Of a stretch of DNA of 64,000 bases, positions 1-64,000 are shown piece by piece. Positions within the stretch are counted from its first letter, which is position 1; each line of letters begins with the position of its first letter. The translations under genes were made by a program, and so were the position numbers. The stretch is from Thermus antranikianii DSM 12462. GTDB taxonomy: Bacteria; Deinococcota; Deinococci; Deinococcales; Thermaceae. The notes under the pieces were generated by a model. The model saw only the letters and a program-made list of their open reading frames with translations. It searched no databases and was not told the origin of the DNA. The stretch lies in NCBI RefSeq assembly GCF_000423905.1, contig NZ_AUIW01000003.1, positions 62,001 through 126,000 on the forward strand, written 5' to 3'.

Positions 1-435
1 GGGGACGGGGAGGCCCTTGGGCTTTCGGAGAAGACCTACGAGCTATCCCAGTTCCTGGTGCGGGTGCTGGGCGTGACCGAGCTGGGGAAAGGGCTTAAGG
101 GGAAAAAGATAGCCTACCACCACGGCTGCCACGCCTTGAGGGAGCTTGGGGTCAAGGAGGAACCCCTTCTGCTCCTGAAAAACAGCGGGGCGGAGATCCT
201 CCCCTGGGAGGCGGCGGAGGAGTGCTGCGGCTTTGGGGGGCTCTTTTCGGTGAAGCTTCCCGAAGTCTCCCTGGCTATGGCCGACCGCAAGATCTCCACC
301 CTGCCCAAGGCGGATGCCCTCACCTCCACGGATGCCGGCTGCCTCCTCCACTTAACCGGACGCATGGGCAAACAGGGAAGGAACATGCGGGTGGTTCCCC
401 TGGCCACCCTTCTATGGGAGGCGTATGCAGGTTAA
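1..435 (+). CDS. lutA: LutA-type (Fe-S)-binding protein, 3' part only
   Basis: This is the C-terminal part of a CCG-domain iron-sulfur protein; the reading frame is open to the left window edge, so the start is missing. A cysteine-rich CCG signature (ECCGFGG) is seen around the middle of the fragment, followed by the expected C-terminal region. LutA works with LutB and LutC in oxidation of L-lactate to pyruvate in the cytoplasm. It overlaps lutB by 11 bp, which suggests translational coupling. The family identity is well supported by the two following genes; a glycolate oxidase GlcF-like subunit is the main alternative. Confidence 0.85.
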   Translation, partial: GDGEALGLSEKTYELSQFLVRVLGVTELGKGLKGKKIAYHHGCHALRELGVKEEPLLLLKNSGAEILPWEAAEECCGFGGLFSVKLPEVSLAMADRKISTLPKADALTSTDAGCLLHLTGRMGKQGRNMRVVPLATLLWEAYAG

Positions 436-1810
436 GGCCAAGCTCTATCCCAAAGAAGCCGCCAGGCTCCTAAGGGAACACCCCGGGGTGCGGGAGGCGG
501 TCACCGGAGCCACCCTGCACTTCGAGGAAGGCCGCAAGAGGGCTTACCAGGAGATCGACGCCGAGGCCTGGCGGGAAAGGGCCAAGAGGGTCAAGGACCA
601 CCTCCTCACCCACCTGGACCATTACCTGGAGCTGGCGGAAAAGAGGCTACAGGAAAAAGGCGTCCGGGTGCACTGGGCGGAGGATCCCGAGGAAGCCCAC
701 CGCATCCTGAGGGAGATTGTGGCCCGCCACGGGGTGAAGCGGGTGGTGAAGGCCAAGAGCATGCTCACGGAGGAGCTTGGGGTGAACCCCCTTCTCGAGT
801 CCCTGGGGGTGGAGGTGTACGAAACCGACCTCGGGGAATACCTGATCCAGCTCCTGGGGGAACCTCCAAGCCACATCGTAGGCCCGGCCATCCACCTGGC
901 CCTTCCCGACATCCAAAGGCTTTTCCACCAGCGCTTCGGTACCCCCCTGGACGCCTCCCCCGAGGCCCTGGCCGCCGTGGCCAGGAAGGTCTTGCGGGAA
1001 GCCTTCCTCACCGCCGACCTGGGCATCAGCGGGGCCAACTTCCTGGTGGCGGAAACCGGCACCCTGGCCCTCATGGAGAACGAAGGGAACATCCGCCTTT
1101 CCACAAGCCTCCCCAGGGTGCACGTGGCCTTCGTGGGGATCGAAAAGCTTCTCCCCCGCTTCGCCGACCTGGCCCTCTTCCTCCCCCTCACCGCCCGGGC
1201 CGCCACGGGGCAGCGGCTTTCCACCTACGTTTCCCTCATCCAGGGCCCGGCGAAGGAGGGAGAGGAGGGGCCTAAGGAGGTCCACGTGGTCCTGGTGGAC
1301 CACGGCCGCACCAGCCTTCTCCACGACCCCGAGGCCTGGGAGGTCTTGCGGTGCCTCCGTTGCGGGGCCTGCCTGAACGCCTGTCCCGTCTACCGCCAGA
1401 CCGGGGGGCACCCCTACGGCTACGTCTACTCGGGGCCCATCGGGGCGGTTCTGGACCCCGGGCTCCTGGGCCTCGAGGACACCTACCCCCTTCCCTACGC
1501 CTCCACCCTCTGCGGAGCCTGCTACGAAGCCTGCCCGGTGAAGATCCCCATCCCCAAGCTTCTCCTCACCTGGCGGCAGAGAGCGGTGGAGCGGGGCCTT
1601 GCCCCCACCTGGGAAAAAGGTGCCATGCAGGCCTTTTCCAAGGTGATGCAAAGCCCAAGCCTCTACCGGCTTTTCTCCAAGGCCCTAAGGGGCCTCCCCC
1701 TGCCCCAGGACCTCCTTCCCCTTCTTAAGGCCTGGACCGAGGGACGGGGTCCCTTACGGCCCAGCCCCAAGCCCTTCCACGAGCTTTGGCAGGAACTTAA
1801 CAAGGAGTAA
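425..1810 (+). CDS. lutB: LutB-type iron-sulfur protein of lactate utilisation
   Basis: The 461-residue protein has an N-terminal LUD (DUF162) domain and a C-terminal ferredoxin-like region. Two cysteine clusters, CLRCGACLNACP near residue 309 and CGACYEACP near residue 362, are typical ligands for two 4Fe-4S clusters. The length agrees with LutB/YkgF. It would pass electrons during L-lactate oxidation together with LutA and LutC. The ATG lies inside the end of lutA, and lutC follows 4 bp after the stop, so the three genes form one operon. Confidence 0.92.
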   Translation: MQVKAKLYPKEAARLLREHPGVREAVTGATLHFEEGRKRAYQEIDAEAWRERAKRVKDHLLTHLDHYLELAEKRLQEKGVRVHWAEDPEEAHRILREIVARHGVKRVVKAKSMLTEELGVNPLLESLGVEVYETDLGEYLIQLLGEPPSHIVGPAIHLALPDIQRLFHQRFGTPLDASPEALAAVARKVLREAFLTADLGISGANFLVAETGTLALMENEGNIRLSTSLPRVHVAFVGIEKLLPRFADLALFLPLTARAATGQRLSTYVSLIQGPAKEGEEGPKEVHVVLVDHGRTSLLHDPEAWEVLRCLRCGACLNACPVYRQTGGHPYGYVYSGPIGAVLDPGLLGLEDTYPLPYASTLCGACYEACPVKIPIPKLLLTWRQRAVERGLAPTWEKGAMQAFSKVMQSPSLYRLFSKALRGLPLPQDLLPLLKAWTEGRGPLRPSPKPFHELWQELNKE

Positions 1811-1814
1811 GGCC

Positions 1815-2384
1815 ATGGACGCCAAATCCCGCATCCTAAGCCGCATACGGCATGCCCTTAAGGAAAGGCCCAAGGCCCTTCTCCCCGAACATCCCCACCC
1901 GGCCCTTTCCCAAGATCCCCTGGAGTTTTTCCTGAAACGCCTGGCAGAGAACGGGGCCGAAGGCCACCTCGTGGATAAGGAAGGGGCCAGGAAGCTTCTT
2001 GCCGACCTGGCCCAGGGACTTCCGGGGGCTGCGTACGGCAAGGGGGTTCCCGACGCCCTCCGCCTCCTGCCGGAGCTTCCTCCCGAAGAGGCCCCCTTAG
2101 GGGTTTCCCGGGCCCTCTTCGCCGTGGCGGAAACGGGTACCGTGGCCCTCTCCTCGGAGGATGGCAGGAAGGCCCAGCTCTTGCCCCCCGTTCACCTGGT
2201 CCTGGTGGAGGAAGAAAAGGTTTATCCTAGCCTCCTCGAGGCCTTTTTGGACCTGAAATCCCTTCCCAGCGCCATAGGCCTTCACTCCGGCCCCTCCAAA
2301 AGCGCCGACATCGGCCAGGTGATGGTCAGAGGGGTGCACGGCCCCGGCCGGTTGGTGGTGGCCGTGCTTCAGGGCACCTGGTAG
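1815..2384 (+). CDS. lutC: LutC-type LUD domain protein
   Basis: A 189-residue single LUD-domain protein with the family motifs VAETGTVALSS and PPVHLVLV in its second half. It is the third component of the LutABC lactate-oxidation system. The ATG is 4 bp after the lutB stop. Its 3' end overlaps the convergent lepB gene by 16 bp, so the two transcripts would be antisense to each other at their ends. Confidence 0.9.
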   Translation: MDAKSRILSRIRHALKERPKALLPEHPHPALSQDPLEFFLKRLAENGAEGHLVDKEGARKLLADLAQGLPGAAYGKGVPDALRLLPELPPEEAPLGVSRALFAVAETGTVALSSEDGRKAQLLPPVHLVLVEEEKVYPSLLEAFLDLKSLPSAIGLHSGPSKSADIGQVMVRGVHGPGRLVVAVLQGTW

Positions 2385-3175
2385 GCGGGGGGTGGGGAAA
2401 GCCTCCTCAGGTTCAGGCGAATCCCCCCTTCCTCCCGCACGAAGATGGGCCACCACACGAAGCTGGCCCTGCCGGCGATGGCCTCCAAGGGTACCGGGCC
2501 AAAGGTGCGGGAGTCTTCAGAGCCCCCCAGGGTACGGTTATCCCCCATGACGAAGTAGTACCCCTTCTTGAGGCGAATCCTCCCCACTTCGCAGGCCTCG
2601 GTGAGGCGGCTTCGGGCCAGGACCTCCTGCGAAGGGGGCAGAAGCATCTCCCTAAGGGGTTTCAAATAGGCGGGAAGAAGCTCCACGGGGAAATCCCCTT
2701 GCTGGGTGAGGATTCGGGTCATGCGCCCGTCCTTGTAGCACACCCCGGGGAAAGAGTCGGGCCAGGGAGCGATGCGGTCGGTGATGTGTTTCTCGTCCAG
2801 GGGCTTGCCGTTGACGTACACCACCCCCCGCTCCACATAGACCTCGTCCCCGGGCACCGCCACGATGCGCTTGATGAAGAAGGCCCTGAAGCTAAAGCCC
2901 AGGACGGGAAAGCGGGCGGTGGCGTTAGGGGTGCCCTCCGGAGGTTTCAGGATAGCGATCTCCCCCCTTCGCCACTCCATTAGGCCAAAGCGCACCAACC
3001 AGGTTTCCCACTTGGGCACCAAAACCCGCTCCCCGTTTTGCAGGGTGGGAAACATGCTCTGCCCCACCACCCCCACGGTGGTGAAGACAAAGGTGGTGAC
3101 CAAAAACGCCACCAGAAGGGCTTCTCCCACCTGACGGAACCACTCCTTGAAAAGATAGTCCCAAAACGCCTTCAT
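2369..3175 (-). CDS. lepB: Signal peptidase I
   Basis: A membrane serine protease that removes signal peptides from exported proteins. An N-terminal membrane segment spans about residues 17-37. The catalytic Ser is in GQSMFPT (residue 40), the catalytic Lys in FIKRIVAVPGD (about residue 102), and the C-terminal box GDNR at 211-214. The stretch between the Lys box and the GDNR box (about 100 residues) is longer than in the smallest family members. The ATG overlaps the stop of the upstream patatin gene by 4 bp, indicating co-translation. It converges on lutC with a 16-bp overlap. Confidence 0.93.
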   Translation of the reverse strand: MKAFWDYLFKEWFRQVGEALLVAFLVTTFVFTTVGVVGQSMFPTLQNGERVLVPKWETWLVRFGLMEWRRGEIAILKPPEGTPNATARFPVLGFSFRAFFIKRIVAVPGDEVYVERGVVYVNGKPLDEKHITDRIAPWPDSFPGVCYKDGRMTRILTQQGDFPVELLPAYLKPLREMLLPPSQEVLARSRLTEACEVGRIRLKKGYYFVMGDNRTLGGSEDSRTFGPVPLEAIAGRASFVWWPIFVREEGGIRLNLRRLSPPPAYQVP

Positions 3176-3927
3176 ACCCCTCCCACTCTACCCCCTATCG
3201 CTTGCCTCGCCGCCTTGCGCCCTGCTTCCACAATCTCCTCTAGCCGACGAAAATCCTCTATGCCCACTCCGGCCAGATGGGGCCGCACGTAGACCTCGGG
3301 AGCATACAGGGTAAGGCGGACCGAGGTGAGGTGGAGCTGCATGAGATCCACCGCCCGCCGGGCCAAGGCCAAAAGGCCCTTGGGGGCTCCCATCACCTCC
3401 CGCCCAGGCGTTACATCCACGGCCCAGACCTCCGTGGCTCCTAAAAAACGAGCAGCGTCCACCGGCAGGTTGTCCAAAACCCCCCCATCAAAGAGGAGCT
3501 GCCCCTCCCGCTCCACCGGGGCAAGAAGCCCAGGATAAGCGGCGGAGGCCAGGACGGCGCTTGGCAGGTCCCCCTGGGTGAGAAAGAGAAGCCTCCCCGA
3601 AACCACGTCCACGGCGGTGACCGCCAGGGGTTTCTTCAGTCCGTCAAAGCTCTTGGGCAGGTGTTCCGCTAGGAAGTCCAGAAGCTTTCGCCGGGAAAAG
3701 ATCCCCTCCCGGGGGGAGAAGCCCAAAAGGCCAAGCCAGGGGGTCCGGCGGGCTAGGGCCAGCATCTCCTCCGGGGTTTTGCCCGCGGCGAAAAGCGCTC
3801 CCACGATGGCCCCCATGCTGGTCCCCGCCACCACCTGGAAGTCCAAACCTGCTTCCAGGAAGACCTCGAGGGCCCCGATATGGGCAAGCCCCCTAGCCCC
3901 TCCACCGGAAAGCGCCAAACCGCGCAC
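3172..3927 (-). CDS. Patatin-like phospholipase (RssA family)
   Basis: The 251-residue protein carries the patatin oxyanion motif GGGARG near the N-terminus, the nucleophile motif GTSMG (Ser37) and the DGG motif with the catalytic Asp at about residue 147. This predicts a Ser-Asp dyad acyl hydrolase acting on lipids or acyl esters; the true substrate is unknown. The start is GTG at 3927. A TAGGAT box at 3934-3939 on the minus strand is only 6 nt upstream, consistent with a leaderless mRNA. It is the first gene of a two-gene unit with lepB. Confidence 0.88.
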   Translation of the reverse strand: MRGLALSGGGARGLAHIGALEVFLEAGLDFQVVAGTSMGAIVGALFAAGKTPEEMLALARRTPWLGLLGFSPREGIFSRRKLLDFLAEHLPKSFDGLKKPLAVTAVDVVSGRLLFLTQGDLPSAVLASAAYPGLLAPVEREGQLLFDGGVLDNLPVDAARFLGATEVWAVDVTPGREVMGAPKGLLALARRAVDLMQLHLTSVRLTLYAPEVYVRPHLAGVGIEDFRRLEEIVEAGRKAARQAIGGRVGGV

Positions 3928-3968
3928 GCCAAAATCCTAACGGCTTCTTTAGTGAAAGAGGTGAAGGC

Positions 3969-4754
3969 TTGGATATAGTGGAGGCGGTGAGCCTGGCGGG
4001 GAAGGTCCTTTTGAACCGATACCGGGTGGTGCGCCCCTTAGGCCAAGGCGCCCTGGCCACCGTCTACCTGGCCTTCGACCGCTTCGGCACCCCTTACGCC
4101 CTCAAGGTCTTCCCCAGGGGGGCCGAAGCCAGGCGCAACCGGGAGTTCTGGGTGGGTAGGCAGCTTTCCCACCCCAACCTGAACCCCGTCCTGGAGAGCC
4201 TGGACCTCGAGGAAGGCCCCGCCCTTCTTCTGGCCTACGCCCCTGGGGAGGAGATGGGGCGCTGGATGGGGCGTCGCCCCGAGCGCCCTAGGGCCCTATA
4301 TGTCTTCCGCCAACTCCTCATGGCCTTGGCCCACATGCACGGCAAGGGCCTGGTGCACCGGGACGTGAAGCCGGAGAACATCATCGTGGCGGGAACGGAC
4401 GAAGCCAAGCTGGTGGACTTTGACCTCTCGGGGCCAGCCCTCGAGGCCTTCAAGAAACCCCTAAGGGTGGGTACCCTTCCCTACCTGGCCCCCGAACAGG
4501 TCCTGGGGCAAAGCCCGGGCCCCGAGGCGGATGTGTACGCCGCGGGCATCATCCTGTACTGGATCCTCTCCGGGGAACACCCCTTTGTGGGTGGGCCAGA
4601 AGAGGTCCTCCTCGGCCACCTCCAGGAGCCCATTCCCCCTGTCCCCGGCCTGGCCCCCCCACAACAGGCCTATCTGGAGCGCCTCCTGGCCAAATCCCCC
4701 AAGGAACGTTTCCCCTCGGCGAGGGAGGCCCTCGAGGGGTTTCCCTTCCCCTGA
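3969..4754 (+). CDS. Serine/threonine protein kinase (Hanks type) with altered DFG motif
   Basis: A compact 261-residue eukaryote-like kinase domain without a transmembrane tail. Visible motifs are the glycine-rich loop GQGALATVY, the ATP-binding Lys at residue 46, HRDVKPEN at 130-137 and YLAPEQ in the activation segment. The Mg-binding DFG triad reads DFD (150-152). The proposed start is TTG with AGAGGTG 5 nt upstream. It is followed after a single base by a gene for a secreted protein, so the two are probably co-transcribed. Substrates are unknown. Confidence 0.88.
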   Translation: MDIVEAVSLAGKVLLNRYRVVRPLGQGALATVYLAFDRFGTPYALKVFPRGAEARRNREFWVGRQLSHPNLNPVLESLDLEEGPALLLAYAPGEEMGRWMGRRPERPRALYVFRQLLMALAHMHGKGLVHRDVKPENIIVAGTDEAKLVDFDLSGPALEAFKKPLRVGTLPYLAPEQVLGQSPGPEADVYAAGIILYWILSGEHPFVGGPEEVLLGHLQEPIPPVPGLAPPQQAYLERLLAKSPKERFPSAREALEGFPFP

Positions 4755-4755
4755 A

Positions 4756-5820
4756 ATGGCTTCCTGCTGGATCCTCTCCACCCTTCTGGGCTCCGCCCTT
4801 TTCGCAGGACTGGGGGAGGTGGCGGTGGGGCGGCTCCTGGTGGAGGGGGGCCACCAAGCCCTCGTGGTGACGCAGGAGGGAGCCCACATTCTGGCAAAGA
4901 CGGATTCCGCCCTCTATGGGCTCGCCCGTACACCCGAGGGGTTCCTGGCCGTGGGCCACCTGGGAAAGAGCCTCCTCCGGGTGGGGCTGGACCCCAACGG
5001 GAAGCCCCTTTGGGCCGAGGCTGGCGGCCAGGGGATCCTCTGGGGAACGGATGGCCGCTTCGCCTGGGGAGGGTATATGGGCCCTGGGGGCTGGGAAGCT
5101 TTGGTGCTAGACCTGCTTGAGGAAAGAGCCTTCCGCCTTCCCCTGCCCGGCCAGGGGTACGCCTATGGGGGCTTGTACCGGCAGGGCGTTCTTTTCCTGG
5201 TGGGCCGGGTGGAGGGAGCGGGAGGGTTTGACGGCTTCCTTCTGGGCCTCCCGGTGGCCCGCCCCGGGCAGCCCTGGGCCTACGGGTACCGTAGCGGCTG
5301 GCCGGAGAACGACTACCTCCGCTTCCTGGGAGAAAGGGGGGCGGTGGGCCGGCTGGAGGTAAGCGGGGATTCCGAGGGGCTCCTTTTGGACTGGCTGGGC
5401 CTTAGCCAGGGAAAGGCCCGGCTCCTTCGCCGCCCCGGCTTTGACTACCTCAGGGCCTGGCGCGGGGCCTTCCTGGTGGGGGAGGCGGAGGTGGACGGGG
5501 TTTTGGAGGGCCTCTGGATCAGCCCACAAGGAGCCCGGTACGCAGGGGGTCCCATGGCTTCCCTGCGCGCCCTGGATCCCCCTTTGGCCTACGGGTACTC
5601 CTACCGTTCCCTTTTCCAGGGAGAGGGTCTGGTCCTGAACTTGGAAGAGCAGGTGGGTAGACCCTTGGCTTACCGCCTCGAGGCGCTACGGCTTCCCTGG
5701 TTGCCCTTTAGGACTAGGCCCCGGGCCCTCTCCCTAACCTGGAAACCCGTGGCCTGGGATCCCGAACCCACCCTAAGGCTCAAAGCCTGCCCTCCTGGCC
5801 CCGACCCCAAGCCAGACTGA
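4756..5820 (+). CDS. Secreted repeat-containing protein of unknown function, paired with kinase
   Basis: A 354-residue protein beginning with a hydrophobic segment that looks like a signal peptide (about residues 4-20). The remainder is rich in Gly, aromatic and Leu residues with repeated short beta-strand-like blocks, which could form a propeller-type fold; this is inference. I recognise no family. The ATG at 4756 is chosen because it follows the kinase stop by 1 bp and starts the signal-like segment; the frame is open further upstream inside the kinase gene. The pairing suggests a link between kinase signalling and an extracytoplasmic protein. Confidence 0.7.
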   Translation: MASCWILSTLLGSALFAGLGEVAVGRLLVEGGHQALVVTQEGAHILAKTDSALYGLARTPEGFLAVGHLGKSLLRVGLDPNGKPLWAEAGGQGILWGTDGRFAWGGYMGPGGWEALVLDLLEERAFRLPLPGQGYAYGGLYRQGVLFLVGRVEGAGGFDGFLLGLPVARPGQPWAYGYRSGWPENDYLRFLGERGAVGRLEVSGDSEGLLLDWLGLSQGKARLLRRPGFDYLRAWRGAFLVGEAEVDGVLEGLWISPQGARYAGGPMASLRALDPPLAYGYSYRSLFQGEGLVLNLEEQVGRPLAYRLEALRLPWLPFRTRPRALSLTWKPVAWDPEPTLRLKACPPGPDPKPD

Positions 5821-5845
5821 GCGTTCCCTTCCCCATCCTTAGCCC

Positions 5846-6943
5846 TCAGCGGGCATAGGCCCCGTTGGCCAAAAAGGTGAGGATGCCCGAAAAAAGCCCC
5901 TGGGCCACCTTCTCCCGGTAAGCGGGGTCAGCAAGCCGCCTTCCCTCCACCGGATGGTCCCCGAAGCCGATCTCCACCAGCACGGCGGGCACCTTGGCGT
6001 ACCGCAACACGAAGAAGTCGCCGGGAAAGGTCCCCCGGAAGGGACTCCCCGTGGTCTGGGAAAGCTTCCTCCCCAGGGTTTCCGCCAAGCGCTGACTGTA
6101 GCGCTGGTTGGCCTGGGCCACGATGTCAAAAAGAATCCTCTCCGCCACGGTGCGGGCCTCCTGGGTCAGGCGCTGCCCCAGCTCCCCCCCGCCGTTTTCC
6201 CGGATCACCTGGGCTAAAACCCGGGCATCCTGGGCCTGGCCGAAGTAGAAAACCTCCACCCCCTGGGCGGTGCGGGTGGGGGTAGCGTTCACGTGGATGG
6301 AGATAAAAAGGTTCACCTGGGAGCTATCGGCCAAGGCCGCCCTTCGGGAGAGGTCCTCCCGCTTATCGGGGGAAAGGTGCATGTCGCGATCCCGAGTAAG
6401 GCGCACCTCTATCCCCTCCTTCTCCAGAAGGCGCTTAAGGCGCAGGGCCACGTCCAGGACCACTTCCTTTTCCACCACGTACCCCACCATCCCCGGGTCC
6501 ATCCCCCCGTGGCCGGGGTCCAGGAGGACCACGGGCTTGGGAGGCTTGGGTGGACGGCTGCGGGGCGGGTCAGGAAGGGCCTTGGCCGGAGTGGAGGCCT
6601 CCTTTTTCAAGCTCAGGTCCACCACCAACCGCTCCGGGTCGGAATAGCGGCGCACCGTGGCCTCCACTGTCCCCTTCAAGCGCACCACCACCCGCACCCC
6701 TTCCCCCTCGGGTAGGGTCTGCACCGAGGCCACCTCGGAAGAGTTCACCACCTGATCCATGGGGGCTGCCTTAACCCCTTTCAGGATCAGGACCAGAAGG
6801 CCATTCTCCTGGGAAAGCGTGTGCTGGACCTCTTTAGAGGGCAGATCAAAGACCAAGCGGGTGAAACCCTGGTGCACCCCTATGCGGGGAAAGGCCAAAG
6901 CCAGGCTCCATAGCCAGACGCCAACCAGGAGGAATACCCGCAT
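5846..6943 (-). CDS. amiC: N-acetylmuramoyl-L-alanine amidase with AMIN domain
   Basis: A 365-residue exported cell-wall hydrolase. It has a signal peptide (about residues 1-17), an AMIN peptidoglycan-targeting domain (about 20-110), a charged/proline linker, and an Amidase_3 domain from about residue 137. The zinc-binding and catalytic motifs visible are LLDPGHGG, the downstream Glu of the VVEKEVVLD block, SIHVNA and VEIGFGD. It cleaves the amide bond between MurNAc and the stem peptide. A TAGAAT box at 6952-6957 lies 8 nt before the ATG on the minus strand, suggesting a leaderless transcript divergent from osmC. Confidence 0.92.
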   Translation of the reverse strand: MRVFLLVGVWLWSLALAFPRIGVHQGFTRLVFDLPSKEVQHTLSQENGLLVLILKGVKAAPMDQVVNSSEVASVQTLPEGEGVRVVVRLKGTVEATVRRYSDPERLVVDLSLKKEASTPAKALPDPPRSRPPKPPKPVVLLDPGHGGMDPGMVGYVVEKEVVLDVALRLKRLLEKEGIEVRLTRDRDMHLSPDKREDLSRRAALADSSQVNLFISIHVNATPTRTAQGVEVFYFGQAQDARVLAQVIRENGGGELGQRLTQEARTVAERILFDIVAQANQRYSQRLAETLGRKLSQTTGSPFRGTFPGDFFVLRYAKVPAVLVEIGFGDHPVEGRRLADPAYREKVAQGLFSGILTFLANGAYAR

Positions 6944-6991
6944 CTACGCCCATTCTAGCGGGAAAGGTTAAAGCCTGATAAAATCCGGCTC

Positions 6992-7420
6992 ATGACGAAG
7001 AAGGTCGTGATCCACCATCTGGTAGGCCACCGCTTCCTGGGAATGAACGAACAAGGGGACAAGGTGATGATCGACGGGGACCAGCCCGCCACCGGCCCCC
7101 GTCCCATGGAGCTCCTCCTCATGGCCCTAGGGGCCTGCACCGCCTACGACGTGGTGGACATCATGAAGAAGAAAAAGCAACCCCTGGCCCGCTACCGGGT
7201 GGAGGTGGAGGGCATTCGGGCGGAAACCCACCCCAGGCGCTACACCCACATCACCGTGACCCACATCGCCTCAGGGCCCAACGTGACCCTGGAGGCCCTC
7301 GAGCGCGCCGCCCACCTTTCCCACACCAAGTACTGCTCCGTTTCCGCCAGCCTCAACGCCGAGATCACCGTCAAGGTGGTGCTGGAACCCTGGGAAGAAG
7401 GCCAAGAGGCCCAAGGTTAA
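6992..7420 (+). CDS. OsmC/Ohr family peroxiredoxin-like protein
   Basis: A 142-residue OsmC-fold protein. The two redox cysteines of the family are visible: one in ACTAYDVVDIM near residue 49 and one in HTKYCSVSASL near residue 114. Members reduce organic or hydroperoxides with thiols; the GPRPMELLLMALG block is typical of the YhfA/OsmC branch. A TAAAAT box at 6979-6984 is 7 nt before the ATG, indicating leaderless expression. coaX follows 5 bp downstream, so they are probably an operon. Confidence 0.9.
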   Translation: MTKKVVIHHLVGHRFLGMNEQGDKVMIDGDQPATGPRPMELLLMALGACTAYDVVDIMKKKKQPLARYRVEVEGIRAETHPRRYTHITVTHIASGPNVTLEALERAAHLSHTKYCSVSASLNAEITVKVVLEPWEEGQEAQG

Positions 7421-7425
7421 GCGCC

Positions 7426-8184
7426 ATGCTCCTGGCCATAGACATCGGCAACACCTCCACGGTCCTGGGGGTCTTCTCCGGGGAGGAGCTCGTCGCCCAC
7501 TTCCGCATCCACACCGATCGGATGCGCATGGAAAGCGAGTACCGGGTCATCCTGAAAAACCTCTTCGCCCTCGAGGATCTCCCCCCTCCAAAAGCCGCCC
7601 TCCTCTCCAGCGTGGTGCCCCCCGTGGAGAGGGAGATGAAGGAGGCCATAGAGAAGCTCTTCGGCATCAAAGCCCAGGTGGTGGACGCCGGGGCCACAGG
7701 GCTCGAGGTGTGCATAGACAACCCCAAGGAGGCCGGCACCGACCGCCTGGTGAACGCCGTGGGCGCTTTGGGCTACGAAAGCCCCACGGGCCGCTACATC
7801 GTGGTGGACTTCGGCACCGCCACCACCTTTGACCTGGTGGAGGCCCCCAACCGCTACCTGGGTGGGGCCATCACCATCGGCCCTCAGACCGCCGCCGACG
7901 CCCTGGCGGCAAGGACCGCCAAACTCCCCCGCATAGACCTGGTCCCCCCCGCTCAGGTGGTGGGCAAGAACACGCTGGACGCCCTGCGCTCGGGCCTGGT
8001 CCTGGGCTATGCCGCCTTGGTGGAAGGCATGGTGCGCCGCTTCAAGGAGGAAGCCGGGGAAGCCCTAGTGATCGCCACCGGGGGCTTTGCGGAAACCCTA
8101 AGGGATCTCTGCCCTTCCTTTGACGTGGTGGACGAGGACCTAACCCTTAAAGGCCTTCTCCGCATCCACAAGGGGCAAGGGTAA
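7426..8184 (+). CDS. coaX: Type III pantothenate kinase
   Basis: A 252-residue ASKHA-fold kinase that phosphorylates pantothenate, the first step of coenzyme A synthesis. The N-terminal phosphate-binding motif DIGNTST, the central GTDRL block and the DFGTATTFD motif are all present, and the length is normal for CoaX. It follows the OsmC gene by 5 bp. Its last 38 bp overlap a convergent small gene. Confidence 0.95.
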   Translation: MLLAIDIGNTSTVLGVFSGEELVAHFRIHTDRMRMESEYRVILKNLFALEDLPPPKAALLSSVVPPVEREMKEAIEKLFGIKAQVVDAGATGLEVCIDNPKEAGTDRLVNAVGALGYESPTGRYIVVDFGTATTFDLVEAPNRYLGGAITIGPQTAADALAARTAKLPRIDLVPPAQVVGKNTLDALRSGLVLGYAALVEGMVRRFKEEAGEALVIATGGFAETLRDLCPSFDVVDEDLTLKGLLRIHKGQG

Positions 8185-8512
8185 ACCAGTACACCCACCG
8201 CCCCTCCTCAGCAAGAAGGACATACCGGTGCCCTTCCACCCGGTAGCACCCCAGGTCCCGCCAGAGGCCGGGCCGCTCCCGGAGGAAAACCCTAAGCGGG
8301 GTGCCTTTTTTCTGGGCCAAAAGCAGGCGAAGATTCCCCCCAATGGGCTCCTGGTTCCCCCGCTTGCCCTCCCCCTGGTAGAGGATGCGGCCATCCGGCA
8401 AGAAAACGTTCCGGTACCCAGATTCCCCCCGGTCCACCAAGAGGCTACGCTTCCCTATGCCCTTCCGGGTCCTGTGGTAGGCGAAGACCTCGCTCCAGCT
8501 TAAACTTGACAC
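8147..8512 (-). CDS. Small hypothetical protein with SRA/PUA-like pattern
   Basis: A 121-residue ORF starting with GTG at 8512 and overlapping the end of coaX. I do not recognise it with certainty. The central region contains LYQGEGKRGNQ, then GGNLRLLL, then TPLRVF and a LGCYRVEG block. This order resembles the base-binding part of SRA-like (YDG/ScoMcrA-type) domains that read modified DNA. That assignment is inference from pattern alone. The C-terminus contains CGC. The start codon abuts the -35 box of the tRNA-Asp promoter (8506-8511). Coding status is supported by Thermus-like composition but not proven. Confidence 0.5.
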   Translation of the reverse strand: MSSLSWSEVFAYHRTRKGIGKRSLLVDRGESGYRNVFLPDGRILYQGEGKRGNQEPIGGNLRLLLAQKKGTPLRVFLRERPGLWRDLGCYRVEGHRYVLLAEEGRWVYWFTLAPCGCGEGL

Positions 8513-8534
8513 CGCTCTTTCCCCCGGCTATCAT
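8506..8534 (+). promoter_or_regulatory. Promoter of the tRNA-Asp/tRNA-Phe unit
   Basis: TTGACA (8506-8511), a 17-bp spacer and TATCAT (8529-8534) form a near-consensus sigma-70 type promoter. Transcription would start around 8541, about 37 bp before tRNA-Asp. Confidence 0.8.
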
Positions 8535-8577
8535 CCTAAGTGCCCGGTCGGACGCCCCCGACCCGGCAACAACCCAA

Positions 8578-8654
8578 GGCCCCGTGGTGTAGTTGGTTAA
8601 CACACCCGCCTGTCACGTGGGAGATCGCGGGTTCGAGTCCCGTCGGGGCCGCCA
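8578..8654 (+). tRNA. tRNA-Asp (anticodon GTC)
   Basis: A 77-nt cloverleaf. The acceptor arm GGCCCCG pairs with CGGGGCC, the anticodon loop carries GTC, the T-loop is TTCGAGT, and the CCA end is encoded at 8652-8654. Only one base separates it from the next tRNA. Confidence 0.97.
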
Positions 8655-8655
8655 G

Positions 8656-8731
8656 GCCGAGGTAGCTCAGTTGGTAGAGCATGCGACTGAAAATCGCAGT
8701 GTCGGCGGTTCGATTCCGCCCCTCGGCACCA
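8656..8731 (+). tRNA. tRNA-Phe (anticodon GAA)
   Basis: A 76-nt cloverleaf. The acceptor arm GCCGAGG pairs with CCTCGGC, the anticodon loop CTGAAAA gives GAA, and the T-loop is TTCGATT. CCA is encoded at 8729-8731. It is co-transcribed with tRNA-Asp and followed by a terminator hairpin. Confidence 0.97.
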
Positions 8732-8741
8732 GGGAAAACAC

Positions 8742-8776
8742 AAGCCGCCCTCTAAACGAGGGCGGCTTTGTCTTTT
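8742..8776 (+). terminator. Terminator of the tRNA-Asp/tRNA-Phe unit
   Basis: A perfect 10-bp stem (8743-8752 with 8758-8767) has a 5-nt TAAAC loop, then a T-rich run TTTGTCTTTT. Confidence 0.9.
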
Positions 8777-8805
8777 ACCCCAGATTCCCATCTTTTTGCT
8801 ACACT

Positions 8806-8990
8806 ACCCCTGAAGGGGGTGGGAACCTGAAGCAAACCTTTTGGATTCCGGGTGGGTATTCAGGATAAAGATTTTCGGCGCTCAGAGCATTTATTTTCAG
8901 GTATTGCCGGTGAATTTACGGGGTGAATTCAAAAAGCAGCATTGGGCAAGCCGCGCCGGGCATCCGTGCCCCGCGGCTCCCTTTATTTTC
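8806..8990 (+). ncRNA. Candidate structured small RNA (unrecognised)
   Basis: This stretch has no convincing ORF and is AT-rich for the window. A TACACT -10-like box lies at 8800-8805. Three complementary segments are nested in order: 8837-8848 with 8925-8936 (11 of 12 pairs, one G-U), 8858-8862 with 8911-8915, and 8876-8879 with 8906-8909. Together they would form a rod-like RNA. It ends with the strong hairpin and T-run at 8949-8989. A length of about 180 nt is in the 6S RNA range, but I see no sequence signature of 6S. No good -35 box is visible. The call is inference. Confidence 0.35.
8949..8989 (+). terminator. Terminator-like hairpin after the candidate RNA
   Basis: A 7-bp outer stem, a 2-nt bulge and a 5-bp inner stem close a TCCG loop (8949-8978). 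This is followed by CTTTATTTT at 8981-8989. It implies that some plus-strand transcript ends here although no gene precedes it. Confidence 0.6.
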
Positions 8991-9040
8991 TGACGGGCAT
9001 TCCCCCAAGCCCGGAAGGTTCCTCCACGTCCCCCAAGGTG

Positions 9041-9076
9041 CTACCCAGCTGGCTCGAGATGTGCTAGGCTGGGTAG
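9041..9076. repeat. Inverted repeat in the 8.8-9.4 kb gap
   Basis: CTACCCAGC (9041-9049) and GCTGGGTAG (9068-9076) are perfect 9-bp arms separated by 18 bp. The repeat lies about 75 bp upstream of the -35 box of the small peptide gene. It could be an operator or a hairpin; I cannot distinguish these. Confidence 0.5.
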
Positions 9077-9151
9077 TATAAATCTGACTCACTCCCAAAA
9101 ATCGTTAGGGTAATGACTGTTTTCACCGTTCTGATACCTATTCTTTCCCTC

Positions 9152-9180
9152 TTGACAGTATTGACGGACCCCCCTAAAGT
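9152..9180 (+). promoter_or_regulatory. Promoter of the small peptide gene
   Basis: A perfect TTGACA (9152-9157), a 17-bp spacer and TAAAGT (9175-9180). This is one of the best promoters in the window and sits in front of a 29-residue ORF with a terminator directly after it. Confidence 0.8.
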
Positions 9181-9236
9181 GAAAGACAAGCAAACGGGGC
9201 CGACCCCCCGGAAGCGGAGGAAAAGGAGGGATGAAG

Positions 9237-9326
9237 ATGAAGAAGCTGATCGCTCGCGTGTTGGTGCTTCTCAGCAGCTTGATCGCGCTCGGGCTTGCGG
9301 CTGGGGCTTCTGCGCGCTGGGAGTAG
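9237..9326 (+). CDS. Tiny signal-peptide-like peptide, stand-alone transcript
   Basis: This ORF encodes 29 residues (31 if the ATG at 9231 is used). I prefer 9237 because AGGAGG at 9224-9229 then has an ideal 7-nt spacing. The peptide has two N-terminal lysines, a long hydrophobic Leu/Ala core and an ASA site before a final Arg-Trp-Glu, so almost the whole product is a signal-peptide-like segment. It has its own TTGACA/TAAAGT promoter and a strong terminator at 9341-9371. It could be an exported signalling peptide precursor, a small membrane protein, or a leader peptide for the HD-GYP gene downstream. No family is recognised. Confidence 0.6.
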   Translation: MKKLIARVLVLLSSLIALGLAAGASARWE

Positions 9327-9340
9327 GTTCGGAGTAAAAG

Positions 9341-9371
9341 AAAAGGGGGCCAGTTAGGCTGGCCTCCTTTT
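9341..9371 (+). terminator. Terminator after the small peptide gene
   Basis: A 13-bp stem with one G-U pair (9341-9353 with 9359-9371) closes a 5-nt loop; the stem ends in TTTT. It isolates the peptide transcript from the HD-GYP gene, or could act as an attenuator. Confidence 0.85.
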
Positions 9372-9412
9372 CCCTTGCCCGTAGAAGGGGGATTTGCTAC
9401 ACTCAGGCCACC

Positions 9413-10819
9413 ATGGCCCTTAAACGCCTGGAGCTTCCCCCGCCGCGGGTGCTCCTTTTGGTCCTCTTGGCCTTCCTGGGCTTCCTGGCCCTGGAGGGCT
9501 TTCTGCTTTGGGCCTACGGGGGCATGCCCCTCCGCTTGGGTCTCCTGGACCTGCTTTTCTGGGGCGCGCTCATGCTTTGGAGCGTGTCCGTTCGCGTCCC
9601 GCTCCCCTTAAGCGCCAGCATGAGCCAGTTTTTTGTCTTTGCCCTGGCTCTAGTAGCCTTAACACCCCCTTGGGTATCACCTCTTTTAAGTTTCGTGCTT
9701 CAGTGGCGCCGAAAAGCTTGGTACAAGGAAATCTTCAACAGCTCCCAGAACGGCCTAGCCTCCGCTTTGGCGGCCCTGGCCTGGCAGTTTTTTCAGCAGA
9801 ACCCCGTTTACATGGGTTCCTGGAATCTTTCCGCAGGGGTGGGTATCGCCGCGGCCTCCCTGGCCTTTTTTCTCGCCAACACCACCCTGGTGACCACCGC
9901 CATTTCCCTCGCCAACAAGATTACCTGGCGTGAGGCGTGGCGAAAAAACTTCAGCTGGCTCGCCCTGAGCTACCTCCTCCTCTCCCCCCTCGCCCTCCTC
10001 CTAGCCCGGGCCTACGAGACGCCCCTTCTCGCAGGGTGGGGCGGGTGGACGGTGCTCTTCTTCCTCATCCCCCTCTACTACAGCCGCTTCTACTGGGACG
10101 AGAAGGTGCGCCTGGAGCAGGCCTTTGACACCACCCTGGAGCTTCTCATGAACGCCCTGGAGGCCAAGGACCCCATGACCCGCCTGCACTCGGAGCGCGT
10201 GGCGGACATCGCCCGCGACCTGGCCAGGAAGGTGAAGGGAGGGGACGAGGCCTACGCCCAGGCCGTCTACCGGGCCTCGAGGCTCCACGACATCGGCAAG
10301 ATCGCCATCCCCGAGCACCTTCTCCTCAAGTCGGGAACCTTGACCCCGGAGGAGTACGGCCTCATCCAAAGCCACACCACCCGGGGCGCCGAGCTCCTCT
10401 CCCCGGCCCGGAAGGTGGCCTTTGACCCGCTCGTCTACAACGTCATCCTCTACCACCACGAGCGCTGGGACGGCCGGGGCTACCCAAAGCGGCTCGCCGG
10501 GCACGAGATCCCCGAGGAGGCCCGCATCGTGGGCCTGGCCGACGCCTACGAGGCCATGACCGCAGGCCGCCCCTACCGTAAGGCCAAGACCCCCGAGGAA
10601 GCCCTAAGGGAGGTCCAGGAGCTCTCCGGCCACCAGTTTGACCCTAAGCTGGTGGAGGCCTTCACCGAACTTTGGGAGCAGAACCCCATCTGGCGCGACC
10701 GCCAGGCCTACCTGGAAGCAAAGGAGGGATCGGTATCACACTCTACCTCTACGCCGCGCTCTTCGGATTCGGCCTCGCCCTCGCCCTCGGAGCCCGGCTC
10801 AAGGACCTCGGAGGGATAG
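9413..10819 (+). CDS. Membrane-anchored HD-GYP cyclic-di-GMP phosphodiesterase-type protein
   Basis: The 468-residue protein has about 5-6 hydrophobic segments in residues 10-220, then an HD-GYP domain. Metal-binding and signature motifs include RLHSERVADIAR, HDIGKIAIP, HHERWDGRGYP and the following LADAYEAMT block. It is expected to hydrolyse c-di-GMP at the inner face of the membrane in response to a signal sensed by the membrane part. A TACACT box at 9398-9403 is 9 nt before the ATG, so it may be leaderless. The last 25 or so residues are a Ser/Pro-rich tail that overlaps the next gene, which looks like an extension past an ancestral stop. Confidence 0.9.
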   Translation: MALKRLELPPPRVLLLVLLAFLGFLALEGFLLWAYGGMPLRLGLLDLLFWGALMLWSVSVRVPLPLSASMSQFFVFALALVALTPPWVSPLLSFVLQWRRKAWYKEIFNSSQNGLASALAALAWQFFQQNPVYMGSWNLSAGVGIAAASLAFFLANTTLVTTAISLANKITWREAWRKNFSWLALSYLLLSPLALLLARAYETPLLAGWGGWTVLFFLIPLYYSRFYWDEKVRLEQAFDTTLELLMNALEAKDPMTRLHSERVADIARDLARKVKGGDEAYAQAVYRASRLHDIGKIAIPEHLLLKSGTLTPEEYGLIQSHTTRGAELLSPARKVAFDPLVYNVILYHHERWDGRGYPKRLAGHEIPEEARIVGLADAYEAMTAGRPYRKAKTPEEALREVQELSGHQFDPKLVEAFTELWEQNPIWRDRQAYLEAKEGSVSHSTSTPRSSDSASPSPSEPGSRTSEG

Positions 10820-11364
10820 AGCTAAGAGCGGCCTGGGCCTTCCTCCTGGCCGCCCTCCTGGAGGGGGGGCTGGCCTACGGCACGTATCGGGGGCTTTTCC
10901 GGCCCGAGTGGGCAGGCCCTCTAGCCAAGGTGTTGGTCCTCCTCCTGGTGGGGTACGGGCTTTACCGGAACCGGCACCTGAAAAGCCTTTACCTGGTCCT
11001 TCTGGGCCTTTTCCTCAACACTTTAGTCATCTTCGCCAACGGGGGCCACATGCCCGTGAGCCTGGAAACCCTGAGGAGGGCAGGCATAGAGGGCTGGGAG
11101 GAACTTTTAAGGAACAAGGGCGATGCCGTGCATACCCTCCTAGACGAATCCACCCGCCTTCCCTTCCTGGGGGATGTCATCCCCCTTCCCCCCTTGCGCA
11201 AGGCGGCGAGCCTGGGGGACCTCTTCATCCTGGCGGGAATCGCCGGGGTGGTGGTGGAAGGAGCCTTGAGGGCAGGGGGAAGGCGGCTTCCCAGGCGCCA
11301 GGCAGCCCTTAGGGTGCTGGCCTTTCTCCTGCTGGTTTTCCTTCTCCTTGCCCTTCGCGCTTGA
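10729..11364 (+). CDS. DUF5317 family membrane protein (start uncertain)
   Basis: A hydrophobic protein of about 211 residues with 4-5 membrane segments and the motif NGGHMPVS followed later by LGDVIP and SLGDLFILAGI, which I associate with DUF5317. Function is unknown. No ATG, GTG or TTG occurs near the obvious N-terminus. A strong AAAGGAGG (10720-10727) precedes ATC codons at 10729 and 10735, so an unusual ATC start is possible. The nearest canonical start is TTG at 10672, deep inside the HD-GYP gene. The overlap with HD-GYP is at least 85 bp. Confidence 0.75.
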   Translation: MGITLYLYAALFGFGLALALGARLKDLGGIELRAAWAFLLAALLEGGLAYGTYRGLFRPEWAGPLAKVLVLLLVGYGLYRNRHLKSLYLVLLGLFLNTLVIFANGGHMPVSLETLRRAGIEGWEELLRNKGDAVHTLLDESTRLPFLGDVIPLPPLRKAASLGDLFILAGIAGVVVEGALRAGGRRLPRRQAALRVLAFLLLVFLLLALRA

Positions 11365-11433
11365 ACCCGACCCCCTATTGGACCGGTGTAGTGTATATTC
11401 CCAAGGGGGCTCACCCCCAGGTCCGGAGGCAAT

Positions 11434-12438
11434 ATGGCGTATCGCATCTGCTTGATCGAGGGCGACGGTATCGGCCACGAGGTGATCCCTGCGGCCAGGA
11501 GGGTCCTGGAGGCCACCGGGCTTTCCCTGGAGTTCGTGGAGGCCGAAGCGGGCTGGGAAACCTTTGAGCGAAGAGGGGTTTCCGTGCCCGAGGAAACCGT
11601 GGAGAAAATCCTTTCCTGCCAAGCCACCCTCTTCGGAGCTGCCACCAGCCCCACAAGGAAGGTACCGGGTTTCTTCGGGGCCATCCGCTACCTCAGGCGC
11701 AGGCTGGACCTCTACGCCAACGTGCGCCCTGCCAAAAGCCGCCCCGTGCCGGGAAGCCGGAGCGGAGTGGACCTCATCATCGTGCGGGAGAACACCGAGG
11801 GGCTTTATGTGGAGCAGGAGCGGCGCTACCTGGATGTGGCCATCGCCGATGCGGTGATCTCCAAAAAAGCCAGCGAACGTATCGCTCGTGTGGCCTTGAA
11901 GATCGCGGAAAGCCGCCCTCGCAAAACCCTGCACATCGCCCACAAGGCCAACGTGCTCCCCGTGACCCAGGGGCTTTTCCTGGATACGGTGCGGGAGGTG
12001 GCCAAGGATTATCCCCTAGTGAACGTGCAGGATATCATCGTGGACAACTGCGCCATGCAGCTTGTCATGCGCCCCGAGCGCTTCGACGTAATCGTCACCA
12101 CCAACCTCCTGGGGGACATCCTCTCCGACCTCACCGCTGGCTTGGTGGGGGGCCTAGGCCTTGCACCTTCCGCCAACATCGGGGACACCACGGCGGTCTT
12201 TGAGCCCGTGCACGGTTCTGCCCCCGATATCGCCGGCAAGGGCATAGCCAATCCCACCGCCACCATCCTCTCCGCGGCCATGATGCTGGAGTACCTGGGG
12301 GAAAAGGAAATCGCCAAGAGGGTGGAAAGGGCCGTGGATCTGGTCCTGGAAAAAGGCCCCCGCACCCCGGATCTGGGAGGAACCGCCACTACGGAAACCT
12401 TTACCAAGGCAGTGGTGGAAACCCTAAAGGCCCTTTAA
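11434..12438 (+). CDS. hicdh: Isocitrate/homoisocitrate dehydrogenase of the lysine (AAA) pathway
   Basis: A 334-residue decarboxylating beta-hydroxyacid dehydrogenase. It closely matches my recollection of Thermus HICDH, which oxidises homoisocitrate (and isocitrate) with NAD to 2-oxoadipate in lysine synthesis through alpha-aminoadipate. Visible motifs are the N-terminal EGDGIGHEV, the substrate loop [39 protein letters not shown] and the nucleotide-binding [14 protein letters not shown]. The ATG has GGAGG 6 nt upstream. It stands alone, followed by a hairpin at 12455-12480. Confidence 0.92.
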
Positions 12439-12454
12439 GGCTTTCGCCTGAGCG

Positions 12455-12480
12455 CCCCTCGAGGGGAGGTCCTCGAGGGG
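12455..12480 (+). terminator. Hairpin after hicdh built from two CCTCGAGG units
   Basis: CCCCTCGAG (12455-12463) pairs with CTCGAGGGG (12472-12480) over an 8-nt loop, followed by a weak T-rich run. Both arms carry the octamer that is over-represented throughout the window. Confidence 0.55.
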
Positions 12481-12629
12481 TGTAAGTCTTCCTTAAGGTA
12501 CGTGCGGCTAAAATCAACGAGGGAATGCTAGCGAGCTCTTCTTCCCTATTCCAGGTAGGAGCGTGTATACTGCAAGCAGGTTCGCTTATGGCTTATAGTA
12601 GCTGCACCGCCCCGTGTTAAGGAGGCAAC

Positions 12630-13763
12630 GTGCTTTCGGGTTTTAGCAAGCTATTCAAACCCCGCGTGGAGGCGCTGGGCCTGGAGATCGGCGCCGCCAA
12701 CCTAAAACTGGTGGAACTCTCCGGAAACCCTCCCACCCTCAGGGCCTTGGCCACCCGGCCCACTCCCCCGGGAATGCTGGTGGAAGGGGTGATCGCCGAA
12801 CCCCAGGCCCTGGCCCAGGAACTCAAGGAACTCCTTGCCGAAGCCCGGACCAAAAAGCGCTACGTGGTCACCGCCGTACCCAATCCCAGCGTTATCCTGC
12901 GCACCCTTCAGGTGCCCAAGATGCCCCCCAAGGAGATGGAGGAGGCGGTTCGCTGGGAAGCAGAGCGGTATATCCCCTTCCCCATTGACGAGGTGGTCCT
13001 GGACTTCGCTCCCTTGGATCCGTTGGCCGAGGCCGCCGAAGGGGAACAGGTGGAGGTGATGGTGGGAGCAGCCCGGCAAGAAGCGGTGGCCTCCCTCCTA
13101 GAAGCCCTGCGGGGGGCAGGCCTGACCCCCATCATCCTGGATGTGAAACCCTTTGCCGGGCTTTATCCCCTGGAGGCCCAGCTCAGTAGCGACCCGGAGG
13201 GGGTTTCCGTGGCCGTGGAAATCGGGGCGGAAAGCACCAGCCTGGTCCTCCTTAAGGGAAACCGCCCCTTGGCGGTGCGGATCCTCGCCCTCTCTGGCAA
13301 GGACTTCACCGAAGCCATTGGGAAAAGCTTTGGCCTGGACTTCCTCACCGCCGAGGAGGTGAAGCGCACCTACGGCCTCGCCACCATCCCCACCGAGGAC
13401 GAGGAGCTCCTTCTGGATTTTGACGCCGAGAGGGAGCGGTACAGTCCCGCCAAAATCTACGACGCCATCCGGCCTGTCCTGGTGGAACTCACCCAGGAAA
13501 TCCGCAGGAGCCTGGAGTTTTTCCGGGTACAACTGGGGGACGTACAGCCAGAGGTAGGGTACCTTTATGGCGGGGGAAGCCGGCTTAGGGGCCTGTCCAC
13601 CCTGCTTACCGATACCCTGGGGGTCAACTTCACCGTCCCCGATCCCTGGCAGGGCATTCAGGTGGATCCCAAACGCTTTGACCTGGAAAAGATCAAGGAG
13701 ATGGGACCGGAGTTCCTGGTGCCCGTGGGCTTGGCCTTACGGGGGGTGATGCCCCTTGATTAG
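12630..13763 (+). CDS. pilM: Type IV pilus assembly protein PilM
   Basis: A 377-residue actin-like cytoplasmic protein that binds the N-terminus of PilN and forms the inner platform of the type IV pilus and DNA-uptake machine. ASKHA-type motifs are visible, including LEIGAANLKLVEL near the N-terminus and EIGAESTSLVLL in the middle; YLYGGGSRLRGL lies near the C-terminus. The GTG start has AAGGAGG 5 nt upstream. A TATACT box near 12567 could be the -10 of the operon promoter. pilN overlaps its end by 8 bp. Confidence 0.93.
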   Translation: MLSGFSKLFKPRVEALGLEIGAANLKLVELSGNPPTLRALATRPTPPGMLVEGVIAEPQALAQELKELLAEARTKKRYVVTAVPNPSVILRTLQVPKMPPKEMEEAVRWEAERYIPFPIDEVVLDFAPLDPLAEAAEGEQVEVMVGAARQEAVASLLEALRGAGLTPIILDVKPFAGLYPLEAQLSSDPEGVSVAVEIGAESTSLVLLKGNRPLAVRILALSGKDFTEAIGKSFGLDFLTAEEVKRTYGLATIPTEDEELLLDFDAERERYSPAKIYDAIRPVLVELTQEIRRSLEFFRVQLGDVQPEVGYLYGGGSRLRGLSTLLTDTLGVNFTVPDPWQGIQVDPKRFDLEKIKEMGPEFLVPVGLALRGVMPLD

Positions 13764-14379
13764 GCTTAACCTTCTCCCCAAAAACCTGCGCCGCCGCATC
13801 GAACCGGGTTGGTGGCGTCTGGCGGCAGGGGCCTTCGCCCTGCTGACCCTTTCCCTTCTGGGCTTTCTCCATTACACCGCCTACACCGAACTTACCCTGG
13901 CCAAGCAGGAAAGGGATGCCTTGAAAGCAGAGGTAGAGGCCCTAAAACCCTTTATCGCTGAACAAAACCGCCTCCAGCAGGAGAGGAAGGCCCTCGAGGC
14001 CCTCCTTGCCATCCGGGAAGGCCTCAAGAAGAACTTCGTCCCCTGGTCTGAGTACCTGGCAGCCTTTATCCGGCAAATCCCTCAGCAAGGCGGACGCTTC
14101 CCCGTGGCCCTGCGCTCCGTGGGTACCCGGGCCATTCCCGAGGAAGAGGCCAACCGGATGGCTCAAGCTGGGGCCTACGACGGCAAAAAGGTGCGTGTGG
14201 AGTTTACCGTGCAGGGGGAAGCCCTGAACCAAAACGCCCTGGTAAGCTTCGTGCGGGCTTTTGAAGCCTCTCCCCGATTCGGCATAGAGTTCCAGGGGGC
14301 CTCCCTGGACCAGAACCGGGGGCTTTACACCTTCAGCGCCCGGGTAGGCCTGGTGGGGGGTGGGGAAAGTGCTCGCTAG
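13756..14379 (+). CDS. pilN: Type IV pilus assembly protein PilN
   Basis: A 207-residue bitopic inner-membrane protein. The short N-terminal tail contains IRLNLLPKNLR, the conserved PilM-binding motif, followed by a membrane helix (about residues 22-42), a coiled-coil stretch and a periplasmic ferredoxin-like domain. The TTG start lies inside the end of pilM. In Thermus, PilN is needed for piliation and natural transformation (established for T. thermophilus). Confidence 0.92.
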   Translation: MIRLNLLPKNLRRRIEPGWWRLAAGAFALLTLSLLGFLHYTAYTELTLAKQERDALKAEVEALKPFIAEQNRLQQERKALEALLAIREGLKKNFVPWSEYLAAFIRQIPQQGGRFPVALRSVGTRAIPEEEANRMAQAGAYDGKKVRVEFTVQGEALNQNALVSFVRAFEASPRFGIEFQGASLDQNRGLYTFSARVGLVGGGESAR

Positions 14380-14995
14380 ACTGGGACAGCGGGAGTGGGC
14401 CCTGATCGCCATCGCCCTCACCTTGGTGGTGGCCCTCCTCTGGTACTTTTTCCTCATCGTCCCCATGCGTCAGGAAACGGAAAGCGTGCGCCAGGAGATT
14501 AACGCCCTTGTCCCCGAGCGGGATAAAGGAAGGCAAGCCCAGCGCGCCCTTCCAGAACTCCGGGCCACCATCGCTGAGCTGCAAGCCGAGCGTCAGGCCT
14601 TTCTGAGGGCGCTTCCCAAGGAGGAACGGCTTTCCCAGGTTCTGAACGAGATCCTGACCGAGGCCATAAGGAGCGGGGTCACGGTGCGCTCCTTCACCCG
14701 CTCCCCCACCTCGGCTCCAGTACCGGAGGTGCGGGCGGTGAACCTGGCCCTTTCCCTCGAGGCGCCCTTCCCCGAAACCTACGCCTATCTGAAGCGCCTG
14801 GAAGGGCTTTCCCGCTTCAGCTCCCTTTCCGGGCTCAACCTCAGCGTCCAGGGTCAGGACTTAAATCCCCTCCTCTCCACCAGCTTGACGCTGACCCTCT
14901 ACATGCTGGCCAAAGATCTTAGCCAGTCCGAAGGAAATCCCCAGACGCAAGGAACTCCTCCCTCGCAGACAACAGGTCAAGGAGGTGGTCGGTGA
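14360..14995 (+). CDS. pilO: Type IV pilus assembly protein PilO
   Basis: A 211-residue bitopic membrane protein that pairs with PilN in the periplasm. One membrane helix (about residues 14-34) is followed by a coiled coil and a small alpha/beta domain. The GTG at 14360 overlaps pilN by 20 bp; a second GTG at 14369 is an alternative start. The next gene starts 4 bp inside its end. Confidence 0.9.
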   Translation: MGKVLARLGQREWALIAIALTLVVALLWYFFLIVPMRQETESVRQEINALVPERDKGRQAQRALPELRATIAELQAERQAFLRALPKEERLSQVLNEILTEAIRSGVTVRSFTRSPTSAPVPEVRAVNLALSLEAPFPETYAYLKRLEGLSRFSSLSGLNLSVQGQDLNPLLSTSLTLTLYMLAKDLSQSEGNPQTQGTPPSQTTGQGGGR

Positions 14996-15963
14996 AAGCC
15001 CTTCTAGCGCGCCTAGCTACGGCTTGGCGCAACCTACCCCAGTCCACCAAGCTCCTCCTGGCGGGCCTTCTCCTGGTGAGCGCCGTGGCGCTTTGGTATG
15101 TGGGCCTCTACCTGCCGGCCCAGGTATCCACGGAAGTTCAAACCACCCCCAGCCAGCCCCAGGTCCCCAGCCAAGAAGCGGAAGCCCCCAAGGCCATAGA
15201 AGCCCCGCCCATTCCGCCCCTCGCCGAAACCCCTCCACAGGCCCCACCGGTAAAGCCGAGACCCGTGGCTTCGCCTTCCCAGGAAGCCCCCAAAGCAGGT
15301 GAACCTGTCTTGACCACAGCCTTGCCCATCCCCAAAACCCAACAAGAGGCCCCCCTTCCAAACCCCTTTGTGCCCCTGGTGGTGGAAGCCCCACCTTCTC
15401 CCCCCGTGCCCTCCGCTTCTCCGGCACCTAGGCCCACACCCGTGCCCACAGGGGCACCTGTCCGGGTAAGCCCGGGAACACCTTTACCCATCCCTAGGGT
15501 CCAGACCTCACCCCGGCCCCTCCCTGGAAGCCAAGGAGCCTTGCCTGCCCCCAAGGTGCTGGCCCCTGCTTTCCGAGTAGAAACCCCTAAAGCCCAGGTG
15601 GAAACCCAGCCCGTCCTCATCCCACCCGCTGGCCTCGTGGAGGCTCCTTTACCCAGTGTGCCCCAAACCTCAGCCCCAGGGGGGAAGACCGAACCTGCGC
15701 CCTCGCCTGTCACTTCTCCCAAAACCCCCCTGCAAGCCCTGGTGGAGGAAAAAGGCATCAAGCTAGCGGGGACGCTATTAGGCCCGGTGAGCGTGGCTAT
15801 CCTAGAAACCAAGGAAGGGTACCTGGTGTTACCCGTGGGTAGCCTTCTTCCAGGTAGCGAGGCAGTGCTTCGCCGCATAGAAAGCGACCGGGTGGTGTTG
15901 GCCTTGAAGGATGAAAGCTTGGAGATTGCCTTAGAAAACACGCAAGCAGGAGGTGGCCAGTGA
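14992..15963 (+). CDS. pilW: PilW/PilP-type pilus alignment protein, proline-rich
   Basis: A 323-residue protein with one membrane segment (about 18-38), a very long Pro/Ala/Val-rich linker (about residues 45-245) and a small C-terminal beta domain resembling PilP. In Thermus the gene at this place is called pilW and connects the inner-membrane complex with the PilQ secretin. The linker is long enough to span the wide Thermus periplasm; that role is inference. The start overlaps pilO and the stop overlaps pilQ by 4 bp. Confidence 0.88.
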   Translation: MKALLARLATAWRNLPQSTKLLLAGLLLVSAVALWYVGLYLPAQVSTEVQTTPSQPQVPSQEAEAPKAIEAPPIPPLAETPPQAPPVKPRPVASPSQEAPKAGEPVLTTALPIPKTQQEAPLPNPFVPLVVEAPPSPPVPSASPAPRPTPVPTGAPVRVSPGTPLPIPRVQTSPRPLPGSQGALPAPKVLAPAFRVETPKAQVETQPVLIPPAGLVEAPLPSVPQTSAPGGKTEPAPSPVTSPKTPLQALVEEKGIKLAGTLLGPVSVAILETKEGYLVLPVGSLLPGSEAVLRRIESDRVVLALKDESLEIALENTQAGGGQ

Positions 15964-18239
15964 GAACGGCGCTTATGAAACTTGTGATCCCCGGCCTGTT
16001 GGCCCTCGGCATGGGGGCCCTAGCGGGAAGCCTTCCCCAGGAACCCCGCTTTGACGCCAAGGTGGACCTGAAGATTTCCGAAAACCAGGTGCGGGCCGGG
16101 TTCACCCTGCCCCTGGATGTGGTCCTGGAAGCCCTGGCCCGGAGCGTGGGCCTCCAACCCCTCATCTACCGGGCCTACGATGCCTCCGGCGACCCGGCCA
16201 AGGCCCAGCCCCCCTTACCCAACATCAAGTTGGACTTTCAGGGCAAACCCTTCCGGGAGGTCTGGGACCTCCTCTTCGCCACCTACGGTACCCAGTTCAA
16301 CCTGGACTACCTCCTACTGCCTCCCGACGTAGTGGTGGTGGCCCCCACCCAGGTGATCACGGCCTTGGTGGACGCCCCAAGCCGCACCGGGGCCATGGAG
16401 CGGAAACCCTACCTGGTGGCCATCCCTGAGATCGCCTACCGGCGCACGGAAACCGACGCCCAGGGTCAAGTTCGCACCGTGGTGAACATAGATGGGGCCA
16501 AGGGCTGGGTGCAAAACGATCTCCTGCCCTTCCTTTCCCGGGAAGCCAGCGGGCTTAGCGTGAACTGGATTGTGGTAGAGGAAGGGGGCAGGCTCAGGGC
16601 CCTACTCTCTGTCCTGGCCACCCCAGAACAGCACATTCGCTTCTCGGACATTCTCCAGCGGGCTGGGATTGACTTCCGCCCCTTACCTGCCCTCACCTTA
16701 CCTAAACCGAGGGTTGAACGGACGTATGTGGTTGCCCATGCCACCTTCCCCGAGATTCTGGCTTTTTTGCAAGGCCGGGTGCCGGGCGCACAAATCAGCG
16801 TGGTCCCTACAGATCCCAAACGGGCCCTCATCACCGCCACCGAGGAGGACCACGCCCGCATCGCCGAACTCCTGAAGGTGGCCGACGTACCCAAGCCCAC
16901 CCCCGTGGTGCGCCGGGTCTACACCTTGCAGAACCTCACTTTCCAGGAAGCCCAGGAAAGGCTTAAGCCCGTCCTGGAACGAGAGCTGAAAGGAGCCCGC
17001 TTGGAAGGCGTCCCGGGTAATCCCAAAGCCCTTCTTCTGGAAGCTACCGAAGCTGACCAGGCTTTCTTCGCCGAGATCCTCAAGGCCGCTGATGTACCCC
17101 CCCAGGTGGCCCCGCCCACCCAGGAGGCCACGGTGCGGAGGCTCTACCCCTTGCGCTTCGCCGATGCCGAAAAGGTGGCCTCCTTCCTGGCCAGGGAAGT
17201 GCCGGGAATCGTGGTGCAGACGGTGCCTGGACAACCGGTCCTCTCCGTACGGGGGACGGAGAAACAACTTTCTGAAGTGGAGAACCTGCTGGCTCAGATC
17301 GACCGGGCTCCCGAGCAAGGACCGCCCATCCTCCAGCGTTCCTACCAGCTCTCCAACGCCAAGGCCGCCGACCTGGCCAAGGTGCTCCAGGAGGCCTTGC
17401 AAGCCCGGCAGGCCCAGGCTCCCCAGGGCCAGGCCCGGCCTCAAGGCCCCACACGCCAGGCCACGGTGGTGGCGGACGAGCGCACCAACACCCTGATCGT
17501 CACGGGTACGCAGGAGGATCTAGCCCTGGTGGAAGGCCTTATTCCCAAGCTGGACCAGGCGGTGCCCCAGGTGAACCTAAGGGTGCGCATCCAGGAGGTG
17601 CAGTCCAACTTCAGCCGAAACCTGGGCCTCAAGTGGAACACCATTGCCGGGGGAAATGTAGCGGCCAGCATCCTGGACACGGGGCTTTCCCTTATCTTTG
17701 ACAGCACCCGGAGCCTGGCCGCCCTGAACATCATCGCCACCCTCGAGGCCCTCCAGCGCCAGGGCCTTTCCCGAGCCCTTAGGGATGTGAACCAAACCGT
17801 GCTCAACAACCAAACCGCCCGCCTGCAGTCCGGGGAAACCTTCCTCATCCGCCGGGTGGTGGGAGACCGGGTGGAGCGGGTACCCTTCGACATCGGCATC
17901 ATCGTGGAGGTGACCCCCCAGATCACCGCCGACGGGCAGATCCTCCTCAACATCAAGGCGGAGGTTTCCGGGAACGTCCAGCGCAACCCCGTGGACGGGG
18001 ACGTGGACCGCTTCACCAAGCAGGTGGTAACCACCACCCTGCGGGTGCGGGATGGGCAGACCGTGGTCCTCGGGGGTCTCACCTCCCAGGAAAACAACCA
18101 GGTGCAGCAGGGGGTTCCCCTCCTCATGGACATCCCCCTGATCGGGGAACTCTTCAAACAACGCACCCAGGAAACCACCGACCGGGAGCTTCTGGTGGTC
18201 ATCACCGCCGACATCGTAAAAGAAACCGCAAGCCGCTAA
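15960..18239 (+). CDS. pilQ: Secretin PilQ of type IV pilus and DNA uptake
   Basis: A 759-residue outer-membrane secretin. It has a signal peptide (about residues 1-22), several N0/N1-type ring domains in the first 500 residues (repeated RRVYTL/RRLYPL-type blocks) and the C-terminal secretin domain with VPFDIGIIVEVTP, DRFTKQVVTTTLRVRDGQTVVLGGL and VPLLMDIPLIGELF. The GTG start overlaps pilW. A large hairpin follows at 18257-18304, ending the pil operon. Confidence 0.95.
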   Translation: MRTALMKLVIPGLLALGMGALAGSLPQEPRFDAKVDLKISENQVRAGFTLPLDVVLEALARSVGLQPLIYRAYDASGDPAKAQPPLPNIKLDFQGKPFREVWDLLFATYGTQFNLDYLLLPPDVVVVAPTQVITALVDAPSRTGAMERKPYLVAIPEIAYRRTETDAQGQVRTVVNIDGAKGWVQNDLLPFLSREASGLSVNWIVVEEGGRLRALLSVLATPEQHIRFSDILQRAGIDFRPLPALTLPKPRVERTYVVAHATFPEILAFLQGRVPGAQISVVPTDPKRALITATEEDHARIAELLKVADVPKPTPVVRRVYTLQNLTFQEAQERLKPVLERELKGARLEGVPGNPKALLLEATEADQAFFAEILKAADVPPQVAPPTQEATVRRLYPLRFADAEKVASFLAREVPGIVVQTVPGQPVLSVRGTEKQLSEVENLLAQIDRAPEQGPPILQRSYQLSNAKAADLAKVLQEALQARQAQAPQGQARPQGPTRQATVVADERTNTLIVTGTQEDLALVEGLIPKLDQAVPQVNLRVRIQEVQSNFSRNLGLKWNTIAGGNVAASILDTGLSLIFDSTRSLAALNIIATLEALQRQGLSRALRDVNQTVLNNQTARLQSGETFLIRRVVGDRVERVPFDIGIIVEVTPQITADGQILLNIKAEVSGNVQRNPVDGDVDRFTKQVVTTTLRVRDGQTVVLGGLTSQENNQVQQGVPLLMDIPLIGELFKQRTQETTDRELLVVITADIVKETASR

Positions 18240-18256
18240 GCCCCTTTGCCCTTCCC

Positions 18257-18304
18257 AGCCAGGGGAGGCAAGCCCGCAAGCTGGGCTTTGCTGGTCCCCT
18301 GGCT
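18257..18304 (+). terminator. Large hairpin after pilQ
   Basis: AGCCAGGGGA (18257-18266) pairs with TCCCCTGGCT (18295-18304). An inner imperfect stem of GCAAGCCC with GGGCTTTGC also forms. It probably terminates pilQ transcripts just upstream of the aroC promoter. No strong T-run follows. Confidence 0.65.
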
Positions 18305-18329
18305 TGGGTCTATCCCAGGTCGCTTGCCC

Positions 18330-18335
18330 TACAAT
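18330..18335 (+). promoter_or_regulatory. -10 box of leaderless aroC
   Basis: TACAAT lies 6 nt before the aroC ATG, leaving no room for a ribosome binding site. This matches the leaderless pattern seen at many other genes in the window. Confidence 0.65.
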
Positions 18336-18341
18336 AGGCCC

Positions 18342-19493
18342 ATGAGGTTCCTGACCGCAGGCGAGTCCCATGGCCCTGAGCTTCTCGCCATCATTGAGGG
18401 CCTGCCCGCCGGCATCCCCCTCACCGAGGAGGACATCAACCCCTGGTTGGAACGGCGTCAGAAGGGCTATGGCCGGGGAAGGCGCATGGTTATAGAGACC
18501 GACCGGGTGGAGTTCCGCGCCGGCGTCAGGGCAGGGCGTACCACGGGAGCCCCGGTGGCCCTGGCCATCAAGAACGCCGACTACCGGAACTGGGTGGAGA
18601 TCATGGACCCCGCTCCGGGGAACGAACCCCGAAAGAAGGCCCTCACCGCCGCCCGCCCTGGCCACGCCGACCTTTCTGGGGGCATCAAGTACGGCCACAA
18701 GGACCTAAGGGACGTGCTGGAAAGGGCCAGCGCCCGGGAGACCGCCATGCGGGTGGCGGTGGGAGCGGTGGCCTTGAAGTTCTTGAGCCTTCTTGGAGTT
18801 GAGGGAACAGGGTACGTGCCGGGTATGGCGGGGGTGTGGGCCCAGGTTCCCTTCTCCTGGGACCTGGTACCCCGCATAGAGGAAAGCCCCTTGCGCATGA
18901 CCGATCCCGAGGCCGAGGCCGAGGTTATCCGCCGCATAGACCAGGCCAAGGCGGAAGGGGACACGCTAGGCGGGGTGATCGAGGCCCGCTTCCGCGGCCT
19001 GGTGCCGGGCCTGGGAAGCCACGTGCACTGGGACCGCAAGCTGGATGGCCGTCTAGCCCAGATGGCCCTTTCCATTCCCGCGGTGAAGGGGATGGAAATC
19101 GGCCCCGCCTTTGAAAACGCCATGAAGCGGGGCTCGGAGGTTCACGACCCCATCTACTGGAGCCCGGAGAAGGGGTTCTACCGCACCACCAACCGGGCGG
19201 GGGGCCTCGAGGGAGGCATGACCACGGGGGAGGAGCTGGTCCTAAGGGCCGCCCTGAAACCCATCGCCACCCTGATGAAACCCCTCCCCACCGTGGACGT
19301 GGTGACCCACCAGCCCGCGGATGCCGCCAGGGAGCGCTCCGACGTCACCGCCGTGCCCGCCGCCAGCGTGATCCTCTGCGCCCTATCCGCCATCGTCCTT
19401 GCCCAGGCTTACCTGGAGAAGTTCGGCGGGGACACCATGGAGGAGATACAGGAACGGGTGGAGCGGTACAAGGCTCGGGTCCTAACCTACTAA
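18342..19493 (+). CDS. aroC: Chorismate synthase
   Basis: A 383-residue enzyme that converts EPSP to chorismate using reduced FMN. Visible motifs are the N-terminal MRFLTAGESHG, RPGHADLSGGIKYGHKD, the SARETAMRVAVGA block, NRAGGLEGGMTTGE and the C-terminal RSDVTAVPAA. The start is set at the ATG 18342 because homologues begin with this residue and a TACAAT box is 6 nt upstream; the frame is open further upstream. It heads an aroC-aroK-aroB operon. Confidence 0.96.
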   Translation: MRFLTAGESHGPELLAIIEGLPAGIPLTEEDINPWLERRQKGYGRGRRMVIETDRVEFRAGVRAGRTTGAPVALAIKNADYRNWVEIMDPAPGNEPRKKALTAARPGHADLSGGIKYGHKDLRDVLERASARETAMRVAVGAVALKFLSLLGVEGTGYVPGMAGVWAQVPFSWDLVPRIEESPLRMTDPEAEAEVIRRIDQAKAEGDTLGGVIEARFRGLVPGLGSHVHWDRKLDGRLAQMALSIPAVKGMEIGPAFENAMKRGSEVHDPIYWSPEKGFYRTTNRAGGLEGGMTTGEELVLRAALKPIATLMKPLPTVDVVTHQPADAARERSDVTAVPAASVILCALSAIVLAQAYLEKFGGDTMEEIQERVERYKARVLTY

Positions 19494-19510
19494 AGGCGTA
19501 GGATGGCTCC

Positions 19511-20065
19511 ATGACCCGCCTGGAGATTCCCCGCCCCGCCACCTTCATCAGCCTCACCGGTTTCATGGGGGTGGGGAAAAGCCGCATCGGTAGGGAGCTG
19601 GCCCGCACCCTCATGCTCCACTTCATCGACCTGGACCGCTACATAGAAAGGCGCACGGGGTTATCCATCCCCGATATCTTCCGCCACCTGGGGGAGGAAG
19701 CCTTCCGGCAGATGGAGCGGGAGGCGGTGCAAGAGCTTCTCGGCAAGGAGTACCTGGTTCTCTCCTTGGGCGGGGGTACCTTCGTGGATCCGGAAAACCG
19801 CAGGAAGCTTCTGGCCAGGGGCCCGGTGGTGGCCCTCTGGGCCAGCCCGGAAACCATTCTGGAACGAGCCACCCGCAAGCCCGGGGAAAGGCCCCTTTTG
19901 CAGGTGGAAAATCCCCTGGAGAGGATAAGGACCCTCCTCGAGGCCCGCACCCCCATCTACCGGGAGGCCCACGTGCACGTTTCCACCGACAACCGGAAGG
20001 TGGAGGAGGTGGTGGAGGAGATCGTGGAGAAGCTTTGGAGCTATGCGAAGGCTCATCGTCCGTAA
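19511..20065 (+). CDS. aroK: Shikimate kinase
   Basis: A 184-residue P-loop kinase that phosphorylates shikimate with ATP. The Walker A is GFMGVGKSRIG, the substrate DxD-type motif is in DLDRYIE, and the LSLGGGTFVD block binds shikimate. It lies 17 bp after aroC and overlaps aroB by 23 bp. Confidence 0.95.
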   Translation: MTRLEIPRPATFISLTGFMGVGKSRIGRELARTLMLHFIDLDRYIERRTGLSIPDIFRHLGEEAFRQMEREAVQELLGKEYLVLSLGGGTFVDPENRRKLLARGPVVALWASPETILERATRKPGERPLLQVENPLERIRTLLEARTPIYREAHVHVSTDNRKVEEVVEEIVEKLWSYAKAHRP

Positions 20066-21098
20066 ACCCGTTTCCTACCCCATACTGATTGGGGAAGGCG
20101 TGCTCGAGGAGGTCCGGACCCCCGAAGGTCCTTCGGCCCTTCTTTACGACCGGCGGGTGGAAGGCTTTGCCCTGAAGCTGGCAGAACGCCTCGGGGTCCA
20201 ACACCAGCTAGGTCTGGAAGGGGGCGAGGGAGCCAAGACCCTGGCCGTCTACGGCCAAGTCCTCTCCTTCCTGGCGGAGAAGGGCCTACCCCGGAACACC
20301 ACCTTGCTGGTGGTGGGGGGAGGGACCCTCACCGACCTGGGGGGGTTTGTGGCCGCCACCTACCTCCGGGGAATCCCCTACCTCTCCTTCCCCACCACCA
20401 CCCTAAGCGTGGTGGACGCCAGCGTGGGGGGTAAGACCGGCATCAACCTCCCTGAGGGGAAAAACCTGGTGGGAGCCTTCCACTTTCCCCAAGGAGTGTA
20501 TGCGGAGCTCGAGGCCCTCAAAACCCTCCCCCCCTTCACCTTCAAAGAGGGTCTGGTGGAAGCCTTCAAGCACGGGATCATCTCCGGGGAGGAAGGGCTT
20601 TTAGAGGTGGAGGACCTCACGCCGGAAAGCCCCCGCCTCGAGGCCTATCTGGCCCAGGCGGTGGCGGTGAAGGTGAGGATCACCGAGCAGGACCCCACGG
20701 AAAAGGGGGAAAGGAGGCTATTAAACCTGGGCCACACCCTGGGGCACGCCCTGGAGGCCTACACCCACCACGCCCTGCCCCACGGAGCAGCGGTGGCCTA
20801 CGGCCTCCTCTACGCTGCCCTTCTCGGCAAACTCCTGGGAGGGGAGGACCTCACCCCCCTGGTCCTCCGCCTCCTGAGGTGGCTTTCTCCCCCTCCCCTC
20901 CCCCGGGTTTCCTGGGAGGACCTCCTTCCCTACCTCCTCAGGGACAAAAAGAAGGTTTCCCAAAGCCTCCACTGGGTGGTGCCCCTGGACCTGGGAAACC
21001 TCACGGTGAAGCCCCTTCCGGAAGCAACCCTAAGGGAGGCCTTCGGCCTTTGGCGGGAGGTCCTCGAGGGGCTTGCTTCTTTTGACCAGAAATGTTAG
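20043..21098 (+). CDS. aroB: 3-dehydroquinate synthase
   Basis: A 351-residue NAD- and metal-dependent enzyme that makes 3-dehydroquinate from DAHP. Recognisable are GGGTLTDLGGFVAATYLRG, DASVGGKTGIN, the EAFKHGII block and the metal-binding LNLGHTLGHALE. The ATG lies inside the aroK end. It completes the aroCKB operon; a toxin-antitoxin pair starts 11 bp after the stop. Confidence 0.95.
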   Translation: MRRLIVRKPVSYPILIGEGVLEEVRTPEGPSALLYDRRVEGFALKLAERLGVQHQLGLEGGEGAKTLAVYGQVLSFLAEKGLPRNTTLLVVGGGTLTDLGGFVAATYLRGIPYLSFPTTTLSVVDASVGGKTGINLPEGKNLVGAFHFPQGVYAELEALKTLPPFTFKEGLVEAFKHGIISGEEGLLEVEDLTPESPRLEAYLAQAVAVKVRITEQDPTEKGERRLLNLGHTLGHALEAYTHHALPHGAAVAYGLLYAALLGKLLGGEDLTPLVLRLLRWLSPPPLPRVSWEDLLPYLLRDKKKVSQSLHWVVPLDLGNLTVKPLPEATLREAFGLWREVLEGLASFDQKC

Positions 21099-21109
21099 TC
21101 TAAATCATC

Positions 21110-21337
21110 ATGCGCAGGGTAAGTGTACATGAGGCTAAGGCCAAGCTCTCCGAACTCCTCGAGGCGGCACGCCGGGGGGAAGAGATCGTCATCACCCGTT
21201 ACGGCCGCCCCTTGGCCCGCCTGAGCCCCTGGGAGGAAGGGGTACGACTAGGCACCTTGCGGCGTCTGGGCCCTGTGGATTGGGAAGCCTTCCACGCCCC
21301 CTTGCCAGAGGAGGAGCTCACGGCATGGGAGGGCTGA
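21110..21337 (+). CDS. Phd/YefM-type antitoxin
   Basis: A 75-residue antitoxin with the typical N-terminal DNA-binding block VSVHEAKAKLSELLEAARRGE followed by ITRYGRPLARL. It would repress its own operon and neutralise the downstream PIN toxin. A TAGTCT box at 21096-21101, made from the aroB stop, is 8 nt before the ATG. The toxin ATG lies 13 bp inside its end, so the two are coupled. Confidence 0.9.
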   Translation: MRRVSVHEAKAKLSELLEAARRGEEIVITRYGRPLARLSPWEEGVRLGTLRRLGPVDWEAFHAPLPEEELTAWEG

Positions 21338-21720
21338 GGCTCCTCCTGGACACCCACACCCTCCTCTACGCTTTGATAGAACCAGAGCGCCTTTCCCCTC
21401 ACGCCAGGAGCCTGCTGGAAGACCCGCAGAACACCCGCCTGGTAAGCGCGGCTTCCCTATGGGAAATAGCCATCAAATCCCGGCTAGGCCGGTTTCCCCA
21501 GGGCGAGGCCGTACTATCCGCCTATCCCGGTTGGCTGGAACCCCTGAAAGCCCAGGAGCTCCCCATAAAGGGCCCTCACGCCCTCCTAGCCCCTTCCCTA
21601 CCCGGAAACCACCGGGACCCCTTTGACCGCATGCTGGTAGCCCAAAGCCTCTTGGAAAGGGCACTCCTTGTATCCCATGACGAAGCCCTGAAGAGCCTGG
21701 GGGCTGCCATCGTATGGTGA
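21325..21720 (+). CDS. vapC: VapC-type PIN-domain toxin
   Basis: A 131-residue PIN-domain ribonuclease toxin. Acidic residues expected in the active site are present: LLLDTHTLLY near the N-terminus, SLWEIAIK in the middle and the NHRDPFDRMLVAQ block near the C-terminus. The ATG at 21325 is chosen because it overlaps the antitoxin end and removes an unrelated N-terminal extension. Family members cleave tRNA or rRNA; the target here is unknown. Confidence 0.9.
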   Translation: MGGLRLLLDTHTLLYALIEPERLSPHARSLLEDPQNTRLVSAASLWEIAIKSRLGRFPQGEAVLSAYPGWLEPLKAQELPIKGPHALLAPSLPGNHRDPFDRMLVAQSLLERALLVSHDEALKSLGAAIVW

Positions 21721-21725
21721 GAAGC

Positions 21726-23102
<1,377 letters not shown>

Positions 23103-23150
23103 CTAGCACGAAAAACCCCCTGGCTCAAGGAGCCGGGTTAAAATGGCCCT

Positions 23151-23279
23151 ATGGCTCCTGTGGTGGAAAGGCTTGCCCCAGGGGCTTACCGGGCCCTCAA
23201 AGAAAAGAAGCGCCTGGGGTACCGGGAAGGCCAGCTCCTGGCCATGGCGGGGGAAAGCCCAGAACCTTACCTCCCATGA
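23151..23279 (+). CDS. 42-residue protein coupled to acpS
   Basis: A short ORF in normal Thermus codon style, rich in Ala, Glu, Lys and Tyr, ending in PEPYLP. It is preceded by a TAAAAT box at 23139-23144, 6 nt before the ATG, and its TGA overlaps the acpS ATG in an ATGA junction. That arrangement makes it likely to be translated and coupled with acpS. No family is recognised; the predicted amphipathic helix around [17 protein letters not shown] could bind a partner. Confidence 0.65.
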
Positions 23280-23653
23280 TTCAAGCCATCGGTACCGACT
23301 TGGTGGAAATCGACCGGGTGCGAAAGCTCCTCAAAAAGCACGGGGGAAAAGCCCTAAAAAGGCTTTTCACCGAGGAGGAGCTAACCTACGCCCTCCGCCA
23401 CCAGGACCCTGCCCCAAGCCTTGCCGCCCGGATCGCCGCCAAGGAAGCCTTTCAGAAGTGCTGGCCCGAAAGCCTTTCCTGGAAGGAAGTCTGGGTGGGG
23501 ATGGAGGGGAGGAAACCGGTCTTGCGCTTTGCCCCAAAGGTGAGGGCCCGCCTCGAGGCGGAAGGCCTTTTCGCCCACCTCTCCTTAAGCCACGAGAAAG
23601 GCCACGCCCTGGCGGTGGTGGTCCTGGAAGCTAGGGCACCAGGCGCAGGATAA
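23276..23653 (+). CDS. acpS: Holo-[acyl-carrier-protein] synthase
   Basis: A 125-residue enzyme that transfers 4'-phosphopantetheine from CoA to ACP. The Mg-binding N-terminal motif [11 protein letters not shown] and the [10 protein letters not shown] motif are intact, as is the [14 protein letters not shown] block. It starts with an ATGA overlap on the 42-residue ORF. Its end overlaps a convergent DUF4870 gene by 23 bp. Confidence 0.95.
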
Positions 23654-23996
23654 GGACATAGGCATAGGTCCCTCCCCTGCCGGCTGCCAGGGCTCCCTGG
23701 ATCATGTTCCAAAGGACCAGGACCACCAGGGCAAACGCCAGGGGAACCGCTACCACCAACCCCACCACGGTCACCGCCAGCAGAAGGAGGGCCAAGCCAT
23801 AGAGGGTGTAGCTGATCTGGCCGTTTAGGGACTCCTTGGCGTGGGCCTGGACGAAGGCGCTTTTCGGACCCCAAAGCAGGATGGCCAAGGGCAGAAGGAT
23901 CTGGCCTATAAGGATGAAGTACCCCACCAGGGGAGCCAGGTGAACCACCGCCGCCCAGGTCCGGTCTGCATCCGTCAAAGGGGTGGGTTGTTCCAT
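23631..23996 (-). CDS. DUF4870 family small membrane protein
   Basis: A 121-residue protein with three hydrophobic segments. Its [20 protein letters not shown] block is a DUF4870/Tic20-like signature. Function is unknown. A TAAACT box at 24003-24008 is 6 nt before the ATG on the minus strand. It overlaps the end of acpS on the other strand. Confidence 0.85.
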
Positions 23997-24039
23997 AAAG
24001 CAAGTTTATCAAGAAGATGGGCCAGAGGCTAGCTTCTGC

Positions 24040-24612
24040 CTAGGCCACCTCCTCCACTTCCTCGCGGATGCGGATGGGGCCTTGCCTCTCGGGTCTTAGA
24101 CCCACCTTGTCCTGGTAAAAGGCCCGGATGACCTCAAAATCCTGCTTGAGGTTTCCGGAAGGCCAGAGGTAGCCCCCGATCCCCACCTCCTTCTTCCGGA
24201 AGTCCACGTAGCCCAGGGCCACGGGCACCCCGGCCTTCAGGGCCACGTAGTAAAAGCCGCTCCGCCAGTAAGGTGCCTTCCCCCGGGTGCCCTCCGGGGT
24301 GATGAGGATGGCCATCTCCTCCTCCCGCCGGAAAACCTCTGCCACGCTGTCCACCAGGTTGTTCCGGCGGGAGCGGTCCACGGGGATACCCCCAAGCAAC
24401 CTTAAGAGCCAGCCCAAGGGGGGCCGGAAAAGCTCCTTCTTCCCCAACCACCGGGCCCGAATCCCCAACGCCCATAGGGCCAGGAGGCCCACCGGGAAAT
24501 CCCAGTTGGAGGTGTGGGGGGCACCGATCAGGACGTACTTCCGGCCGGGAGGAGGCGGCATATGGTACCGCCACCCGAGGCTTCGCAAAACCAGGCCTGC
24601 CAGTTTCTGCAT
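24040..24612 (-). CDS. PlsC-like lysophospholipid acyltransferase family protein
   Basis: A 190-residue protein of the 1-acylglycerol-phosphate acyltransferase superfamily. APHTSNWDF supplies an Asn-Trp-Asp variant of the HxxxxD catalytic motif, followed by FRPPLGWLLRLLGGIPVDRS and ITPEGTRGK. The acceptor is unknown, but members acylate lysophospholipids or related alcohols at the membrane. The ATG is at 24612. A minus-strand TATACT at 24621-24626 is 8 nt upstream, so it is probably leaderless and divergent from der. Confidence 0.85.
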   Translation of the reverse strand: MQKLAGLVLRSLGWRYHMPPPPGRKYVLIGAPHTSNWDFPVGLLALWALGIRARWLGKKELFRPPLGWLLRLLGGIPVDRSRRNNLVDSVAEVFRREEEMAILITPEGTRGKAPYWRSGFYYVALKAGVPVALGYVDFRKKEVGIGGYLWPSGNLKQDFEVIRAFYQDKVGLRPERQGPIRIREEVEEVA

Positions 24613-24670
24613 ACCCCGAAAGTATACCCCCTGTGGTAGACTGGTCAAAGGCGGGGTGGGGGCTTCCCCA

Positions 24671-24686
24671 CCCCAGTTTGCTGGGG
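24671..24686 (+). promoter_or_regulatory. Small hairpin in the der leader
   Basis: CCCCAG-TTTG-CTGGGG forms a 6-bp hairpin that ends about 5 nt before the der start and partly contains its GGGGTGAGG ribosome-binding region. It may modulate initiation. Confidence 0.4.
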
Positions 24687-24691
24687 TGAGG

Positions 24692-25990
24692 ATGCATAAG
24701 GTAGTCATCGTAGGCCGACCCAACGTGGGCAAGTCCAGCCTCTTCAACCGCCTCCTGGGCAAAAGGAGTGCGGTGGTGGCCGATGTTCCCGGGGTTACCC
24801 GCGACCTCAAGGAGGGGGTGGTGGAAAGCGAGAAGGGCCGCTTCCTCCTGGTGGACACCGGGGGGCTTTGGTCGGGGGACCGCTGGGAAAAGAAGATCCA
24901 GGAGAAAGTGGACCAGGCGTTGGAGGACGCCGAAGTGGTCCTCTTTGCCGTGGACGGCCGCTCAGAGCTCACCCAGGCGGACTATGAGGTGGCGGAATAC
25001 CTGCGGAAGAAGGGGAAGCCCGTGATCCTGGTGGCCACTAAGGTGGACGACCCCAAGCACGAGCACTACCTGGGCCCCCTCTACGCCCTGGGCTTCGGCG
25101 ATCCCATCCCCACCTCCAGCGAACACGCAAGAGGCCTAGGCGAACTCCTCGAGGCCATTTGGGAAAAGCTTCCCGTTCGGCACATCGAGTCGGAACCCGA
25201 GGTGGCGGGTATCAGGCTCGCCATTGTAGGCCGGCCCAATGCCGGAAAGAGCAGTCTCCTGAACGCCATCCTGGGGGAGGAGCGGGTCATTGTGTCGGAG
25301 GAGCCCGGCACCACCCGGGACGCCATCGACGTGCGCTTCACCTTCCGCGGCCAGCCCTTCATCCTGGTGGACACCGCCGGCATCCGCAAGCGCCCGGAAA
25401 CCCTGGTGGAGGAGCTGGCCATTCGGCGGAGCCTTAAGGCTATAGAGGAAGCCGACGTGGTTCTTCTGGTCATAGACCCGTTCCAGGTAGGTGACCGAGA
25501 GCTCAAGCTGGCGAACCACGCCATGGAAAAGGGCAAGCCCGTGCTCCTGGTCATCACCAAGTGGGACCTGGTGAGGAAGGAGGAAGCCCCCAAGGTGCGC
25601 CGGGAGCTCAAGGAAAAGCTTGCGCATCTGGAGCATCTTCCCCGGGTGTACACCTCGGCTTTTACCAAGCAGAACCTGGATAAGATCTTCAGCGAGGCGG
25701 TGCGCCTATTTGAGCTCAACCACACCCGCATCCCCACCGCCGAGCTCAACCGCTGGGTTTCCGTCTGGACGACGAAGGTGCAGCTTCCCAACTTCAAGGG
25801 CAAACCCCTGAAGATCTTCTACGCCACCCAGCCCGAGGTGGCCCCGCCCACCTTCGTCTTCTTCGTAAACTACCCGGAGTTCGTGACCCGCGCCTTTGAA
25901 AACTACCTAAAAAACCGTATCGGCGAGGACTTGGGACTTAAGGAAGTACCCTTCCGCCTGGTCTTCCGCGGGCGTCGGGAAGAAAGCTAG
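24692..25990 (+). CDS. der: Ribosome assembly GTPase Der (EngA)
   Basis: A 432-residue protein with two tandem GTPase domains and a C-terminal KH-like domain. The first G1 motif is GRPNVGKSS at residues 8-16, the second is GRPNAGKSS near residue 181. NKXD-type motifs ATKVD and ITKWD are also visible. It assists 50S subunit assembly. The ATG at 24692 matches the family N-terminus; the open frame upstream overlaps the opposite-strand gene and is not coding. Confidence 0.96.
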   Translation: MHKVVIVGRPNVGKSSLFNRLLGKRSAVVADVPGVTRDLKEGVVESEKGRFLLVDTGGLWSGDRWEKKIQEKVDQALEDAEVVLFAVDGRSELTQADYEVAEYLRKKGKPVILVATKVDDPKHEHYLGPLYALGFGDPIPTSSEHARGLGELLEAIWEKLPVRHIESEPEVAGIRLAIVGRPNAGKSSLLNAILGEERVIVSEEPGTTRDAIDVRFTFRGQPFILVDTAGIRKRPETLVEELAIRRSLKAIEEADVVLLVIDPFQVGDRELKLANHAMEKGKPVLLVITKWDLVRKEEAPKVRRELKEKLAHLEHLPRVYTSAFTKQNLDKIFSEAVRLFELNHTRIPTAELNRWVSVWTTKVQLPNFKGKPLKIFYATQPEVAPPTFVFFVNYPEFVTRAFENYLKNRIGEDLGLKEVPFRLVFRGRREES

Positions 25991-26532
25991 GGACGGCTCT
26001 CCCGACGCGCGGAAGCCAGGAGGCCCGCGTCCTCCATAAACTCCAGTACCACCCCCAAAAAGCGCCTTCCATCCAGAAGAAGCATGAGAAAGGCCCAGAT
26101 TAATGCCTCCCAAAAAGCCTCCGGTGCCAGCTTCTGGGCGTAGTAGAAAGGGGCGAAGGTGGCCGGTACTTGCAGGAGCATGGAAAGGCTTTTCTTGGGA
26201 TAGCGAAGGAGGAGGACCAGACTCCCCACCGCCCAACTCCAGGCGAAACCTTCCGGCACCAGCCCCGCCCCCACCAGATAGGCCAGGCCCGCCCAAGCGA
26301 GCCCAGCATCCAAGGGATAATCCCAGGCCGCCAGGGGTGAAGGCCGCCTCGAGGCGCGAGCCAGCCAACCGTCCAGAACATCCAGGGTCCAGCCCAGAAG
26401 CAAAAGGCGCACCACCCCGGCCAAGGCCTCGGGTCCCTCCCCCACCCGGAGGAGAACCAGGGCCACCACTCCACCCCGGGCCAAGGTGGCCAGATCAGCC
26501 AGAAGCCGAAGGAAGGGCTCCACTTTCCCCAT
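25987..26532 (-). CDS. CDP-alcohol phosphatidyltransferase-like membrane protein
   Basis: A 181-residue membrane protein with about five hydrophobic segments. The motif LDVLDGWLAR followed by D-x3-D (DYPLD) resembles the CDP-alcohol phosphatidyltransferase signature. The spacing between AR and the first downstream Asp is one residue short of the consensus and the expected Gly is missing. Activity is therefore uncertain. The ATG at 26530-26532 overlaps the end of cobB by 38 bp; the stop overlaps der. Confidence 0.65.
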   Translation of the reverse strand: MGKVEPFLRLLADLATLARGGVVALVLLRVGEGPEALAGVVRLLLLGWTLDVLDGWLARASRRPSPLAAWDYPLDAGLAWAGLAYLVGAGLVPEGFAWSWAVGSLVLLLRYPKKSLSMLLQVPATFAPFYYAQKLAPEAFWEALIWAFLMLLLDGRRFLGVVLEFMEDAGLLASARRESRP

Positions 26533-27253
26533 ATCCCAGCGCCTGTAAACCCTCCACCGCCCCCATGCGCAAGGAGAGGTGGGCCAAGGGAGTAAGGGGG
26601 GTGGGTTCGGGGTTGACCTCAATCAGATAAGCCCCGCCTGTGAAGGCAATGCGTCCCAAGGAAGCCGCAGGCTCCACCTCAGCACTGGTGCCCACCACCA
26701 GGGCAACATCCGCCTCGGCAAAGGCTTTTTCCGCCTTCTCCCACGCTCCCTCGGGCAAAAGCTCCCCAAACCAGACCACATCGGGCCGGGCCCTATGTCC
26801 ACACAGGGGGCAGAAGGGTGGAGGGGTGAAGGGGTCGGGGAGCAAGAACCGATGCCCGCACGCCTCACAGCGGGCCCGCAGGATGTTGCCGTGGAGCTCC
26901 ACCAGGTTCCGGCTTCCCGCCAAGGCGTGGAGGCCATCCACGTTCTGGGTCACCAGGAGGAACGCCCCCCCTCGCCCAAGCACCTCCTCTTCCAGCCGCA
27001 CCAGGGCCAGGTGGGCGGGGTTGGGCTTGGCTTCCCGCACCCTGGCGATACGCCAGGCATACCATTCCCAGACTTTTTCCGGGTTCCTGGCATACGCCTC
27101 CGGGGTGGCGTAGTCCAGGGGGTTGAACTCCTTCCAAAGCCCCTCGGCATCGCGGAAGGTGGGAATTCCCGAGGGCTTGGAAATGCCCGCCCCCGTCAGG
27201 ACCGCCACCCGCCTGGCTTCCTTCAGCCTTGACCGGGCTTCCCCTAATCCCAT
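26495..27253 (-). CDS. cobB: NAD-dependent deacylase, sirtuin family (class III)
   Basis: A 252-residue sirtuin. It has the NAD-binding GAGISKPSGIPTFR motif, the TQNVDGLH block, the catalytic His in ELHGNI, and a zinc finger of two CxxC pairs (CEACG and CPLCG). The Tyr and Arg in YAWRIA are those that favour succinyl- and malonyl-lysine in class III sirtuins. A TAGCAT box at 27260-27265 lies 6 nt before the ATG, so it is probably leaderless and divergent from nnr. Confidence 0.93.
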   Translation of the reverse strand: MGLGEARSRLKEARRVAVLTGAGISKPSGIPTFRDAEGLWKEFNPLDYATPEAYARNPEKVWEWYAWRIARVREAKPNPAHLALVRLEEEVLGRGGAFLLVTQNVDGLHALAGSRNLVELHGNILRARCEACGHRFLLPDPFTPPPFCPLCGHRARPDVVWFGELLPEGAWEKAEKAFAEADVALVVGTSAEVEPAASLGRIAFTGGAYLIEVNPEPTPLTPLAHLSLRMGAVEGLQALGYGESGALPSASG

Positions 27254-27259
27254 AACCCC

Positions 27260-27278
27260 ATGCTACCAGGAGTATTCT
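27260..27278. promoter_or_regulatory. Back-to-back leaderless promoters of cobB and nnr
   Basis: TAGCAT on the minus strand (27260-27265) is 6 nt from the cobB ATG. TATTCT on the plus strand (27273-27278) is 7 nt from the nnr ATG. The start codons are only 32 bp apart, so any -35 elements lie in the opposing coding regions. Confidence 0.6.
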
Positions 27279-27285
27279 GGGGTTC

Positions 27286-28743
27286 ATGACCACCTCCCTG
27301 CGGCTCTTCACCCCCGAGGCCATGCGGGAAGCCGATCAGAAGGCGGTGGAAATGGGCTACCCCTCCCTTCTCCTGATGGAGTGGGCGGGGATGAAGGCAG
27401 CACGGGTCTACCAGGAGCTTTTCGGCCACCGCCCCGCCGTGGTTCTCGCCGGCAAGGGGAATAACGGCGGGGACGGATTGGTCTTGGCCCGGCACCTCCA
27501 CCTGGCCGGGGTGCCGGTACGGGTCTTTGCCGCCGAAGGCCAGGGCGGGGATGCCCTTTTGGCCCGAAGGGCCCTCGAGGCCCACGGCCTGGAGATCCGC
27601 CCCCTCGAGGAAGCCATCTGGAACCGGGAGGAAGTGCTGGTGGATGCCCTCTTCGGCACCGGGTTGAAAGGCCCCTTAGAGAGTTTCCATGCGGGTTTGG
27701 TGGAACGGATGAACGCCTCCGGGCTTCCCATTTTGGCCCTGGACCTGCCCTCGGGGCTTCCCTTTACCCCCCATGCGCAGGCCACAGCCACCGTGGCCTT
27801 CGCCGCCTTCAAAACACCCCATCTCCTTCATCGGGAAGCCTGCGGGAGGCTCTTCCTGGCGGACATCGGCCTGCCCAAAGTTCTCTTGGAACGGGAGGAT
27901 CTTCCCGAGATCGCCACGCCGGAAGGGCTTCTCCCCCTCCTGCCCAAGCGGCCCCTCACGGCCCACAAGGGAAGCGTGGGCCGGGTGGGGGTCTTGGGAG
28001 GCTATCGGGGGGAGGGGCTTCGCTACGCCGGGGCCCCGGTGCTTTCCGCCCTGGGAGCCTACCGCATGGGGGCGGGGTTGGTGCACCTGGTGGCTCCCGA
28101 AGGCTCTCCCTTGGAGCCCCTCGAGGCAGTCTTCCACCCCGTCCAAGTTCCTGCCTTGCCGTCCATGCGGGTAGAAGCCTTGGCGGTGGGGATGGGAGGA
28201 GGGCCTTGGGGCCGGGAATGGGCCCTAAAAGCCCTGGAAGCCCGGCTGCCCACGGTACTGGACGCCGACGCCCTCCACCTGGAGGTCCTCGAGGCCTACC
28301 GCAAGGCGGGTGTACCCACCGTCCTCACTCCCCATGCGGGAGAAGCAGGAAGGCTTTTGGGGATGTCCCCAGAAGAGGTTGCCAAGGATCCCCTGCGGGC
28401 CGCCCAGACCCTGGCGGAACGCACGGGGCTCACCGTGGTCCTCAAAGGGAACCCCACCGTGGTGGCCCAGGGAAGCCGCCTTTCCGTGAACCCCACCGGC
28501 AACCCCGCCCTGGCCACCGGAGGAACGGGGGATGTGCTCTCCGGGGTCATCGCTGCCCTTTTGGCGGCGGGCCTTTCCCCCTTTGACGCCGCCCGGCTCG
28601 GGGTCTACCTCCACGGTCTGGCAGGGGACCTTTTGGCCCAGGAAAGAGACGTGGGCCTCCTGGCCCGGGAGGTAGCGGAGGCCCTGCCCAAGGCGCGGAG
28701 GGCACTTTCCGAAAGCTCCATCCCCCCGTGGCGCACGGTCTAA
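27286..28743 (+). CDS. nnr: Bifunctional NAD(P)H-hydrate epimerase / ADP-dependent NAD(P)HX dehydratase
   Basis: A 485-residue metabolite-repair enzyme. The N-terminal YjeF epimerase domain (to about residue 205) has LAGKGNNGGDGLVLARHL and the VDALFGTGL motif. The C-terminal ribokinase-like dehydratase domain has LTPHAGEAGRLL, VLKGNPTVV, and the signature ATGGTGDVLSG. It converts damaged hydrated NAD(P)H back to the coenzyme. The ATG has a TATTCT box 7 nt upstream. Confidence 0.95.
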   Translation: MTTSLRLFTPEAMREADQKAVEMGYPSLLLMEWAGMKAARVYQELFGHRPAVVLAGKGNNGGDGLVLARHLHLAGVPVRVFAAEGQGGDALLARRALEAHGLEIRPLEEAIWNREEVLVDALFGTGLKGPLESFHAGLVERMNASGLPILALDLPSGLPFTPHAQATATVAFAAFKTPHLLHREACGRLFLADIGLPKVLLEREDLPEIATPEGLLPLLPKRPLTAHKGSVGRVGVLGGYRGEGLRYAGAPVLSALGAYRMGAGLVHLVAPEGSPLEPLEAVFHPVQVPALPSMRVEALAVGMGGGPWGREWALKALEARLPTVLDADALHLEVLEAYRKAGVPTVLTPHAGEAGRLLGMSPEEVAKDPLRAAQTLAERTGLTVVLKGNPTVVAQGSRLSVNPTGNPALATGGTGDVLSGVIAALLAAGLSPFDAARLGVYLHGLAGDLLAQERDVGLLAREVAEALPKARRALSESSIPPWRTV

Positions 28744-28780
28744 CCCCAAAAGATCCCGCATCCTTCCCTACTCCCCGAGA

Positions 28781-28832
28781 GGGCGGGCCCTGAAGGTCAT
28801 GGGAACAGGCAAACCCATCCCCCTTCCCGCCC
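28781..28832 (+). repeat. Nested inverted repeat between nnr and thrB
   Basis: GGGCGGG (28781-28787) pairs with CCCGCCC (28826-28832), enclosing ATGGG (28799-28803) and CCCAT (28814-28818). It lies upstream of the probable thrB -10 (TATGCT, 28854-28859), so it may end nnr transcripts rather than act as a thrB leader. Confidence 0.4.
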
Positions 28833-28878
28833 GACCCAGCAGAAACCCGCTGGTATGCTGATGTGAGGTTTGGCGCTT

Positions 28879-29757
28879 ATGAAATCCTTTCCGCGCCTCT
28901 ACGTCCCTGCCACCCTGGCCAACCTGGGCTCGGGGTTTGACGCCCTAGGGGTGGCCTTGGACCTCTACCTGGAGGTGGAGGCCGAGCCTGCCCGGGAGGA
29001 CACCTTTCTCTACCAAGGGGAGGGCCAGGTGGAGGGCAAGGACAACCTGATCCACCAGGGTTACCGGGCAGGGATGCGGGCTTTAGGCCTGCATCCTGAA
29101 CCCCTCCTCATTCGGGCCTTCAACCCCATCCCCCTGGCTCGAGGTCTGGGAAGCTCCTCCGCCGCCTTGGTGGCTGGGGTGGCCTTGGCAAACCAGTACT
29201 CCGGGGGAAAGCTGGGACGGGAGGGGGTTTTCCGGCTAGCCGCCAGCTTGGAAGGCCATCCAGACAATGTGGCTCCGGCGGTTTACGGGGGGTTCGTGGC
29301 CGCCTTGGCCGATCCCCCCCTGGCCATCCCTCTCCCCAGGCCCCAGGGGGTCTACTTTGTCCTGGCCATACCCCCCTATGAAGTGCCCACCCCCTTGGCC
29401 CGGGCGGCCTTGCCCGAGACGGTTCCCTTAAAGGACGCGGTGTTCAACCTGGCCCGCAGTGCCCTTTGGCCTGCCGCCCTCTACTCAGGAAGGCTCGAGG
29501 CCCTACGGGAAGCCTGCCGGGATCGCCTCCACCAGCCCCACCGCGCCCACTTGATGCCGGGGATGCTGGAGGCCATAGAAGCTGCCCTGGAGGCTGGAGC
29601 CCTGGCTGCCTTTGTGGGGGGAGCGGGTCCCACCGTGGCCGCCTTGGCCCGGGAGGATGAGCTGGAGGAGGTAGCAAAGGCCTTGGAGGGCTACCGGGGC
29701 GAGGGGCGTACCCTAATCTTGGGTATAGGGGAGGGATACTTCTGGAAGGAAACCTGA
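28879..29757 (+). CDS. thrB: Homoserine kinase
   Basis: A GHMP-family kinase that phosphorylates homoserine in threonine synthesis. The N-terminal VPATLANLGSGFD, the ATP-binding PLARGLGSSSAA motif and the C-terminal GGAGPTVAAL motif are intact. The start is set at the ATG 28879 (292 residues) because the family begins just before this region; a TTG at 28870 is an alternative. A gene with a DUF4388 domain follows after 14 bp. Confidence 0.94.
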   Translation: MKSFPRLYVPATLANLGSGFDALGVALDLYLEVEAEPAREDTFLYQGEGQVEGKDNLIHQGYRAGMRALGLHPEPLLIRAFNPIPLARGLGSSSAALVAGVALANQYSGGKLGREGVFRLAASLEGHPDNVAPAVYGGFVAALADPPLAIPLPRPQGVYFVLAIPPYEVPTPLARAALPETVPLKDAVFNLARSALWPAALYSGRLEALREACRDRLHQPHRAHLMPGMLEAIEAALEAGALAAFVGGAGPTVAALAREDELEEVAKALEGYRGEGRTLILGIGEGYFWKET

Positions 29758-29771
29758 ACGCCATCCCTCTT

Positions 29772-30491
29772 GTGGAACTTTTGGAGCTGATCCACAGCCA
29801 CCGGCGCTCCGGAGTCCTGGAGCTCTCCGTAGGTTACCTTCCCCTCTCCCTGCGCTTCGCCGGGGGGGAGGTGGTGGGAGCAGCCATTCTGGACTGGGAA
29901 GGCCTCGAGGCCCTCTTCAGTTTCCCCCTGCACCCCCAGGAAGGGGTTTTCCGCTTCGGGGTAACCCCGCCCACCGCGGACAAACCCCTCATGCCCTTCT
30001 CCGCCCTCTTAGGGGAGTGGGCCCGGGTCAACGACGAGTGGGACCGGTTTCGCACCCTGGTGGACTCGCCCAGCCGGGTCCTCGAGGCCATCCAGCCCAA
30101 GCCTCCCTACGAGGTCTTCCAGGGGGGGAAAAGCGTGCGGGCAGCTGCCAAGGCCTGGCAGGTCCCCCTCCTCATCGCCATGGAAAGGGCCTACATGGGG
30201 GTAAGGGAAGGGGACCTTTACCCCCTTCGCCGCTATGCCTGGTACGCCCTAAGGATCAAATACCAGGGGAGGAAGGGCAAGACGGGCAAGACCCTGGAGG
30301 AGTTCGGACAGCTCCAGGCCCTCCTGGACGGCACCCGCAACCTAGGGGAGGTGATCGCCTCGGGGGTACCCATCGGCCTGGTGCGCCGCTACCTGGTACA
30401 GGCCCTGGCCTCAGGGGAACTCGCCCCCCCGGGCCGGGGATGGCTCCTGAGGGACCTCACCTGGGAGATGGAAAAAGAGGAGAGCACCTAG
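29772..30491 (+). CDS. DUF4388 domain protein
   Basis: A 239-residue protein whose N-terminus (LLELIHSHRRSGVLELS through GGEVVGAAI) matches the DUF4388 pattern found in signalling and gliding-related proteins. The C-terminal half is helical and unrecognised. The GTG start at 29772 is tentative because no clear ribosome-binding site is seen. It probably shares a transcript with thrB, although no functional link is obvious. Confidence 0.75.
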   Translation: MELLELIHSHRRSGVLELSVGYLPLSLRFAGGEVVGAAILDWEGLEALFSFPLHPQEGVFRFGVTPPTADKPLMPFSALLGEWARVNDEWDRFRTLVDSPSRVLEAIQPKPPYEVFQGGKSVRAAAKAWQVPLLIAMERAYMGVREGDLYPLRRYAWYALRIKYQGRKGKTGKTLEEFGQLQALLDGTRNLGEVIASGVPIGLVRRYLVQALASGELAPPGRGWLLRDLTWEMEKEEST

Positions 30492-30505
30492 AGGAAACCC
30501 TCTAG
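30486..30505. terminator. Hairpin between the DUF4388 gene and thx
   Basis: CCTAGAGG-AAAC-CCTCTAGG is an 8-bp stem containing the DUF4388 stop codon, between converging genes. There is no T-run, so termination is uncertain. Confidence 0.5.
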
Positions 30506-30556
30506 GCCCCCGGCCCCAAAGGATCCCATCCCCTGGCTTCGCCCAAGGGGGTGGTC

Positions 30557-30640
30557 CTACTTCTTCTTGCGCGGACGGTACTTGCCGTAAGTGCCCCGCC
30601 AGATCTTGCCCCTACGGGTGCGACGGTCGCCCTTACCCAT
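30557..30640 (-). CDS. thx: 30S ribosomal protein bTHX
   Basis: A 27-residue, extremely basic peptide starting [19 protein letters not shown] and ending in three lysines. It matches the small protein found at the top of the 30S head in Thermus ribosomes. It is too short for routine gene callers. The ATG has GGAGGG upstream. It follows rpsT by 10 bp on the same strand, so the two ribosomal genes form a unit. It is a strong taxonomic marker for Thermus. Confidence 0.97.
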
Positions 30641-30650
30641 GCCCTCCCTC

Positions 30651-30944
30651 CTAGGCGCTCACTGAGGAAAGGTACTTCTGCACCTTGCGCATAAGGCGCG
30701 ACTTCTTACGGGCAGCGGCGTTCTTGTGGAGGGTGGACCCCTTGGCCGCTTTATCGATGAGGCTCTGCGCCATGCGCATGATCTTCAAGGCTTCCTCGGC
30801 CTTGCCCTCCTGGGCCAGAAGCACGGCCTTCTTGCTCAAGGTCTTGATGGCCGACTTCTTAGCCTTGTTGCGAAGCCTGCGCTTCAAAGACTGCCGGTGC
30901 CGCTTCAGAGCGGAAAGGTTCCTCTTGGGCTTTTTCTGCGCCAT
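30651..30944 (-). CDS. rpsT: 30S ribosomal protein S20
   Basis: A 97-residue basic helical protein beginning [18 protein letters not shown], the standard S20 pattern. It binds the body of 16S rRNA. It is transcribed with thx, which follows it on the minus strand. Confidence 0.96.
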
Positions 30945-31001
30945 CGTTCTCCCCTTGTGCCCCTTAGGGGCAGACCAGGCCTAAGTGTAGCATACCCCGC
31001 C

Positions 31002-33253
<2,252 letters not shown>

Positions 33254-33257
<4 letters not shown>

Positions 33258-34234
33258 AGGCTGGATAGGTAGTCCAGAAGGGCCTCTAGCTCCCCCTCGC
33301 TTAAGGGCACCGCCGGCATCTGGCCCCGGCCCTTGAGCACGATCTCCCTCACCGCCTCCGGGGCTTTCAGGATGGGGTTCCCCTTCAGCCTGGGCCCCAC
33401 CCCCCCCTCGGCCTCGGCTCCGTGGCAGGCGGCACAGCGGGCCTGGTAGACCGTTTTCCCGTCCGTTCCCCCCTGGGCCTGGGCGCGGGCCATGGCGATG
33501 AGGCCCTCCACCCTCTCCCTGGCCTCTCCGCCCACCTCCAGGTACCTTTCCCAGGCGGCGATGGCTTCTTGCATCTGGCCCTTTTGGAAGTAAAGGTTAC
33601 CCAGGAAAAGCCAACCCTCAGCGGCCTTAGGGTCGGCGTGCTGGGCGATTTCCAAGAACATCTGGGCCTCCTCCAGCCGCCCTCCCATGAAGAGAAGGAT
33701 CCCCACCCGGCGCACGGCCTCGATGTTGGTGGGATCCTTCTTAAGCACCTCCAGGTAGGCCTCCGCCGCCTGGTCGAAGGCCTGGAGCTCATAGGCCCGC
33801 CTTCCCCAGGCCAGGAGGTCCGCCACCTCCCCGGTGCGCTTGGCCTTGTCCTGAAGCGCCTTAAGCTCCCGGGCTTCAGCCCGGGCGGTCACCGTGGTCT
33901 CCCCGGGAAGCCTGGGCAGGGTGTAGCGCCAAAGCCCCACCCCCAGCAGGACCACCACCCCCAGGGCCAGGGCCACGGGCCAGGGGTTAAAGGGACGAGG
34001 CTTGGGAGGGCGCCAACCGTCCAAGGCCCGTTCCAGCTCCACCATCCGGGCCATGGCCAGCCTCTTCTCCTCCCCCTCCAGGCTCTTCACCTCCTCCTTC
34101 AGGACCTCGAGCTCCTTGAGAAGCTCCTCCCGCCGGGGAGGCTCAGGGAAGGGCTCCTTGGGCCCTAAGAGGGGCCTCAGGGCCAGGAGGAGCCCCAAGA
34201 GGAATAGGGCCAGGAAGATAAGGGTGGCCATCAT
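33254..34234 (-). CDS. CcmI-like TPR protein fused to a cytochrome c domain
   Basis: A 326-residue protein. Two membrane segments (about 3-19 and 86-104) flank a charged coiled region, followed by TPR repeats (about 120-230) as in CcmI/CycH. The C-terminus is a mono-haem cytochrome c domain with CAACH and a distal Met in GQMPAVP. CcmI normally presents apocytochrome to the haem ligation complex, so here the chaperone itself carries haem. It sits after ccmH with a 4-bp overlap, the usual ccmI position. Confidence 0.85.
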
Positions 34235-34662
34235 GCGGGAGGCTCCTTAAGCCGGCGCTCCGCCTCCTCCAGAAGCTCAGGAGGCAGGGGTTTCTTGGGC
34301 CGGAAGTAGGTGAAGAGCCCCAGGCCCAAAAGGGCCAGACCCAAAACCGGCAACACCCAGACCCAAAGGGTCACCCCCCGCCTGGGAGGCTCGTAGAGGA
34401 TCCACTCCCCGTACCGGTCCACGAAGAAGGCCTTGATTTCCTCCTCGGTCTTCCCCTCTTGAAGCATCTCGGCGATGAGGCGACGCATCTCCGCCGCCAC
34501 CCCGGAGTTGCTCTCCGCTGCCGACTCTCCCTGGCACACGGGACAACGAAGCTCCCGGGCAATGGCGAAGACCTCCGGGGGAAGGTCAGGAGGCGGAGAA
34601 GCAGGGTTTTCCTGAGCCCAAACCCCCAGGGCCAAAAAGAGCACCAGCACCCAAGCCCTCAC
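34231..34662 (-). CDS. ccmH: Cytochrome c maturation protein CcmH
   Basis: A 143-residue thiol protein that reduces apocytochrome c. It has a signal peptide, the LRCPVCQG redox motif, the conserved ESNSGVAAEMRRLI block and a C-terminal membrane helix near residues 100-120. It overlaps ccmG and the TPR-cytochrome gene by 4 bp each. Confidence 0.94.
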   Translation of the reverse strand: MRAWVLVLFLALGVWAQENPASPPPDLPPEVFAIARELRCPVCQGESAAESNSGVAAEMRRLIAEMLQEGKTEEEIKAFFVDRYGEWILYEPPRRGVTLWVWVLPVLGLALLGLGLFTYFRPKKPLPPELLEEAERRLKEPPA

Positions 34663-35216
34663 GGCAACACCTCCTTCAGGTACTTCTCCAAGCCAGCCTG
34701 GTCGATAGCCCCGGCGTGGCGAACCACCACCCGGCCCTCCCGGTCGATGACAAAGGTCTCCGGGACCCCGTACATCCCGTAATCCACCCCCACCCGGCCC
34801 CTGGGGTCAAAGACCTGGGGAAAGGTAAGGTCAAACCGCTCTATGAAGCGCAACGCATCCCCCTCCTTGTCCTGGGTGTTGATGCCCACAAAAAGCACCT
34901 GGTCCTTATATCGGCGCCAGGTGGCCTCGAGGACCGGGGCTTCCTCGTAACAGGGAAGGCACCAGCTGGCCCAAAAATTGAGCACGATGGGCTTCCTACC
35001 GAGATGGTCGGAAAGCTTGAAGGTTTCCCCCCACTCCTTTCGGTAAGGGGGAAGCACCGGCAGGGTGAAGTCCGGGGCCGGACGGCGCTCCTTGGCCAGC
35101 ACCGAGGGAAGCTCCTTGGGGTTTCGCTGCATTCCCCAGTAGAAAAGCCCCCCCAGGGCCAAAACCACAAGGAGCCATAGCCAGCTCCTCAAGCTGTTCC
35201 CTGCGGGAAACCTCAC
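34659..35216 (-). CDS. ccmG: CcmG/DsbE thioredoxin-like protein
   Basis: A 185-residue membrane-anchored thioredoxin. An N-terminal helix (about 10-30) precedes the redox motif WASWCLPCYEEAP and the cis-Pro region GVPETF. It keeps the CxxCH cysteines of apocytochromes reduced in the periplasm, receiving electrons through CcdA. It overlaps ccmF by 4 bp. Confidence 0.94.
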   Translation of the reverse strand: MRFPAGNSLRSWLWLLVVLALGGLFYWGMQRNPKELPSVLAKERRPAPDFTLPVLPPYRKEWGETFKLSDHLGRKPIVLNFWASWCLPCYEEAPVLEATWRRYKDQVLFVGINTQDKEGDALRFIERFDLTFPQVFDPRGRVGVDYGMYGVPETFVIDREGRVVVRHAGAIDQAGLEKYLKEVLP

Positions 35217-37144
35217 GCTGGGCTCACCCCCTTAACCTCCTCCCGCCCCGCCGCTGGCCAAAGGATGTACAGGGTTCCCAGGGCCAAAAGCCCCCCCGCC
35301 ACCCACATCCAGAAGACCAGGGGGGTAACGATGAGGCGAACGGAGGCCCACTCCCCCTTCTCCCGGTCAAAGTCCATGAGGAGGAAGTAGTAGTCGTTGC
35401 CCGGGGTGTAGACCACCTTGGGGGCCGGTAAGGGGGAGTTCATCTGCGGGTAAAAGTGAAGCCTTGGCCGCACCTCCCCGAAGCGGTCCGTGCGCAAGGA
35501 AGCCTCCACGGCAAACCGCCTCCCCTCGTCCAAGGCCCGCACCCCCAGGAACTCCATGCGCACTCCGCCCACCTCCCAGGCCTGCCCCCGGTATAGGGTC
35601 TTCTCGCTTTCCAGGCGGTAGGTCTGGCTGAAGGCGATGCCGAGGCCCATGAGGGCCACGGCGAAGTGGACCAACAGGCTTCCCACCCGCCTGCGGTTTT
35701 CCAAAAACCCCCAGGGGGAAAGCCCCGCCCTAAGGCGGGCCAGCACCCCCTCCCGCACCAGGAGGAGGATGGCGGTGGTGTTGTAGAGGAAAAGCCCCAC
35801 CGCCAGGGAAGCCCCAAAGGCATAACCCCGAAGAAGCCCAAGCAGGGTACCCAGGAAGAGGACAGCCAGGAGCATGTAGAGGTTTCGGAAAACCTCCGCC
35901 CTAGGCCTCCGCCAGGGCAAAAGGGGCCCTACCCCCATGAGGAGGAGAATCCCCACCCCAATGGGAGCGGAAACCTGGTTGAAGAAAGGAGCCCCCACGC
36001 TCACCTTAGCCCCGGTGAAGGCCTCCACCAAAAGGGGGTAGAAGGTGCCGAGCACCACCACCAAAGCCCATCCGGCGAAGAAAAAAGCCCCGAGGAGAAG
36101 GGCCCCTTCCCGGGAAAGGGGCCGGAAAACCGCGGTGTCCCGCACCTCCCGGCTGACCCGGGAAAGGAGGCCGAGCCCCAAGCCAGTAACCAGGAGGAAG
36201 AAGCCCAGGAAGGCAGGCCCCACCGGCCCCTCGGCGAAGGCGTGCACCGACTGGATGATTCCGCTTCGGGTGAGGAAGGTCCCCAGCACCGTGGCGGCAA
36301 AGGCCAGGGTGACAAAGGCGAAGTTCCAAGCCTTAAAGGCCCCCCGGGTCTCCTGGACGATGGCGGTGTGCAAAAAAGCGGTGGACAGAAGCCAGGGAAT
36401 AAAGCTGGCGTTTTCCACCGGGTCCCAGGCCCAGTACCCACCCCAGCCCAGGACCTCGTAGCTCCACCACATCCCCGCCACCTTCCCGGCGGTGAGGAAA
36501 CCCCAGGCGATCAGGGTCCACCACCGGGTCTCCCCCACCCAGGTCTGGTAACGGCGCACCACCATGGCCGCCACCGCATAGGCGAAGGGCACGCTCAAGC
36601 CCACGAAGCCCAGGTACATGAGGACCGGGTGGACGGCCATCATCCAGTGGTTCTGCAAGAGGGGGTTGGGTCCAGCGCCATCCGAAGGGGGATTGGGCAG
36701 CGTTTCAAAGGGGCTGGCGATGGTGGCCATCACCCCGAAGAAGAAGACCTGAACCCCAAAGAGGACCGCCAGGACCAGGGCGGCCCGCCAGGGGTCCAGG
36801 GGTTTACGGCTGGCCAAAAGGGTGTAGAGGGTCTGCAGCAGGCCCCAAAGGAGGATGCTCCCCTCGAGGGCCGCCCAGGGAGTCACCAGGGTAACCCAGA
36901 GGGGGTCATGGGTGGAGTGGTTGCGGGCCACGTAGGCCAGGCTGAAGTCGTGGGTGAGAAGGGCCCATTCCAAGGCCAAGAAGGCCGTCAAGGCTGCCAG
37001 AAAGGTGGGAAGGACCAAAGCCCTGGCCCCCTTTAGGAAGCGCCCGTCCCCCTGGTGGTAGGCAAGAAGGGAAAGAGCCAGGCCCAAAAGGCTAAAGGCC
37101 AAGGCCAGGCTGACACCCAGGTTGCCAAGCAGAGCAGGGGTCAT
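35213..37144 (-). CDS. ccmF: Cytochrome c haem lyase subunit CcmF
   Basis: A 643-residue polytopic membrane protein that, with CcmH and CcmI, attaches haem to apocytochrome c. The WWD domain WWSYEVLGWGGYWAWDPVEN is conserved, as are flanking histidines. The length is normal. It overlaps ccmE and ccmG by 4 bp each. Confidence 0.96.
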   Translation of the reverse strand: MTPALLGNLGVSLALAFSLLGLALSLLAYHQGDGRFLKGARALVLPTFLAALTAFLALEWALLTHDFSLAYVARNHSTHDPLWVTLVTPWAALEGSILLWGLLQTLYTLLASRKPLDPWRAALVLAVLFGVQVFFFGVMATIASPFETLPNPPSDGAGPNPLLQNHWMMAVHPVLMYLGFVGLSVPFAYAVAAMVVRRYQTWVGETRWWTLIAWGFLTAGKVAGMWWSYEVLGWGGYWAWDPVENASFIPWLLSTAFLHTAIVQETRGAFKAWNFAFVTLAFAATVLGTFLTRSGIIQSVHAFAEGPVGPAFLGFFLLVTGLGLGLLSRVSREVRDTAVFRPLSREGALLLGAFFFAGWALVVVLGTFYPLLVEAFTGAKVSVGAPFFNQVSAPIGVGILLLMGVGPLLPWRRPRAEVFRNLYMLLAVLFLGTLLGLLRGYAFGASLAVGLFLYNTTAILLLVREGVLARLRAGLSPWGFLENRRRVGSLLVHFAVALMGLGIAFSQTYRLESEKTLYRGQAWEVGGVRMEFLGVRALDEGRRFAVEASLRTDRFGEVRPRLHFYPQMNSPLPAPKVVYTPGNDYYFLLMDFDREKGEWASVRLIVTPLVFWMWVAGGLLALGTLYILWPAAGREEVKGVSPA

Positions 37145-37569
37145 TTGGCCTCCTCAATGAGCTTGCGCACTTCCTCCGGAGTCCAACCCTCCTTGGGAGC
37201 CTGGTAGGTTTCCGAGTGCTTCACCAGAAGATTAGTACCGCGGAAGACCCCTTCCTGGAAGCGGCCCTCCACCACCACCCCCTGCCCCTCCTTGAACATG
37301 CCCGGGGGTGTGCCCTTGTGCACCACGGGCACCTCCGCCACCCCATCGGTGAGGACAAAGCGAAGCTCCAGCTTATCCTTGTCGTAGTGCACCGTGCCCT
37401 GCTTGACCAAGCCCCCCAGGCGCACAGGACGGTTCTGGTAGCGCCCCTGGTCCTGTAGGTACTCGGAGGGGGTGAGGAAGTAGACCAGGTTCTGCCCCAG
37501 GCCGCCGAAGATGAGGTAGGCCAAGGCCCCCAGGATGACCCCGAGTCCGATCAGGTACTTGGCCCTCAT
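37141..37569 (-). CDS. ccmE: Haem chaperone CcmE
   Basis: A 142-residue membrane-anchored OB-fold protein that carries haem covalently. The haem-binding His is in LLVKHSETYQAP near residue 124; the surrounding sequence is HSETY instead of the proteobacterial HDENY. One N-terminal membrane helix (about 5-25) is seen. It overlaps ccmD and ccmF by 4 bp. Confidence 0.93.
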   Translation of the reverse strand: MRAKYLIGLGVILGALAYLIFGGLGQNLVYFLTPSEYLQDQGRYQNRPVRLGGLVKQGTVHYDKDKLELRFVLTDGVAEVPVVHKGTPPGMFKEGQGVVVEGRFQEGVFRGTNLLVKHSETYQAPKEGWTPEEVRKLIEEAK

Positions 37570-37664
37570 TTCGCCCTCCGGTAGCGCCAGAAGAGATAGG
37601 CCAGGTAGCCGAAGACCGTGAGGTAGGTGAGGGCGTAGACCCAGGTGACGAAGACCTCGCTCAC
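37566..37664 (-). CDS. ccmD: Short CcmD-type protein
   Basis: A 32-residue single-helix membrane protein with a hydrophobic stretch followed by WRYRRAK, the CcmD pattern. CcmD helps release haem-loaded CcmE from the CcmABC complex. The GTG start overlaps the ccmC stop in a GTGA junction, and its end overlaps ccmE. Confidence 0.85.
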   Translation of the reverse strand: MSEVFVTWVYALTYLTVFGYLAYLFWRYRRAK

Positions 37665-38347
37665 GCCTCCTCCTTCCTGGCCTCCAAAGCGGCCAACAGG
37701 GACCGGAAGCGCACGAAGCCCAGGTAGAGGAGGGTGAAGACGAGGAGGTTGAAGAGGAGGGCCTGGAGCATGGCAGGGTCCATGTGGATCTTCCCCGTGG
37801 TGAGGTCGATGGATTGGGTTTGGTGGAGGCTCCGCCACCACTTCACCGACATGTAGCTGATGGGCACGTTGATGAAGCCAAGAATGCCCACCGCCGCCGC
37901 CGCCTTCCGCCTAAGCTCCGGGTCCTCTATGGCTCCCCTAAGAAGGAAGTACCCCACGTAAACGGCGAAGAGGATGGCGGTGGTGGTGAGCCTGGGCTCC
38001 CAGGTCCAGTAGACCCCCCAGGTGGGCCGGGCCCAGAGCATCCCCGTCACCAGGGCGAGCCCCATGAAAACCAGGCCGATCTCGGCACTGGAGCTGGCCA
38101 CCCGGTCGTGGCGGGGATCCCGGCGGAAGAGATAGAGGAGGGAGTAGAGGAAGGTGACGAAGAAAGCCAGATAACCAAGCCAAGCCCCCGGCACGTGCAG
38201 GTACATGATGCGGACCAGATACCCCTGGTTCACGTCGGGGGGAGCGGAAAGGGCCAGGTAGAGCCCCACCGGGAGGAGCAGAAGCCCTAACCCCAGAAAA
38301 ACCCAGGTGAGGGCGTCCGGGCGGTTGGGTTGCGCAACCTTCAGCAT
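37661..38347 (-). CDS. ccmC: Haem exporter/ligation protein CcmC
   Basis: A 228-residue polytopic protein with the WWD-type motif ARPTWGVYWTWEPRLT and conserved histidines; it transfers haem to CcmE. The ATG at 38347 is chosen because GGAGGT lies 6 nt upstream and the family N-terminus fits; a TATGCT box is nearby. The longer open frame upstream is not needed. Confidence 0.94.
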   Translation of the reverse strand: MLKVAQPNRPDALTWVFLGLGLLLLPVGLYLALSAPPDVNQGYLVRIMYLHVPGAWLGYLAFFVTFLYSLLYLFRRDPRHDRVASSSAEIGLVFMGLALVTGMLWARPTWGVYWTWEPRLTTTAILFAVYVGYFLLRGAIEDPELRRKAAAAVGILGFINVPISYMSVKWWRSLHQTQSIDLTTGKIHMDPAMLQALLFNLLVFTLLYLGFVRFRSLLAALEARKEEA

Positions 38348-38418
38348 GCTTGTACCTCCATGACCCCTAGCATAGCCAAGGGAAGGGTTAAAAATCTGTG
38401 GCCTCCATATCGCCAAAC

Positions 38419-39141
38419 CTAACCTTCCATAACCACCGGGAAAAGGAGGGCGCTGGCGGTGAGGTAGACCACATCAAAGACCAAAAGAAGCTGCCACCAA
38501 TCGGAGATCTCCGCCACGGGAAGGCCCTCCGCCAGGCCCGTGGTGGCCCGCACCGAGGCCAGGACCACGGGGACCACCAAGGAGAAGAGGAGCAGGGGCA
38601 AAAGCACCTCCCGTCCCCGGAGCCGGGCCAGAAGACCGGCGTAAAAGGTAGCCACGCTGGCATACCCCAAGACCCCGAGGACCAGGGTCAGGAAGAGGGG
38701 AAAAAGGCGCTCTAAGGGCAGGTAGAAGAGGCCCGCCGCCATCAAAAGGGCTAGAGCGGCCAGGGGCAGGAGAAGGAGCATCTGGAAAAGAAGCTTGCCG
38801 AAGTAGATCCACTCCTTGCCCCCAGGAGCCAGGAGGAGGTCGTCCAAGGTGCCCTCCTCCACCTCGAGGGCAAAGGCCCGGGTGGAGAGCAGGGTGCTCC
38901 CGAAGGCCAAGGCCACCCAAAGCACCCCGGGGGCAGCTCGGCGCAAAGGCTCCTCCTCCGGCCCCAAGGCCAAGGCCATGATGAAGAGCATCACTGCGAA
39001 AAAGGCCAGGATGGAAAGAAGCCCCGCGCGGTCACGCACCTCGAGGCGAAGATCCCTTAGAGCCAACAACACCACCCGGCGCACCGCCCCTACCCTACCC
39101 TGCCCGGAAACCTCGGGCCACCCTTCCACGGGAAGCTTCAT
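38419..39141 (-). CDS. ccmB: CcmB membrane subunit
   Basis: A 240-residue protein with six hydrophobic segments and the FALEVEEGTLDDLLLAP block typical of CcmB. It is the permease partner of CcmA in the complex that frees haem-CcmE. It overlaps ccmA by 4 bp. A 71-bp gap with its own ribosome-binding site separates it from ccmC. Confidence 0.93.
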   Translation of the reverse strand: MKLPVEGWPEVSGQGRVGAVRRVVLLALRDLRLEVRDRAGLLSILAFFAVMLFIMALALGPEEEPLRRAAPGVLWVALAFGSTLLSTRAFALEVEEGTLDDLLLAPGGKEWIYFGKLLFQMLLLLPLAALALLMAAGLFYLPLERLFPLFLTLVLGVLGYASVATFYAGLLARLRGREVLLPLLLFSLVVPVVLASVRATTGLAEGLPVAEISDWWQLLLVFDVVYLTASALLFPVVMEG

Positions 39142-39707
39142 GCCACCCCCAGCTCCAGGGTGCGGTCCGCCACCCGCTCGGCCAGGGTGCGGTCGTGGGT
39201 GGCCAGCACCACCCCTGCCTTCTTCCGGGCCTCGGCCAAGGTGGCAAGAAGGAGATCCCTTCCCCCTTTATCCAAGGCGGTCTCGGGCTCGTCCAACAGC
39301 CAGATGTCGGGGAAAAGAAGGGTAAGCCGGGCCAAGGCGAGCCTCTTCTTCATGCCGCTGGAAAAGGCGTAAAGGGGAAGGTCCCCGGGCAGGCCAAAGC
39401 GATCCAGGGCCTCTTCAGGTTCTTTGCCCTGGCGATGGAAGGCCAGGTCGTAAAGGAGGTGCTCCCGGGCGGTAAGGTGGCGGTGGAAGGCCGGAGGGTT
39501 GGGCAGGAAAAGGGCCCTGCCTGCCCGTTCCACCTGCCCCCGGGTGGGCTTAAGAAGCCCGGCCATGAGGCGCAAGAGGGTGGTCTTCCCCGAGCCGTTG
39601 GGCCCCAAGAGGGCCACCACTTCCCCCCGCTCCAGAGTAAAGGAAAGGTCCCGGACCACCCAGTCCCGGCCGAAGCGCTTGCCAACCCCCTCTAGGCGAA
39701 GCAGCAT
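39138..39707 (-). CDS. ccmA: CcmA ATP-binding subunit
   Basis: A short 189-residue ABC ATPase. Walker A GPNGSGKTT, the signature FSSGMKKRLALAR, Walker B IWLLDEPE and the switch His region are present. It powers release of haem-CcmE with CcmB. A TAAACT box at 39717-39722 is 9 nt before the ATG, so the ccm genes may have their own promoter behind ccdA. Confidence 0.93.
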   Translation of the reverse strand: MLLRLEGVGKRFGRDWVVRDLSFTLERGEVVALLGPNGSGKTTLLRLMAGLLKPTRGQVERAGRALFLPNPPAFHRHLTAREHLLYDLAFHRQGKEPEEALDRFGLPGDLPLYAFSSGMKKRLALARLTLLFPDIWLLDEPETALDKGGRDLLLATLAEARKKAGVVLATHDRTLAERVADRTLELGVA

Positions 39708-39757
39708 GCCTATACCAGTTTAGGGTTAGCCTCGAGGGGCAAACGTCCCGCCCCCTG

Positions 39758-40426
39758 CTAGAGGTACCTCTGCAACCACTCGGGGGTGATCCGCAGGAAG
39801 AAGGCGTTCAGGGCGGTGTAGGTGCCCGTAAGGAGCAGGATCCCCACTGCCAGGAGCACCACCCCCGCCAAAAGCTCCACCCGGTGGGAAAGCCGCCCGG
39901 CCCGCCTCAGCCACCCCTTAAGCCGATCGGTGAAAAGGGCCACCAGCAAAAAGGGCACCGCCAGGCCCAGGATATAGGCCAAAAGAAGCTCCACCCCACC
40001 CCCCACCGCCGTCAGGGTGAGGATGGCCCCCAGGATGGGCCCGATGCAGGGGGTCCAGCCCAAGCCCAGGCTGGCCCCCAGGAGCAGGGCCCCCAGGGGG
40101 CGCCCCGTCTCCCCCTCGTAGCGGAGGTTCACCCCCCATCTGGGCCTCAGGCCCAACATGTACAGGCCGAAGAAGATCAGGATAACCCCCCCCACCCGGG
40201 CCAGGGTCTGACGGTGCTCAAACAGAAGCCCGCCCACCAGGGTAAAGGGCAAACCCAGAAGGAAAAAGACCACCCCGAAGCCGAGCACAAAGAAAAGGGC
40301 GTTGAAAAGGGGGCGTCCCCGCTCTCCCCCCAGGTAGAAGAGGTAGGTGGGCACCAGGGGAAGGACGCAAGGGGAGAGGAAGGAGAGCACCCCCGCCAGA
40401 AAGGCCGCCGCCAAGGAAACGCTCAT
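39758..40426 (-). CDS. ccdA: Thiol-disulfide membrane transporter CcdA
   Basis: A 222-residue six-helix membrane protein that carries reducing power from cytoplasmic thioredoxin to periplasmic CcmG. The redox Cys residues are in FLSPCVLPL and LGWTPCIGP, in the expected helices 1 and 4. The ATG has both GGAGG and a TAGGAT box (40433-40438) just upstream. It links the sox cluster with the ccm genes. Confidence 0.94.
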   Translation of the reverse strand: MSVSLAAAFLAGVLSFLSPCVLPLVPTYLFYLGGERGRPLFNALFFVLGFGVVFFLLGLPFTLVGGLLFEHRQTLARVGGVILIFFGLYMLGLRPRWGVNLRYEGETGRPLGALLLGASLGLGWTPCIGPILGAILTLTAVGGGVELLLAYILGLAVPFLLVALFTDRLKGWLRRAGRLSHRVELLAGVVLLAVGILLLTGTYTALNAFFLRITPEWLQRYL

Positions 40427-40435
40427 GCCTCCATC

Positions 40436-40984
40436 CTAGGGCAAGGTGAGCCAAGGAAAACGGCGCTTGGTCTCAGGGTCCAGATCCAAAAGCTCCCGAG
40501 CGGGCATCCTCACCTGGGGCAGGGTCTTCTGGTTGATGGGCTCGTGGGCCTCTATGATCCCGTTCATGTAGAGAAGGAAGGCCACCAAGTGGTAAACCTC
40601 TTCGTTGGTAAGGGTACCAGGCGCCCCAAAGGGCATGGCCCGCCGGATGTAGTCGTAAAGGGTGGTGGCGTACTGCCAGTAGTTGCCGATGGCAAACTCC
40701 ACAGGCTCGGTGGCAGGGGTGATGGGAAAGGGCTCGGCCACCAACCGGTTGAAGGGGTACCCCTCCCCCCGGGCCCCGTGGCAGGAGGCGCACTTCTCCG
40801 CATAGATCCGCTCCCCTTCCTCCACCCTCCCCTCCCCCGGGGGAAGCCCCCGGCCGTCTGGAAGGACCACCGGCCTTAGGTCGTACTGGGCCGCCAGTTC
40901 CTCGGAGATAGGGGTACCCAGGTTGTACCGGGCTCCCACCGCCAGGCCCAAAAGGGCCAAAAGAACCAGGATGCGCTTAACCAT
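40436..40984 (-). CDS. Mono-haem cytochrome c partner of SoxC (SoxD/SorB-like)
   Basis: A 182-residue exported cytochrome c with a signal peptide and one CASCH haem site; Met residues in RAMPFGAPG could be the distal ligand. Next to soxC it should be the electron acceptor subunit of the sulfur (or sulfite) dehydrogenase. It has one haem, like SorB, rather than the two of Paracoccus SoxD. The ATG at 40984 overlaps the soxC stop by 8 bp. Confidence 0.85.
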   Translation of the reverse strand: MVKRILVLLALLGLAVGARYNLGTPISEELAAQYDLRPVVLPDGRGLPPGEGRVEEGERIYAEKCASCHGARGEGYPFNRLVAEPFPITPATEPVEFAIGNYWQYATTLYDYIRRAMPFGAPGTLTNEEVYHLVAFLLYMNGIIEAHEPINQKTLPQVRMPARELLDLDPETKRRFPWLTLP

Positions 40985-42260
40985 CGAACACCTCCCCGCC
41001 ACATCCACCCGCAGGCCCGAAGGCCTGCTGGCCCAAGGGCCTATCCCCGTTCACCACCCGGCCGTCGGGCAGGATGCGCCAGGCCTGAATGGCGTTGTAG
41101 TGGTAACGGTTGTTCCTGCCCCACTTCTTGAAGAACTCCTCCCGGGTAGGCTGGGTGTTCCCTTTCTCGTCCCAGGCCCGGCTCCAGAGGACCACCTCCT
41201 TCCCATCCCAGTGCCAGGGCATCTTGAAGCGCACGAAGGCGTAGCGCTCCACCGGGGGTTCCAGGGTGGCCTGGCGCCAGGTCTTCCCCTCGTCGAAGGA
41301 GATCTCCACCTTGGTGATCCGCCCGTACCCGCTCCAGGCCAGGCCGCGGATCTCATGGAAGCCCGGCTTGATCTGCTGCAGGCCCGAGGGGTAGGTGATG
41401 ATGGACTCTGGGTCCATAACCCAGGTGAAGGCCAGCACCCGGCCATCGGCCATCACGTCGGTGTACTCGCTGGTTTCATCCTTGGCCATGGCGGGAAGGT
41501 CCGTGACCAGGATGCGCCTAAGCCACTTCACCTGGATGCTTCCCTCCCAGCCCGGCACCACCAGGCGCACGGGATAACCCTGCTCGGGGCGCAAGGCCTC
41601 GCCGTTTTGGGCGTAGGCCACCAGCACGTCCTCCATAGCCTTCTCCAGAGGCAAGGAACGGGTGTAGGCCACGGCGTCCATCCCCTCAGGGATGAGCCAC
41701 CTGGCCCCCGGTTTCACCCCCGCCTCCTTGAGGAGCAAGGCCAAGGGAACCCCCGTCCAGCTGGCGTTGGAGGCCAGGCCCCGGCTACGCGTGGCGGTGA
41801 GGTTGGGGTCCGGGGGATTGCGGTAGCCATTTTGCCCGTTGCCAGCGCACTCAATGAAGTACGTGCGGGTCACGGAGGGGAAGCGCTTTAGGTCCTCCAA
41901 GGTGAAAACCAAGGGCCTTTCCACCATCCCGTGGATCACCAGGCGGTACTTGGCTGGATCCACCTGGGGCACCCCTCCGTGATGCCGCTCAAAATGGAGG
42001 CCATTGGGGGTGATAACCCCCTCCAGCTTCTCCAGGGGGGCGAAGTCGGCTCCGGAGTGGCGGGTACGCAGGTTGGGGGAGATGTAGCGCACCACTCCCT
42101 CCTCAAAGGGGCTCCTTTGGCCATACTCGGAGAGGGGGGCCCCCAGGGTCTTCATGGGGGCAAAGGTTTCCTCATCCCAAGGAGGCATCTGCGCTTTGGC
42201 TTTTAACAGACCCAAAACACCCCCTGCACCCAAAAGCCGGAAGAACTTCCTTCGGTCCAT
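40977..42260 (-). CDS. soxC: SoxC-type molybdopterin sulfur dehydrogenase
   Basis: A 427-residue sulfite-oxidase-family protein. The N-terminus MDRRKFFRLLGAGGVLG is a Tat signal, consistent with export after molybdenum cofactor insertion. The Mo-coordinating Cys is in FIECAGNGQNG, and a C-terminal dimerisation domain (about 300-427) follows. With its cytochrome it would oxidise the sulfane sulfur on SoxY in the periplasm. The ATG at 42260 has GGGAGGG upstream; upstream in-frame ATGs are possible but less likely. Confidence 0.92.
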   Translation of the reverse strand: MDRRKFFRLLGAGGVLGLLKAKAQMPPWDEETFAPMKTLGAPLSEYGQRSPFEEGVVRYISPNLRTRHSGADFAPLEKLEGVITPNGLHFERHHGGVPQVDPAKYRLVIHGMVERPLVFTLEDLKRFPSVTRTYFIECAGNGQNGYRNPPDPNLTATRSRGLASNASWTGVPLALLLKEAGVKPGARWLIPEGMDAVAYTRSLPLEKAMEDVLVAYAQNGEALRPEQGYPVRLVVPGWEGSIQVKWLRRILVTDLPAMAKDETSEYTDVMADGRVLAFTWVMDPESIITYPSGLQQIKPGFHEIRGLAWSGYGRITKVEISFDEGKTWRQATLEPPVERYAFVRFKMPWHWDGKEVVLWSRAWDEKGNTQPTREEFFKKWGRNNRYHYNAIQAWRILPDGRVVNGDRPLGQQAFGPAGGCGGEVFDG

Positions 42261-42290
42261 ATACCCTCCCATCGTATCTTTTGCCAGCAA

Positions 42291-42318
42291 GAAAAACCCC
42301 ACCCCTTTAGGGGCGGGG
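42291..42318 (-). terminator. Terminator between soxF and soxC
   Basis: On the minus strand CCCCGCCCC-TAAA-GGGGTGGGG forms a 9-bp stem with one G-U pair, followed by TTTTTCTT. It lies right after soxF and would reduce transcription into soxC and the ccm genes. Confidence 0.8.
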
Positions 42319-42325
42319 TAGGTCC

Positions 42326-43615
42326 TTAAGCTGGGCCGAACATGTCGTTCCAAATTCCCATAGCCCAGCCGATGGCGGCGGTGCCGTTGGCCGCCGAGCG
42401 CTGGTTGTCCACGGAACCCTGGGACTTGATCTGCTTGGCCGCCTCGTCCCAGGAGTAGTTGGCCGCCACCCAGATGGCCTCCTCCTTGTCCACGAAGGAG
42501 TAGCAGATGTTGTGGGGAAGCTCGGGGGGAATCTCCGCCAAAGGCTTGCCTTTAAGCCGTTCTGTCAGGTGCCGGGCCACGATGGTGCCGGAAACGTAGG
42601 CCACCATGCCGCTTTTGGGGTAAGGGGTGTTCCCGGTGATATCCCCCACCAGGTAGACACGGTCGTCCTTCTCCGAGAGGAAGTAGGGGATCTTCACGTT
42701 GGCCCACCGCTCCCCCAAGCCTGCGATGCGCACCAGCTCCCCCGCCTTCATGGGAGGAATGATGTTGGCCAAGGTGAAGGGCACATCCCCGAGCTCCGTC
42801 CTAACCACCTTCTTCTCGTAGTCCAAGCCGGTGATCCGGGTGTTAGGAACGTACTCCAGGTAGTCCTTGTAAAGCTCGTTGTAGGCGGCCAGGAAGCCCG
42901 GGGCCTTGGAAATGGGTTGGGGGTTGGCGTCCAAAACGATGACTTTCCCCTTAACCCCCTTGGTCTTGAGCCGCCAGGCCAGCATGGCCGCCCGCTCGTA
43001 GGGCCCAGGGGGGCAGCGGTAGGGAGGGTTGGGGATGTACATGACGAGCTCCCCACCCGTCTCATCGAACTGGTCCAGCATCCGCCTTAAGGCGACGTGC
43101 TCAAAGGGCTTGAAGCCCACAGGCATGAGGTGCTTCACCTCGGCGTAGCCCGGGATGGCCTCGTACATGTAGTCAATGCCCGGGGCTAGGACCAAGAAGT
43201 CGTAAGCCAGGTATCCACCGGTGGTCCGCACCAACCGCCGCTCCCGGTTGATGTCCAAAACCCTCTCCTGGACAAAGATCACCCCGTCCTTGACCACGTT
43301 GGTGTAGTCAAAGACCAGCCACTCCAGGGGCTTGACCCCGGCCAGGAAGAGGTTGGACATGGGGCAGGACATGAAGAGGGGCTTCTGCTCGATGAGCACC
43401 ACCTCCACATCCACCCCGGACTGAACCAGCTTCCGGGCCGCCGTGGTGCCACCCCAGCCACCCCCGATCACCACCACCCGCGGCTTGCGGGTGCGGGGAA
43501 GAAGGGTGGCCGGGCGGCTGTAGAACTCCCGGGCGAAGGCTGGCCTCGAAATCGCCCCAGCAGCAGCCAAGGCCGCCCCCGTCTTGAGGACCTGACGCCG
43601 ACTAACCTTGCCCAT
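42326..43615 (-). CDS. soxF: Flavocytochrome c sulfide dehydrogenase flavoprotein (SoxF-like)
   Basis: A 429-residue FAD protein of the sulfide:quinone/flavocytochrome c family. It has a Tat signal (SRRQVLKTG, about residues 5-27), an FAD-binding VVIGGGWGGTTAARKL block and the conserved Cys residues near SCPMSN and PYRCPPGPYERA. It would oxidise sulfide and pass electrons to a cytochrome c; no clear FccA cytochrome gene lies next to it. It is the last gene before the internal terminator. Confidence 0.9.
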   Translation of the reverse strand: MGKVSRRQVLKTGAALAAAGAISRPAFAREFYSRPATLLPRTRKPRVVVIGGGWGGTTAARKLVQSGVDVEVVLIEQKPLFMSCPMSNLFLAGVKPLEWLVFDYTNVVKDGVIFVQERVLDINRERRLVRTTGGYLAYDFLVLAPGIDYMYEAIPGYAEVKHLMPVGFKPFEHVALRRMLDQFDETGGELVMYIPNPPYRCPPGPYERAAMLAWRLKTKGVKGKVIVLDANPQPISKAPGFLAAYNELYKDYLEYVPNTRITGLDYEKKVVRTELGDVPFTLANIIPPMKAGELVRIAGLGERWANVKIPYFLSEKDDRVYLVGDITGNTPYPKSGMVAYVSGTIVARHLTERLKGKPLAEIPPELPHNICYSFVDKEEAIWVAANYSWDEAAKQIKSQGSVDNQRSAANGTAAIGWAMGIWNDMFGPA

Positions 43616-43642
43616 ACTCCCTCCCTCTTCTTGACCAGCCTC

Positions 43643-44494
43643 TTATCGGCCAGGGCGGTAAGGAGTCCCGCCCGTGGCTTCCAGGATCTGGCTCATGACC
43701 TGGCGGGCTTCCTGGAGCATGGCCACCGCCGGGGTGCCCATCACCCCGGGCATGATGGTCATGAGCATGGGCTCGATGGCGCCCACCAGGACGTCATTGC
43801 CCATCTGCAGGGCGAAGAAGCGGCAAGGAGCGGCGAAGCCTCCCGCGGGCTGGGTGAGGAACATGATCCGGGCCCATTCGCTCTTGCAGGGCATGATCAC
43901 GGTCACCGGGCCCACCTTCACGTTGGGCAGGAGGTTGAGCCCGTTGGAGGTGAGTTCCGCTTCCACCATAAGCACCACATCCTCCACTTTGGCGGAAGGC
44001 ACGCGGTACATGAGGGCAGGCATCATGCCGCTAGAGGGATCGGGCATCATGGCGGGAGGCAGACGCTTCACGATGCCAAGCCGTCCCAAGGCCGCCTCGA
44101 GGCGCCACACCAGCCGCTCCACCTCACCCCCGTACACCTGGAGCATGGAGAAGAGGAGGCGCCCATCAAAGGCGCCCACCCTAAAGCTATTCCCCTGGCC
44201 GGTGATGAAGACCGTGGGAGGAAGGACGATGGCGGCCATGGGGTTTTTGGAAACCGCCTCGATGCTTCCCTTATCCGGCTTCAGCACCACCAGGCGGTAC
44301 TCGGGGAAGCCCGGACCCGTCACCTGGCGCACCTGCTCCCCCAGGTTCAGAACCCGGTCCGCCTCGAGGCCCACCGACCTCAAGGCAGCAAGGGTCTTGG
44401 CCTCCACCTCTTCCAGGGAGCCCTTAACCTCCACCAGCAGCGACTGCGCCAAACCCAACCCCAAAAGGGCCACCAAAGCCAAAAGTTTCCTCAT
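43643..44494 (-). CDS. Exported DUF302 protein of the sox cluster
   Basis: A 283-residue secreted protein with a signal peptide (about 1-16) and two DUF302-like halves. The second contains VTVIMPCKSEWARIMF and PCRFFALQMGNDV, with two conserved Cys. DUF302 proteins are frequent near sulfur-oxidation genes, but the biochemical role is unknown. Its ATG overlaps the rhodanese stop by 1 bp. Confidence 0.8.
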   Translation of the reverse strand: MRKLLALVALLGLGLAQSLLVEVKGSLEEVEAKTLAALRSVGLEADRVLNLGEQVRQVTGPGFPEYRLVVLKPDKGSIEAVSKNPMAAIVLPPTVFITGQGNSFRVGAFDGRLLFSMLQVYGGEVERLVWRLEAALGRLGIVKRLPPAMMPDPSSGMMPALMYRVPSAKVEDVVLMVEAELTSNGLNLLPNVKVGPVTVIMPCKSEWARIMFLTQPAGGFAAPCRFFALQMGNDVLVGAIEPMLMTIMPGVMGTPAVAMLQEARQVMSQILEATGGTPYRPGR

Positions 44495-44928
44495 TACGAA
44501 CCCCCTTCCACTTCCAGGCCAGTGTCCAGCCAGCCCTTGAACCCATGGGCAATGTTCTTAGCGTTCTTGTACCCAAGCGCTTGCAGGTAAGCGGTCACCA
44601 CCATGGAAATGCTGCCCGAGTTGCAGTAGACCAGAATCAAGGTTTCCTTGTCCTTGGGAAGCTCCGCCAGGCGATCGGGTACCTGCCCAACGTAGATGTG
44701 CACCGAACCAGGAATGTAGCCCCTCTTCCGCTCCTCCTCCGTGCGCACGTCCAGGATAAAGGGATCAAAGAGAAGGAGGTCCCTGGCCTCGGTGGGATAA
44801 ACCAGGTAGCTGGCGGGGGGCACGCGCTTGAGGAACTCCCCAAAGGCCTTCACCCAGTCCCCTCCGCCTCCCTGGGCCCGGGCCAGGGGAAGGAGGGGAA
44901 GAACAGTAAGGAGGTCGCGGCGGCGCAT
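44494..44928 (-). CDS. Exported rhodanese-like sulfurtransferase
   Basis: A 144-residue protein with a Tat-like or Sec signal (MRRRDLLTVLPLLPLARA) and one rhodanese domain. The active-site Cys loop reads VYCNSGSIS near residue 101, and the LDVRTEEERKRGYIPGS block is typical. It could carry sulfane sulfur between Sox proteins in the periplasm. It is 2 bp downstream of soxA1. Confidence 0.9.
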   Translation of the reverse strand: MRRRDLLTVLPLLPLARAQGGGGDWVKAFGEFLKRVPPASYLVYPTEARDLLLFDPFILDVRTEEERKRGYIPGSVHIYVGQVPDRLAELPKDKETLILVYCNSGSISMVVTAYLQALGYKNAKNIAHGFKGWLDTGLEVEGGS

Positions 44929-44930
44929 GG

Positions 44931-45734
44931 CTAGCGGGTGAAGAAGGGCAACTCCTCAAAGGAGTGCCCGGCCTTGGTGGCCTCGGCCAGCATGTACACC
45001 GTCAAGGCGATGTGGACATCGGAGTAGAACTCAGGCTTGGGGATGGCGATGGATTCGTAGCAGAAGTTGATGCGGTCCTCCATGGTGTAGAGCCGGTCCT
45101 CCTCAAACCGGTAGGCAGGCCACTCGTTGCCCAGACCCTGCTTGGGGCTCCGCACCGGGGAAAGCCGCACCCTCTGGCCGGCATACTGGTCGTGGCAGAC
45201 GGCGCAGCTCATGTCCCGGGCCCCGGCACGGGTGTACCAAAGCTCCCGCCCCAGGTTGTACATGGCCAGCTCCGCCGGGTGCTTGGGCACCACCTGGATC
45301 TTGGCCTTGGAGGAGAAGGAAGCGATGTAGGCGGTGATCGCCCTAACCTCGTCCCGCTTGATTTCCGCCGGCTTATACCCCTGCACGGTCTGCATGCAGG
45401 TGTACACCCGGGTTTCCAGGTCCTCCACCCGCTTGCTGTCGGGGAAGTACCTGGGAAGGATGGCGTAGACTCCCTCCAAGACCCCCTTCCCCTTGCCGAA
45501 ATCGCATTCCTCGAGGGTCTTGCCGCTCGGCCCCTTGCGGAAGAAAAGCTCCTTCCCCTCCTCCACAAAAAGATCCCCCGGGAGCACGCCAAAGGTCTCC
45601 AGGTACATCTGCCGCTGGCGCATGGCCTCCTCAAAGGGATCCAAGGGCTTTTGCTGCTGGGTGTACGCTCCCACGCCCAACAGGATCCCCACGGCCAGCA
45701 CACCCAGGAAGATCAAGCGATTCCCTCTCTTCAC
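44931..45734 (-). CDS. soxA: SoxA cytochrome c subunit, copy 1
   Basis: A 267-residue exported cytochrome with an N-terminal membrane/signal segment and one haem site CAVCH. The reactive Cys of SoxA is in MEDRINFCYESI, downstream of the haem site. Further Cys residues occur in EECDFGKG and YTCMQTVQG. With SoxX it joins thiosulfate to the SoxY cysteine. The GTG start follows soxX1 by 3 bp. A clear paralogue, copy 2, lies at 48605-49387. Confidence 0.92.
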   Translation of the reverse strand: MKRGNRLIFLGVLAVGILLGVGAYTQQQKPLDPFEEAMRQRQMYLETFGVLPGDLFVEEGKELFFRKGPSGKTLEECDFGKGKGVLEGVYAILPRYFPDSKRVEDLETRVYTCMQTVQGYKPAEIKRDEVRAITAYIASFSSKAKIQVVPKHPAELAMYNLGRELWYTRAGARDMSCAVCHDQYAGQRVRLSPVRSPKQGLGNEWPAYRFEEDRLYTMEDRINFCYESIAIPKPEFYSDVHIALTVYMLAEATKAGHSFEELPFFTR

Positions 45735-45737
45735 GGC

Positions 45738-46301
45738 TCACCTCCGGTTGATGGGGGACTCGGGGTCCAGAAGGAAGGCCACCAGGTCGGCGGTTTCCTC
45801 CGGGGTAAAGAGGCCGTGCACCCCGCCCCGGTACATCAGGGAGCAAGGCACGAAGGCCCAGGCGTTGAAGATCTTCTCGTAGGTGTACCGCACCACCGCC
45901 TCCGAGGTGCCCCGCTGCCCATAGTTGGTCAGGCTCGGCCCCATGGTGCCGTGGGCCACCTCGCTGGCCACCCCGGCGTGGCAGGCGTAGCAGTTACCCC
46001 GCTTGGGATCGGTGAAGACCTTCTCCCCGTTTTTCCAGTCCCCCATGAGCTTGCCGTTCGCCGGGTACTTGATGAGGGCCTTCTGCTCTGCCAGGAAGGT
46101 CGGAATGAGGTCGGGGGGAAGCTTGTCCCGGTACTGGGAGCAAAGGACCTGCCCCTTGTCCTGGGAGAGCATCACCTTGGCGAACTCGTGGCCGCCCGCA
46201 TGCAAAGCCGCCTCAAAGCGGGCCCTAAAGGGACTCACCTGGGTGAGACCAAGCCCCAAGAGCAGGGCCGAGGCCAGCAGTATCGCCGCTTTTTTGGTCA
46301 T
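45738..46301 (-). CDS. soxX: SoxX cytochrome c subunit, copy 1
   Basis: A 187-residue exported mono-haem cytochrome. It has a signal peptide, a haem site CYACH and a conserved Met in VPCSLMYRGG as probable distal ligand. It partners SoxA. The ATG overlaps the soxB stop in an ATGA junction. It is homologous along its length to copy 2 at 48016-48594 (shared LIKYP, GKLMGDWK and RYTYE blocks). Confidence 0.92.
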   Translation of the reverse strand: MTKKAAILLASALLLGLGLTQVSPFRARFEAALHAGGHEFAKVMLSQDKGQVLCSQYRDKLPPDLIPTFLAEQKALIKYPANGKLMGDWKNGEKVFTDPKRGNCYACHAGVASEVAHGTMGPSLTNYGQRGTSEAVVRYTYEKIFNAWAFVPCSLMYRGGVHGLFTPEETADLVAFLLDPESPINRR

Positions 46302-48019
46302 GAACCCACCTCCGGCACACGGTAATTGCGTCCCAAGACGCGCACGTTGGGCTTGGGCAAAACCCTTACGCGCCCAGCGGCTTTGAGGTACTCCTCGAGG
46401 ACCTGGTAGATGGGCCTGGGCTCGTACCCTGCTTTGGCCTCCCCCACCCGCTGGAGCCTTCCCCCATAGGAGGCCGCCAGGTACCGGCGATTGGGATCCA
46501 GGGGCTTGCCGCCCACCTCCACCTCCCGGATGCGCTTGCCAACAGGGGCATCGGGGTCCAGCACGTAGCGGAGGCCGAAAACCCGGCTCACATCCCCGCC
46601 CTGCTGGTAGAAGGGATCGGGGGTAAAGACGTTGCTGGCGATGTCCTCCAGGGTGTTCCGGATCTGCTCCCCCCGTAGCCAGAAGAGGTAAAGGTCGGGG
46701 TAGGTAAAGCCCAGGTAGGCGTAGAGGTGGTCCCGGGTGATGGCCTGCCCGGGAAGGATGGTGGTGCCCCAGCGCACCGCTGGGCTGAAGACCAGGTCCA
46801 CCTCGGGATAAAGGGCCTTCACCGCCTGCCCCACCAGCTCATCCCAGGTGGAGTAAAGGGTATCCCGCTTGTAAAGCAGGGACTCGGAAACCGCCAGGGG
46901 CTCGAGAAGGTGCTGACGGTGGGGAGCCAGGGTCTTTTCCAGGAAGGCCTCCACGTCGGGAGCTCCCGGGAGATGGCGGGCCAAAACCGGCAGAATCCTA
47001 AGCCGCAGGTTGGCGATGCCCCCCTTGGTGAGCTTCAGGTCCACCCGCATGAGCGCCTTACCGGCCGCGCTTCCCGCCACGATCCAGGTCTTGCCCACCC
47101 GCCAAGGGGAAGGGGTGAGGTCGTGGGTGTGTCCGGAGAGAATGAGGTCAATGCCCTTCACCCGCTCCGCCAAGGCCGCGTCCAGCTGGAGGCCATTGTG
47201 GGAGAGAAGCACCACAGCATCCGCCCCCTCGGCCCGGGCCTGGTCCACGGCCTCCTGCAAGCGGCGCACATCCAGGGCAAAGGAAAGGCCTTCCGTGAAC
47301 TCCTCGGGGTGGGAAACCTTCACGTAGGGATAGGTGGCCCCCACGATGGCCAGGGCGTAGCGGCCCATCTGATGGATCCGGTAGGCAGGATAAAGGGGGT
47401 CGCCGAAAAGCTCATCCACCACGTTGTAGGAGAGGTGCTCGCCCTTAAGCTTCTTGAAGAGCGCCTCGGCCCGCTCCCGCCCCAGGGTCCACTCCCAGTG
47501 GGAGACCATGTGGTCCACCCCGACGAGGTTCTGCCAGTCCACGATGGCCTCTCCCTGGGTGAGGAGGGAAAGGCCGGAGTTGGTCCAGGTGTCCCCGCCG
47601 TCCAACACCAGGACCCTTCCCCCCTCGGCCTCCACCTGGGCCTTTTGCTTGCGGATGAGGGCGGCAAGGGCGCTCAGGCCCCCGATGGGACCGAAGGCCT
47701 TGGCCAGCTCCACGAAGTCCAGATAGCTGAGCAGGTAGGCCAAGGGGGTCTTCCGCTCCACCCCGTAGTAGCGCAGAATGGCCTCCCCGGTAAGGTAGCC
47801 GGGCCTCCCCATAAGGGGCTTAGGGGGGATAAGGTTGGGGGGCTCCATGAAGTAGTGGGGAAAGGCCTGGCCGTGGAGGTCAGAGAAGTAGAGAAGGGTG
47901 ACGTCGCCGTAAGGGGGAAGCTCATAGAGGCGGGAAGGATTCTCCAGAACCTGGGCCAAAGCCTTGGGCCCAAGCCCTCCCAGGGCGGAAAGCCAAAAAA
48001 GAAGCTCCCTTCGGTTCAT
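46298..48019 (-). CDS. soxB: Thiosulfohydrolase SoxB
   Basis: A 573-residue Tat- or Sec-exported 5'-nucleotidase-family enzyme that releases sulfate from SoxY-bound thiosulfonate using two Mn ions. Metal ligand motifs are FSDLHGQAFP, VLDGGDTW, LLSHNG and SGHTHDL. It starts MNRRELLFWLSALGG. It lies between the two soxXA pairs, overlapping both neighbours by 4 bp. Confidence 0.95.
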   Translation of the reverse strand: MNRRELLFWLSALGGLGPKALAQVLENPSRLYELPPYGDVTLLYFSDLHGQAFPHYFMEPPNLIPPKPLMGRPGYLTGEAILRYYGVERKTPLAYLLSYLDFVELAKAFGPIGGLSALAALIRKQKAQVEAEGGRVLVLDGGDTWTNSGLSLLTQGEAIVDWQNLVGVDHMVSHWEWTLGRERAEALFKKLKGEHLSYNVVDELFGDPLYPAYRIHQMGRYALAIVGATYPYVKVSHPEEFTEGLSFALDVRRLQEAVDQARAEGADAVVLLSHNGLQLDAALAERVKGIDLILSGHTHDLTPSPWRVGKTWIVAGSAAGKALMRVDLKLTKGGIANLRLRILPVLARHLPGAPDVEAFLEKTLAPHRQHLLEPLAVSESLLYKRDTLYSTWDELVGQAVKALYPEVDLVFSPAVRWGTTILPGQAITRDHLYAYLGFTYPDLYLFWLRGEQIRNTLEDIASNVFTPDPFYQQGGDVSRVFGLRYVLDPDAPVGKRIREVEVGGKPLDPNRRYLAASYGGRLQRVGEAKAGYEPRPIYQVLEEYLKAAGRVRVLPKPNVRVLGRNYRVPEVGS

Positions 48020-48594
48020 TTAGACCCCACCGCCGGCTTGGTGTTGAAGTCGCTTTCCGGATCCAGCAAGTAGGCCACCACGTCCGCGATCTCCTCGGGG
48101 GTCAAAAGCCCCTGGGCCCCGAAGCGGTACATGACCGTGCAGGGGAAGTAAGCCCAAGAGTTGTAGATGACCTCGTAGGTGTAGCGCTGGACCGCCTCGG
48201 ACTGGCCTCTCTTAAGACCGTACTTCTCCAGGCTGGGCCCCACGTCCCCGCCCAGGTGCACCGGGGAGCCAAAGTGGCAGGAGAAGCAGTTGGCCTTCTG
48301 CAGGTTGTTGAAGATGGCCCCACCTTTCTTCCAGTCCCCCATGAGCTTGCCGCTTTGCGGGTACTTGATGAGGGCCCGCTGCTCCTCGAGGAACTTGGGG
48401 AGAAGATCACCGGGCAGGCGGTTGCGGTGGATGGAGCAAAGGGCCTGGTCCGGACGCTGGTTGAGGAAGACATCTGCGTAGGTCTTGCCACCCGTCTTGA
48501 TGGCCTCCAGCTCGGAAGGGCCAAAGTACGACTGGGCCAAGGCCACCACCAGGGGCGCGGCCAAAAGGATGGGGATAAGCTTCTTCGCCTTCAT
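48016..48594 (-). CDS. soxX: SoxX cytochrome c subunit, copy 2
   Basis: A 192-residue exported mono-haem cytochrome with haem site CFSCH and a Met in FPCTVMYRFG. The ATG at 48594 begins a clear signal peptide (MKAKKLIPILLAAPLVVALAQ, residues 1-21); the open frame upstream belongs to soxA2 territory. It overlaps soxB by 4 bp and follows soxA2 by 10 bp. Confidence 0.9.
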   Translation of the reverse strand: MKAKKLIPILLAAPLVVALAQSYFGPSELEAIKTGGKTYADVFLNQRPDQALCSIHRNRLPGDLLPKFLEEQRALIKYPQSGKLMGDWKKGGAIFNNLQKANCFSCHFGSPVHLGGDVGPSLEKYGLKRGQSEAVQRYTYEVIYNSWAYFPCTVMYRFGAQGLLTPEEIADVVAYLLDPESDFNTKPAVGSK

Positions 48595-48604
48595 CACCGC
48601 CTCC

Positions 48605-49387
48605 TCACCGCACGAAAGCCGGCCACTCCTCCACGACAGCCCCGTTGTTGTTGTAGGCCATGAAGAGCTCCAGGGCCAGGATGGGTAGGGAGTAAAGGGC
48701 GGGCTGGGGATGGCCGATATTGCCGTAGCAGGCCCGGATGCGGTCCTGCATGGTCCAGATCTGGTCGTTGGAGTAACGGTAGGCAGGCCAGTGGGTCCAG
48801 GACTTATCCTTGCCCAAGACATCCGCGTAGGGCAGGACCCCCGCCCGCCGGCCCACGTAGGTCACGTGGCAGGTGGCGCACCCTATATCCCGGGCCCCAC
48901 TCCGGGCGTAAAAGAGCTTCTCGCCAAGAGCATAAAGCTCCCTTTCCTGAGGAAAGAGGAGGCGCACCTGGATGGGCTTGCCCGTGGAGAAGCTGGCGAT
49001 ATAGAAGGCGATGGCCACCACCTCTTGCCGCTTGACCTGGTCGGGCCGGTAGCCCTGAACCCGGGTCATGCAGGTGACGATGCGGCTATCCAGGTCCTCC
49101 ACCTTGTTAGTGTCCAGGAAGTAACGGGGTAACCTGGCCGCCGCCCCTTCCAAGACTCCCTTCCCCAGGCCGAAATCGCACTCGGCCATGGTCTTGCCGC
49201 TTGGCCCCTTGCGGTTGAAAAGTTCCTTGCCCTGCTCCACGATGAGTTCCGTGGGCAGGATCCCCGCGGTTTGCAAAAGGAGTTGCTTTTGCCGCTTGGC
49301 CTCCTCCCGCGGGTCCACCTCCCCCTGGGCCAAGGCCAGGCCCAGCAGGAAAACCACGCTCACCATCCACCAGGACCGTAGAAGCAT
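48605..49387 (-). CDS. soxA: SoxA cytochrome c subunit, copy 2
   Basis: A 260-residue exported cytochrome with one haem site CATCH and the SoxA Cys in MQDRIRACYGNI. Other shared blocks with copy 1 are KGPSGKTMAECDFG and TCMTRVQGY. The ATG has GGAGGT upstream. The gene follows soxZ after a 54-bp gap that contains a strong hairpin. Confidence 0.92.
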   Translation of the reverse strand: MLLRSWWMVSVVFLLGLALAQGEVDPREEAKRQKQLLLQTAGILPTELIVEQGKELFNRKGPSGKTMAECDFGLGKGVLEGAAARLPRYFLDTNKVEDLDSRIVTCMTRVQGYRPDQVKRQEVVAIAFYIASFSTGKPIQVRLLFPQERELYALGEKLFYARSGARDIGCATCHVTYVGRRAGVLPYADVLGKDKSWTHWPAYRYSNDQIWTMQDRIRACYGNIGHPQPALYSLPILALELFMAYNNNGAVVEEWPAFVR

Positions 49388-49410
49388 ACCCTTACCTCCA
49401 CGCCATGCCC

Positions 49411-49437
49411 GGCGCCCGGGGTTACCCCCCGGGCGCC
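49411..49437 (-). repeat. Strong hairpin between soxZ and soxA2
   Basis: GGCGCCCGGGG (49411-49421) pairs perfectly with CCCCGGGCGCC (49427-49437) over a 5-nt loop. No T-run follows on the minus strand, so it may protect the upstream soxYZ mRNA rather than terminate. Confidence 0.6.
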
Positions 49438-49441
49438 ACCC

Positions 49442-49768
49442 TTAGGCCAGCTCCAGCTTTACCGTACCCTCGCCGGTATCCCCGTCGGTGTCCTTAAGCT
49501 TGACGGTAAAGGTCCCTGCCTTTTCCGCCTTGAACATGAAGCCGTAAAGGGGGTTGGCGCTGGTGGAGGGACCGGGCTTAGCCTCGGCCACCTTCTCCCC
49601 CTCGAAGTAGACCTCCACCTGGTTGATGTACTTGGCGGGGATGATCTTGCCCTCGGCATCCCGGCGGGTGCCGGGTTCGTTGGGATGCTGGGCAACTACC
49701 TGGAGCTTGAAGTTCTCGCCCGCCTTAGGCTTGGCCGGGGTCAAACGAACAATAGTACGAATGGCCAT
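49442..49768 (-). CDS. soxZ: Sulfur carrier partner SoxZ
   Basis: A 108-residue immunoglobulin-like protein without a signal peptide, starting MAIRTIVRLTPAKPKAGE. It forms the SoxYZ heterodimer and is exported by piggy-back on the Tat-signal-bearing SoxY. A GGAGGT site precedes the ATG. It follows soxY by 11 bp. Confidence 0.94.
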   Translation of the reverse strand: MAIRTIVRLTPAKPKAGENFKLQVVAQHPNEPGTRRDAEGKIIPAKYINQVEVYFEGEKVAEAKPGPSTSANPLYGFMFKAEKAGTFTVKLKDTDGDTGEGTVKLELA

Positions 49769-49779
49769 CTTCTACCTCC

Positions 49780-50232
49780 TTAACCGCAGCCGCCCACGGT
49801 CACGCGGGTGCTGGCCGAAGCCAAAAGGAACTTGCCGTCCACCGTTTCCACCACCGCCCGGATGGCGGTGGTCTCCGCCAAGCGCACCCGGGTGGCGTAG
49901 TAGGGCAGGGCCTTCATGGGCATAAAGGCCACCAGGTGCGGGGTAGGGTTCTTGTCAGCGAAGAGGTGGATGGCCTTCACCTGGCTCGAGGGCAGGTTCA
50001 CCTCCACCTCGGCGGGAACATTGGCCCCGCTTTCGGCAATGGCCGGCATGGTGAGCTTGACGAGGTTAGAGGGGGTAAGGTCCTTAAACCCCCTGCCCAA
50101 CACCGCCTGCAGGGCCTTCTCCAGGTTGGCCAGGTCCTCACCCTCTAAACCCTGCGCCCTTACGGGAAGCCCCGCCAAGGCAACGGCCCCGAGGGCTACG
50201 CCAGTGGTCCTTAGAAACGCTCGCCTATTCAC
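49780..50232 (-). CDS. soxY: Sulfur carrier protein SoxY
   Basis: A 150-residue protein that holds the sulfur substrate on a C-terminal Cys. It has a Tat signal (NRRAFLRTTGVALGA, about residues 2-27). The C-terminus reads VGGCG and then stops, one Gly short of the usual GGCGG swinging arm. The GTG start at 50232 has GGGAGGT upstream with good spacing and overlaps the soxW end by 8 bp. Confidence 0.92.
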   Translation of the reverse strand: MNRRAFLRTTGVALGAVALAGLPVRAQGLEGEDLANLEKALQAVLGRGFKDLTPSNLVKLTMPAIAESGANVPAEVEVNLPSSQVKAIHLFADKNPTPHLVAFMPMKALPYYATRVRLAETTAIRAVVETVDGKFLLASASTRVTVGGCG

Positions 50233-50668
50233 ACACACCTCCCTTGGCACAAATCTGGCGCAGCTCCGAAAGGAACTGCGCCCGGGGCCGGCTGCCAAAA
50301 AACCGGCCCACCTCTTCCCACGCCCCCTTGCGGAAGACGAGGAAGACAAAGGTTGGGGTACCCGGCACCCGATACCGCCGGGAAAGCTCCTGACCCTCCG
50401 GGGTCTCGATATCCACGGAGGCCACCACGAAACGGTCCTCCAGGAAGCGGCTTACCTGGGGATCGGACAAAACGAAGGTGTTCATCTGGTCGCAGTAGGG
50501 ACAGTGAGGGGAGTGAAAGTACACCATCACCACCCGCCCGTGGGTCTGGGCCAGGTCCAGGGCCGTGCCATAGGGATACCACCGGCCGAAGTCCGGAGCT
50601 GCCCAGGCCGCGGCCAAGGCGAGTAGGACAAGGGACCAAAGTACCCGGTATGCGTACATGTTATACAC
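50225..50668 (-). CDS. soxW: Thioredoxin-like SoxW
   Basis: A 147-residue exported thioredoxin-fold protein. The redox motif is HSPHCPYCDQM and the cis-Pro region is VPGTPTFVFL. It probably keeps the SoxY cysteine reduced. The ATG at 50668 or an in-frame ATG 9 bp later may be used. It is the first gene of the sox operon, under the TTGACA/TAGGGT promoter at 50696-50725. Confidence 0.88.
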   Translation of the reverse strand: MYNMYAYRVLWSLVLLALAAAWAAPDFGRWYPYGTALDLAQTHGRVVMVYFHSPHCPYCDQMNTFVLSDPQVSRFLEDRFVVASVDIETPEGQELSRRYRVPGTPTFVFLVFRKGAWEEVGRFFGSRPRAQFLSELRQICAKGGVCE

Positions 50669-50673
50669 CGCCT

Positions 50674-50699
50674 GGGTACACCCAAGGACATTTGTACCC
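50674..50699. promoter_or_regulatory. Inverted repeat, candidate sox operator
   Basis: GGGTACA (50674-50680) and TGTACCC (50693-50699) are perfect 7-bp arms with a 12-bp spacer. The inner arm overlaps the -10 box of the sox promoter, so a bound dimer would block transcription. Confidence 0.5.
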
Positions 50700-50725
50700 T
50701 AGCACCCCTCCTGGGGAAATGTCAA
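50696..50725 (-). promoter_or_regulatory. Promoter of the sox operon
   Basis: On the minus strand TTGACA (50720-50725), an 18-bp spacer and TAGGGT (50696-50701) precede soxW. Confidence 0.65.
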
Positions 50726-50731
50726 GCTCCT

Positions 50732-50759
50732 TTGACAGGGAGCCCCCTTTTCATAAAAA
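50732..50759 (+). promoter_or_regulatory. Distal promoter of the divergent cytochrome c gene
   Basis: TTGACA (50732-50737), a 16-bp spacer and TAAAAA (50754-50759). Its -35 lies 6 bp from the -35 of the divergent sox promoter, so the two may be co-regulated. Confidence 0.55.
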
Positions 50760-50840
50760 CCCGCTTATGGAATCTCCCACCTCTTACCCCCAGGGACTAT
50801 ACCCTTAAGAATGGCTAAAAGTTTGGCCTCGCCAAAGGCC

Positions 50841-50869
50841 TTGACAAGGAACCGGGGACAAAATACCCT
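50841..50869 (+). promoter_or_regulatory. Proximal promoter of the cytochrome c gene
   Basis: TTGACA (50841-50846), a 17-bp spacer and TACCCT (50864-50869), only about 20 nt before the ATG. Confidence 0.65.
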
Positions 50870-50888
50870 GATACCCCGGAGGGTAAAG

Positions 50889-51335
50889 ATGAAGCGGACC
50901 CTAACGGCTCTCCTCCTGATCGGCAGCCTGGCCTTGGCCCAGGCGGACGGCGCCAAGCTCTACGCCCAGTGCGCGGGATGCCACCAGGCCAACGGGCAAG
51001 GAATACCCGGGGCCTTCCCGCCCCTGGCCGGGCACCTGTCCGAGGTCCTGGCCAAGCAGGGGGGGCGCGAGTACCTGATTAAGGTGCTCCTCTGGGGCCT
51101 TCAGGGCCAGATCGAGGTAAAGGGCGTGAAGTATAACGGAGTCATGCCTGCCTTTGGCCAGCTCAAGGACGAGGAGATCGCCGCCCTCCTCAATCACATC
51201 GCCACCGCCTGGGGCGACGACAAGAAGGTCCAGGGCTTCAAGCCCTTCACCGCCGCCGAGGTCAAGGCCCTGCGGGAAAAGAAGCTCACCCCCCAGCAGG
51301 TACTGGAGGAACGCAAGAAGCTGGGTCTGAAGTAG
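50889..51335 (+). CDS. Secreted class I cytochrome c
   Basis: A 148-residue protein with a signal peptide (about 1-18), a haem site CAGCH and a probable Met ligand in GVMPAFGQL. It is probably a periplasmic electron carrier that takes electrons from the Sox system to a terminal oxidase; the divergent position supports this but does not prove it. The ATG at 50889 has GGAGG 6 nt upstream; the open frame from 50811 contains its promoter and is not coding. Confidence 0.9.
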
Positions 51336-51346
51336 GGCGGGCCGGC

Positions 51347-51380
51347 AAGGAACCCCGGGCATGCCCGGGGTTCCTTGTTT
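51347..51380 (+). terminator. Terminator after the cytochrome c gene
   Basis: A perfect 30-bp palindrome (51347-51376) is followed by GTTT. It gives a 13-15 bp stem. Confidence 0.85.
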
Positions 51381-51389
51381 AATGGAGGG

Positions 51390-52340
51390 GTGCTGGAGCT
51401 TTCCCTGGAAAAGCGCTTTCCCGGTTTTCAACTGGCCCTAGACCTTGCTGTTCAGGAAGGAGAGGTCCTGGCCCTCCTAGGACCCTCGGGCAGCGGGAAG
51501 AGCACCCTGCTGAAGCTCGTCGCCGGCCTCCTTTCCCCCGACCGGGGTTTCGTGCGCTTCCGCGGGCAGGACCTCACCCCCCTGCCCCCGGAAAGGCGGG
51601 GGGTAGGGTTTCTTTTCCAGGACTACGCCCTCTTCCCTCACCTTACCGTGGCGGAAAACATCACCTTTGGCCTGGTGGAGGCCCGTTGGCCCAGGAAGGA
51701 GCGAGAGGCACGGGTGAAGGAACTCCTTGAACGCATGGAGCTCACCCCCCATGCCCAAAAGCGCCCCCAGGAGCTTTCCGGGGGAGAGCAGCAACGGGTA
51801 GCCCTGGCCCGGGCCCTGGCGCCAAGGCCAAGGCTTCTCCTCCTGGACGAGCCCCTGGGAGCCCTGGACTTGAGGCTACGGGAGGAGCTTCTCTTCTTTT
51901 TGCGCAGGACCCTTCGGGCGGAAGGGGTGACCACCCTGGTGGTCACCCACGACCAGGGGGAGGCCTTCCTCCTGGCCCACCGGGTAGCCCTCCTGCGGCA
52001 GGGAAGGCTCGTGCAGGTGGGAGTTCCGGAAGAGGTGTACGCAAGGCCCAAGGACCTCTGGACCGCCCGCTTCCTCGGGCACAAGAACCTCCTCTCCCCG
52101 GAGGAAAGCCAGGCCCTGGGCTTGCCTGCCAAGCCCCACCTTCTTTTGCCCAAAGCCCTTCGCCTGGGAGGGGAGCACCCAGGGGTGGTGGAGGAACGGC
52201 TTTTCTTCGGAAACAGGGTGGGGCTTTGGGTGCGGCTTGGGAAGGTGCGGCTTTACCTCGAGGCCCTGGAAGGCCCCCCGGAGGGAGCCCAGGTCCACCT
52301 CCACCTGGATCCTTCCCAGGCGGTACCCTTGGAGGGATGA
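51390..52340 (+). CDS. ABC transporter ATPase, possibly thiamine uptake
   Basis: A protein of about 316 residues. It has Walker A GPSGSGKST, signature LSGGEQQRVALARAL, Walker B LLLDEPLGALD, switch THDQGEAF, and a C-terminal extension like FbpC/ThiQ-type importers. The overlap with thiamine pyrophosphokinase suggests a thiamine or precursor importer, but no permease or binding protein is nearby. The start is uncertain: GTG 51390 is too close to GGAGG, and TTG 51375 lies in the terminator. Confidence 0.82.
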   Translation: MLELSLEKRFPGFQLALDLAVQEGEVLALLGPSGSGKSTLLKLVAGLLSPDRGFVRFRGQDLTPLPPERRGVGFLFQDYALFPHLTVAENITFGLVEARWPRKEREARVKELLERMELTPHAQKRPQELSGGEQQRVALARALAPRPRLLLLDEPLGALDLRLREELLFFLRRTLRAEGVTTLVVTHDQGEAFLLAHRVALLRQGRLVQVGVPEEVYARPKDLWTARFLGHKNLLSPEESQALGLPAKPHLLLPKALRLGGEHPGVVEERLFFGNRVGLWVRLGKVRLYLEALEGPPEGAQVHLHLDPSQAVPLEG

Positions 52341-52948
52341 GGCGCTTCGCCCTCCTCCTAGGCGGCCCCCTCCTGGTAACAAAGGCCTTGCGGGAACGCC
52401 TAAGGGACCTCCGCCTCCTGGCGGCGGACTCCGGTGGACGGCACGCCCTGGCCCTGGGGCTTCCCTTGGAGCTATGGCTTGGGGACTTCGACTCAAGCCC
52501 CCCCTGGCTCCAGCAAATCCTTCCCGCCCCCAAGGAGGTGCTTCCCCGGGATAAGGACCGGACGGACGGCGAAGCCCTGGTGCGAAAAGCCTTGGAGCTA
52601 GGAGCCGAAGAAGTCCTCCTCCTAGGGGGCATTGGGGGCCGCCTGGACCACACCCTAGCCCACCTGGAGCTGGCCTTTCTGCTGGCGGAAAAGGGGATAA
52701 GGGTAGAGCTCACCGACGGGCTTACCCGGGCCTTCCCCCTCCCTGTTGGATTCCACGTCTTCCCCTTGGAAAAGGGGAGTTCCTTCAGCCTCCTGCCCTT
52801 CCCCGAGGCCACCTTGGCCGTGGAAGGAGCCCGCTGGAACCTTCCCTCCACCCCCCTTAAGGCCACCACCCTCACCCTGGAAAACCAGGCCCTGGGGCCC
52901 ATCCGGGTGCGGGTGGAAAGGGGACGGGCGGTGCTTTACCTGTTCTAG
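52337..52948 (+). CDS. thiN: Thiamine pyrophosphokinase
   Basis: A 203-residue enzyme that makes thiamine diphosphate from thiamine and ATP. Recognisable motifs are AADSGGRHAL, LGDFDSSP, KDRTDGEALV and LGGIGGRLDHTLAHL. The ATG overlaps the ABC ATPase stop by 4 bp and has GGAGGG just upstream. Confidence 0.92.
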   Translation: MRRFALLLGGPLLVTKALRERLRDLRLLAADSGGRHALALGLPLELWLGDFDSSPPWLQQILPAPKEVLPRDKDRTDGEALVRKALELGAEEVLLLGGIGGRLDHTLAHLELAFLLAEKGIRVELTDGLTRAFPLPVGFHVFPLEKGSSFSLLPFPEATLAVEGARWNLPSTPLKATTLTLENQALGPIRVRVERGRAVLYLF

Positions 52949-52953
52949 CCGCC

Positions 52954-52982
52954 TTGACAGAGCCTTGAGGGAAGGCTACACT
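52954..52982 (+). promoter_or_regulatory. Promoter of tRNA-Lys
   Basis: TTGACA (52954-52959), a 17-bp spacer and TACACT (52977-52982). Transcription would start about 30 bp before the tRNA. Confidence 0.85.
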
Positions 52983-53018
52983 GGCTTTTGGCGTCAAGGC
53001 CGACGCCGTGCACACCTT

Positions 53019-53094
53019 GGGCCGCTAGCTCAACTGGTAGAGCAACCGACTCTTAATCGGTGGGTTACAGGTTCGAGTCCTGTGCGGCCCACCA
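53019..53094 (+). tRNA. tRNA-Lys (anticodon CTT)
   Basis: A 76-nt cloverleaf. GGGCCGC pairs with GCGGCCC, the anticodon loop CTCTTAA gives CTT, the T-loop is TTCGAGT, and CCA is encoded at 53092-53094. Confidence 0.97.
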
Positions 53095-53097
53095 CGG

Positions 53098-53129
53098 AAC
53101 CCCGGGGCCTTCCCCGGGGGTTTTCCTTT
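53098..53129 (+). terminator. Terminator after tRNA-Lys
   Basis: AACCCCGGGG-CCTT-CCCCGGGGGTT forms a GC-rich stem followed by TTTTCCTTT. The last T is also the first base of the next gene's TAGCAT box. Confidence 0.85.
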
Positions 53130-53134
53130 AGCAT
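53129..53134 (+). promoter_or_regulatory. -10 box of the leaderless DUF815 gene
   Basis: TAGCAT is 7 nt before the ATG at 53142. It directly abuts the tRNA-Lys terminator, so this gene starts a new transcript. Confidence 0.6.
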
Positions 53135-53141
53135 GGGGCCC

Positions 53142-55819
<2,678 letters not shown>

Positions 55820-55874
55820 TCAGCCTACCACATCTGGCAAAAGACCCCGGGGTTATGGTACAGTCTTCTTTGGC

Positions 55875-55909
55875 GTTCTTGCGGGGTCCCCCGATCCCCC
55901 GGCAAGAAC
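55875..55909 (+). promoter_or_regulatory. Structured leader hairpin of rplM-rpsI
   Basis: GTTCTTGC (55875-55882) pairs perfectly with GCAAGAAC (55902-55909). A 4-bp GGGG/CCCC inner stem closes the loop. It starts about 12 nt after a TACAGT -10-like box and ends 40 nt before the rplM ATG. It could be an autoregulatory site for L13 or a transcript stabiliser. Confidence 0.55.
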
Positions 55910-55949
55910 ATGGTGCCTGGCACACAGAGTTGAAGGAGGGCCCAAACGC

Positions 55950-56381
55950 ATGCAGCCCAAGACGTACATACCCAAGGAGATCGAACCCCGGTGGGTTCTC
56001 ATTGACGCCGAGGGCAAAACCTTAGGGCGGCTGGCCACGCAGATCGCCACCCTGCTACGCGGCAAGCACCGCCCCGACTGGACCCCCAACCTTCCCATGG
56101 GCGACTTCGTGGTGGTGATCAACGCCGACAAGATCCGCCTCACCGGCAAGAAGCTGAAGCAGAAGATCTATACCCGGTATAGCGGCTACCAGGGGGGCCT
56201 GAAGGAGATCCCCGCGGAAAAGATGCTGGCCACCCACCCGGAGAGGGTGCTGGAGCATGCAGTAAAGGGCATGCTCCCCAAAGGGCCTCTGGGGCGGAGG
56301 CTCTTCAAGCGCCTCAAGGTCTATGCCGGCCCCACCCATCCCCACCAGGCCCAGAAACCCGTTAAGCTGGAGGTCAAGTGA
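55950..56381 (+). CDS. rplM: 50S ribosomal protein L13
   Basis: A 143-residue protein starting [19 protein letters not shown]. The conserved blocks [16 protein letters not shown] and [17 protein letters not shown] are intact. L13 is an early assembly protein of the 50S subunit. The ATG has AAGGAGGG upstream; the longer open frame includes the leader hairpin and is rejected. It overlaps rpsI by 1 bp. Confidence 0.96.
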
Positions 56382-56767
56382 TGGAGCAGTACTACGGCAC
56401 CGGTAGGCGCAAGGAAGCGGTGGCCCGGGTCTTTTTAAGGCCCGGAAGCGGTAAGATCACCGTGAACGGCCAGGACTTCCAGGAGTACTTCCAGGGTTTG
56501 GTGCGGGCGGTGGCGGCCCTCGAGCCCCTGAGGGTTGTAGACGCCCTGGGGCGCTTTGACGCCTACATCACCGTGAAGGGGGGTGGCAAGAGCGGCCAAA
56601 TCGACGCCATTAGGCTGGGGGTGGCCCGGGCCCTTCTCCAGTACAACCCCGACTACCGCGCCAAGCTGAAGCCCCTGGGCTTCCTCACCCGGGACGCGCG
56701 GGTGGTGGAGCGGAAGAAGTACGGCAAGCACAAGGCCCGCCGGGCACCCCAGTACTCCAAGCGCTAA
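56381..56767 (+). CDS. rpsI: 30S ribosomal protein S9
   Basis: A 128-residue protein starting [17 protein letters not shown] and ending in the basic tail RRAPQYSKR that reaches the decoding P site. The ATG at 56381 is preferred over the GTG at 56378, which falls in the rplM stop. It converges on addA with a 4-bp overlap. Confidence 0.96.
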
Positions 56768-59388
56768 AGAAGGCCCGGCTCCAGCCCCTGGGAGAGGATC
56801 CCGGGGGCTTTTTCCAACTCCCGAAGGGCCTCCTGAAGCTCTTTTGGCGAGAAAACGTGAACTTTTTTGTGCCTTAAATAGACCAAACGGGCTTCAGCCT
56901 CCACCCCCCAGGCCCGCCGCACCGCCTCCCAGTAAAGGGCTAACTGCAGGCGGTAATGCTCCGGGGCCACCCTCTGGTCGGTCTTGTAGTCCTCCAGGTA
57001 CCAACATTCCCCCACCCGGTAGAGCCGGTCCAAAACCCCTTGCCAAACGGTACCCGCATGGGACAGGGCTAAGGGAAGCTCCACATGATCCTCGTCTCTA
57101 GCCTCCAAGCCCGGGAGGAGGCTTCCCAGCATCTCCCGGTAGGAGCCAAGAAGCCCCTTGACCTCCTCGAGAAGCCGGGCCTTTTCCTCCTCCTCAAACG
57201 GAAGGGCCACCTCCTGCAGGAGGAGAGCCTGCATCCTGGCCTCGTCCCCTGGATCTAGGTCGCGGGCGAGGGCGTAGTGGACCAGGGTTCCCAAGGCCCG
57301 CGCGAACCCGGGAAGCCCCTCGGCCTCCAGGGACTCGCCCAAGGGCAAGGGTTCCCCTTCCGCCTTGCGGTGGGCGCTCGGGGAATAAACCGGAGGAAAG
57401 GGCTTGGGGGGTAGGATCAAGGAGGCATAGGGAGCAGGCTGGGGAGAAGGCATGGGGGAAGGCGGAGGAAACCTCGGCACTCCCTTTCCGTCATGCACCC
57501 GCACCCGGGAATCCCCGGACTCGGGTCCCAAGCCCAGGGCCGCAAGGGCCTTAGCCCAAGGACCAGGATAGGAAGAAGCGCTCCCTGTAAGCACTAGGAC
57601 GTCCCGGGCCCGGGATAGCGCCACGTAAAGGAGCCTTAGGGCCTCCTCCTTCTGAGCCCTTCTCAAAACTGGCCTTACCTGCTGATAGGCGGGTGTGCCC
57701 TTCAGGGCCACCTCCCCTCCAAGCCCCACCAGAAGGGCCTCCTCCTGCAAGCGCTCCTTCCGGGAAAGGTCAAAGACCCCCACCACCGGCCACTCTAACC
57801 CCTTGGCGGCATGCACGGTGAGGACATGCACTCCCTCCCCTCCTTCGGGCAGCTCAGCAGCCTCGGGATCCCTTGCCCTTACCTTCAGCCAGTCGAGTAG
57901 GGCCTCGAGGTCGGGGAAGCGCTCGGAAGCTGCCAGGAGGAGAAGGGTATCCAGGTTGGTGCGGGCCCTTTGGGAAAGCCGCATAAGGAAGGTCTCGTCC
58001 CTCACCAGGGCCTTTAGCGCTTCAAAGGGGTGTTTTCCCGCAAGGGCCTTAAGCCAGCCCAAGCGGCTTTGTACCTCCGGAGGCAGGTGGACAAGGGGAT
58101 CCTCCTCCTTGAGAGCCTTCTCCATCCGTCCAAGATCCAAGCCCACGAAGGGGCCCCGCAGGAACGCCATAAGGGAGAAGCGCTCCTCCGGGGAAGGCGT
58201 ACCCTCCAGGAGGCCAACCCTTAAGGCGTGGTAGATGTCCCGCACCTCCAGGCGGCTAAAGAAGCTCCGTCCCCGGCGGATACCGTAAGGTACCCCCAGG
58301 GCACGGAAAGCTCGCTCCAGGTAGGGAAGGCTGGTGCGGCTTCGCACCAAGACAGCCATGTCCGAGAAGGCATAGCCTTCCTCCTTGAGAGCCAAAAGCC
58401 TCTGGGCCAAAATCATGGCCTCCTGCAGGCGCTTTTCCTCGAGGCTTCCCTCCCCGACCACCCAATGCACTTCCACCCGGCCTTCTCCTTCCCGCCTGGG
58501 CCGCACCAAAACCCTTTCCGGCTCAGGAAAGAACCTCTCCACGAAGGCGTTTAAAAAGGCGGCAAGTCCTTGGGCGTGGCGGAAGGTTTCCCCAAGGGGA
58601 CGCACCTCCTCAGCCCTTCTCAAGGCCTCGCGGAAAACCTCCACCTGGGCGTTGCGGAAAAGGTAGATGGACTGCTTGGGATCCCCCACGGCCACCACCC
58701 TAGCTCCCGCCTCCTCCAGGGCCCGGAAGAACCGCCCCTGCAAAGGGTTTACATCCTGGTACTCATCCACGAGGAGATGGGGAAAGCGCTCCACCACCCT
58801 CCTTACTGCCTGGGGATGTTCCAGAAGACGAAGGGCCAAGGCCTCGAGATCCCCTGGCCCCAGCATCTCCACGGTCCGCCTCCGGTAAGCCGCCAGTACC
58901 TCCTGGAAGAGGGCAAAGATTCCTTCCGCCCCTGAGAGGGGCTTGAGCTCGGCCGCCAGGGAGCGCTTCCTGTAAAGGGTCAAGAGCTGGTCCAAAAGCC
59001 CCTCCTTCTGCAAGGGGTCTATACCCTTCAGATAGAGGAGGCTCCGGGCTTCTTCCAAGAAGAGGGTTTCGGCCAAAAACTCGTCTAAGATGGAGAAATC
59101 CGGGTCCAAGGAGAGGAGAGGGGCAGTGTGGCGAAGGGCCGCGGCCATGAAGCCGTGAATGGTGGTAAAAAGAGCGCCGTGCGCCTCCCGCCTGGCCTCC
59201 TTCCCCTCTAGGCCCTCTAAGGCCCCCACCTCCTGAAGAATGCGCCCCCTGAGCTCCTCGGCGGCCTTACGGGTGAAGGTGACGGCGGCCATGCGCCTTA
59301 AGGGCACCCCTTGGCGCAGAAGGGTCAAAAGCTCCTGCACCAGGGTATGGGTCTTCCCCGTACCCGCCGAGGCCACGTAGAGCTTCAC
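56764..59388 (-). CDS. addA: AddA-like helicase-nuclease
   Basis: An 874-residue UvrD-family SF1 helicase with a C-terminal PD-(D/E)xK nuclease. Walker A is [11 protein letters not shown], Walker [12 protein letters not shown], and motif IV-VI blocks include [12 protein letters not shown] and LLYVALSRA. The nuclease motif is [18 protein letters not shown]. With AddB it resects DNA double-strand breaks for recombination. The GTG start at 59388 overlaps addB by 4 bp and has GGAGGA upstream; the longer frame overlaps addB. Confidence 0.92.
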
Positions 59389-61583
59389 AGCTCCTCCTTT
59401 CGGCAAAGGTCCTCGAGACCGCAGGTATGGCAGTAGGGGCCGGGCTTCGGAGGAAACGCGCCTTGACGCCACAGCTGGTAGGCTTCCCTTGCTCGCTTTC
59501 GTACCTCCCCCACCGCCTTGGGAAGTTCCTTATCCGAACTTTGGCGGTATTGGAGGGAAGGCCTCCCCATCCAAGGCCAGATCCAAAGCCTGACCTCAGC
59601 GACATCCTTCCGGTTCACCAGGACCCCGAGGGCATACCACTCCGTCCAGCGCTTTTGAGGATCCAGGTCCGGCTCCCCATCCTGGGGGAGGAGGCGGTAG
59701 AGGTGGACCACGTTCCCCTCCCGACGAACCCCATCCAGGCGCAAGGGGGGCTTCCCAGGCAAGGAAAACCAGAAGCGCATACCCTCCCAGTGGGCGCGGT
59801 GGGCCTCAAGCCAAAGGCCCACCTCAGGATGGGCCAGAAGCCTTTCCAGTTCCGCGGGAAGAAGGTGCCAACCCAGGGCCCCATCCCGCACCTTAAGGCC
59901 AAAGCGTTCCACATAGGCACGAAAAGGGCATTCCCGGAAACGGCGGAGGACCTCCAGGTGGGGCGGGGGCTCCTGCCCCGAGGGTAAGGGTGGGGCAAAG
60001 GAATTATGGGGTAAGGCCTCGAGGCGGCTTGCAGGCGGCAAGGCCTCGGGCCTATCTCCCCTTTCCAAGGGCAGGTGGAGCCCAGAAGGGCCGGCCTCGG
60101 GGTAGAGGAGGAAGACCTCCTCCCCCCGGGTGGAAACCTCCTCCCGGAAGAGGGGATCAAGGCCCCTCAAGCGCCGGACCAGCCCCTTTAAAAGTCCCCT
60201 TTCCCTTAGCTCCTCCAGGAGAAAGTAATCCTCCCCTTCCTTCAGGCTATACCGCCCCGCCACCCACTCCAACACGTACGCCCTTCGGGCCCTCACCCCC
60301 ATGGCCCGAAGGGGAGGAAGGAGGGAAACCCCCCGGTTGGGCTCCGGAGAAAGGCTCTCGTCCAGTAAGAGGCTTCGCCACCAGGCTAAAGGATTCCCTC
60401 TATCCGCCCTCAAGGCCAGCCGCAGGCGGGAAAGGAAGGGCTCCTTGAGAGAAACCCCCAGGTGTTCCAAAGCACCTTCCGCCCAGGCCAGGACATCGGG
60501 CCCTGGGGTGCGGAGCTCCTGGAAGGCCCGCCACTCCTCCCCAAGCCCCTCCCGCTCCGCTAGGGCCTCCAAGGCCTCCTCTCCCGCCAAACCTAGCCTT
60601 AGGGCCTTTCTGCCCAGACGAGAAAACCCCAGGACCAGGAGGTCCCGTCCCGTGGGGTAAGGGTTCAGGAGAGCCAAGACCCTTTCCCCCTCTTCGGTGT
60701 CGGCCAGGGCCCTTTCCCGACCATCGAAGAGGGGGAGGCCGTACTCGTCCTTTAGAAGGAGAAGCCCTCCAATACGCTCCTCGGGGGCCACCACCAGGAC
60801 CTCCCAGGGGTCTAACCCCTCCCCACCCATCTCCCTGGGAACCAGGGCCCGCTTCAAGGCCCTTAAGAGGTAACGGCTTTCCTCCACAGGGTTGGCCAGG
60901 GCCAAGACCTGCTTCCGCACCGGCCTCGAGGAAAGAACCCGCCAGGGCTTCAAGTCTTCCGGGAGAAGTTCCAGGGTGAGAAGGACGGGTACCTCCTGGG
61001 CCAGGCGCTTAAGGAAGCGGAGGTCCAAAGGACCCACCTCCCGGAAGCCGTCCACCACCACCAGATCGGGCCTCGGGAAAAGGCGAAGGGGCACGCGGCC
61101 CGCCCGGTGGCGGAAGTCGTCATAGTCCAGGGCCTTTCCCTTCAGGCGCTCGTAGGCAAGGTAGACCCGCCTGAGCCTTCCTGCTTCCCCCTCCTTGGGT
61201 AGGGCAAAAGGGGAGAGGCCATAGCGCTTGAGTTCCGCTATCGCCCGGGCGAAAAGCCGGGCCTCCCCGGGGGCGACCCCTTCCCCGTAGAGGCTTCTAA
61301 GGGCCTCTCCCACCAGGGCCACCCTTCCCGCCCCGGGAAGCAAGGGCCCAAGCCGGCCCACCTCCGCCAGCACCCGGTAGTAAAGGGCCTGGAAGGACAT
61401 GAACTCCAGGCCCAGCACCGCCTCTTCCCCCCCGAAAAGGCGGTACACGTAGGCCCTTTGGTGGGGCAAGCCCACCCAGTAGACCCTCCCCCGCCGATTC
61501 AGGACCTCCAAGGCCCATTCCCGGGCCAGGGTGGTCTTCCCTGAGGCAGGGGGGCCTAGGAGGGGATAGAGACCCGGCTTCAT
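59385..61583 (-). CDS. addB: AddB-like helicase-nuclease subunit
   Basis: A 732-residue protein with a Walker A GPPASGKTTLA at the N-terminus, a degenerate helicase core, and a C-terminal nuclease. Four Cys that would hold an Fe-S cluster are visible: one in RFRECPFRAYVERFG and three in CHTCGLEDLC at the end. The ATG at 61583 begins at the P-loop; a TAAAAT box (61592-61597, minus strand) is 8 nt upstream. The frame continues open to 62240 but overlaps another gene, so I reject that extension. Confidence 0.88.
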   Translation of the reverse strand: MKPGLYPLLGPPASGKTTLAREWALEVLNRRGRVYWVGLPHQRAYVYRLFGGEEAVLGLEFMSFQALYYRVLAEVGRLGPLLPGAGRVALVGEALRSLYGEGVAPGEARLFARAIAELKRYGLSPFALPKEGEAGRLRRVYLAYERLKGKALDYDDFRHRAGRVPLRLFPRPDLVVVDGFREVGPLDLRFLKRLAQEVPVLLTLELLPEDLKPWRVLSSRPVRKQVLALANPVEESRYLLRALKRALVPREMGGEGLDPWEVLVVAPEERIGGLLLLKDEYGLPLFDGRERALADTEEGERVLALLNPYPTGRDLLVLGFSRLGRKALRLGLAGEEALEALAEREGLGEEWRAFQELRTPGPDVLAWAEGALEHLGVSLKEPFLSRLRLALRADRGNPLAWWRSLLLDESLSPEPNRGVSLLPPLRAMGVRARRAYVLEWVAGRYSLKEGEDYFLLEELRERGLLKGLVRRLRGLDPLFREEVSTRGEEVFLLYPEAGPSGLHLPLERGDRPEALPPASRLEALPHNSFAPPLPSGQEPPPHLEVLRRFRECPFRAYVERFGLKVRDGALGWHLLPAELERLLAHPEVGLWLEAHRAHWEGMRFWFSLPGKPPLRLDGVRREGNVVHLYRLLPQDGEPDLDPQKRWTEWYALGVLVNRKDVAEVRLWIWPWMGRPSLQYRQSSDKELPKAVGEVRKRAREAYQLWRQGAFPPKPGPYCHTCGLEDLCRKEEL

Positions 61584-61591
61584 ATGGGGGC

Positions 61592-61597
61592 ATTTTA
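61592..61597 (-). promoter_or_regulatory. -10 box of the leaderless addBA operon
   Basis: TAAAAT on the minus strand, 8 nt before the addB ATG. Confidence 0.55.
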
Positions 61598-61623
61598 AAA
61601 CCGCAAGGCCCAGGAGCCCGCCC

Positions 61624-61635
61624 TTTCGTACGAAA
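61624..61635. promoter_or_regulatory. 12-bp palindrome upstream of addBA
   Basis: TTTCGTACGAAA is a perfect palindrome located 26 bp upstream of the addBA -10 box, close to where a -35 element or an operator would sit. It stands out from the GC-rich background. Function unknown. Confidence 0.45.
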
Positions 61636-61722
61636 CCACATCCCTTTAGTCCTCCAGGAAAAAGGCTTGCGGAAGGGATTTTCTGGGTCCTCCGAGCTGG
61701 CTTCCGCCAGGTTGGGGTGATA

Positions 61723-62160
61723 TCAGGGGATGGCCTCCGGGGAAAGGGGCAGGGGGGTGAGATCCGAGCCCAGGCGCAACACCCCAACCACCCGCCCCCG
61801 GTGGAGGACAAAACAGCGGTACCCCTCCGGCAGGACCAGCACCCGCCGGGCCAGGGAGAGCTCCCGCAGGAAGAAGAAGGGGCGCATCCGCATGGGCTTT
61901 CCGCGGATGGGACCCATGTAGGGCATGGGCCTGCCCCCCTCGAGGGCCAAGAGAAGCAGGGGCCTCTCCCCCACCGCCTGGCCCAGGACCAGGACCAGGG
62001 TATCCCCTTCCCGGTAGAGGGCCTGGACCTCGAGGGTCCGCACCACCTTAAAGCATCGCGCCAGCACTTCCTCCGGCGAGGGACCAAAGCCCTTGGGGCC
62101 CTCCTCTCCCAGGGCCCAGCCCCCGAGGGCCAGGAGGAGGAAGATCCCAAGCCACCGCAT
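61723..62160 (-). CDS. Secreted hypothetical protein
   Basis: A 145-residue protein with a signal peptide (about 1-19) and an alpha/beta-looking remainder with two Cys (RCFKVV and YRCFVL) that could form a disulfide. No family recognised. ATG 62160 is chosen because it begins the signal peptide. It may share a transcript with the gene at 62267-62839, 107 bp upstream on the same strand, although a hairpin lies between them. Confidence 0.65.
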   Translation of the reverse strand: MRWLGIFLLLALGGWALGEEGPKGFGPSPEEVLARCFKVVRTLEVQALYREGDTLVLVLGQAVGERPLLLLALEGGRPMPYMGPIRGKPMRMRPFFFLRELSLARRVLVLPEGYRCFVLHRGRVVGVLRLGSDLTPLPLSPEAIP

Positions 62161-62234
62161 CCTGCCCAGTCTGACAGATCCGGCCTTGGACCCTCTCTTG
62201 CCCATATCCGCCCCGGGATGGGGCTTACCAGGAT

Positions 62235-62261
62235 CCCCACCCTGGCTTGGCCAGGGTGGGG
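62235..62261 (-). repeat. Hairpin between two secreted-protein genes
   Basis: A 12-bp perfect stem (62235-62246 with 62250-62261) with a 3-nt loop. It follows the stop of the 62267-62839 gene on the minus strand. No T-run is seen. Confidence 0.55.
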
Positions 62262-62266
62262 TGGGG

Positions 62267-62839
62267 TTAGAAGCCCCGCTCGGCCGAGATCAGGGCCAAG
62301 GCCGCCCGGGCCAACAGGAAGGCCCGGCCAGGCTCCTTGGAAAGCCTATTCTTGGCCTCGGCCACCAGATCCTTCACCAGGCTATCCTGGGCCCGGTAGT
62401 AGGCGAGCTCCTTCTCCGCCCGGTCCACTGCCCCCGGGGCCCTCTGGGCAAAGCGGGCACTCGAGCCCGGTCGCCCCTTACCCCACGGGGCAAAGGCATG
62501 GGCCCTGGGTCCAAAGGGATGGTGCATCCCCATATGGGGGGCTGGCCTCGGCCCCCGGGCCTGTACCTGGGGTTCCCCTGAGGCCGCCCGGAAAAGAAAA
62601 AGGGCGGCCTGGGCCTCCCGCGCCGCCTTGAAGTACGCCTTGGCCTCGTAGCTCTTCTCCGCCCGGGCCTTCACCTCCTTGGCCCAGGCGAGAAGCTTTT
62701 CCTCCCCCGTGGCCCCTTGGGCCACCGCCTGGAGCCTGGCCAAGGCCGCCGAGGCTACCGCCGCCTGCCGGTAATCCGTGCCTTGGGCCAAGGAAAGGCC
62801 CGCCATCAGGAGAACCAAACCCATGAGCACCTGTTTCAT
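62267..62839 (-). CDS. Secreted helical protein with His/Pro-rich middle
   Basis: A 190-residue exported protein with a signal peptide (about 1-18). Two helical regions (about 22-90 and 135-190) flank a Gly/Pro/His-rich linker containing APHMGMHHPFGPRAHAF. The four His and two Met in that linker could bind a metal; this is inference. It lies directly after the histidine kinase and could be a periplasmic partner. Confidence 0.7.
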   Translation of the reverse strand: MKQVLMGLVLLMAGLSLAQGTDYRQAAVASAALARLQAVAQGATGEEKLLAWAKEVKARAEKSYEAKAYFKAAREAQAALFLFRAASGEPQVQARGPRPAPHMGMHHPFGPRAHAFAPWGKGRPGSSARFAQRAPGAVDRAEKELAYYRAQDSLVKDLVAEAKNRLSKEPGRAFLLARAALALISAERGF

Positions 62840-62863
62840 TCCCTCTCACCTCCGCACTGGAGG

Positions 62864-64000
62864 CTATCCCCTCTGGCTAAAGGGCGCATCGGGCGAAACC
62901 TTAAGGGAAGCCAAAGGCAGGTAAAGCCCCACCGCCGCCCCGTCCTGGTTCTCCACCCTTGCCCTTCCCCCATGGGCCCGGGCCACCGCCGCCACCAAGG
63001 CGAGGCCCAGGCCCGTGCCCCTTCCCCCATGGGCAAAGGGCTCCAGGGCCCGGGGCAAGAGCTCCTCGGGGAAGCCAGGTCCGGAGTCCACAAGCCAAAG
63101 CCAAACCCCCTCCTTGTCCCGCTGGATCCTGGCCTTAAGGGGTAGCTTCCCGTGGCGGCGGGCGTTGTCCAACACGTTTTCCACCGCCAGGGCGAGAAGC
63201 TCAGGGTCCGCCAGAACCTGGCCTTCCCCTTCCACCTCCAGGCCCCATCCCCCCAAGAAAGCCCGCAGGTCCAGGGGGATGAGCCTGGGGGAGGTGGCCT
63301 CGAGGCGGGATAGCCTGAGGAGCCCGGAGAGCAAAGCCTCCATCCTCTCCGCCTCCCGTAAGGCCCCGGCGAGGGCCCTGGGTTCGGGCTTGCGCAGGAG
63401 CACCTCCAAGTACCCCTTCAAGGCAGCCAGGGGATTGCGAAGCTCGTGGGAGGCATGGCGGGCAAAACGGCGGGCCGACTCCTCCTTCTCGGAAAGCTCC
63501 CTAAGAAGCCCCTCCACCTGGGCCAGGCGGCTGTTCAAGGCCTCCACCAAGGGCCTTAGCTCCGCCAAACCAGGGTTGGGAAGGGGGCTTAGGTCCTCAG
63601 GCCGCCGGGCCTCCAAGAGCTTGGCCAGCTGCCCCAGGGGACGAAGAGCCCAAGCGAGCCCCAGGGCGGAGAGCAGAAAGATGGCCAAAAGCACCCCTCC
63701 ACCCCAGGTGGCGTAGAGGAGGAGAAGCCTCCGCCCCAGGCCGGCGACCCCCTCCAAGGGGACCGCCAGGCCGAACCCTCCCTCCCCCCGGGGCAGGGCC
63801 ACGTAGAGCACCCCCCGCCACACTCCCTGGTAGGCTCGTCCCTGAGCAAGGGCCTCGAGGAGACCGGGGGGAAGGTTGGGGGAGGGCACCTCGGTGAAGG
63901 CCACGCCCTCCTTCCCTATCACGAAGCCCGTGCCGCCCCCATAGACCTGGGCCAGGCGGAAAAGCTCGAGAAGAAGGGCCTCCTCTTCCCCAGGCCCCTC
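62864..64000 (-). CDS. Sensor histidine kinase, 5' end beyond window
   Basis: The frame is open to the right edge, so the N-terminus is missing; 378 residues are visible. They include part of an extracytoplasmic sensor, a membrane helix, a HAMP-like linker, the H-box HASHELRNPLAALKGY, and ATPase boxes ENVLDNARRHG, DSGPGFP and GRGTGLGLALV. It autophosphorylates on His and would pass phosphate to a response regulator, probably encoded just beyond the window. Confidence 0.93.
   Translation of the reverse strand, partial: EGPGEEEALLLELFRLAQVYGGGTGFVIGKEGVAFTEVPSPNLPPGLLEALAQGRAYQGVWRGVLYVALPRGEGGFGLAVPLEGVAGLGRRLLLLYATWGGGVLLAIFLLSALGLAWALRPLGQLAKLLEARRPEDLSPLPNPGLAELRPLVEALNSRLAQVEGLLRELSEKEESARRFARHASHELRNPLAALKGYLEVLLRKPEPRALAGALREAERMEALLSGLLRLSRLEATSPRLIPLDLRAFLGGWGLEVEGEGQVLADPELLALAVENVLDNARRHGKLPLKARIQRDKEGVWLWLVDSGPGFPEELLPRALEPFAHGGRGTGLGLALVAAVARAHGGRARVENQDGAAVGLYLPLASLKVSPDAPFSQRG

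What the first reader, a model, noticed from the sequence alone, without database searches (positions are those of the whole stretch)
1..64000. Strong excess of the palindrome CCTCGAGG across the window
By eye I count about 70 CTCGAG hexamers, and about 50 of them sit in the full octamer CCTCGAGG. With roughly 67-68% GC and independent bases, one expects about 20 hexamers and only 2-3 octamers in 64 kb. The octamers occur in genes on both strands, usually in the frame CTC-GAG-G (Leu-Glu-Ala/Val/Gly), and also in non-coding DNA such as 12455-12480 and near 39731. This resembles the HIP1 octamer of cyanobacteria. It could mark a methylation, repair, uptake or chromosome-organisation signal. Codon-pair bias is the simplest alternative.
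Basis: partly seen in the sequence, partly recalled or inferred. Interest (0 to 1): 0.75.

Follow-up and report, generated by a model that had tools for sequence, protein, structure and literature searches.

The report
Thermus palindrome from class-wide CTCGAG excess
The DNA word CCTCGAGG is repeated about 1,800 times across this Thermus genome, and its six-letter core CTCGAG is hugely over-used in many related bacteria (up to about 28,000 copies per genome), a pattern resembling the HIP1 words of cyanobacteria and probably tied to enzymes that methylate that core.

Summary
Observation confirmed: 72 CTCGAG and 55 CCTCGAGG in the window (about 2 octamers expected by chance). The genome, a Thermus, has 1,814 copies. 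The excess holds in all 27 Thermus genomes, on plasmid pTT27, in all reading frames and in non-coding DNA, evenly along the chromosome. It is absent from phages P23-45 and phiYS40 and from a Deinococcus plasmid. Codon usage and codon-pair order explain only a third to a half of it. The wider feature is the hexamer: CTCGAG is in excess in the non-Thermus Thermaceae (1.4-3.4 per kb) and extreme in two related lineages (6-7.7 per kb). In Thermus, TCGA is otherwise avoided and only the C..G-flanked octamer is enriched. Single sites turn over like ordinary synonymous positions: density, not position, is kept. Best explanation: a HIP-like iterated palindrome coupled to solitary m6A methyltransferases. 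Thermus carries an M.TaqI orthologue, orphan in this genome; Calidithermus and four Meiothermus carry XhoI/PaeR7I-type enzymes (CTCGAG); the other 14 Meiothermus carry an unassigned enzyme instead. Methylation was not observed. Some strong cases (G001, G002, G050, the two densest lineages) lack an identified matching enzyme, and the cause of the 8-bp rule is unknown.

The parts
1..64000 (.). Region over which CCTCGAGG is iterated: 55 copies, 72 CTCGAG in all
   Evidence: genome-wide
1471..1478 (.). CCTCGAGG
2234..2241 (.). CCTCGAGG
3864..3871 (.). CCTCGAGG
4205..4212 (.). CCTCGAGG
4439..4446 (.). CCTCGAGG
4730..4737 (.). CCTCGAGG
5676..5683 (.). CCTCGAGG
7569..7576 (.). CCTCGAGG
10275..10282 (.). 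CCTCGAGG
12457..12464 (.). CCTCGAGG, non-coding, left arm of a predicted hairpin with the next copy
12471..12478 (.). CCTCGAGG, non-coding, right arm of the hairpin
13992..13999 (.). CCTCGAGG
14755..14762 (.). CCTCGAGG
17741..17748 (.). CCTCGAGG
19205..19212 (.). CCTCGAGG
19936..19943 (.). CCTCGAGG
20636..20643 (.). CCTCGAGG
21062..21069 (.). CCTCGAGG
21157..21164 (.). CCTCGAGG, outside called genes, probably in a small antitoxin-like ORF
22229..22236 (.). CCTCGAGG
23551..23558 (.). CCTCGAGG
25147..25154 (.). CCTCGAGG
26347..26354 (.). CCTCGAGG
27573..27580 (.). CCTCGAGG
27603..27610 (.). CCTCGAGG
28119..28126 (.). CCTCGAGG
28287..28294 (.). CCTCGAGG
29903..29910 (.). CCTCGAGG
30080..30087 (.). 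CCTCGAGG
31187..31194 (.). CCTCGAGG
31698..31705 (.). CCTCGAGG
32628..32635 (.). CCTCGAGG
32768..32775 (.). CCTCGAGG
34925..34932 (.). CCTCGAGG
36862..36869 (.). CCTCGAGG
38862..38869 (.). CCTCGAGG
39039..39046 (.). CCTCGAGG
39730..39737 (.). CCTCGAGG, non-coding
44095..44102 (.). CCTCGAGG
44362..44369 (.). CCTCGAGG
45509..45516 (.). CCTCGAGG
46393..46400 (.). CCTCGAGG
48384..48391 (.). CCTCGAGG
52256..52263 (.). CCTCGAGG
53297..53304 (.). CCTCGAGG
54778..54785 (.). CCTCGAGG
54979..54986 (.). CCTCGAGG
57903..57910 (.). CCTCGAGG
58437..58444 (.). CCTCGAGG
60017..60024 (.). CCTCGAGG
60924..60931 (.). CCTCGAGG
61938..61945 (.). CCTCGAGG
62028..62035 (.). CCTCGAGG
63298..63305 (.). CCTCGAGG
63853..63860 (.). 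CCTCGAGG

Best explanation
CCTCGAGG is the Thermus form of a highly iterated palindrome whose core, CTCGAG, is over-used in much of this bacterial class. SHOWN: a strong DNA-level excess that does not depend on reading frame, is spread along the replicon, is found on resident replicons but not in two lytic phages, and is kept as a density while single sites turn over. INFERRED: the core is the target of solitary N6-adenine methyltransferases that write CTCG(m6A)G. In Thermus this would be an M.TaqI orthologue (TCGA); in Calidithermus and four Meiothermus an XhoI/PaeR7I-type enzyme (CTCGAG); in the other Meiothermus an unassigned enzyme that stands in its place. The mark, or the protein that reads it, is useful at a certain density, so any substitution that creates a site is weakly favoured wherever it falls. 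In Thermus a second force, avoidance of TCGA left by the TaqI restriction system, removes most other TCGA sites, so only the best context (C..G) stands out. What reads the mark, and why C..G is preferred, is not known.
For: Not codon usage or codon-pair order: frames 5/16/343 against synonymous shuffles 0.3/1.3/115 and a codon-pair chain of 155 in frame 2; 19 intergenic sites against 1.4-1.7; repeated in a second Thermus, G029: 5/10/285 against 0.35/1.0/98, and 32 intergenic against 1.7. All 27 Thermus and all 50 Thermaceae exceed the reversed word. Hexamer core class-wide: 6-7.7 per kb in f2-g7 and f3, 1.4-3.4 per kb in g2-g4, in all frames and between genes there (f3: 387/154/110 against 62/16/10; intergenic 151 against 4). 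Uniform along the chromosome (20 stretches, mean 16.6, variance 13.3). On pTT27 (36 in 50 kb against 4-7), not in D. radiodurans MP1, not in phages. Enzymes: the own genome has an M.TaqI orthologue (E 5e-168, TaqI_C domain) between kbl and gyrB with no TaqI endonuclease beside it, as in five other Thermus examined; the endonuclease is present in two; an M.TaqI-sized Eco57I-family hit is in 27/27 Thermus. It is the only enzyme found in the own genome that could read a continuous TCGA-centred palindrome, out of five methyltransferase families searched. MT600 of Calidithermus and Meiothermus is 64% identical to a plasmid methylase that sits next to an XhoI-family endonuclease (PF04555, 1e-106), and in G108 broken XhoI gene pieces lie beside it; PaeR7I methylates the A of CTCGAG (PMC3031569). 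MT600 (4) and MT560 (14) exactly partition the 18 Meiothermus-type genomes. dN/dS is 0.04-0.49 across the four enzymes. G084, G089 and G106, with no hit in the five families, show little or no out-of-frame excess.
Against: No methylation data were available. The enzymes differ between lineages, and G001, G002 (g2), G050, f2-g7 and f3, all with strong excess, have no enzyme assignable to CTCGAG. M.TaqI reads only TCGA, so it cannot explain the 8-bp rule. MT560 is present in some f5 genomes with weak excess (e.g. G083, 18 CTCGAG in 20 kb). Motif codons are no better conserved than others (CTC 80.3% against 80.7%; 60% against 69%). The partition of Meiothermus may be a single historical swap. G106 has some intergenic octamer excess (14 against 1.4) without a detected enzyme.
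Confidence: 0.45

Rival explanations
1. A DNA-binding protein (nucleoid, segregation or repair factor) conserved in the class recognises CTCGAG, with flank preferences that changed in Thermus; methylation is incidental or only modulates it.
For: Strong excess in lineages without an identified CTCGAG methylase (G001, G002, G050, f2-g7, f3). Even distribution and kept density. Flank rules differ by lineage: C..G favoured in Thermus and G050, CCTCGAGG scarce among CTCGAG sites in G072, G073, G099.
Against: No candidate protein was identified; spacing of sites is close to random (CV 0.8-1.06), so no phased array.
Confidence: 0.25
2. Repair or conversion drive: a very-short-patch-like or nuclease-driven process converts near-matches into the palindrome, with no benefit to the cell.
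For: Turnover without conservation of single sites fits a drive.
Against: CCTTGAGG and CTTGAG, the substrates of a T:G repair, are not depleted (O/E 1.44 and about 1.2). The commonest alternative state at orthologous sites is the transversion CCTGGAGG (CCTCCAGG on the other strand).
Confidence: 0.1
3. Codon and codon-pair usage: Thermus favours CTC-GAG for Leu-Glu in high-GC genes.
For: 343 of 364 coding sites are CTC-GAG-G; synonymous shuffles already give 115 and a codon-pair chain 155. In the f5 genomes G084 and G089 this accounts for almost all of the octamer count.
Against: 12-16-fold excess in the other two frames and 11-19-fold between genes in Thermus; in f3 all frames and intergenic DNA are enriched. 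CTC-GAG is almost confined to the C..G context (343 of 392), which codon choice alone does not predict.
Confidence: 0.07
4. Palindromic Chi-like site for the AddAB-type helicase-nuclease encoded in the window (56764-62240), marking self DNA during repair.
For: AddA-like protein in the window (UvrD helicase plus PD-(D/E)XK nuclease); phages lack the motif; Deinococcus, known to lack RecBC/AddAB (my knowledge), lacks it on plasmid MP1.
Against: Three of the highest-density genomes (G054, G055, G057) have no PF12705 match, while AddA-type hits occur in f5 genomes with weak excess. Known Chi sites are not palindromic (my knowledge).
Confidence: 0.06
5. DNA uptake sequence for natural transformation.
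For: Thermus is naturally competent and the window holds pilM and pilQ.
Against: The strongest excess is in relatives whose competence is unknown; Thermus uptake is regarded as not sequence-specific (my knowledge; the review read here, PMC8578077, mentions no uptake sequence).
Confidence: 0.04

Closest known systems
HIP1 (GCGATCGC) of cyanobacteria and the alternative HIPs (Elhai 2015, PMC4390886)
   Same: A GC-rich palindrome iterated about once per kb in Thermus, in coding and non-coding DNA; core shared with solitary methyltransferases; some lineages carry a different form or none.
   Different: Different sequence and phylum; the core reaches 6-7.7 per kb here; the enzymes are m6A of the TaqI/XhoI type; single-base neighbours do not concentrate at the outer positions; several strong cases have no assigned enzyme.
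XhoI/PaeR7I restriction-modification (CTCGAG)
   Same: MT600 of Calidithermus and four Meiothermus is of this type (64% identity to a plasmid methylase beside an XhoI endonuclease).
   Different: No intact XhoI endonuclease was seen beside it in the loci examined (broken pieces in G108), and the target is over-used rather than avoided.
TaqI restriction-modification (TCGA)
   Same: M.TaqI orthologue at a fixed locus in Thermus; TCGA avoided outside the octamer.
   Different: The endonuclease is missing in this genome and in five of the other seven Thermus loci examined; recognition is 4 bp, not 8.
Orphan CTCGAG methyltransferase of Nocardia (Blow 2016, PMC4752239)
   Same: Same target, solitary enzyme.
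   Different: There the sites cluster near dnaA; here they are spread evenly.

Membership tests
Highly iterated palindrome (HIP) | Short GC-rich palindrome far above expectation and top-ranked among 8-mers | tested here: met
Highly iterated palindrome (HIP) | Excess in coding and non-coding DNA and in all frames | tested here: met
Highly iterated palindrome (HIP) | Persists across a clade, with losses or replacements | tested here: met
Highly iterated palindrome (HIP) | Genome encodes methyltransferases that target the core | tested here: inconclusive
   Candidate in 48 of 50 Thermaceae by family and length; XhoI-type assignment by neighbour for MT600; missing in G001, G002 and unassigned in f2-f3; MT560 target unknown
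Highly iterated palindrome (HIP) | One-base deviants concentrate at the outer positions (reported for HIP1) | tested here: not met
   In this Thermus, positions 3 and 4 dominate, through synonymous codons
Cyanobacterial HIP1 itself | Sequence GCGATCGC in a cyanobacterium | tested here: not met
   Sequence and phylum differ
TaqI restriction-modification system (own genome) | M.TaqI orthologue with NPPY and TaqI_C specificity domain | tested here: met
TaqI restriction-modification system (own genome) | Adjacent TaqI endonuclease | tested here: not met
   no match in the 10-kb locus
XhoI/PaeR7I methyltransferase (MT600) | Close homology to a methylase paired with an XhoI endonuclease | tested here: met
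XhoI/PaeR7I methyltransferase (MT600) | Methylates CTCGAG in the cell | not testable with these tools
   no methylation data
Chi site | Occurs together with its helicase-nuclease | tested here: inconclusive
   three of the highest-density genomes lack a PF12705 match
DNA uptake sequence | Promotes uptake of DNA | not testable with these tools
   no uptake data

The most novel reading that the evidence does not exclude
Thermaceae and sister lineages evolved, independently of cyanobacteria, a genome-wide iterated mark (CTCGAG) kept at about 1-8 copies per kb and served by interchangeable methyltransferases captured from different restriction systems (TaqI, XhoI and others), so that the site and its density persist while the enzyme is replaced. 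The most extreme members carry about 28,000 sites.
Probability: 0.35. Interest if true: 0.8.

Novelty: new variant of a known kind. Interest (0 to 1): 0.62.

Why it matters
HIP1 in cyanobacteria, described in 1995, still has no agreed function. A second, independent case in a different phylum, with a shorter core, much higher density, laboratory-friendly hosts (Thermus thermophilus, Meiothermus) and enzymes of known target type, would make the link between iterated palindromes and solitary methyltransferases testable by gene deletion and long-read methylation calls. It also explains a sequence bias that affects any k-mer, cloning or restriction analysis of these genomes.

Tried and rejected
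Codon-pair bias as sole cause: rejected. Very-short-patch repair: CCTTGAGG not depleted, and turnover is mainly by C/G transversion. Regular spacing or ori/ter bias: none found. Chi/AddAB: presence across genomes does not fit. One universal methyltransferase: PF02384, PF00145, PF01555, PF02086 and PF07669 are each patchy over the class. I first took the f5 genomes without methyltransferases (G084, G089, G106) as counter-examples to a methylation link, but their octamers turned out to be mostly codon-driven, so they were dropped from that role. Per-site conservation: no signal. Literature: no paper in the searched library holds both Thermus and CCTCGAGG, and no description of this excess was found; most subscription papers were not searchable.
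Full report
Observation. The window holds 72 CTCGAG and 55 CCTCGAGG; independent bases predict 22 and 2.2, and Markov models of order 1-3 predict 3.3-6.4 octamers. The octamer is the commonest 8-mer in the window. The genome is a Thermus: its nearest named relatives by AroC are T. scotoductus and T. tenuipuniceus. It carries 1,814 octamers against 200 of the reversed word. In a 464-kb sample the octamer ranks first of all 8-mers (768 both-strand counts, 99 expected at order 3, z 67). Outside the octamer TCGA is scarce: 842 against 1,430 expected at order 2.

Codon usage. In that sample 343 of 364 coding copies read NNC-CTC-GAG-GNN. Synonymous shuffles within genes give 115 there, and a codon-pair chain gives 155, so codon effects explain a third to a half. 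In the other two frames 16 and 5 are seen against 1.3 and 0.3. CTC-GAG is used almost only when preceded by C and followed by G (343 of 392), and CTC-GAA is avoided (7 against 130). Between genes there are 19 copies in 39.5 kb against 1.4-1.7, although some of these sit in small uncalled ORFs (for example window 21157). A second Thermus (G029, 400 kb) repeats the pattern: frames 5/10/285 against 0.35/1.0/98, intergenic 32 against 1.7. In G029 the CTCGAG hexamer as a whole is near its codon expectation in the Leu-Glu frame (333 against 318); it is the octamer that is in excess.

Distribution. All 27 Thermus and all 50 Thermaceae genomes searched exceed the reversed word. Over 111 genomes of the class, CTCGAG reaches 5.9-7.7 per kb in G051, G052 and G054-G057 (up to 28,178 copies, while GAGCTC has 2-25), 3.6 per kb in G050 and 1.4-3.4 per kb in genera g2-g4. 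In the f3 sample every frame is enriched (387/154/110 against 62/16/10) and non-coding DNA even more (151 against 4). In f5 the excess is weak: G084 and G089 are almost explained by codon use. G053 has none, and a D. radiodurans plasmid has 3 CTCGAG against 11-17 expected. The Thermus plasmid pTT27 has the octamer (36 in 50 kb), while 50 kb each of phages P23-45 and phiYS40 have none. Flank rules differ: C..G makes up 84% of CTCGAG in this Thermus and 46% in G050, against about 1% in f3 and 0.1% in G072 and G073 (from the counts).

Evolution of sites. Against 11 Thermus species, CTC codons inside the motif keep their codon in 60% of cases against 69% elsewhere; against G029, 80.3% against 80.7%. 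Single sites are therefore not protected, although density is stable. Lost sites are mostly CCTGGAGG or, on the other strand, CCTCCAGG, a synonymous transversion, and CCTTGAGG is not depleted, which argues against repair of deaminated bases. Along G029 the counts per 20 kb have mean 16.6 and variance 13.3, with no origin or terminus trend. In f3 spacing is close to random.

Enzymes. In the own genome, five methyltransferase families give: no DNA methylase in PF01555 (the single weak hit is a PrmA-like protein, named from its sequence), none in PF00145, one type I HsdM-like protein, a large type IIG-like protein and an M.TaqI orthologue, and no convincing PF02086. The M.TaqI orthologue (407 aa, E 5e-168) keeps NPPY and the TaqI_C domain, lies between kbl-like and gyrB-like genes, and has no TaqI endonuclease beside it. 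Of eight Thermus loci examined two keep the endonuclease. By hit span and length all 27 Thermus have it; orthology was checked by sequence in eight. In genera g2-g4 a solitary RsrI/CcrM-like enzyme (MT310) sits beside trpBA-like genes in the loci examined; its target is unknown. Of the 18 Meiothermus-type genomes (g4), 14 carry MT560 and the other four carry MT600; both g3 genomes carry MT600. MT600 is 64% identical to a plasmid methylase followed by an XhoI-family endonuclease, and in G108 broken XhoI pieces follow it. PaeR7I, of the CTCGAG type, methylates the adenine (PMC3031569). All four enzymes show dN/dS below 0.5. MT560 resembles M.BseCI only weakly, and its target is unknown.

Interpretation. 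The pattern fits a HIP-like iterated palindrome coupled to solitary adenine methyltransferases that can be exchanged between lineages, as HIP1 is coupled to GATC and CGATCG enzymes in cyanobacteria (PMC4390886). In Thermus, inherited avoidance of TCGA plausibly leaves only the favoured context visible. This is inference: methylation was not seen, G001, G002, G050 and the two densest lineages have no assigned enzyme, and the 8-bp rule is unexplained. A class-wide DNA-binding protein is the main rival. No description of this excess was found in the open-access library searched.

Noticed in passing
window 12450-12480: Two octamers 14 bases apart form a strong predicted hairpin (CGCCCCTCGAGGGG / CCTCGAGGGGTG region) just downstream of the gene ending at 12438; it may act as a transcript terminator.
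   Followed up: partly
window and own genome: CCTTAAGG is a second over-used palindrome (188 both-strand counts against 54 expected at order 3), also of the form CCTYRAGG.
   Followed up: no
window 56764-62240, - strand: AddA-like helicase-nuclease next to a 950-aa protein with only a weak PD-(D/E)XK match, probably AddB-like.
   Followed up: partly
window 12630-21098: pilM to pilQ competence/pilus genes followed by aroC, aroK and aroB-like genes.
   Followed up: no
L099-L104, L118 (f3 genomes): Besides the CTCGAG excess, many other palindromes (GAGCTC, GGATCC, CTGCAG, TCCGGA) are nearly absent, suggesting heavy restriction pressure.
   Followed up: partly
L213-L220, L224, L228, L229: A solitary RsrI/CcrM-like methyltransferase (MT310) beside trpBA-like genes is found throughout the non-Thermus Thermaceae loci examined, under strong purifying selection; its target is unknown.
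   Followed up: partly
L156:6096-6787: Broken XhoI-family endonuclease pieces directly after an XhoI-type methylase in G108, a restriction system in decay.
   Followed up: yes
L221:3981-5551: A second common Thermus methylase (SPPY motif, PF01555) is followed by a conserved 225-aa gene with no NCBIfam match; possibly a restriction partner.
   Followed up: no

Follow-up and report, generated by a model that had tools for sequence, protein, structure and literature searches.

A conserved 29-residue peptide gene paired with a predicted MASE9-HD-GYP phosphodiesterase gene in Thermus and its relatives

The window analyzed here is a 64,000-nucleotide stretch of the genome of Thermus antranikianii DSM 12462 (NCBI RefSeq assembly GCF_000423905.1, contig NZ_AUIW01000003.1, positions 62,001 to 126,000), and the genes and signals described for it lie on the plus strand. 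A compact small gene begins with a promoter, P1 (9152 to 9180), made up of a -35 element TTGACA (9152 to 9157), a 17-nt spacer, and a -10 element TAAAGT (9175 to 9180). A preliminary description had called this promoter perfect, which is true only of its -35 hexamer; the overall match is 10 of 12 consensus bases. An equivalent (TTGAC or CTGAC, a 17- or 18-nt spacer, and TANNNT, no more than 130 nt upstream) is present in all 59 orthologous loci, compared to 0.35 expected from dinucleotide shuffles. The short 5' untranslated region (9187 to 9236, counted from a predicted transcription start) is nearly invariant in sequence within Thermus; it can form a weak GGGG/CCCC hairpin that leaves the Shine-Dalgarno element free, and its fold is no better than that of shuffled sequences (z = 0.2). 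The ideal AGGAGG reported earlier is there as AAGGAGG (9223 to 9229), spaced 7 nt from the ATG at 9237 that opens a 29-codon reading frame, MKKLIARVLVLLSSLIALGLAAGASARWE plus TAG (9237 to 9326), which is conserved and, over codons 1 to 24, under purifying selection. Two in-frame ATGs are available, at 9231 and 9237, and the first was rejected as the start because it reads ATA in genomes G024 and G004 and AGG in G016. As the second ATG is unchanged throughout and is better spaced from the Shine-Dalgarno element, we take the product to be 29 residues long, beginning at 9237. An intrinsic terminator (9340 to 9372; stem of -25.9 kcal/mol, z = -3.9) follows the stop codon and is strong, as described at first reading. 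A strict hairpin plus T run was found at this place in 53 of 59 loci, against 2.2 expected from shuffles. With its own promoter and terminator, the gene looks monocistronic in design. No second copy of the locus was found in a search of the T. antranikianii genome.

The membrane HD-GYP protein said to be encoded just downstream starts at the ATG at 9413, 86 nt past the peptide stop, and runs to 10819. It combines a MASE9 membrane sensor (PF20972, E = 6e-24) with an HD-GYP domain (PF13487, E = 2e-41), and it keeps the HD and HHExWDGxGYP catalytic residues, so that by these residues and its sensor domain it is predicted to be a c-di-GMP phosphodiesterase. The T. antranikianii genome also encodes seven GGDEF proteins, no plasmid copy of the HD-GYP gene was found when one was sought, and MASE9 is present outside the phylum in Thermotoga. 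A TACACT motif (9398 to 9403) is the putative -10 element of a second promoter, P2, for a separate HD-GYP mRNA. The pattern TANNNT-N5..10-[AG]TG stands ahead of the HD-GYP frame at 51 of the 59 loci (a raw count without a shuffle control), and nearly all loci of the Meiothermus-like genus g4 have TANACT-N6-GTG as P2 and HD-GYP start. Because both the offset and the sequence are fixed in g4, a chance origin of P2 is unlikely, and the HD-GYP mRNA looks leaderless or near-leaderless from its sequence. An AlphaFold model of the HD-GYP protein built on seven sequences (mean pLDDT of 55) was not good enough to search for related folds and was discarded. A DUF5317 gene (10735 to 11364; PF17248, E = 7e-36) overlaps the 3' end of the HD-GYP gene and is the third member of the conserved unit. 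The order HD-GYP, DUF5317, HicDH, and pilM is largely conserved further downstream, and pilM and later pil genes lie three genes downstream; pilN and pilO are our assignments from gene order.

The peptide gene is widespread. Of 27 Thermus genomes searched by tblastn, 26 have the reading frame, with E values no higher than 4e-9, and a profile of the Thermus copies found it in all 23 other Thermaceae genomes examined and in nine Marinithermaceae-like (f4) genomes. Two further diverged copies, in G039 and G044, were read by eye 5' of the HD-GYP gene, which gives 60 genomes in two families, Thermaceae and Marinithermaceae, where family names outside Thermus follow genome kinship. The length is 29 residues nearly everywhere; f4 genus g14 and G049 have 30, and the G039 copy has 28 or 29. 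In a parsimony count of substitutions along the HD-GYP protein tree, codons 1 to 24 showed 87.5 synonymous and 42.5 nonsynonymous changes within Thermus (site-corrected ratio of 0.20), and 161 and 108 in the other genera (0.25). Over codons 25 to 27 and 29 the ratio rises to 0.85 in Thermus and 0.80 in the other genera, rough values drawn from a tail with few synonymous sites, which we describe as near neutral and not as diversifying selection. Judged by codon-level selection and by its conserved start, stop, and length, this is a real, translated bacterial small-protein gene. The autonomous gene for a 29-residue signal-peptide-like product that had been proposed is thus present in all its parts, and the two observations named in advance as telling against it, a lack of conservation and a noncoding substitution pattern, were looked for and are clearly absent.

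As to a possible Sec signal peptide with an SPase I site, which would call for a positive n-region, an h-region, and small residues at -3 and -1, the peptide conserves K2, K3, and K or R at position 7, a hydrophobic core at residues 8 to 20, A or V at position 22, and A24. In a set of 28 sequences spanning the range of the peptide, L15, A17, G23, and A24 are invariant. Two details of the preliminary description did not survive the comparison. The ASA cleavage site it had named includes residues 25 and 26, which vary freely (in Thermus alone, position 26 holds A, F, L, M, T, V, or Y), and the conserved small-residue motif is instead A-A-G-A at 21 to 24. Of the C-terminal Arg-Trp-Glu, conservation is limited to Trp28, which is fixed in 26 Thermus genomes and replaced elsewhere by F or Y only; the g14 peptides end in F/Y-x-P. 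Pfam, NCBIfam, and Rfam searches at curated cutoffs placed neither peptide nor locus in a known family, the only Rfam tRNA matches being the upstream tRNA genes, and a PDB profile search with the peptide returned no real match. A literature search covering MASE9, DUF5317, and HD-GYP proteins with small membrane proteins or pheromones, as well as small open reading frames of Thermus, found nothing about the locus. The gene is apparently unannotated, undescribed, and near-universal in these genomes.

The constant companion of the peptide is the MASE9-HD-GYP gene. In every Thermaceae and Marinithermaceae genome examined in which this end of the HD-GYP gene is whole, the peptide frame lies 5' of it, and clustering of open reading frames places MASE9-HD-GYP directly 3' of the peptide in all loci with enough sequence, with DUF5317 next. 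Wherever one contig holds both, about 150 to 210 nt separate the two starts. On the 5' side, the neighbors differ between clades and form at least four unrelated sets, with a tRNA side in most Thermus, and several loci without the downstream pil genes still keep the three-gene unit. We surveyed co-occurrence in 111 genomes of the phylum, a set that may be short of Deinococcus, using MASE9-half protein queries and the Pfam model. Both genes were present in 58 genomes, the peptide only in two (G069 and G043, where contig ends cut the locus), a remnant of the HD-GYP gene only in one, and neither orthologue in 50, counting G082 with its weak MASE9 match in a 1066-residue frame. Neither the peptide nor a MASE9-HD-GYP orthologue occurs in the other families of the order, and a Deinobacterium control had GGDEF but no MASE9.

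Exceptions to the pairing are few. The one Thermus genome without the peptide frame, G017 (locus L131), jumps from a point 5' of P1 to about codon 115 of the HD-GYP gene; read from this junction, the event is a single deletion that took the peptide gene together with the N-terminal 114 codons of its neighbor. A second MASE9 protein in the same genome (C1:57494) had no peptide frame upstream. The HD-GYP gene is broken in the G066, G026, and G004 loci: in G026 (L045) the interrupting insert carries a transposase-like frame, in G004 (L048) the insert consists in part of a stretch of N, and in both the peptide gene is intact. This counts against a dedicated partnership, though the two interruptions could be recent events. 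G026, G004, and G017 are possible natural mutants for a motility comparison. Genome G065 carries two copies of the peptide-HD-GYP-DUF5317 unit on C1 and C2 (L123 and L124), identical over the stretches compared, which reflect a duplication or an assembly artifact.

The link to the HD-GYP protein, which the preliminary description had offered as inference, is thereby backed by order-wide adjacency and co-occurrence. Part of the adjacency reflects slow rearrangement, because the downstream side is generally syntenic in both families, and the co-occurrence rests on few independent gains and losses, with G017 as the one clear co-loss. As P1, the terminator, and P2 are separate and conserved, the link should lie between the products. 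Few ligands of membrane-embedded MASE domains are known, and a genetically encoded peptide that accompanies a single MASE9-HD-GYP protein in two families is a concrete candidate for a ligand or subunit. On balance we think the peptide is probably a dedicated partner, membrane-inserted or exported, of the MASE9 sensor, setting the activity of the HD-GYP c-di-GMP phosphodiesterase and, through it, type IV pilus functions. Its build, with a K-K-x(3)-K/R n-region, a hydrophobic core of about 13 residues, A-A-G-A, and a short polar tail with Trp, would let it insert N-in/C-out in the inner membrane. There, as ligand or micro-subunit, it may contact the MASE9 domain of the adjacent protein; this contact would raise or lower c-di-GMP breakdown, and the c-di-GMP level would then act on the pili. 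The pilus ATPase PilF of Thermus thermophilus is a c-di-GMP-binding protein, and mutants that have lost this ability twitch and adhere about 40% less (PMC11731258). This connection, together with the retained HD-GYP residues, the GGDEF proteins, and the nearby pil genes, is why we propose the peptide as a MASE9 partner. The candidate is testable in genetically tractable Thermus, where twitching and adhesion through PilF are known c-di-GMP readouts.

The partner could take two forms. As an intact N-in/C-out micro-subunit, the peptide would use Trp28 as an interfacial anchor, which agrees with how strongly the core is conserved; a test for a helical face of conservation found no periodicity, so helix-helix docking gains no support from that quarter. 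This form recalls MgrB, a tiny single-helix peptide that is a dedicated regulator of the membrane sensor PhoQ. The sequences are unrelated, however, the Thermus peptide has no large periplasmic part, and the sensor here is a predicted c-di-GMP phosphodiesterase. In the other form, the peptide would be a precursor clipped by a protease after AAGA (AAGA|SxxWx) to release a C-terminal pentapeptide. This form fits a conserved block beside the site and a tail that varies, and very short pheromone precursors are a precedent for it.

Taken further, the clipped form becomes a secreted pheromone, a species-variable pentapeptide xxxWx sensed by the MASE9 domain, which we hold as a tentative and somewhat doubtful reading. 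We know of no peptide pheromone in this phylum; if there is one here, cell-cell signaling in Thermus and its relatives would feed straight into c-di-GMP breakdown and type IV pili, and an HD-GYP sensor would read a peptide signal directly. The enterococcal inhibitor-pheromone precursors (Ipd, NF033893) are likewise very short and signal-peptide-like, with C-terminal residues as the signal and a small gene of their own, but only 1 of 28 peptide members matched that model, at a nonsignificant E of 0.017, and the Thermus locus has an HD-GYP sensor as neighbor in place of a conjugative plasmid context. Phr and NprX of Bacillus share about five variable C-terminal residues after an export-like leader and a position beside a presumed receptor gene; in contrast, the leader here is much shorter, the Trp is fixed, and there is no RRNPP receptor (NprX, E = 0.16 in one member). 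We treat these weak NCBIfam matches to Ipd and NprX as leads at most. AgrD offers a Lys-rich hydrophobic leader, small residues, and an aromatic tail, like the ends of the g14 members, whereas the peptide lacks both a thiolactone Cys and an acidic C-terminal tail and matches no AgrD model. An AgrBD quorum-sensing system was rejected on the latter ground and because a search for AgrB in 27 Thermus genomes found none.

The peptide might instead be an independent small membrane protein, such as an accessory subunit or an envelope-stress peptide, that neighbors the HD-GYP gene by chance in a region where rearrangement is slow. Small single-helix proteins are common, and the gene order from HD-GYP to pilM is itself largely conserved. 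We nevertheless consider this unlikely: the 5' gene order has turned over several times and the HD-GYP link has never been broken by it, families without the MASE9-HD-GYP orthologue are also without the peptide, and one deletion took the peptide gene together with part of its neighbor.

A cis-acting leader in the manner of TnaC or the secretion-monitoring arrest peptides, whose translation at the membrane controls terminator read-through into HD-GYP, would account for a short frame with a conserved C-terminal Trp, for the terminator between the two genes, and for a signal-like N terminus resembling that of the secretion-monitoring arrest peptides. The conserved putative leaderless promoter that HD-GYP has past the terminator in those 51 loci speaks against it, as do residues around Trp28 that are nearly free to vary, unlike arrest motifs, and we judge such control improbable. 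A type I toxin-like hydrophobic peptide would suit the size and hydrophobicity (TisB also has 29 residues) and is very improbable, given a Shine-Dalgarno element that is not sequestered, a minus strand without a promoter-like site in positions 7 to 12 kb, and strong purifying selection, a fixed place, and near-universal presence in two families, all atypical for toxins. That the locus is a noncoding RNA with a fortuitous frame, as greater conservation of the 5' untranslated region than of the frame within Thermus might suggest, is hardly credible and was ruled out by the codon pattern, the other counts against it being a length fixed over 60 genomes, a frame that survives in genera with a diverged untranslated region, a 5' fold no better than shuffles, and no Rfam match at the gathering score.

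Two further features of the region stand apart from the peptide. The DUF5317 gene has an ideal Shine-Dalgarno element, AAAGGAGGG (10720 to 10728), yet no ATG, GTG, or TTG at its conserved start position, which here reads ATC (10735 to 10737), and the same arrangement recurs in about 50 loci. The codon 7 nt past the Shine-Dalgarno element is ATC or ATT in Thermus and g5 and ACG in other Thermaceae and Marinithermaceae loci, and in more than 10 genomes the frame has no in-frame canonical start from the preceding stop to +60. Its first base, A, is conserved and doubles as the wobble base of the HD-GYP codon that it overlaps (GTA, CTA, or TTA). This pattern suggests a conserved near-cognate start codon, of the kind discriminated by IF3; the rival account is a -1 frameshift from HD-GYP. 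Finally, about 80 to 110 nt 5' of P1 lies a strong hairpin, CTACCCAGC...GCTGGGTAG (9041 to 9076 of the window, z = -4.9), whose 3' arm holds a TGTGCTA[AG]GCT box. Almost every Thermus genome has it, and where the arms differ the changes leave them paired, as with GCCTAGC...GCTAGGC in G024, G026, and G016.
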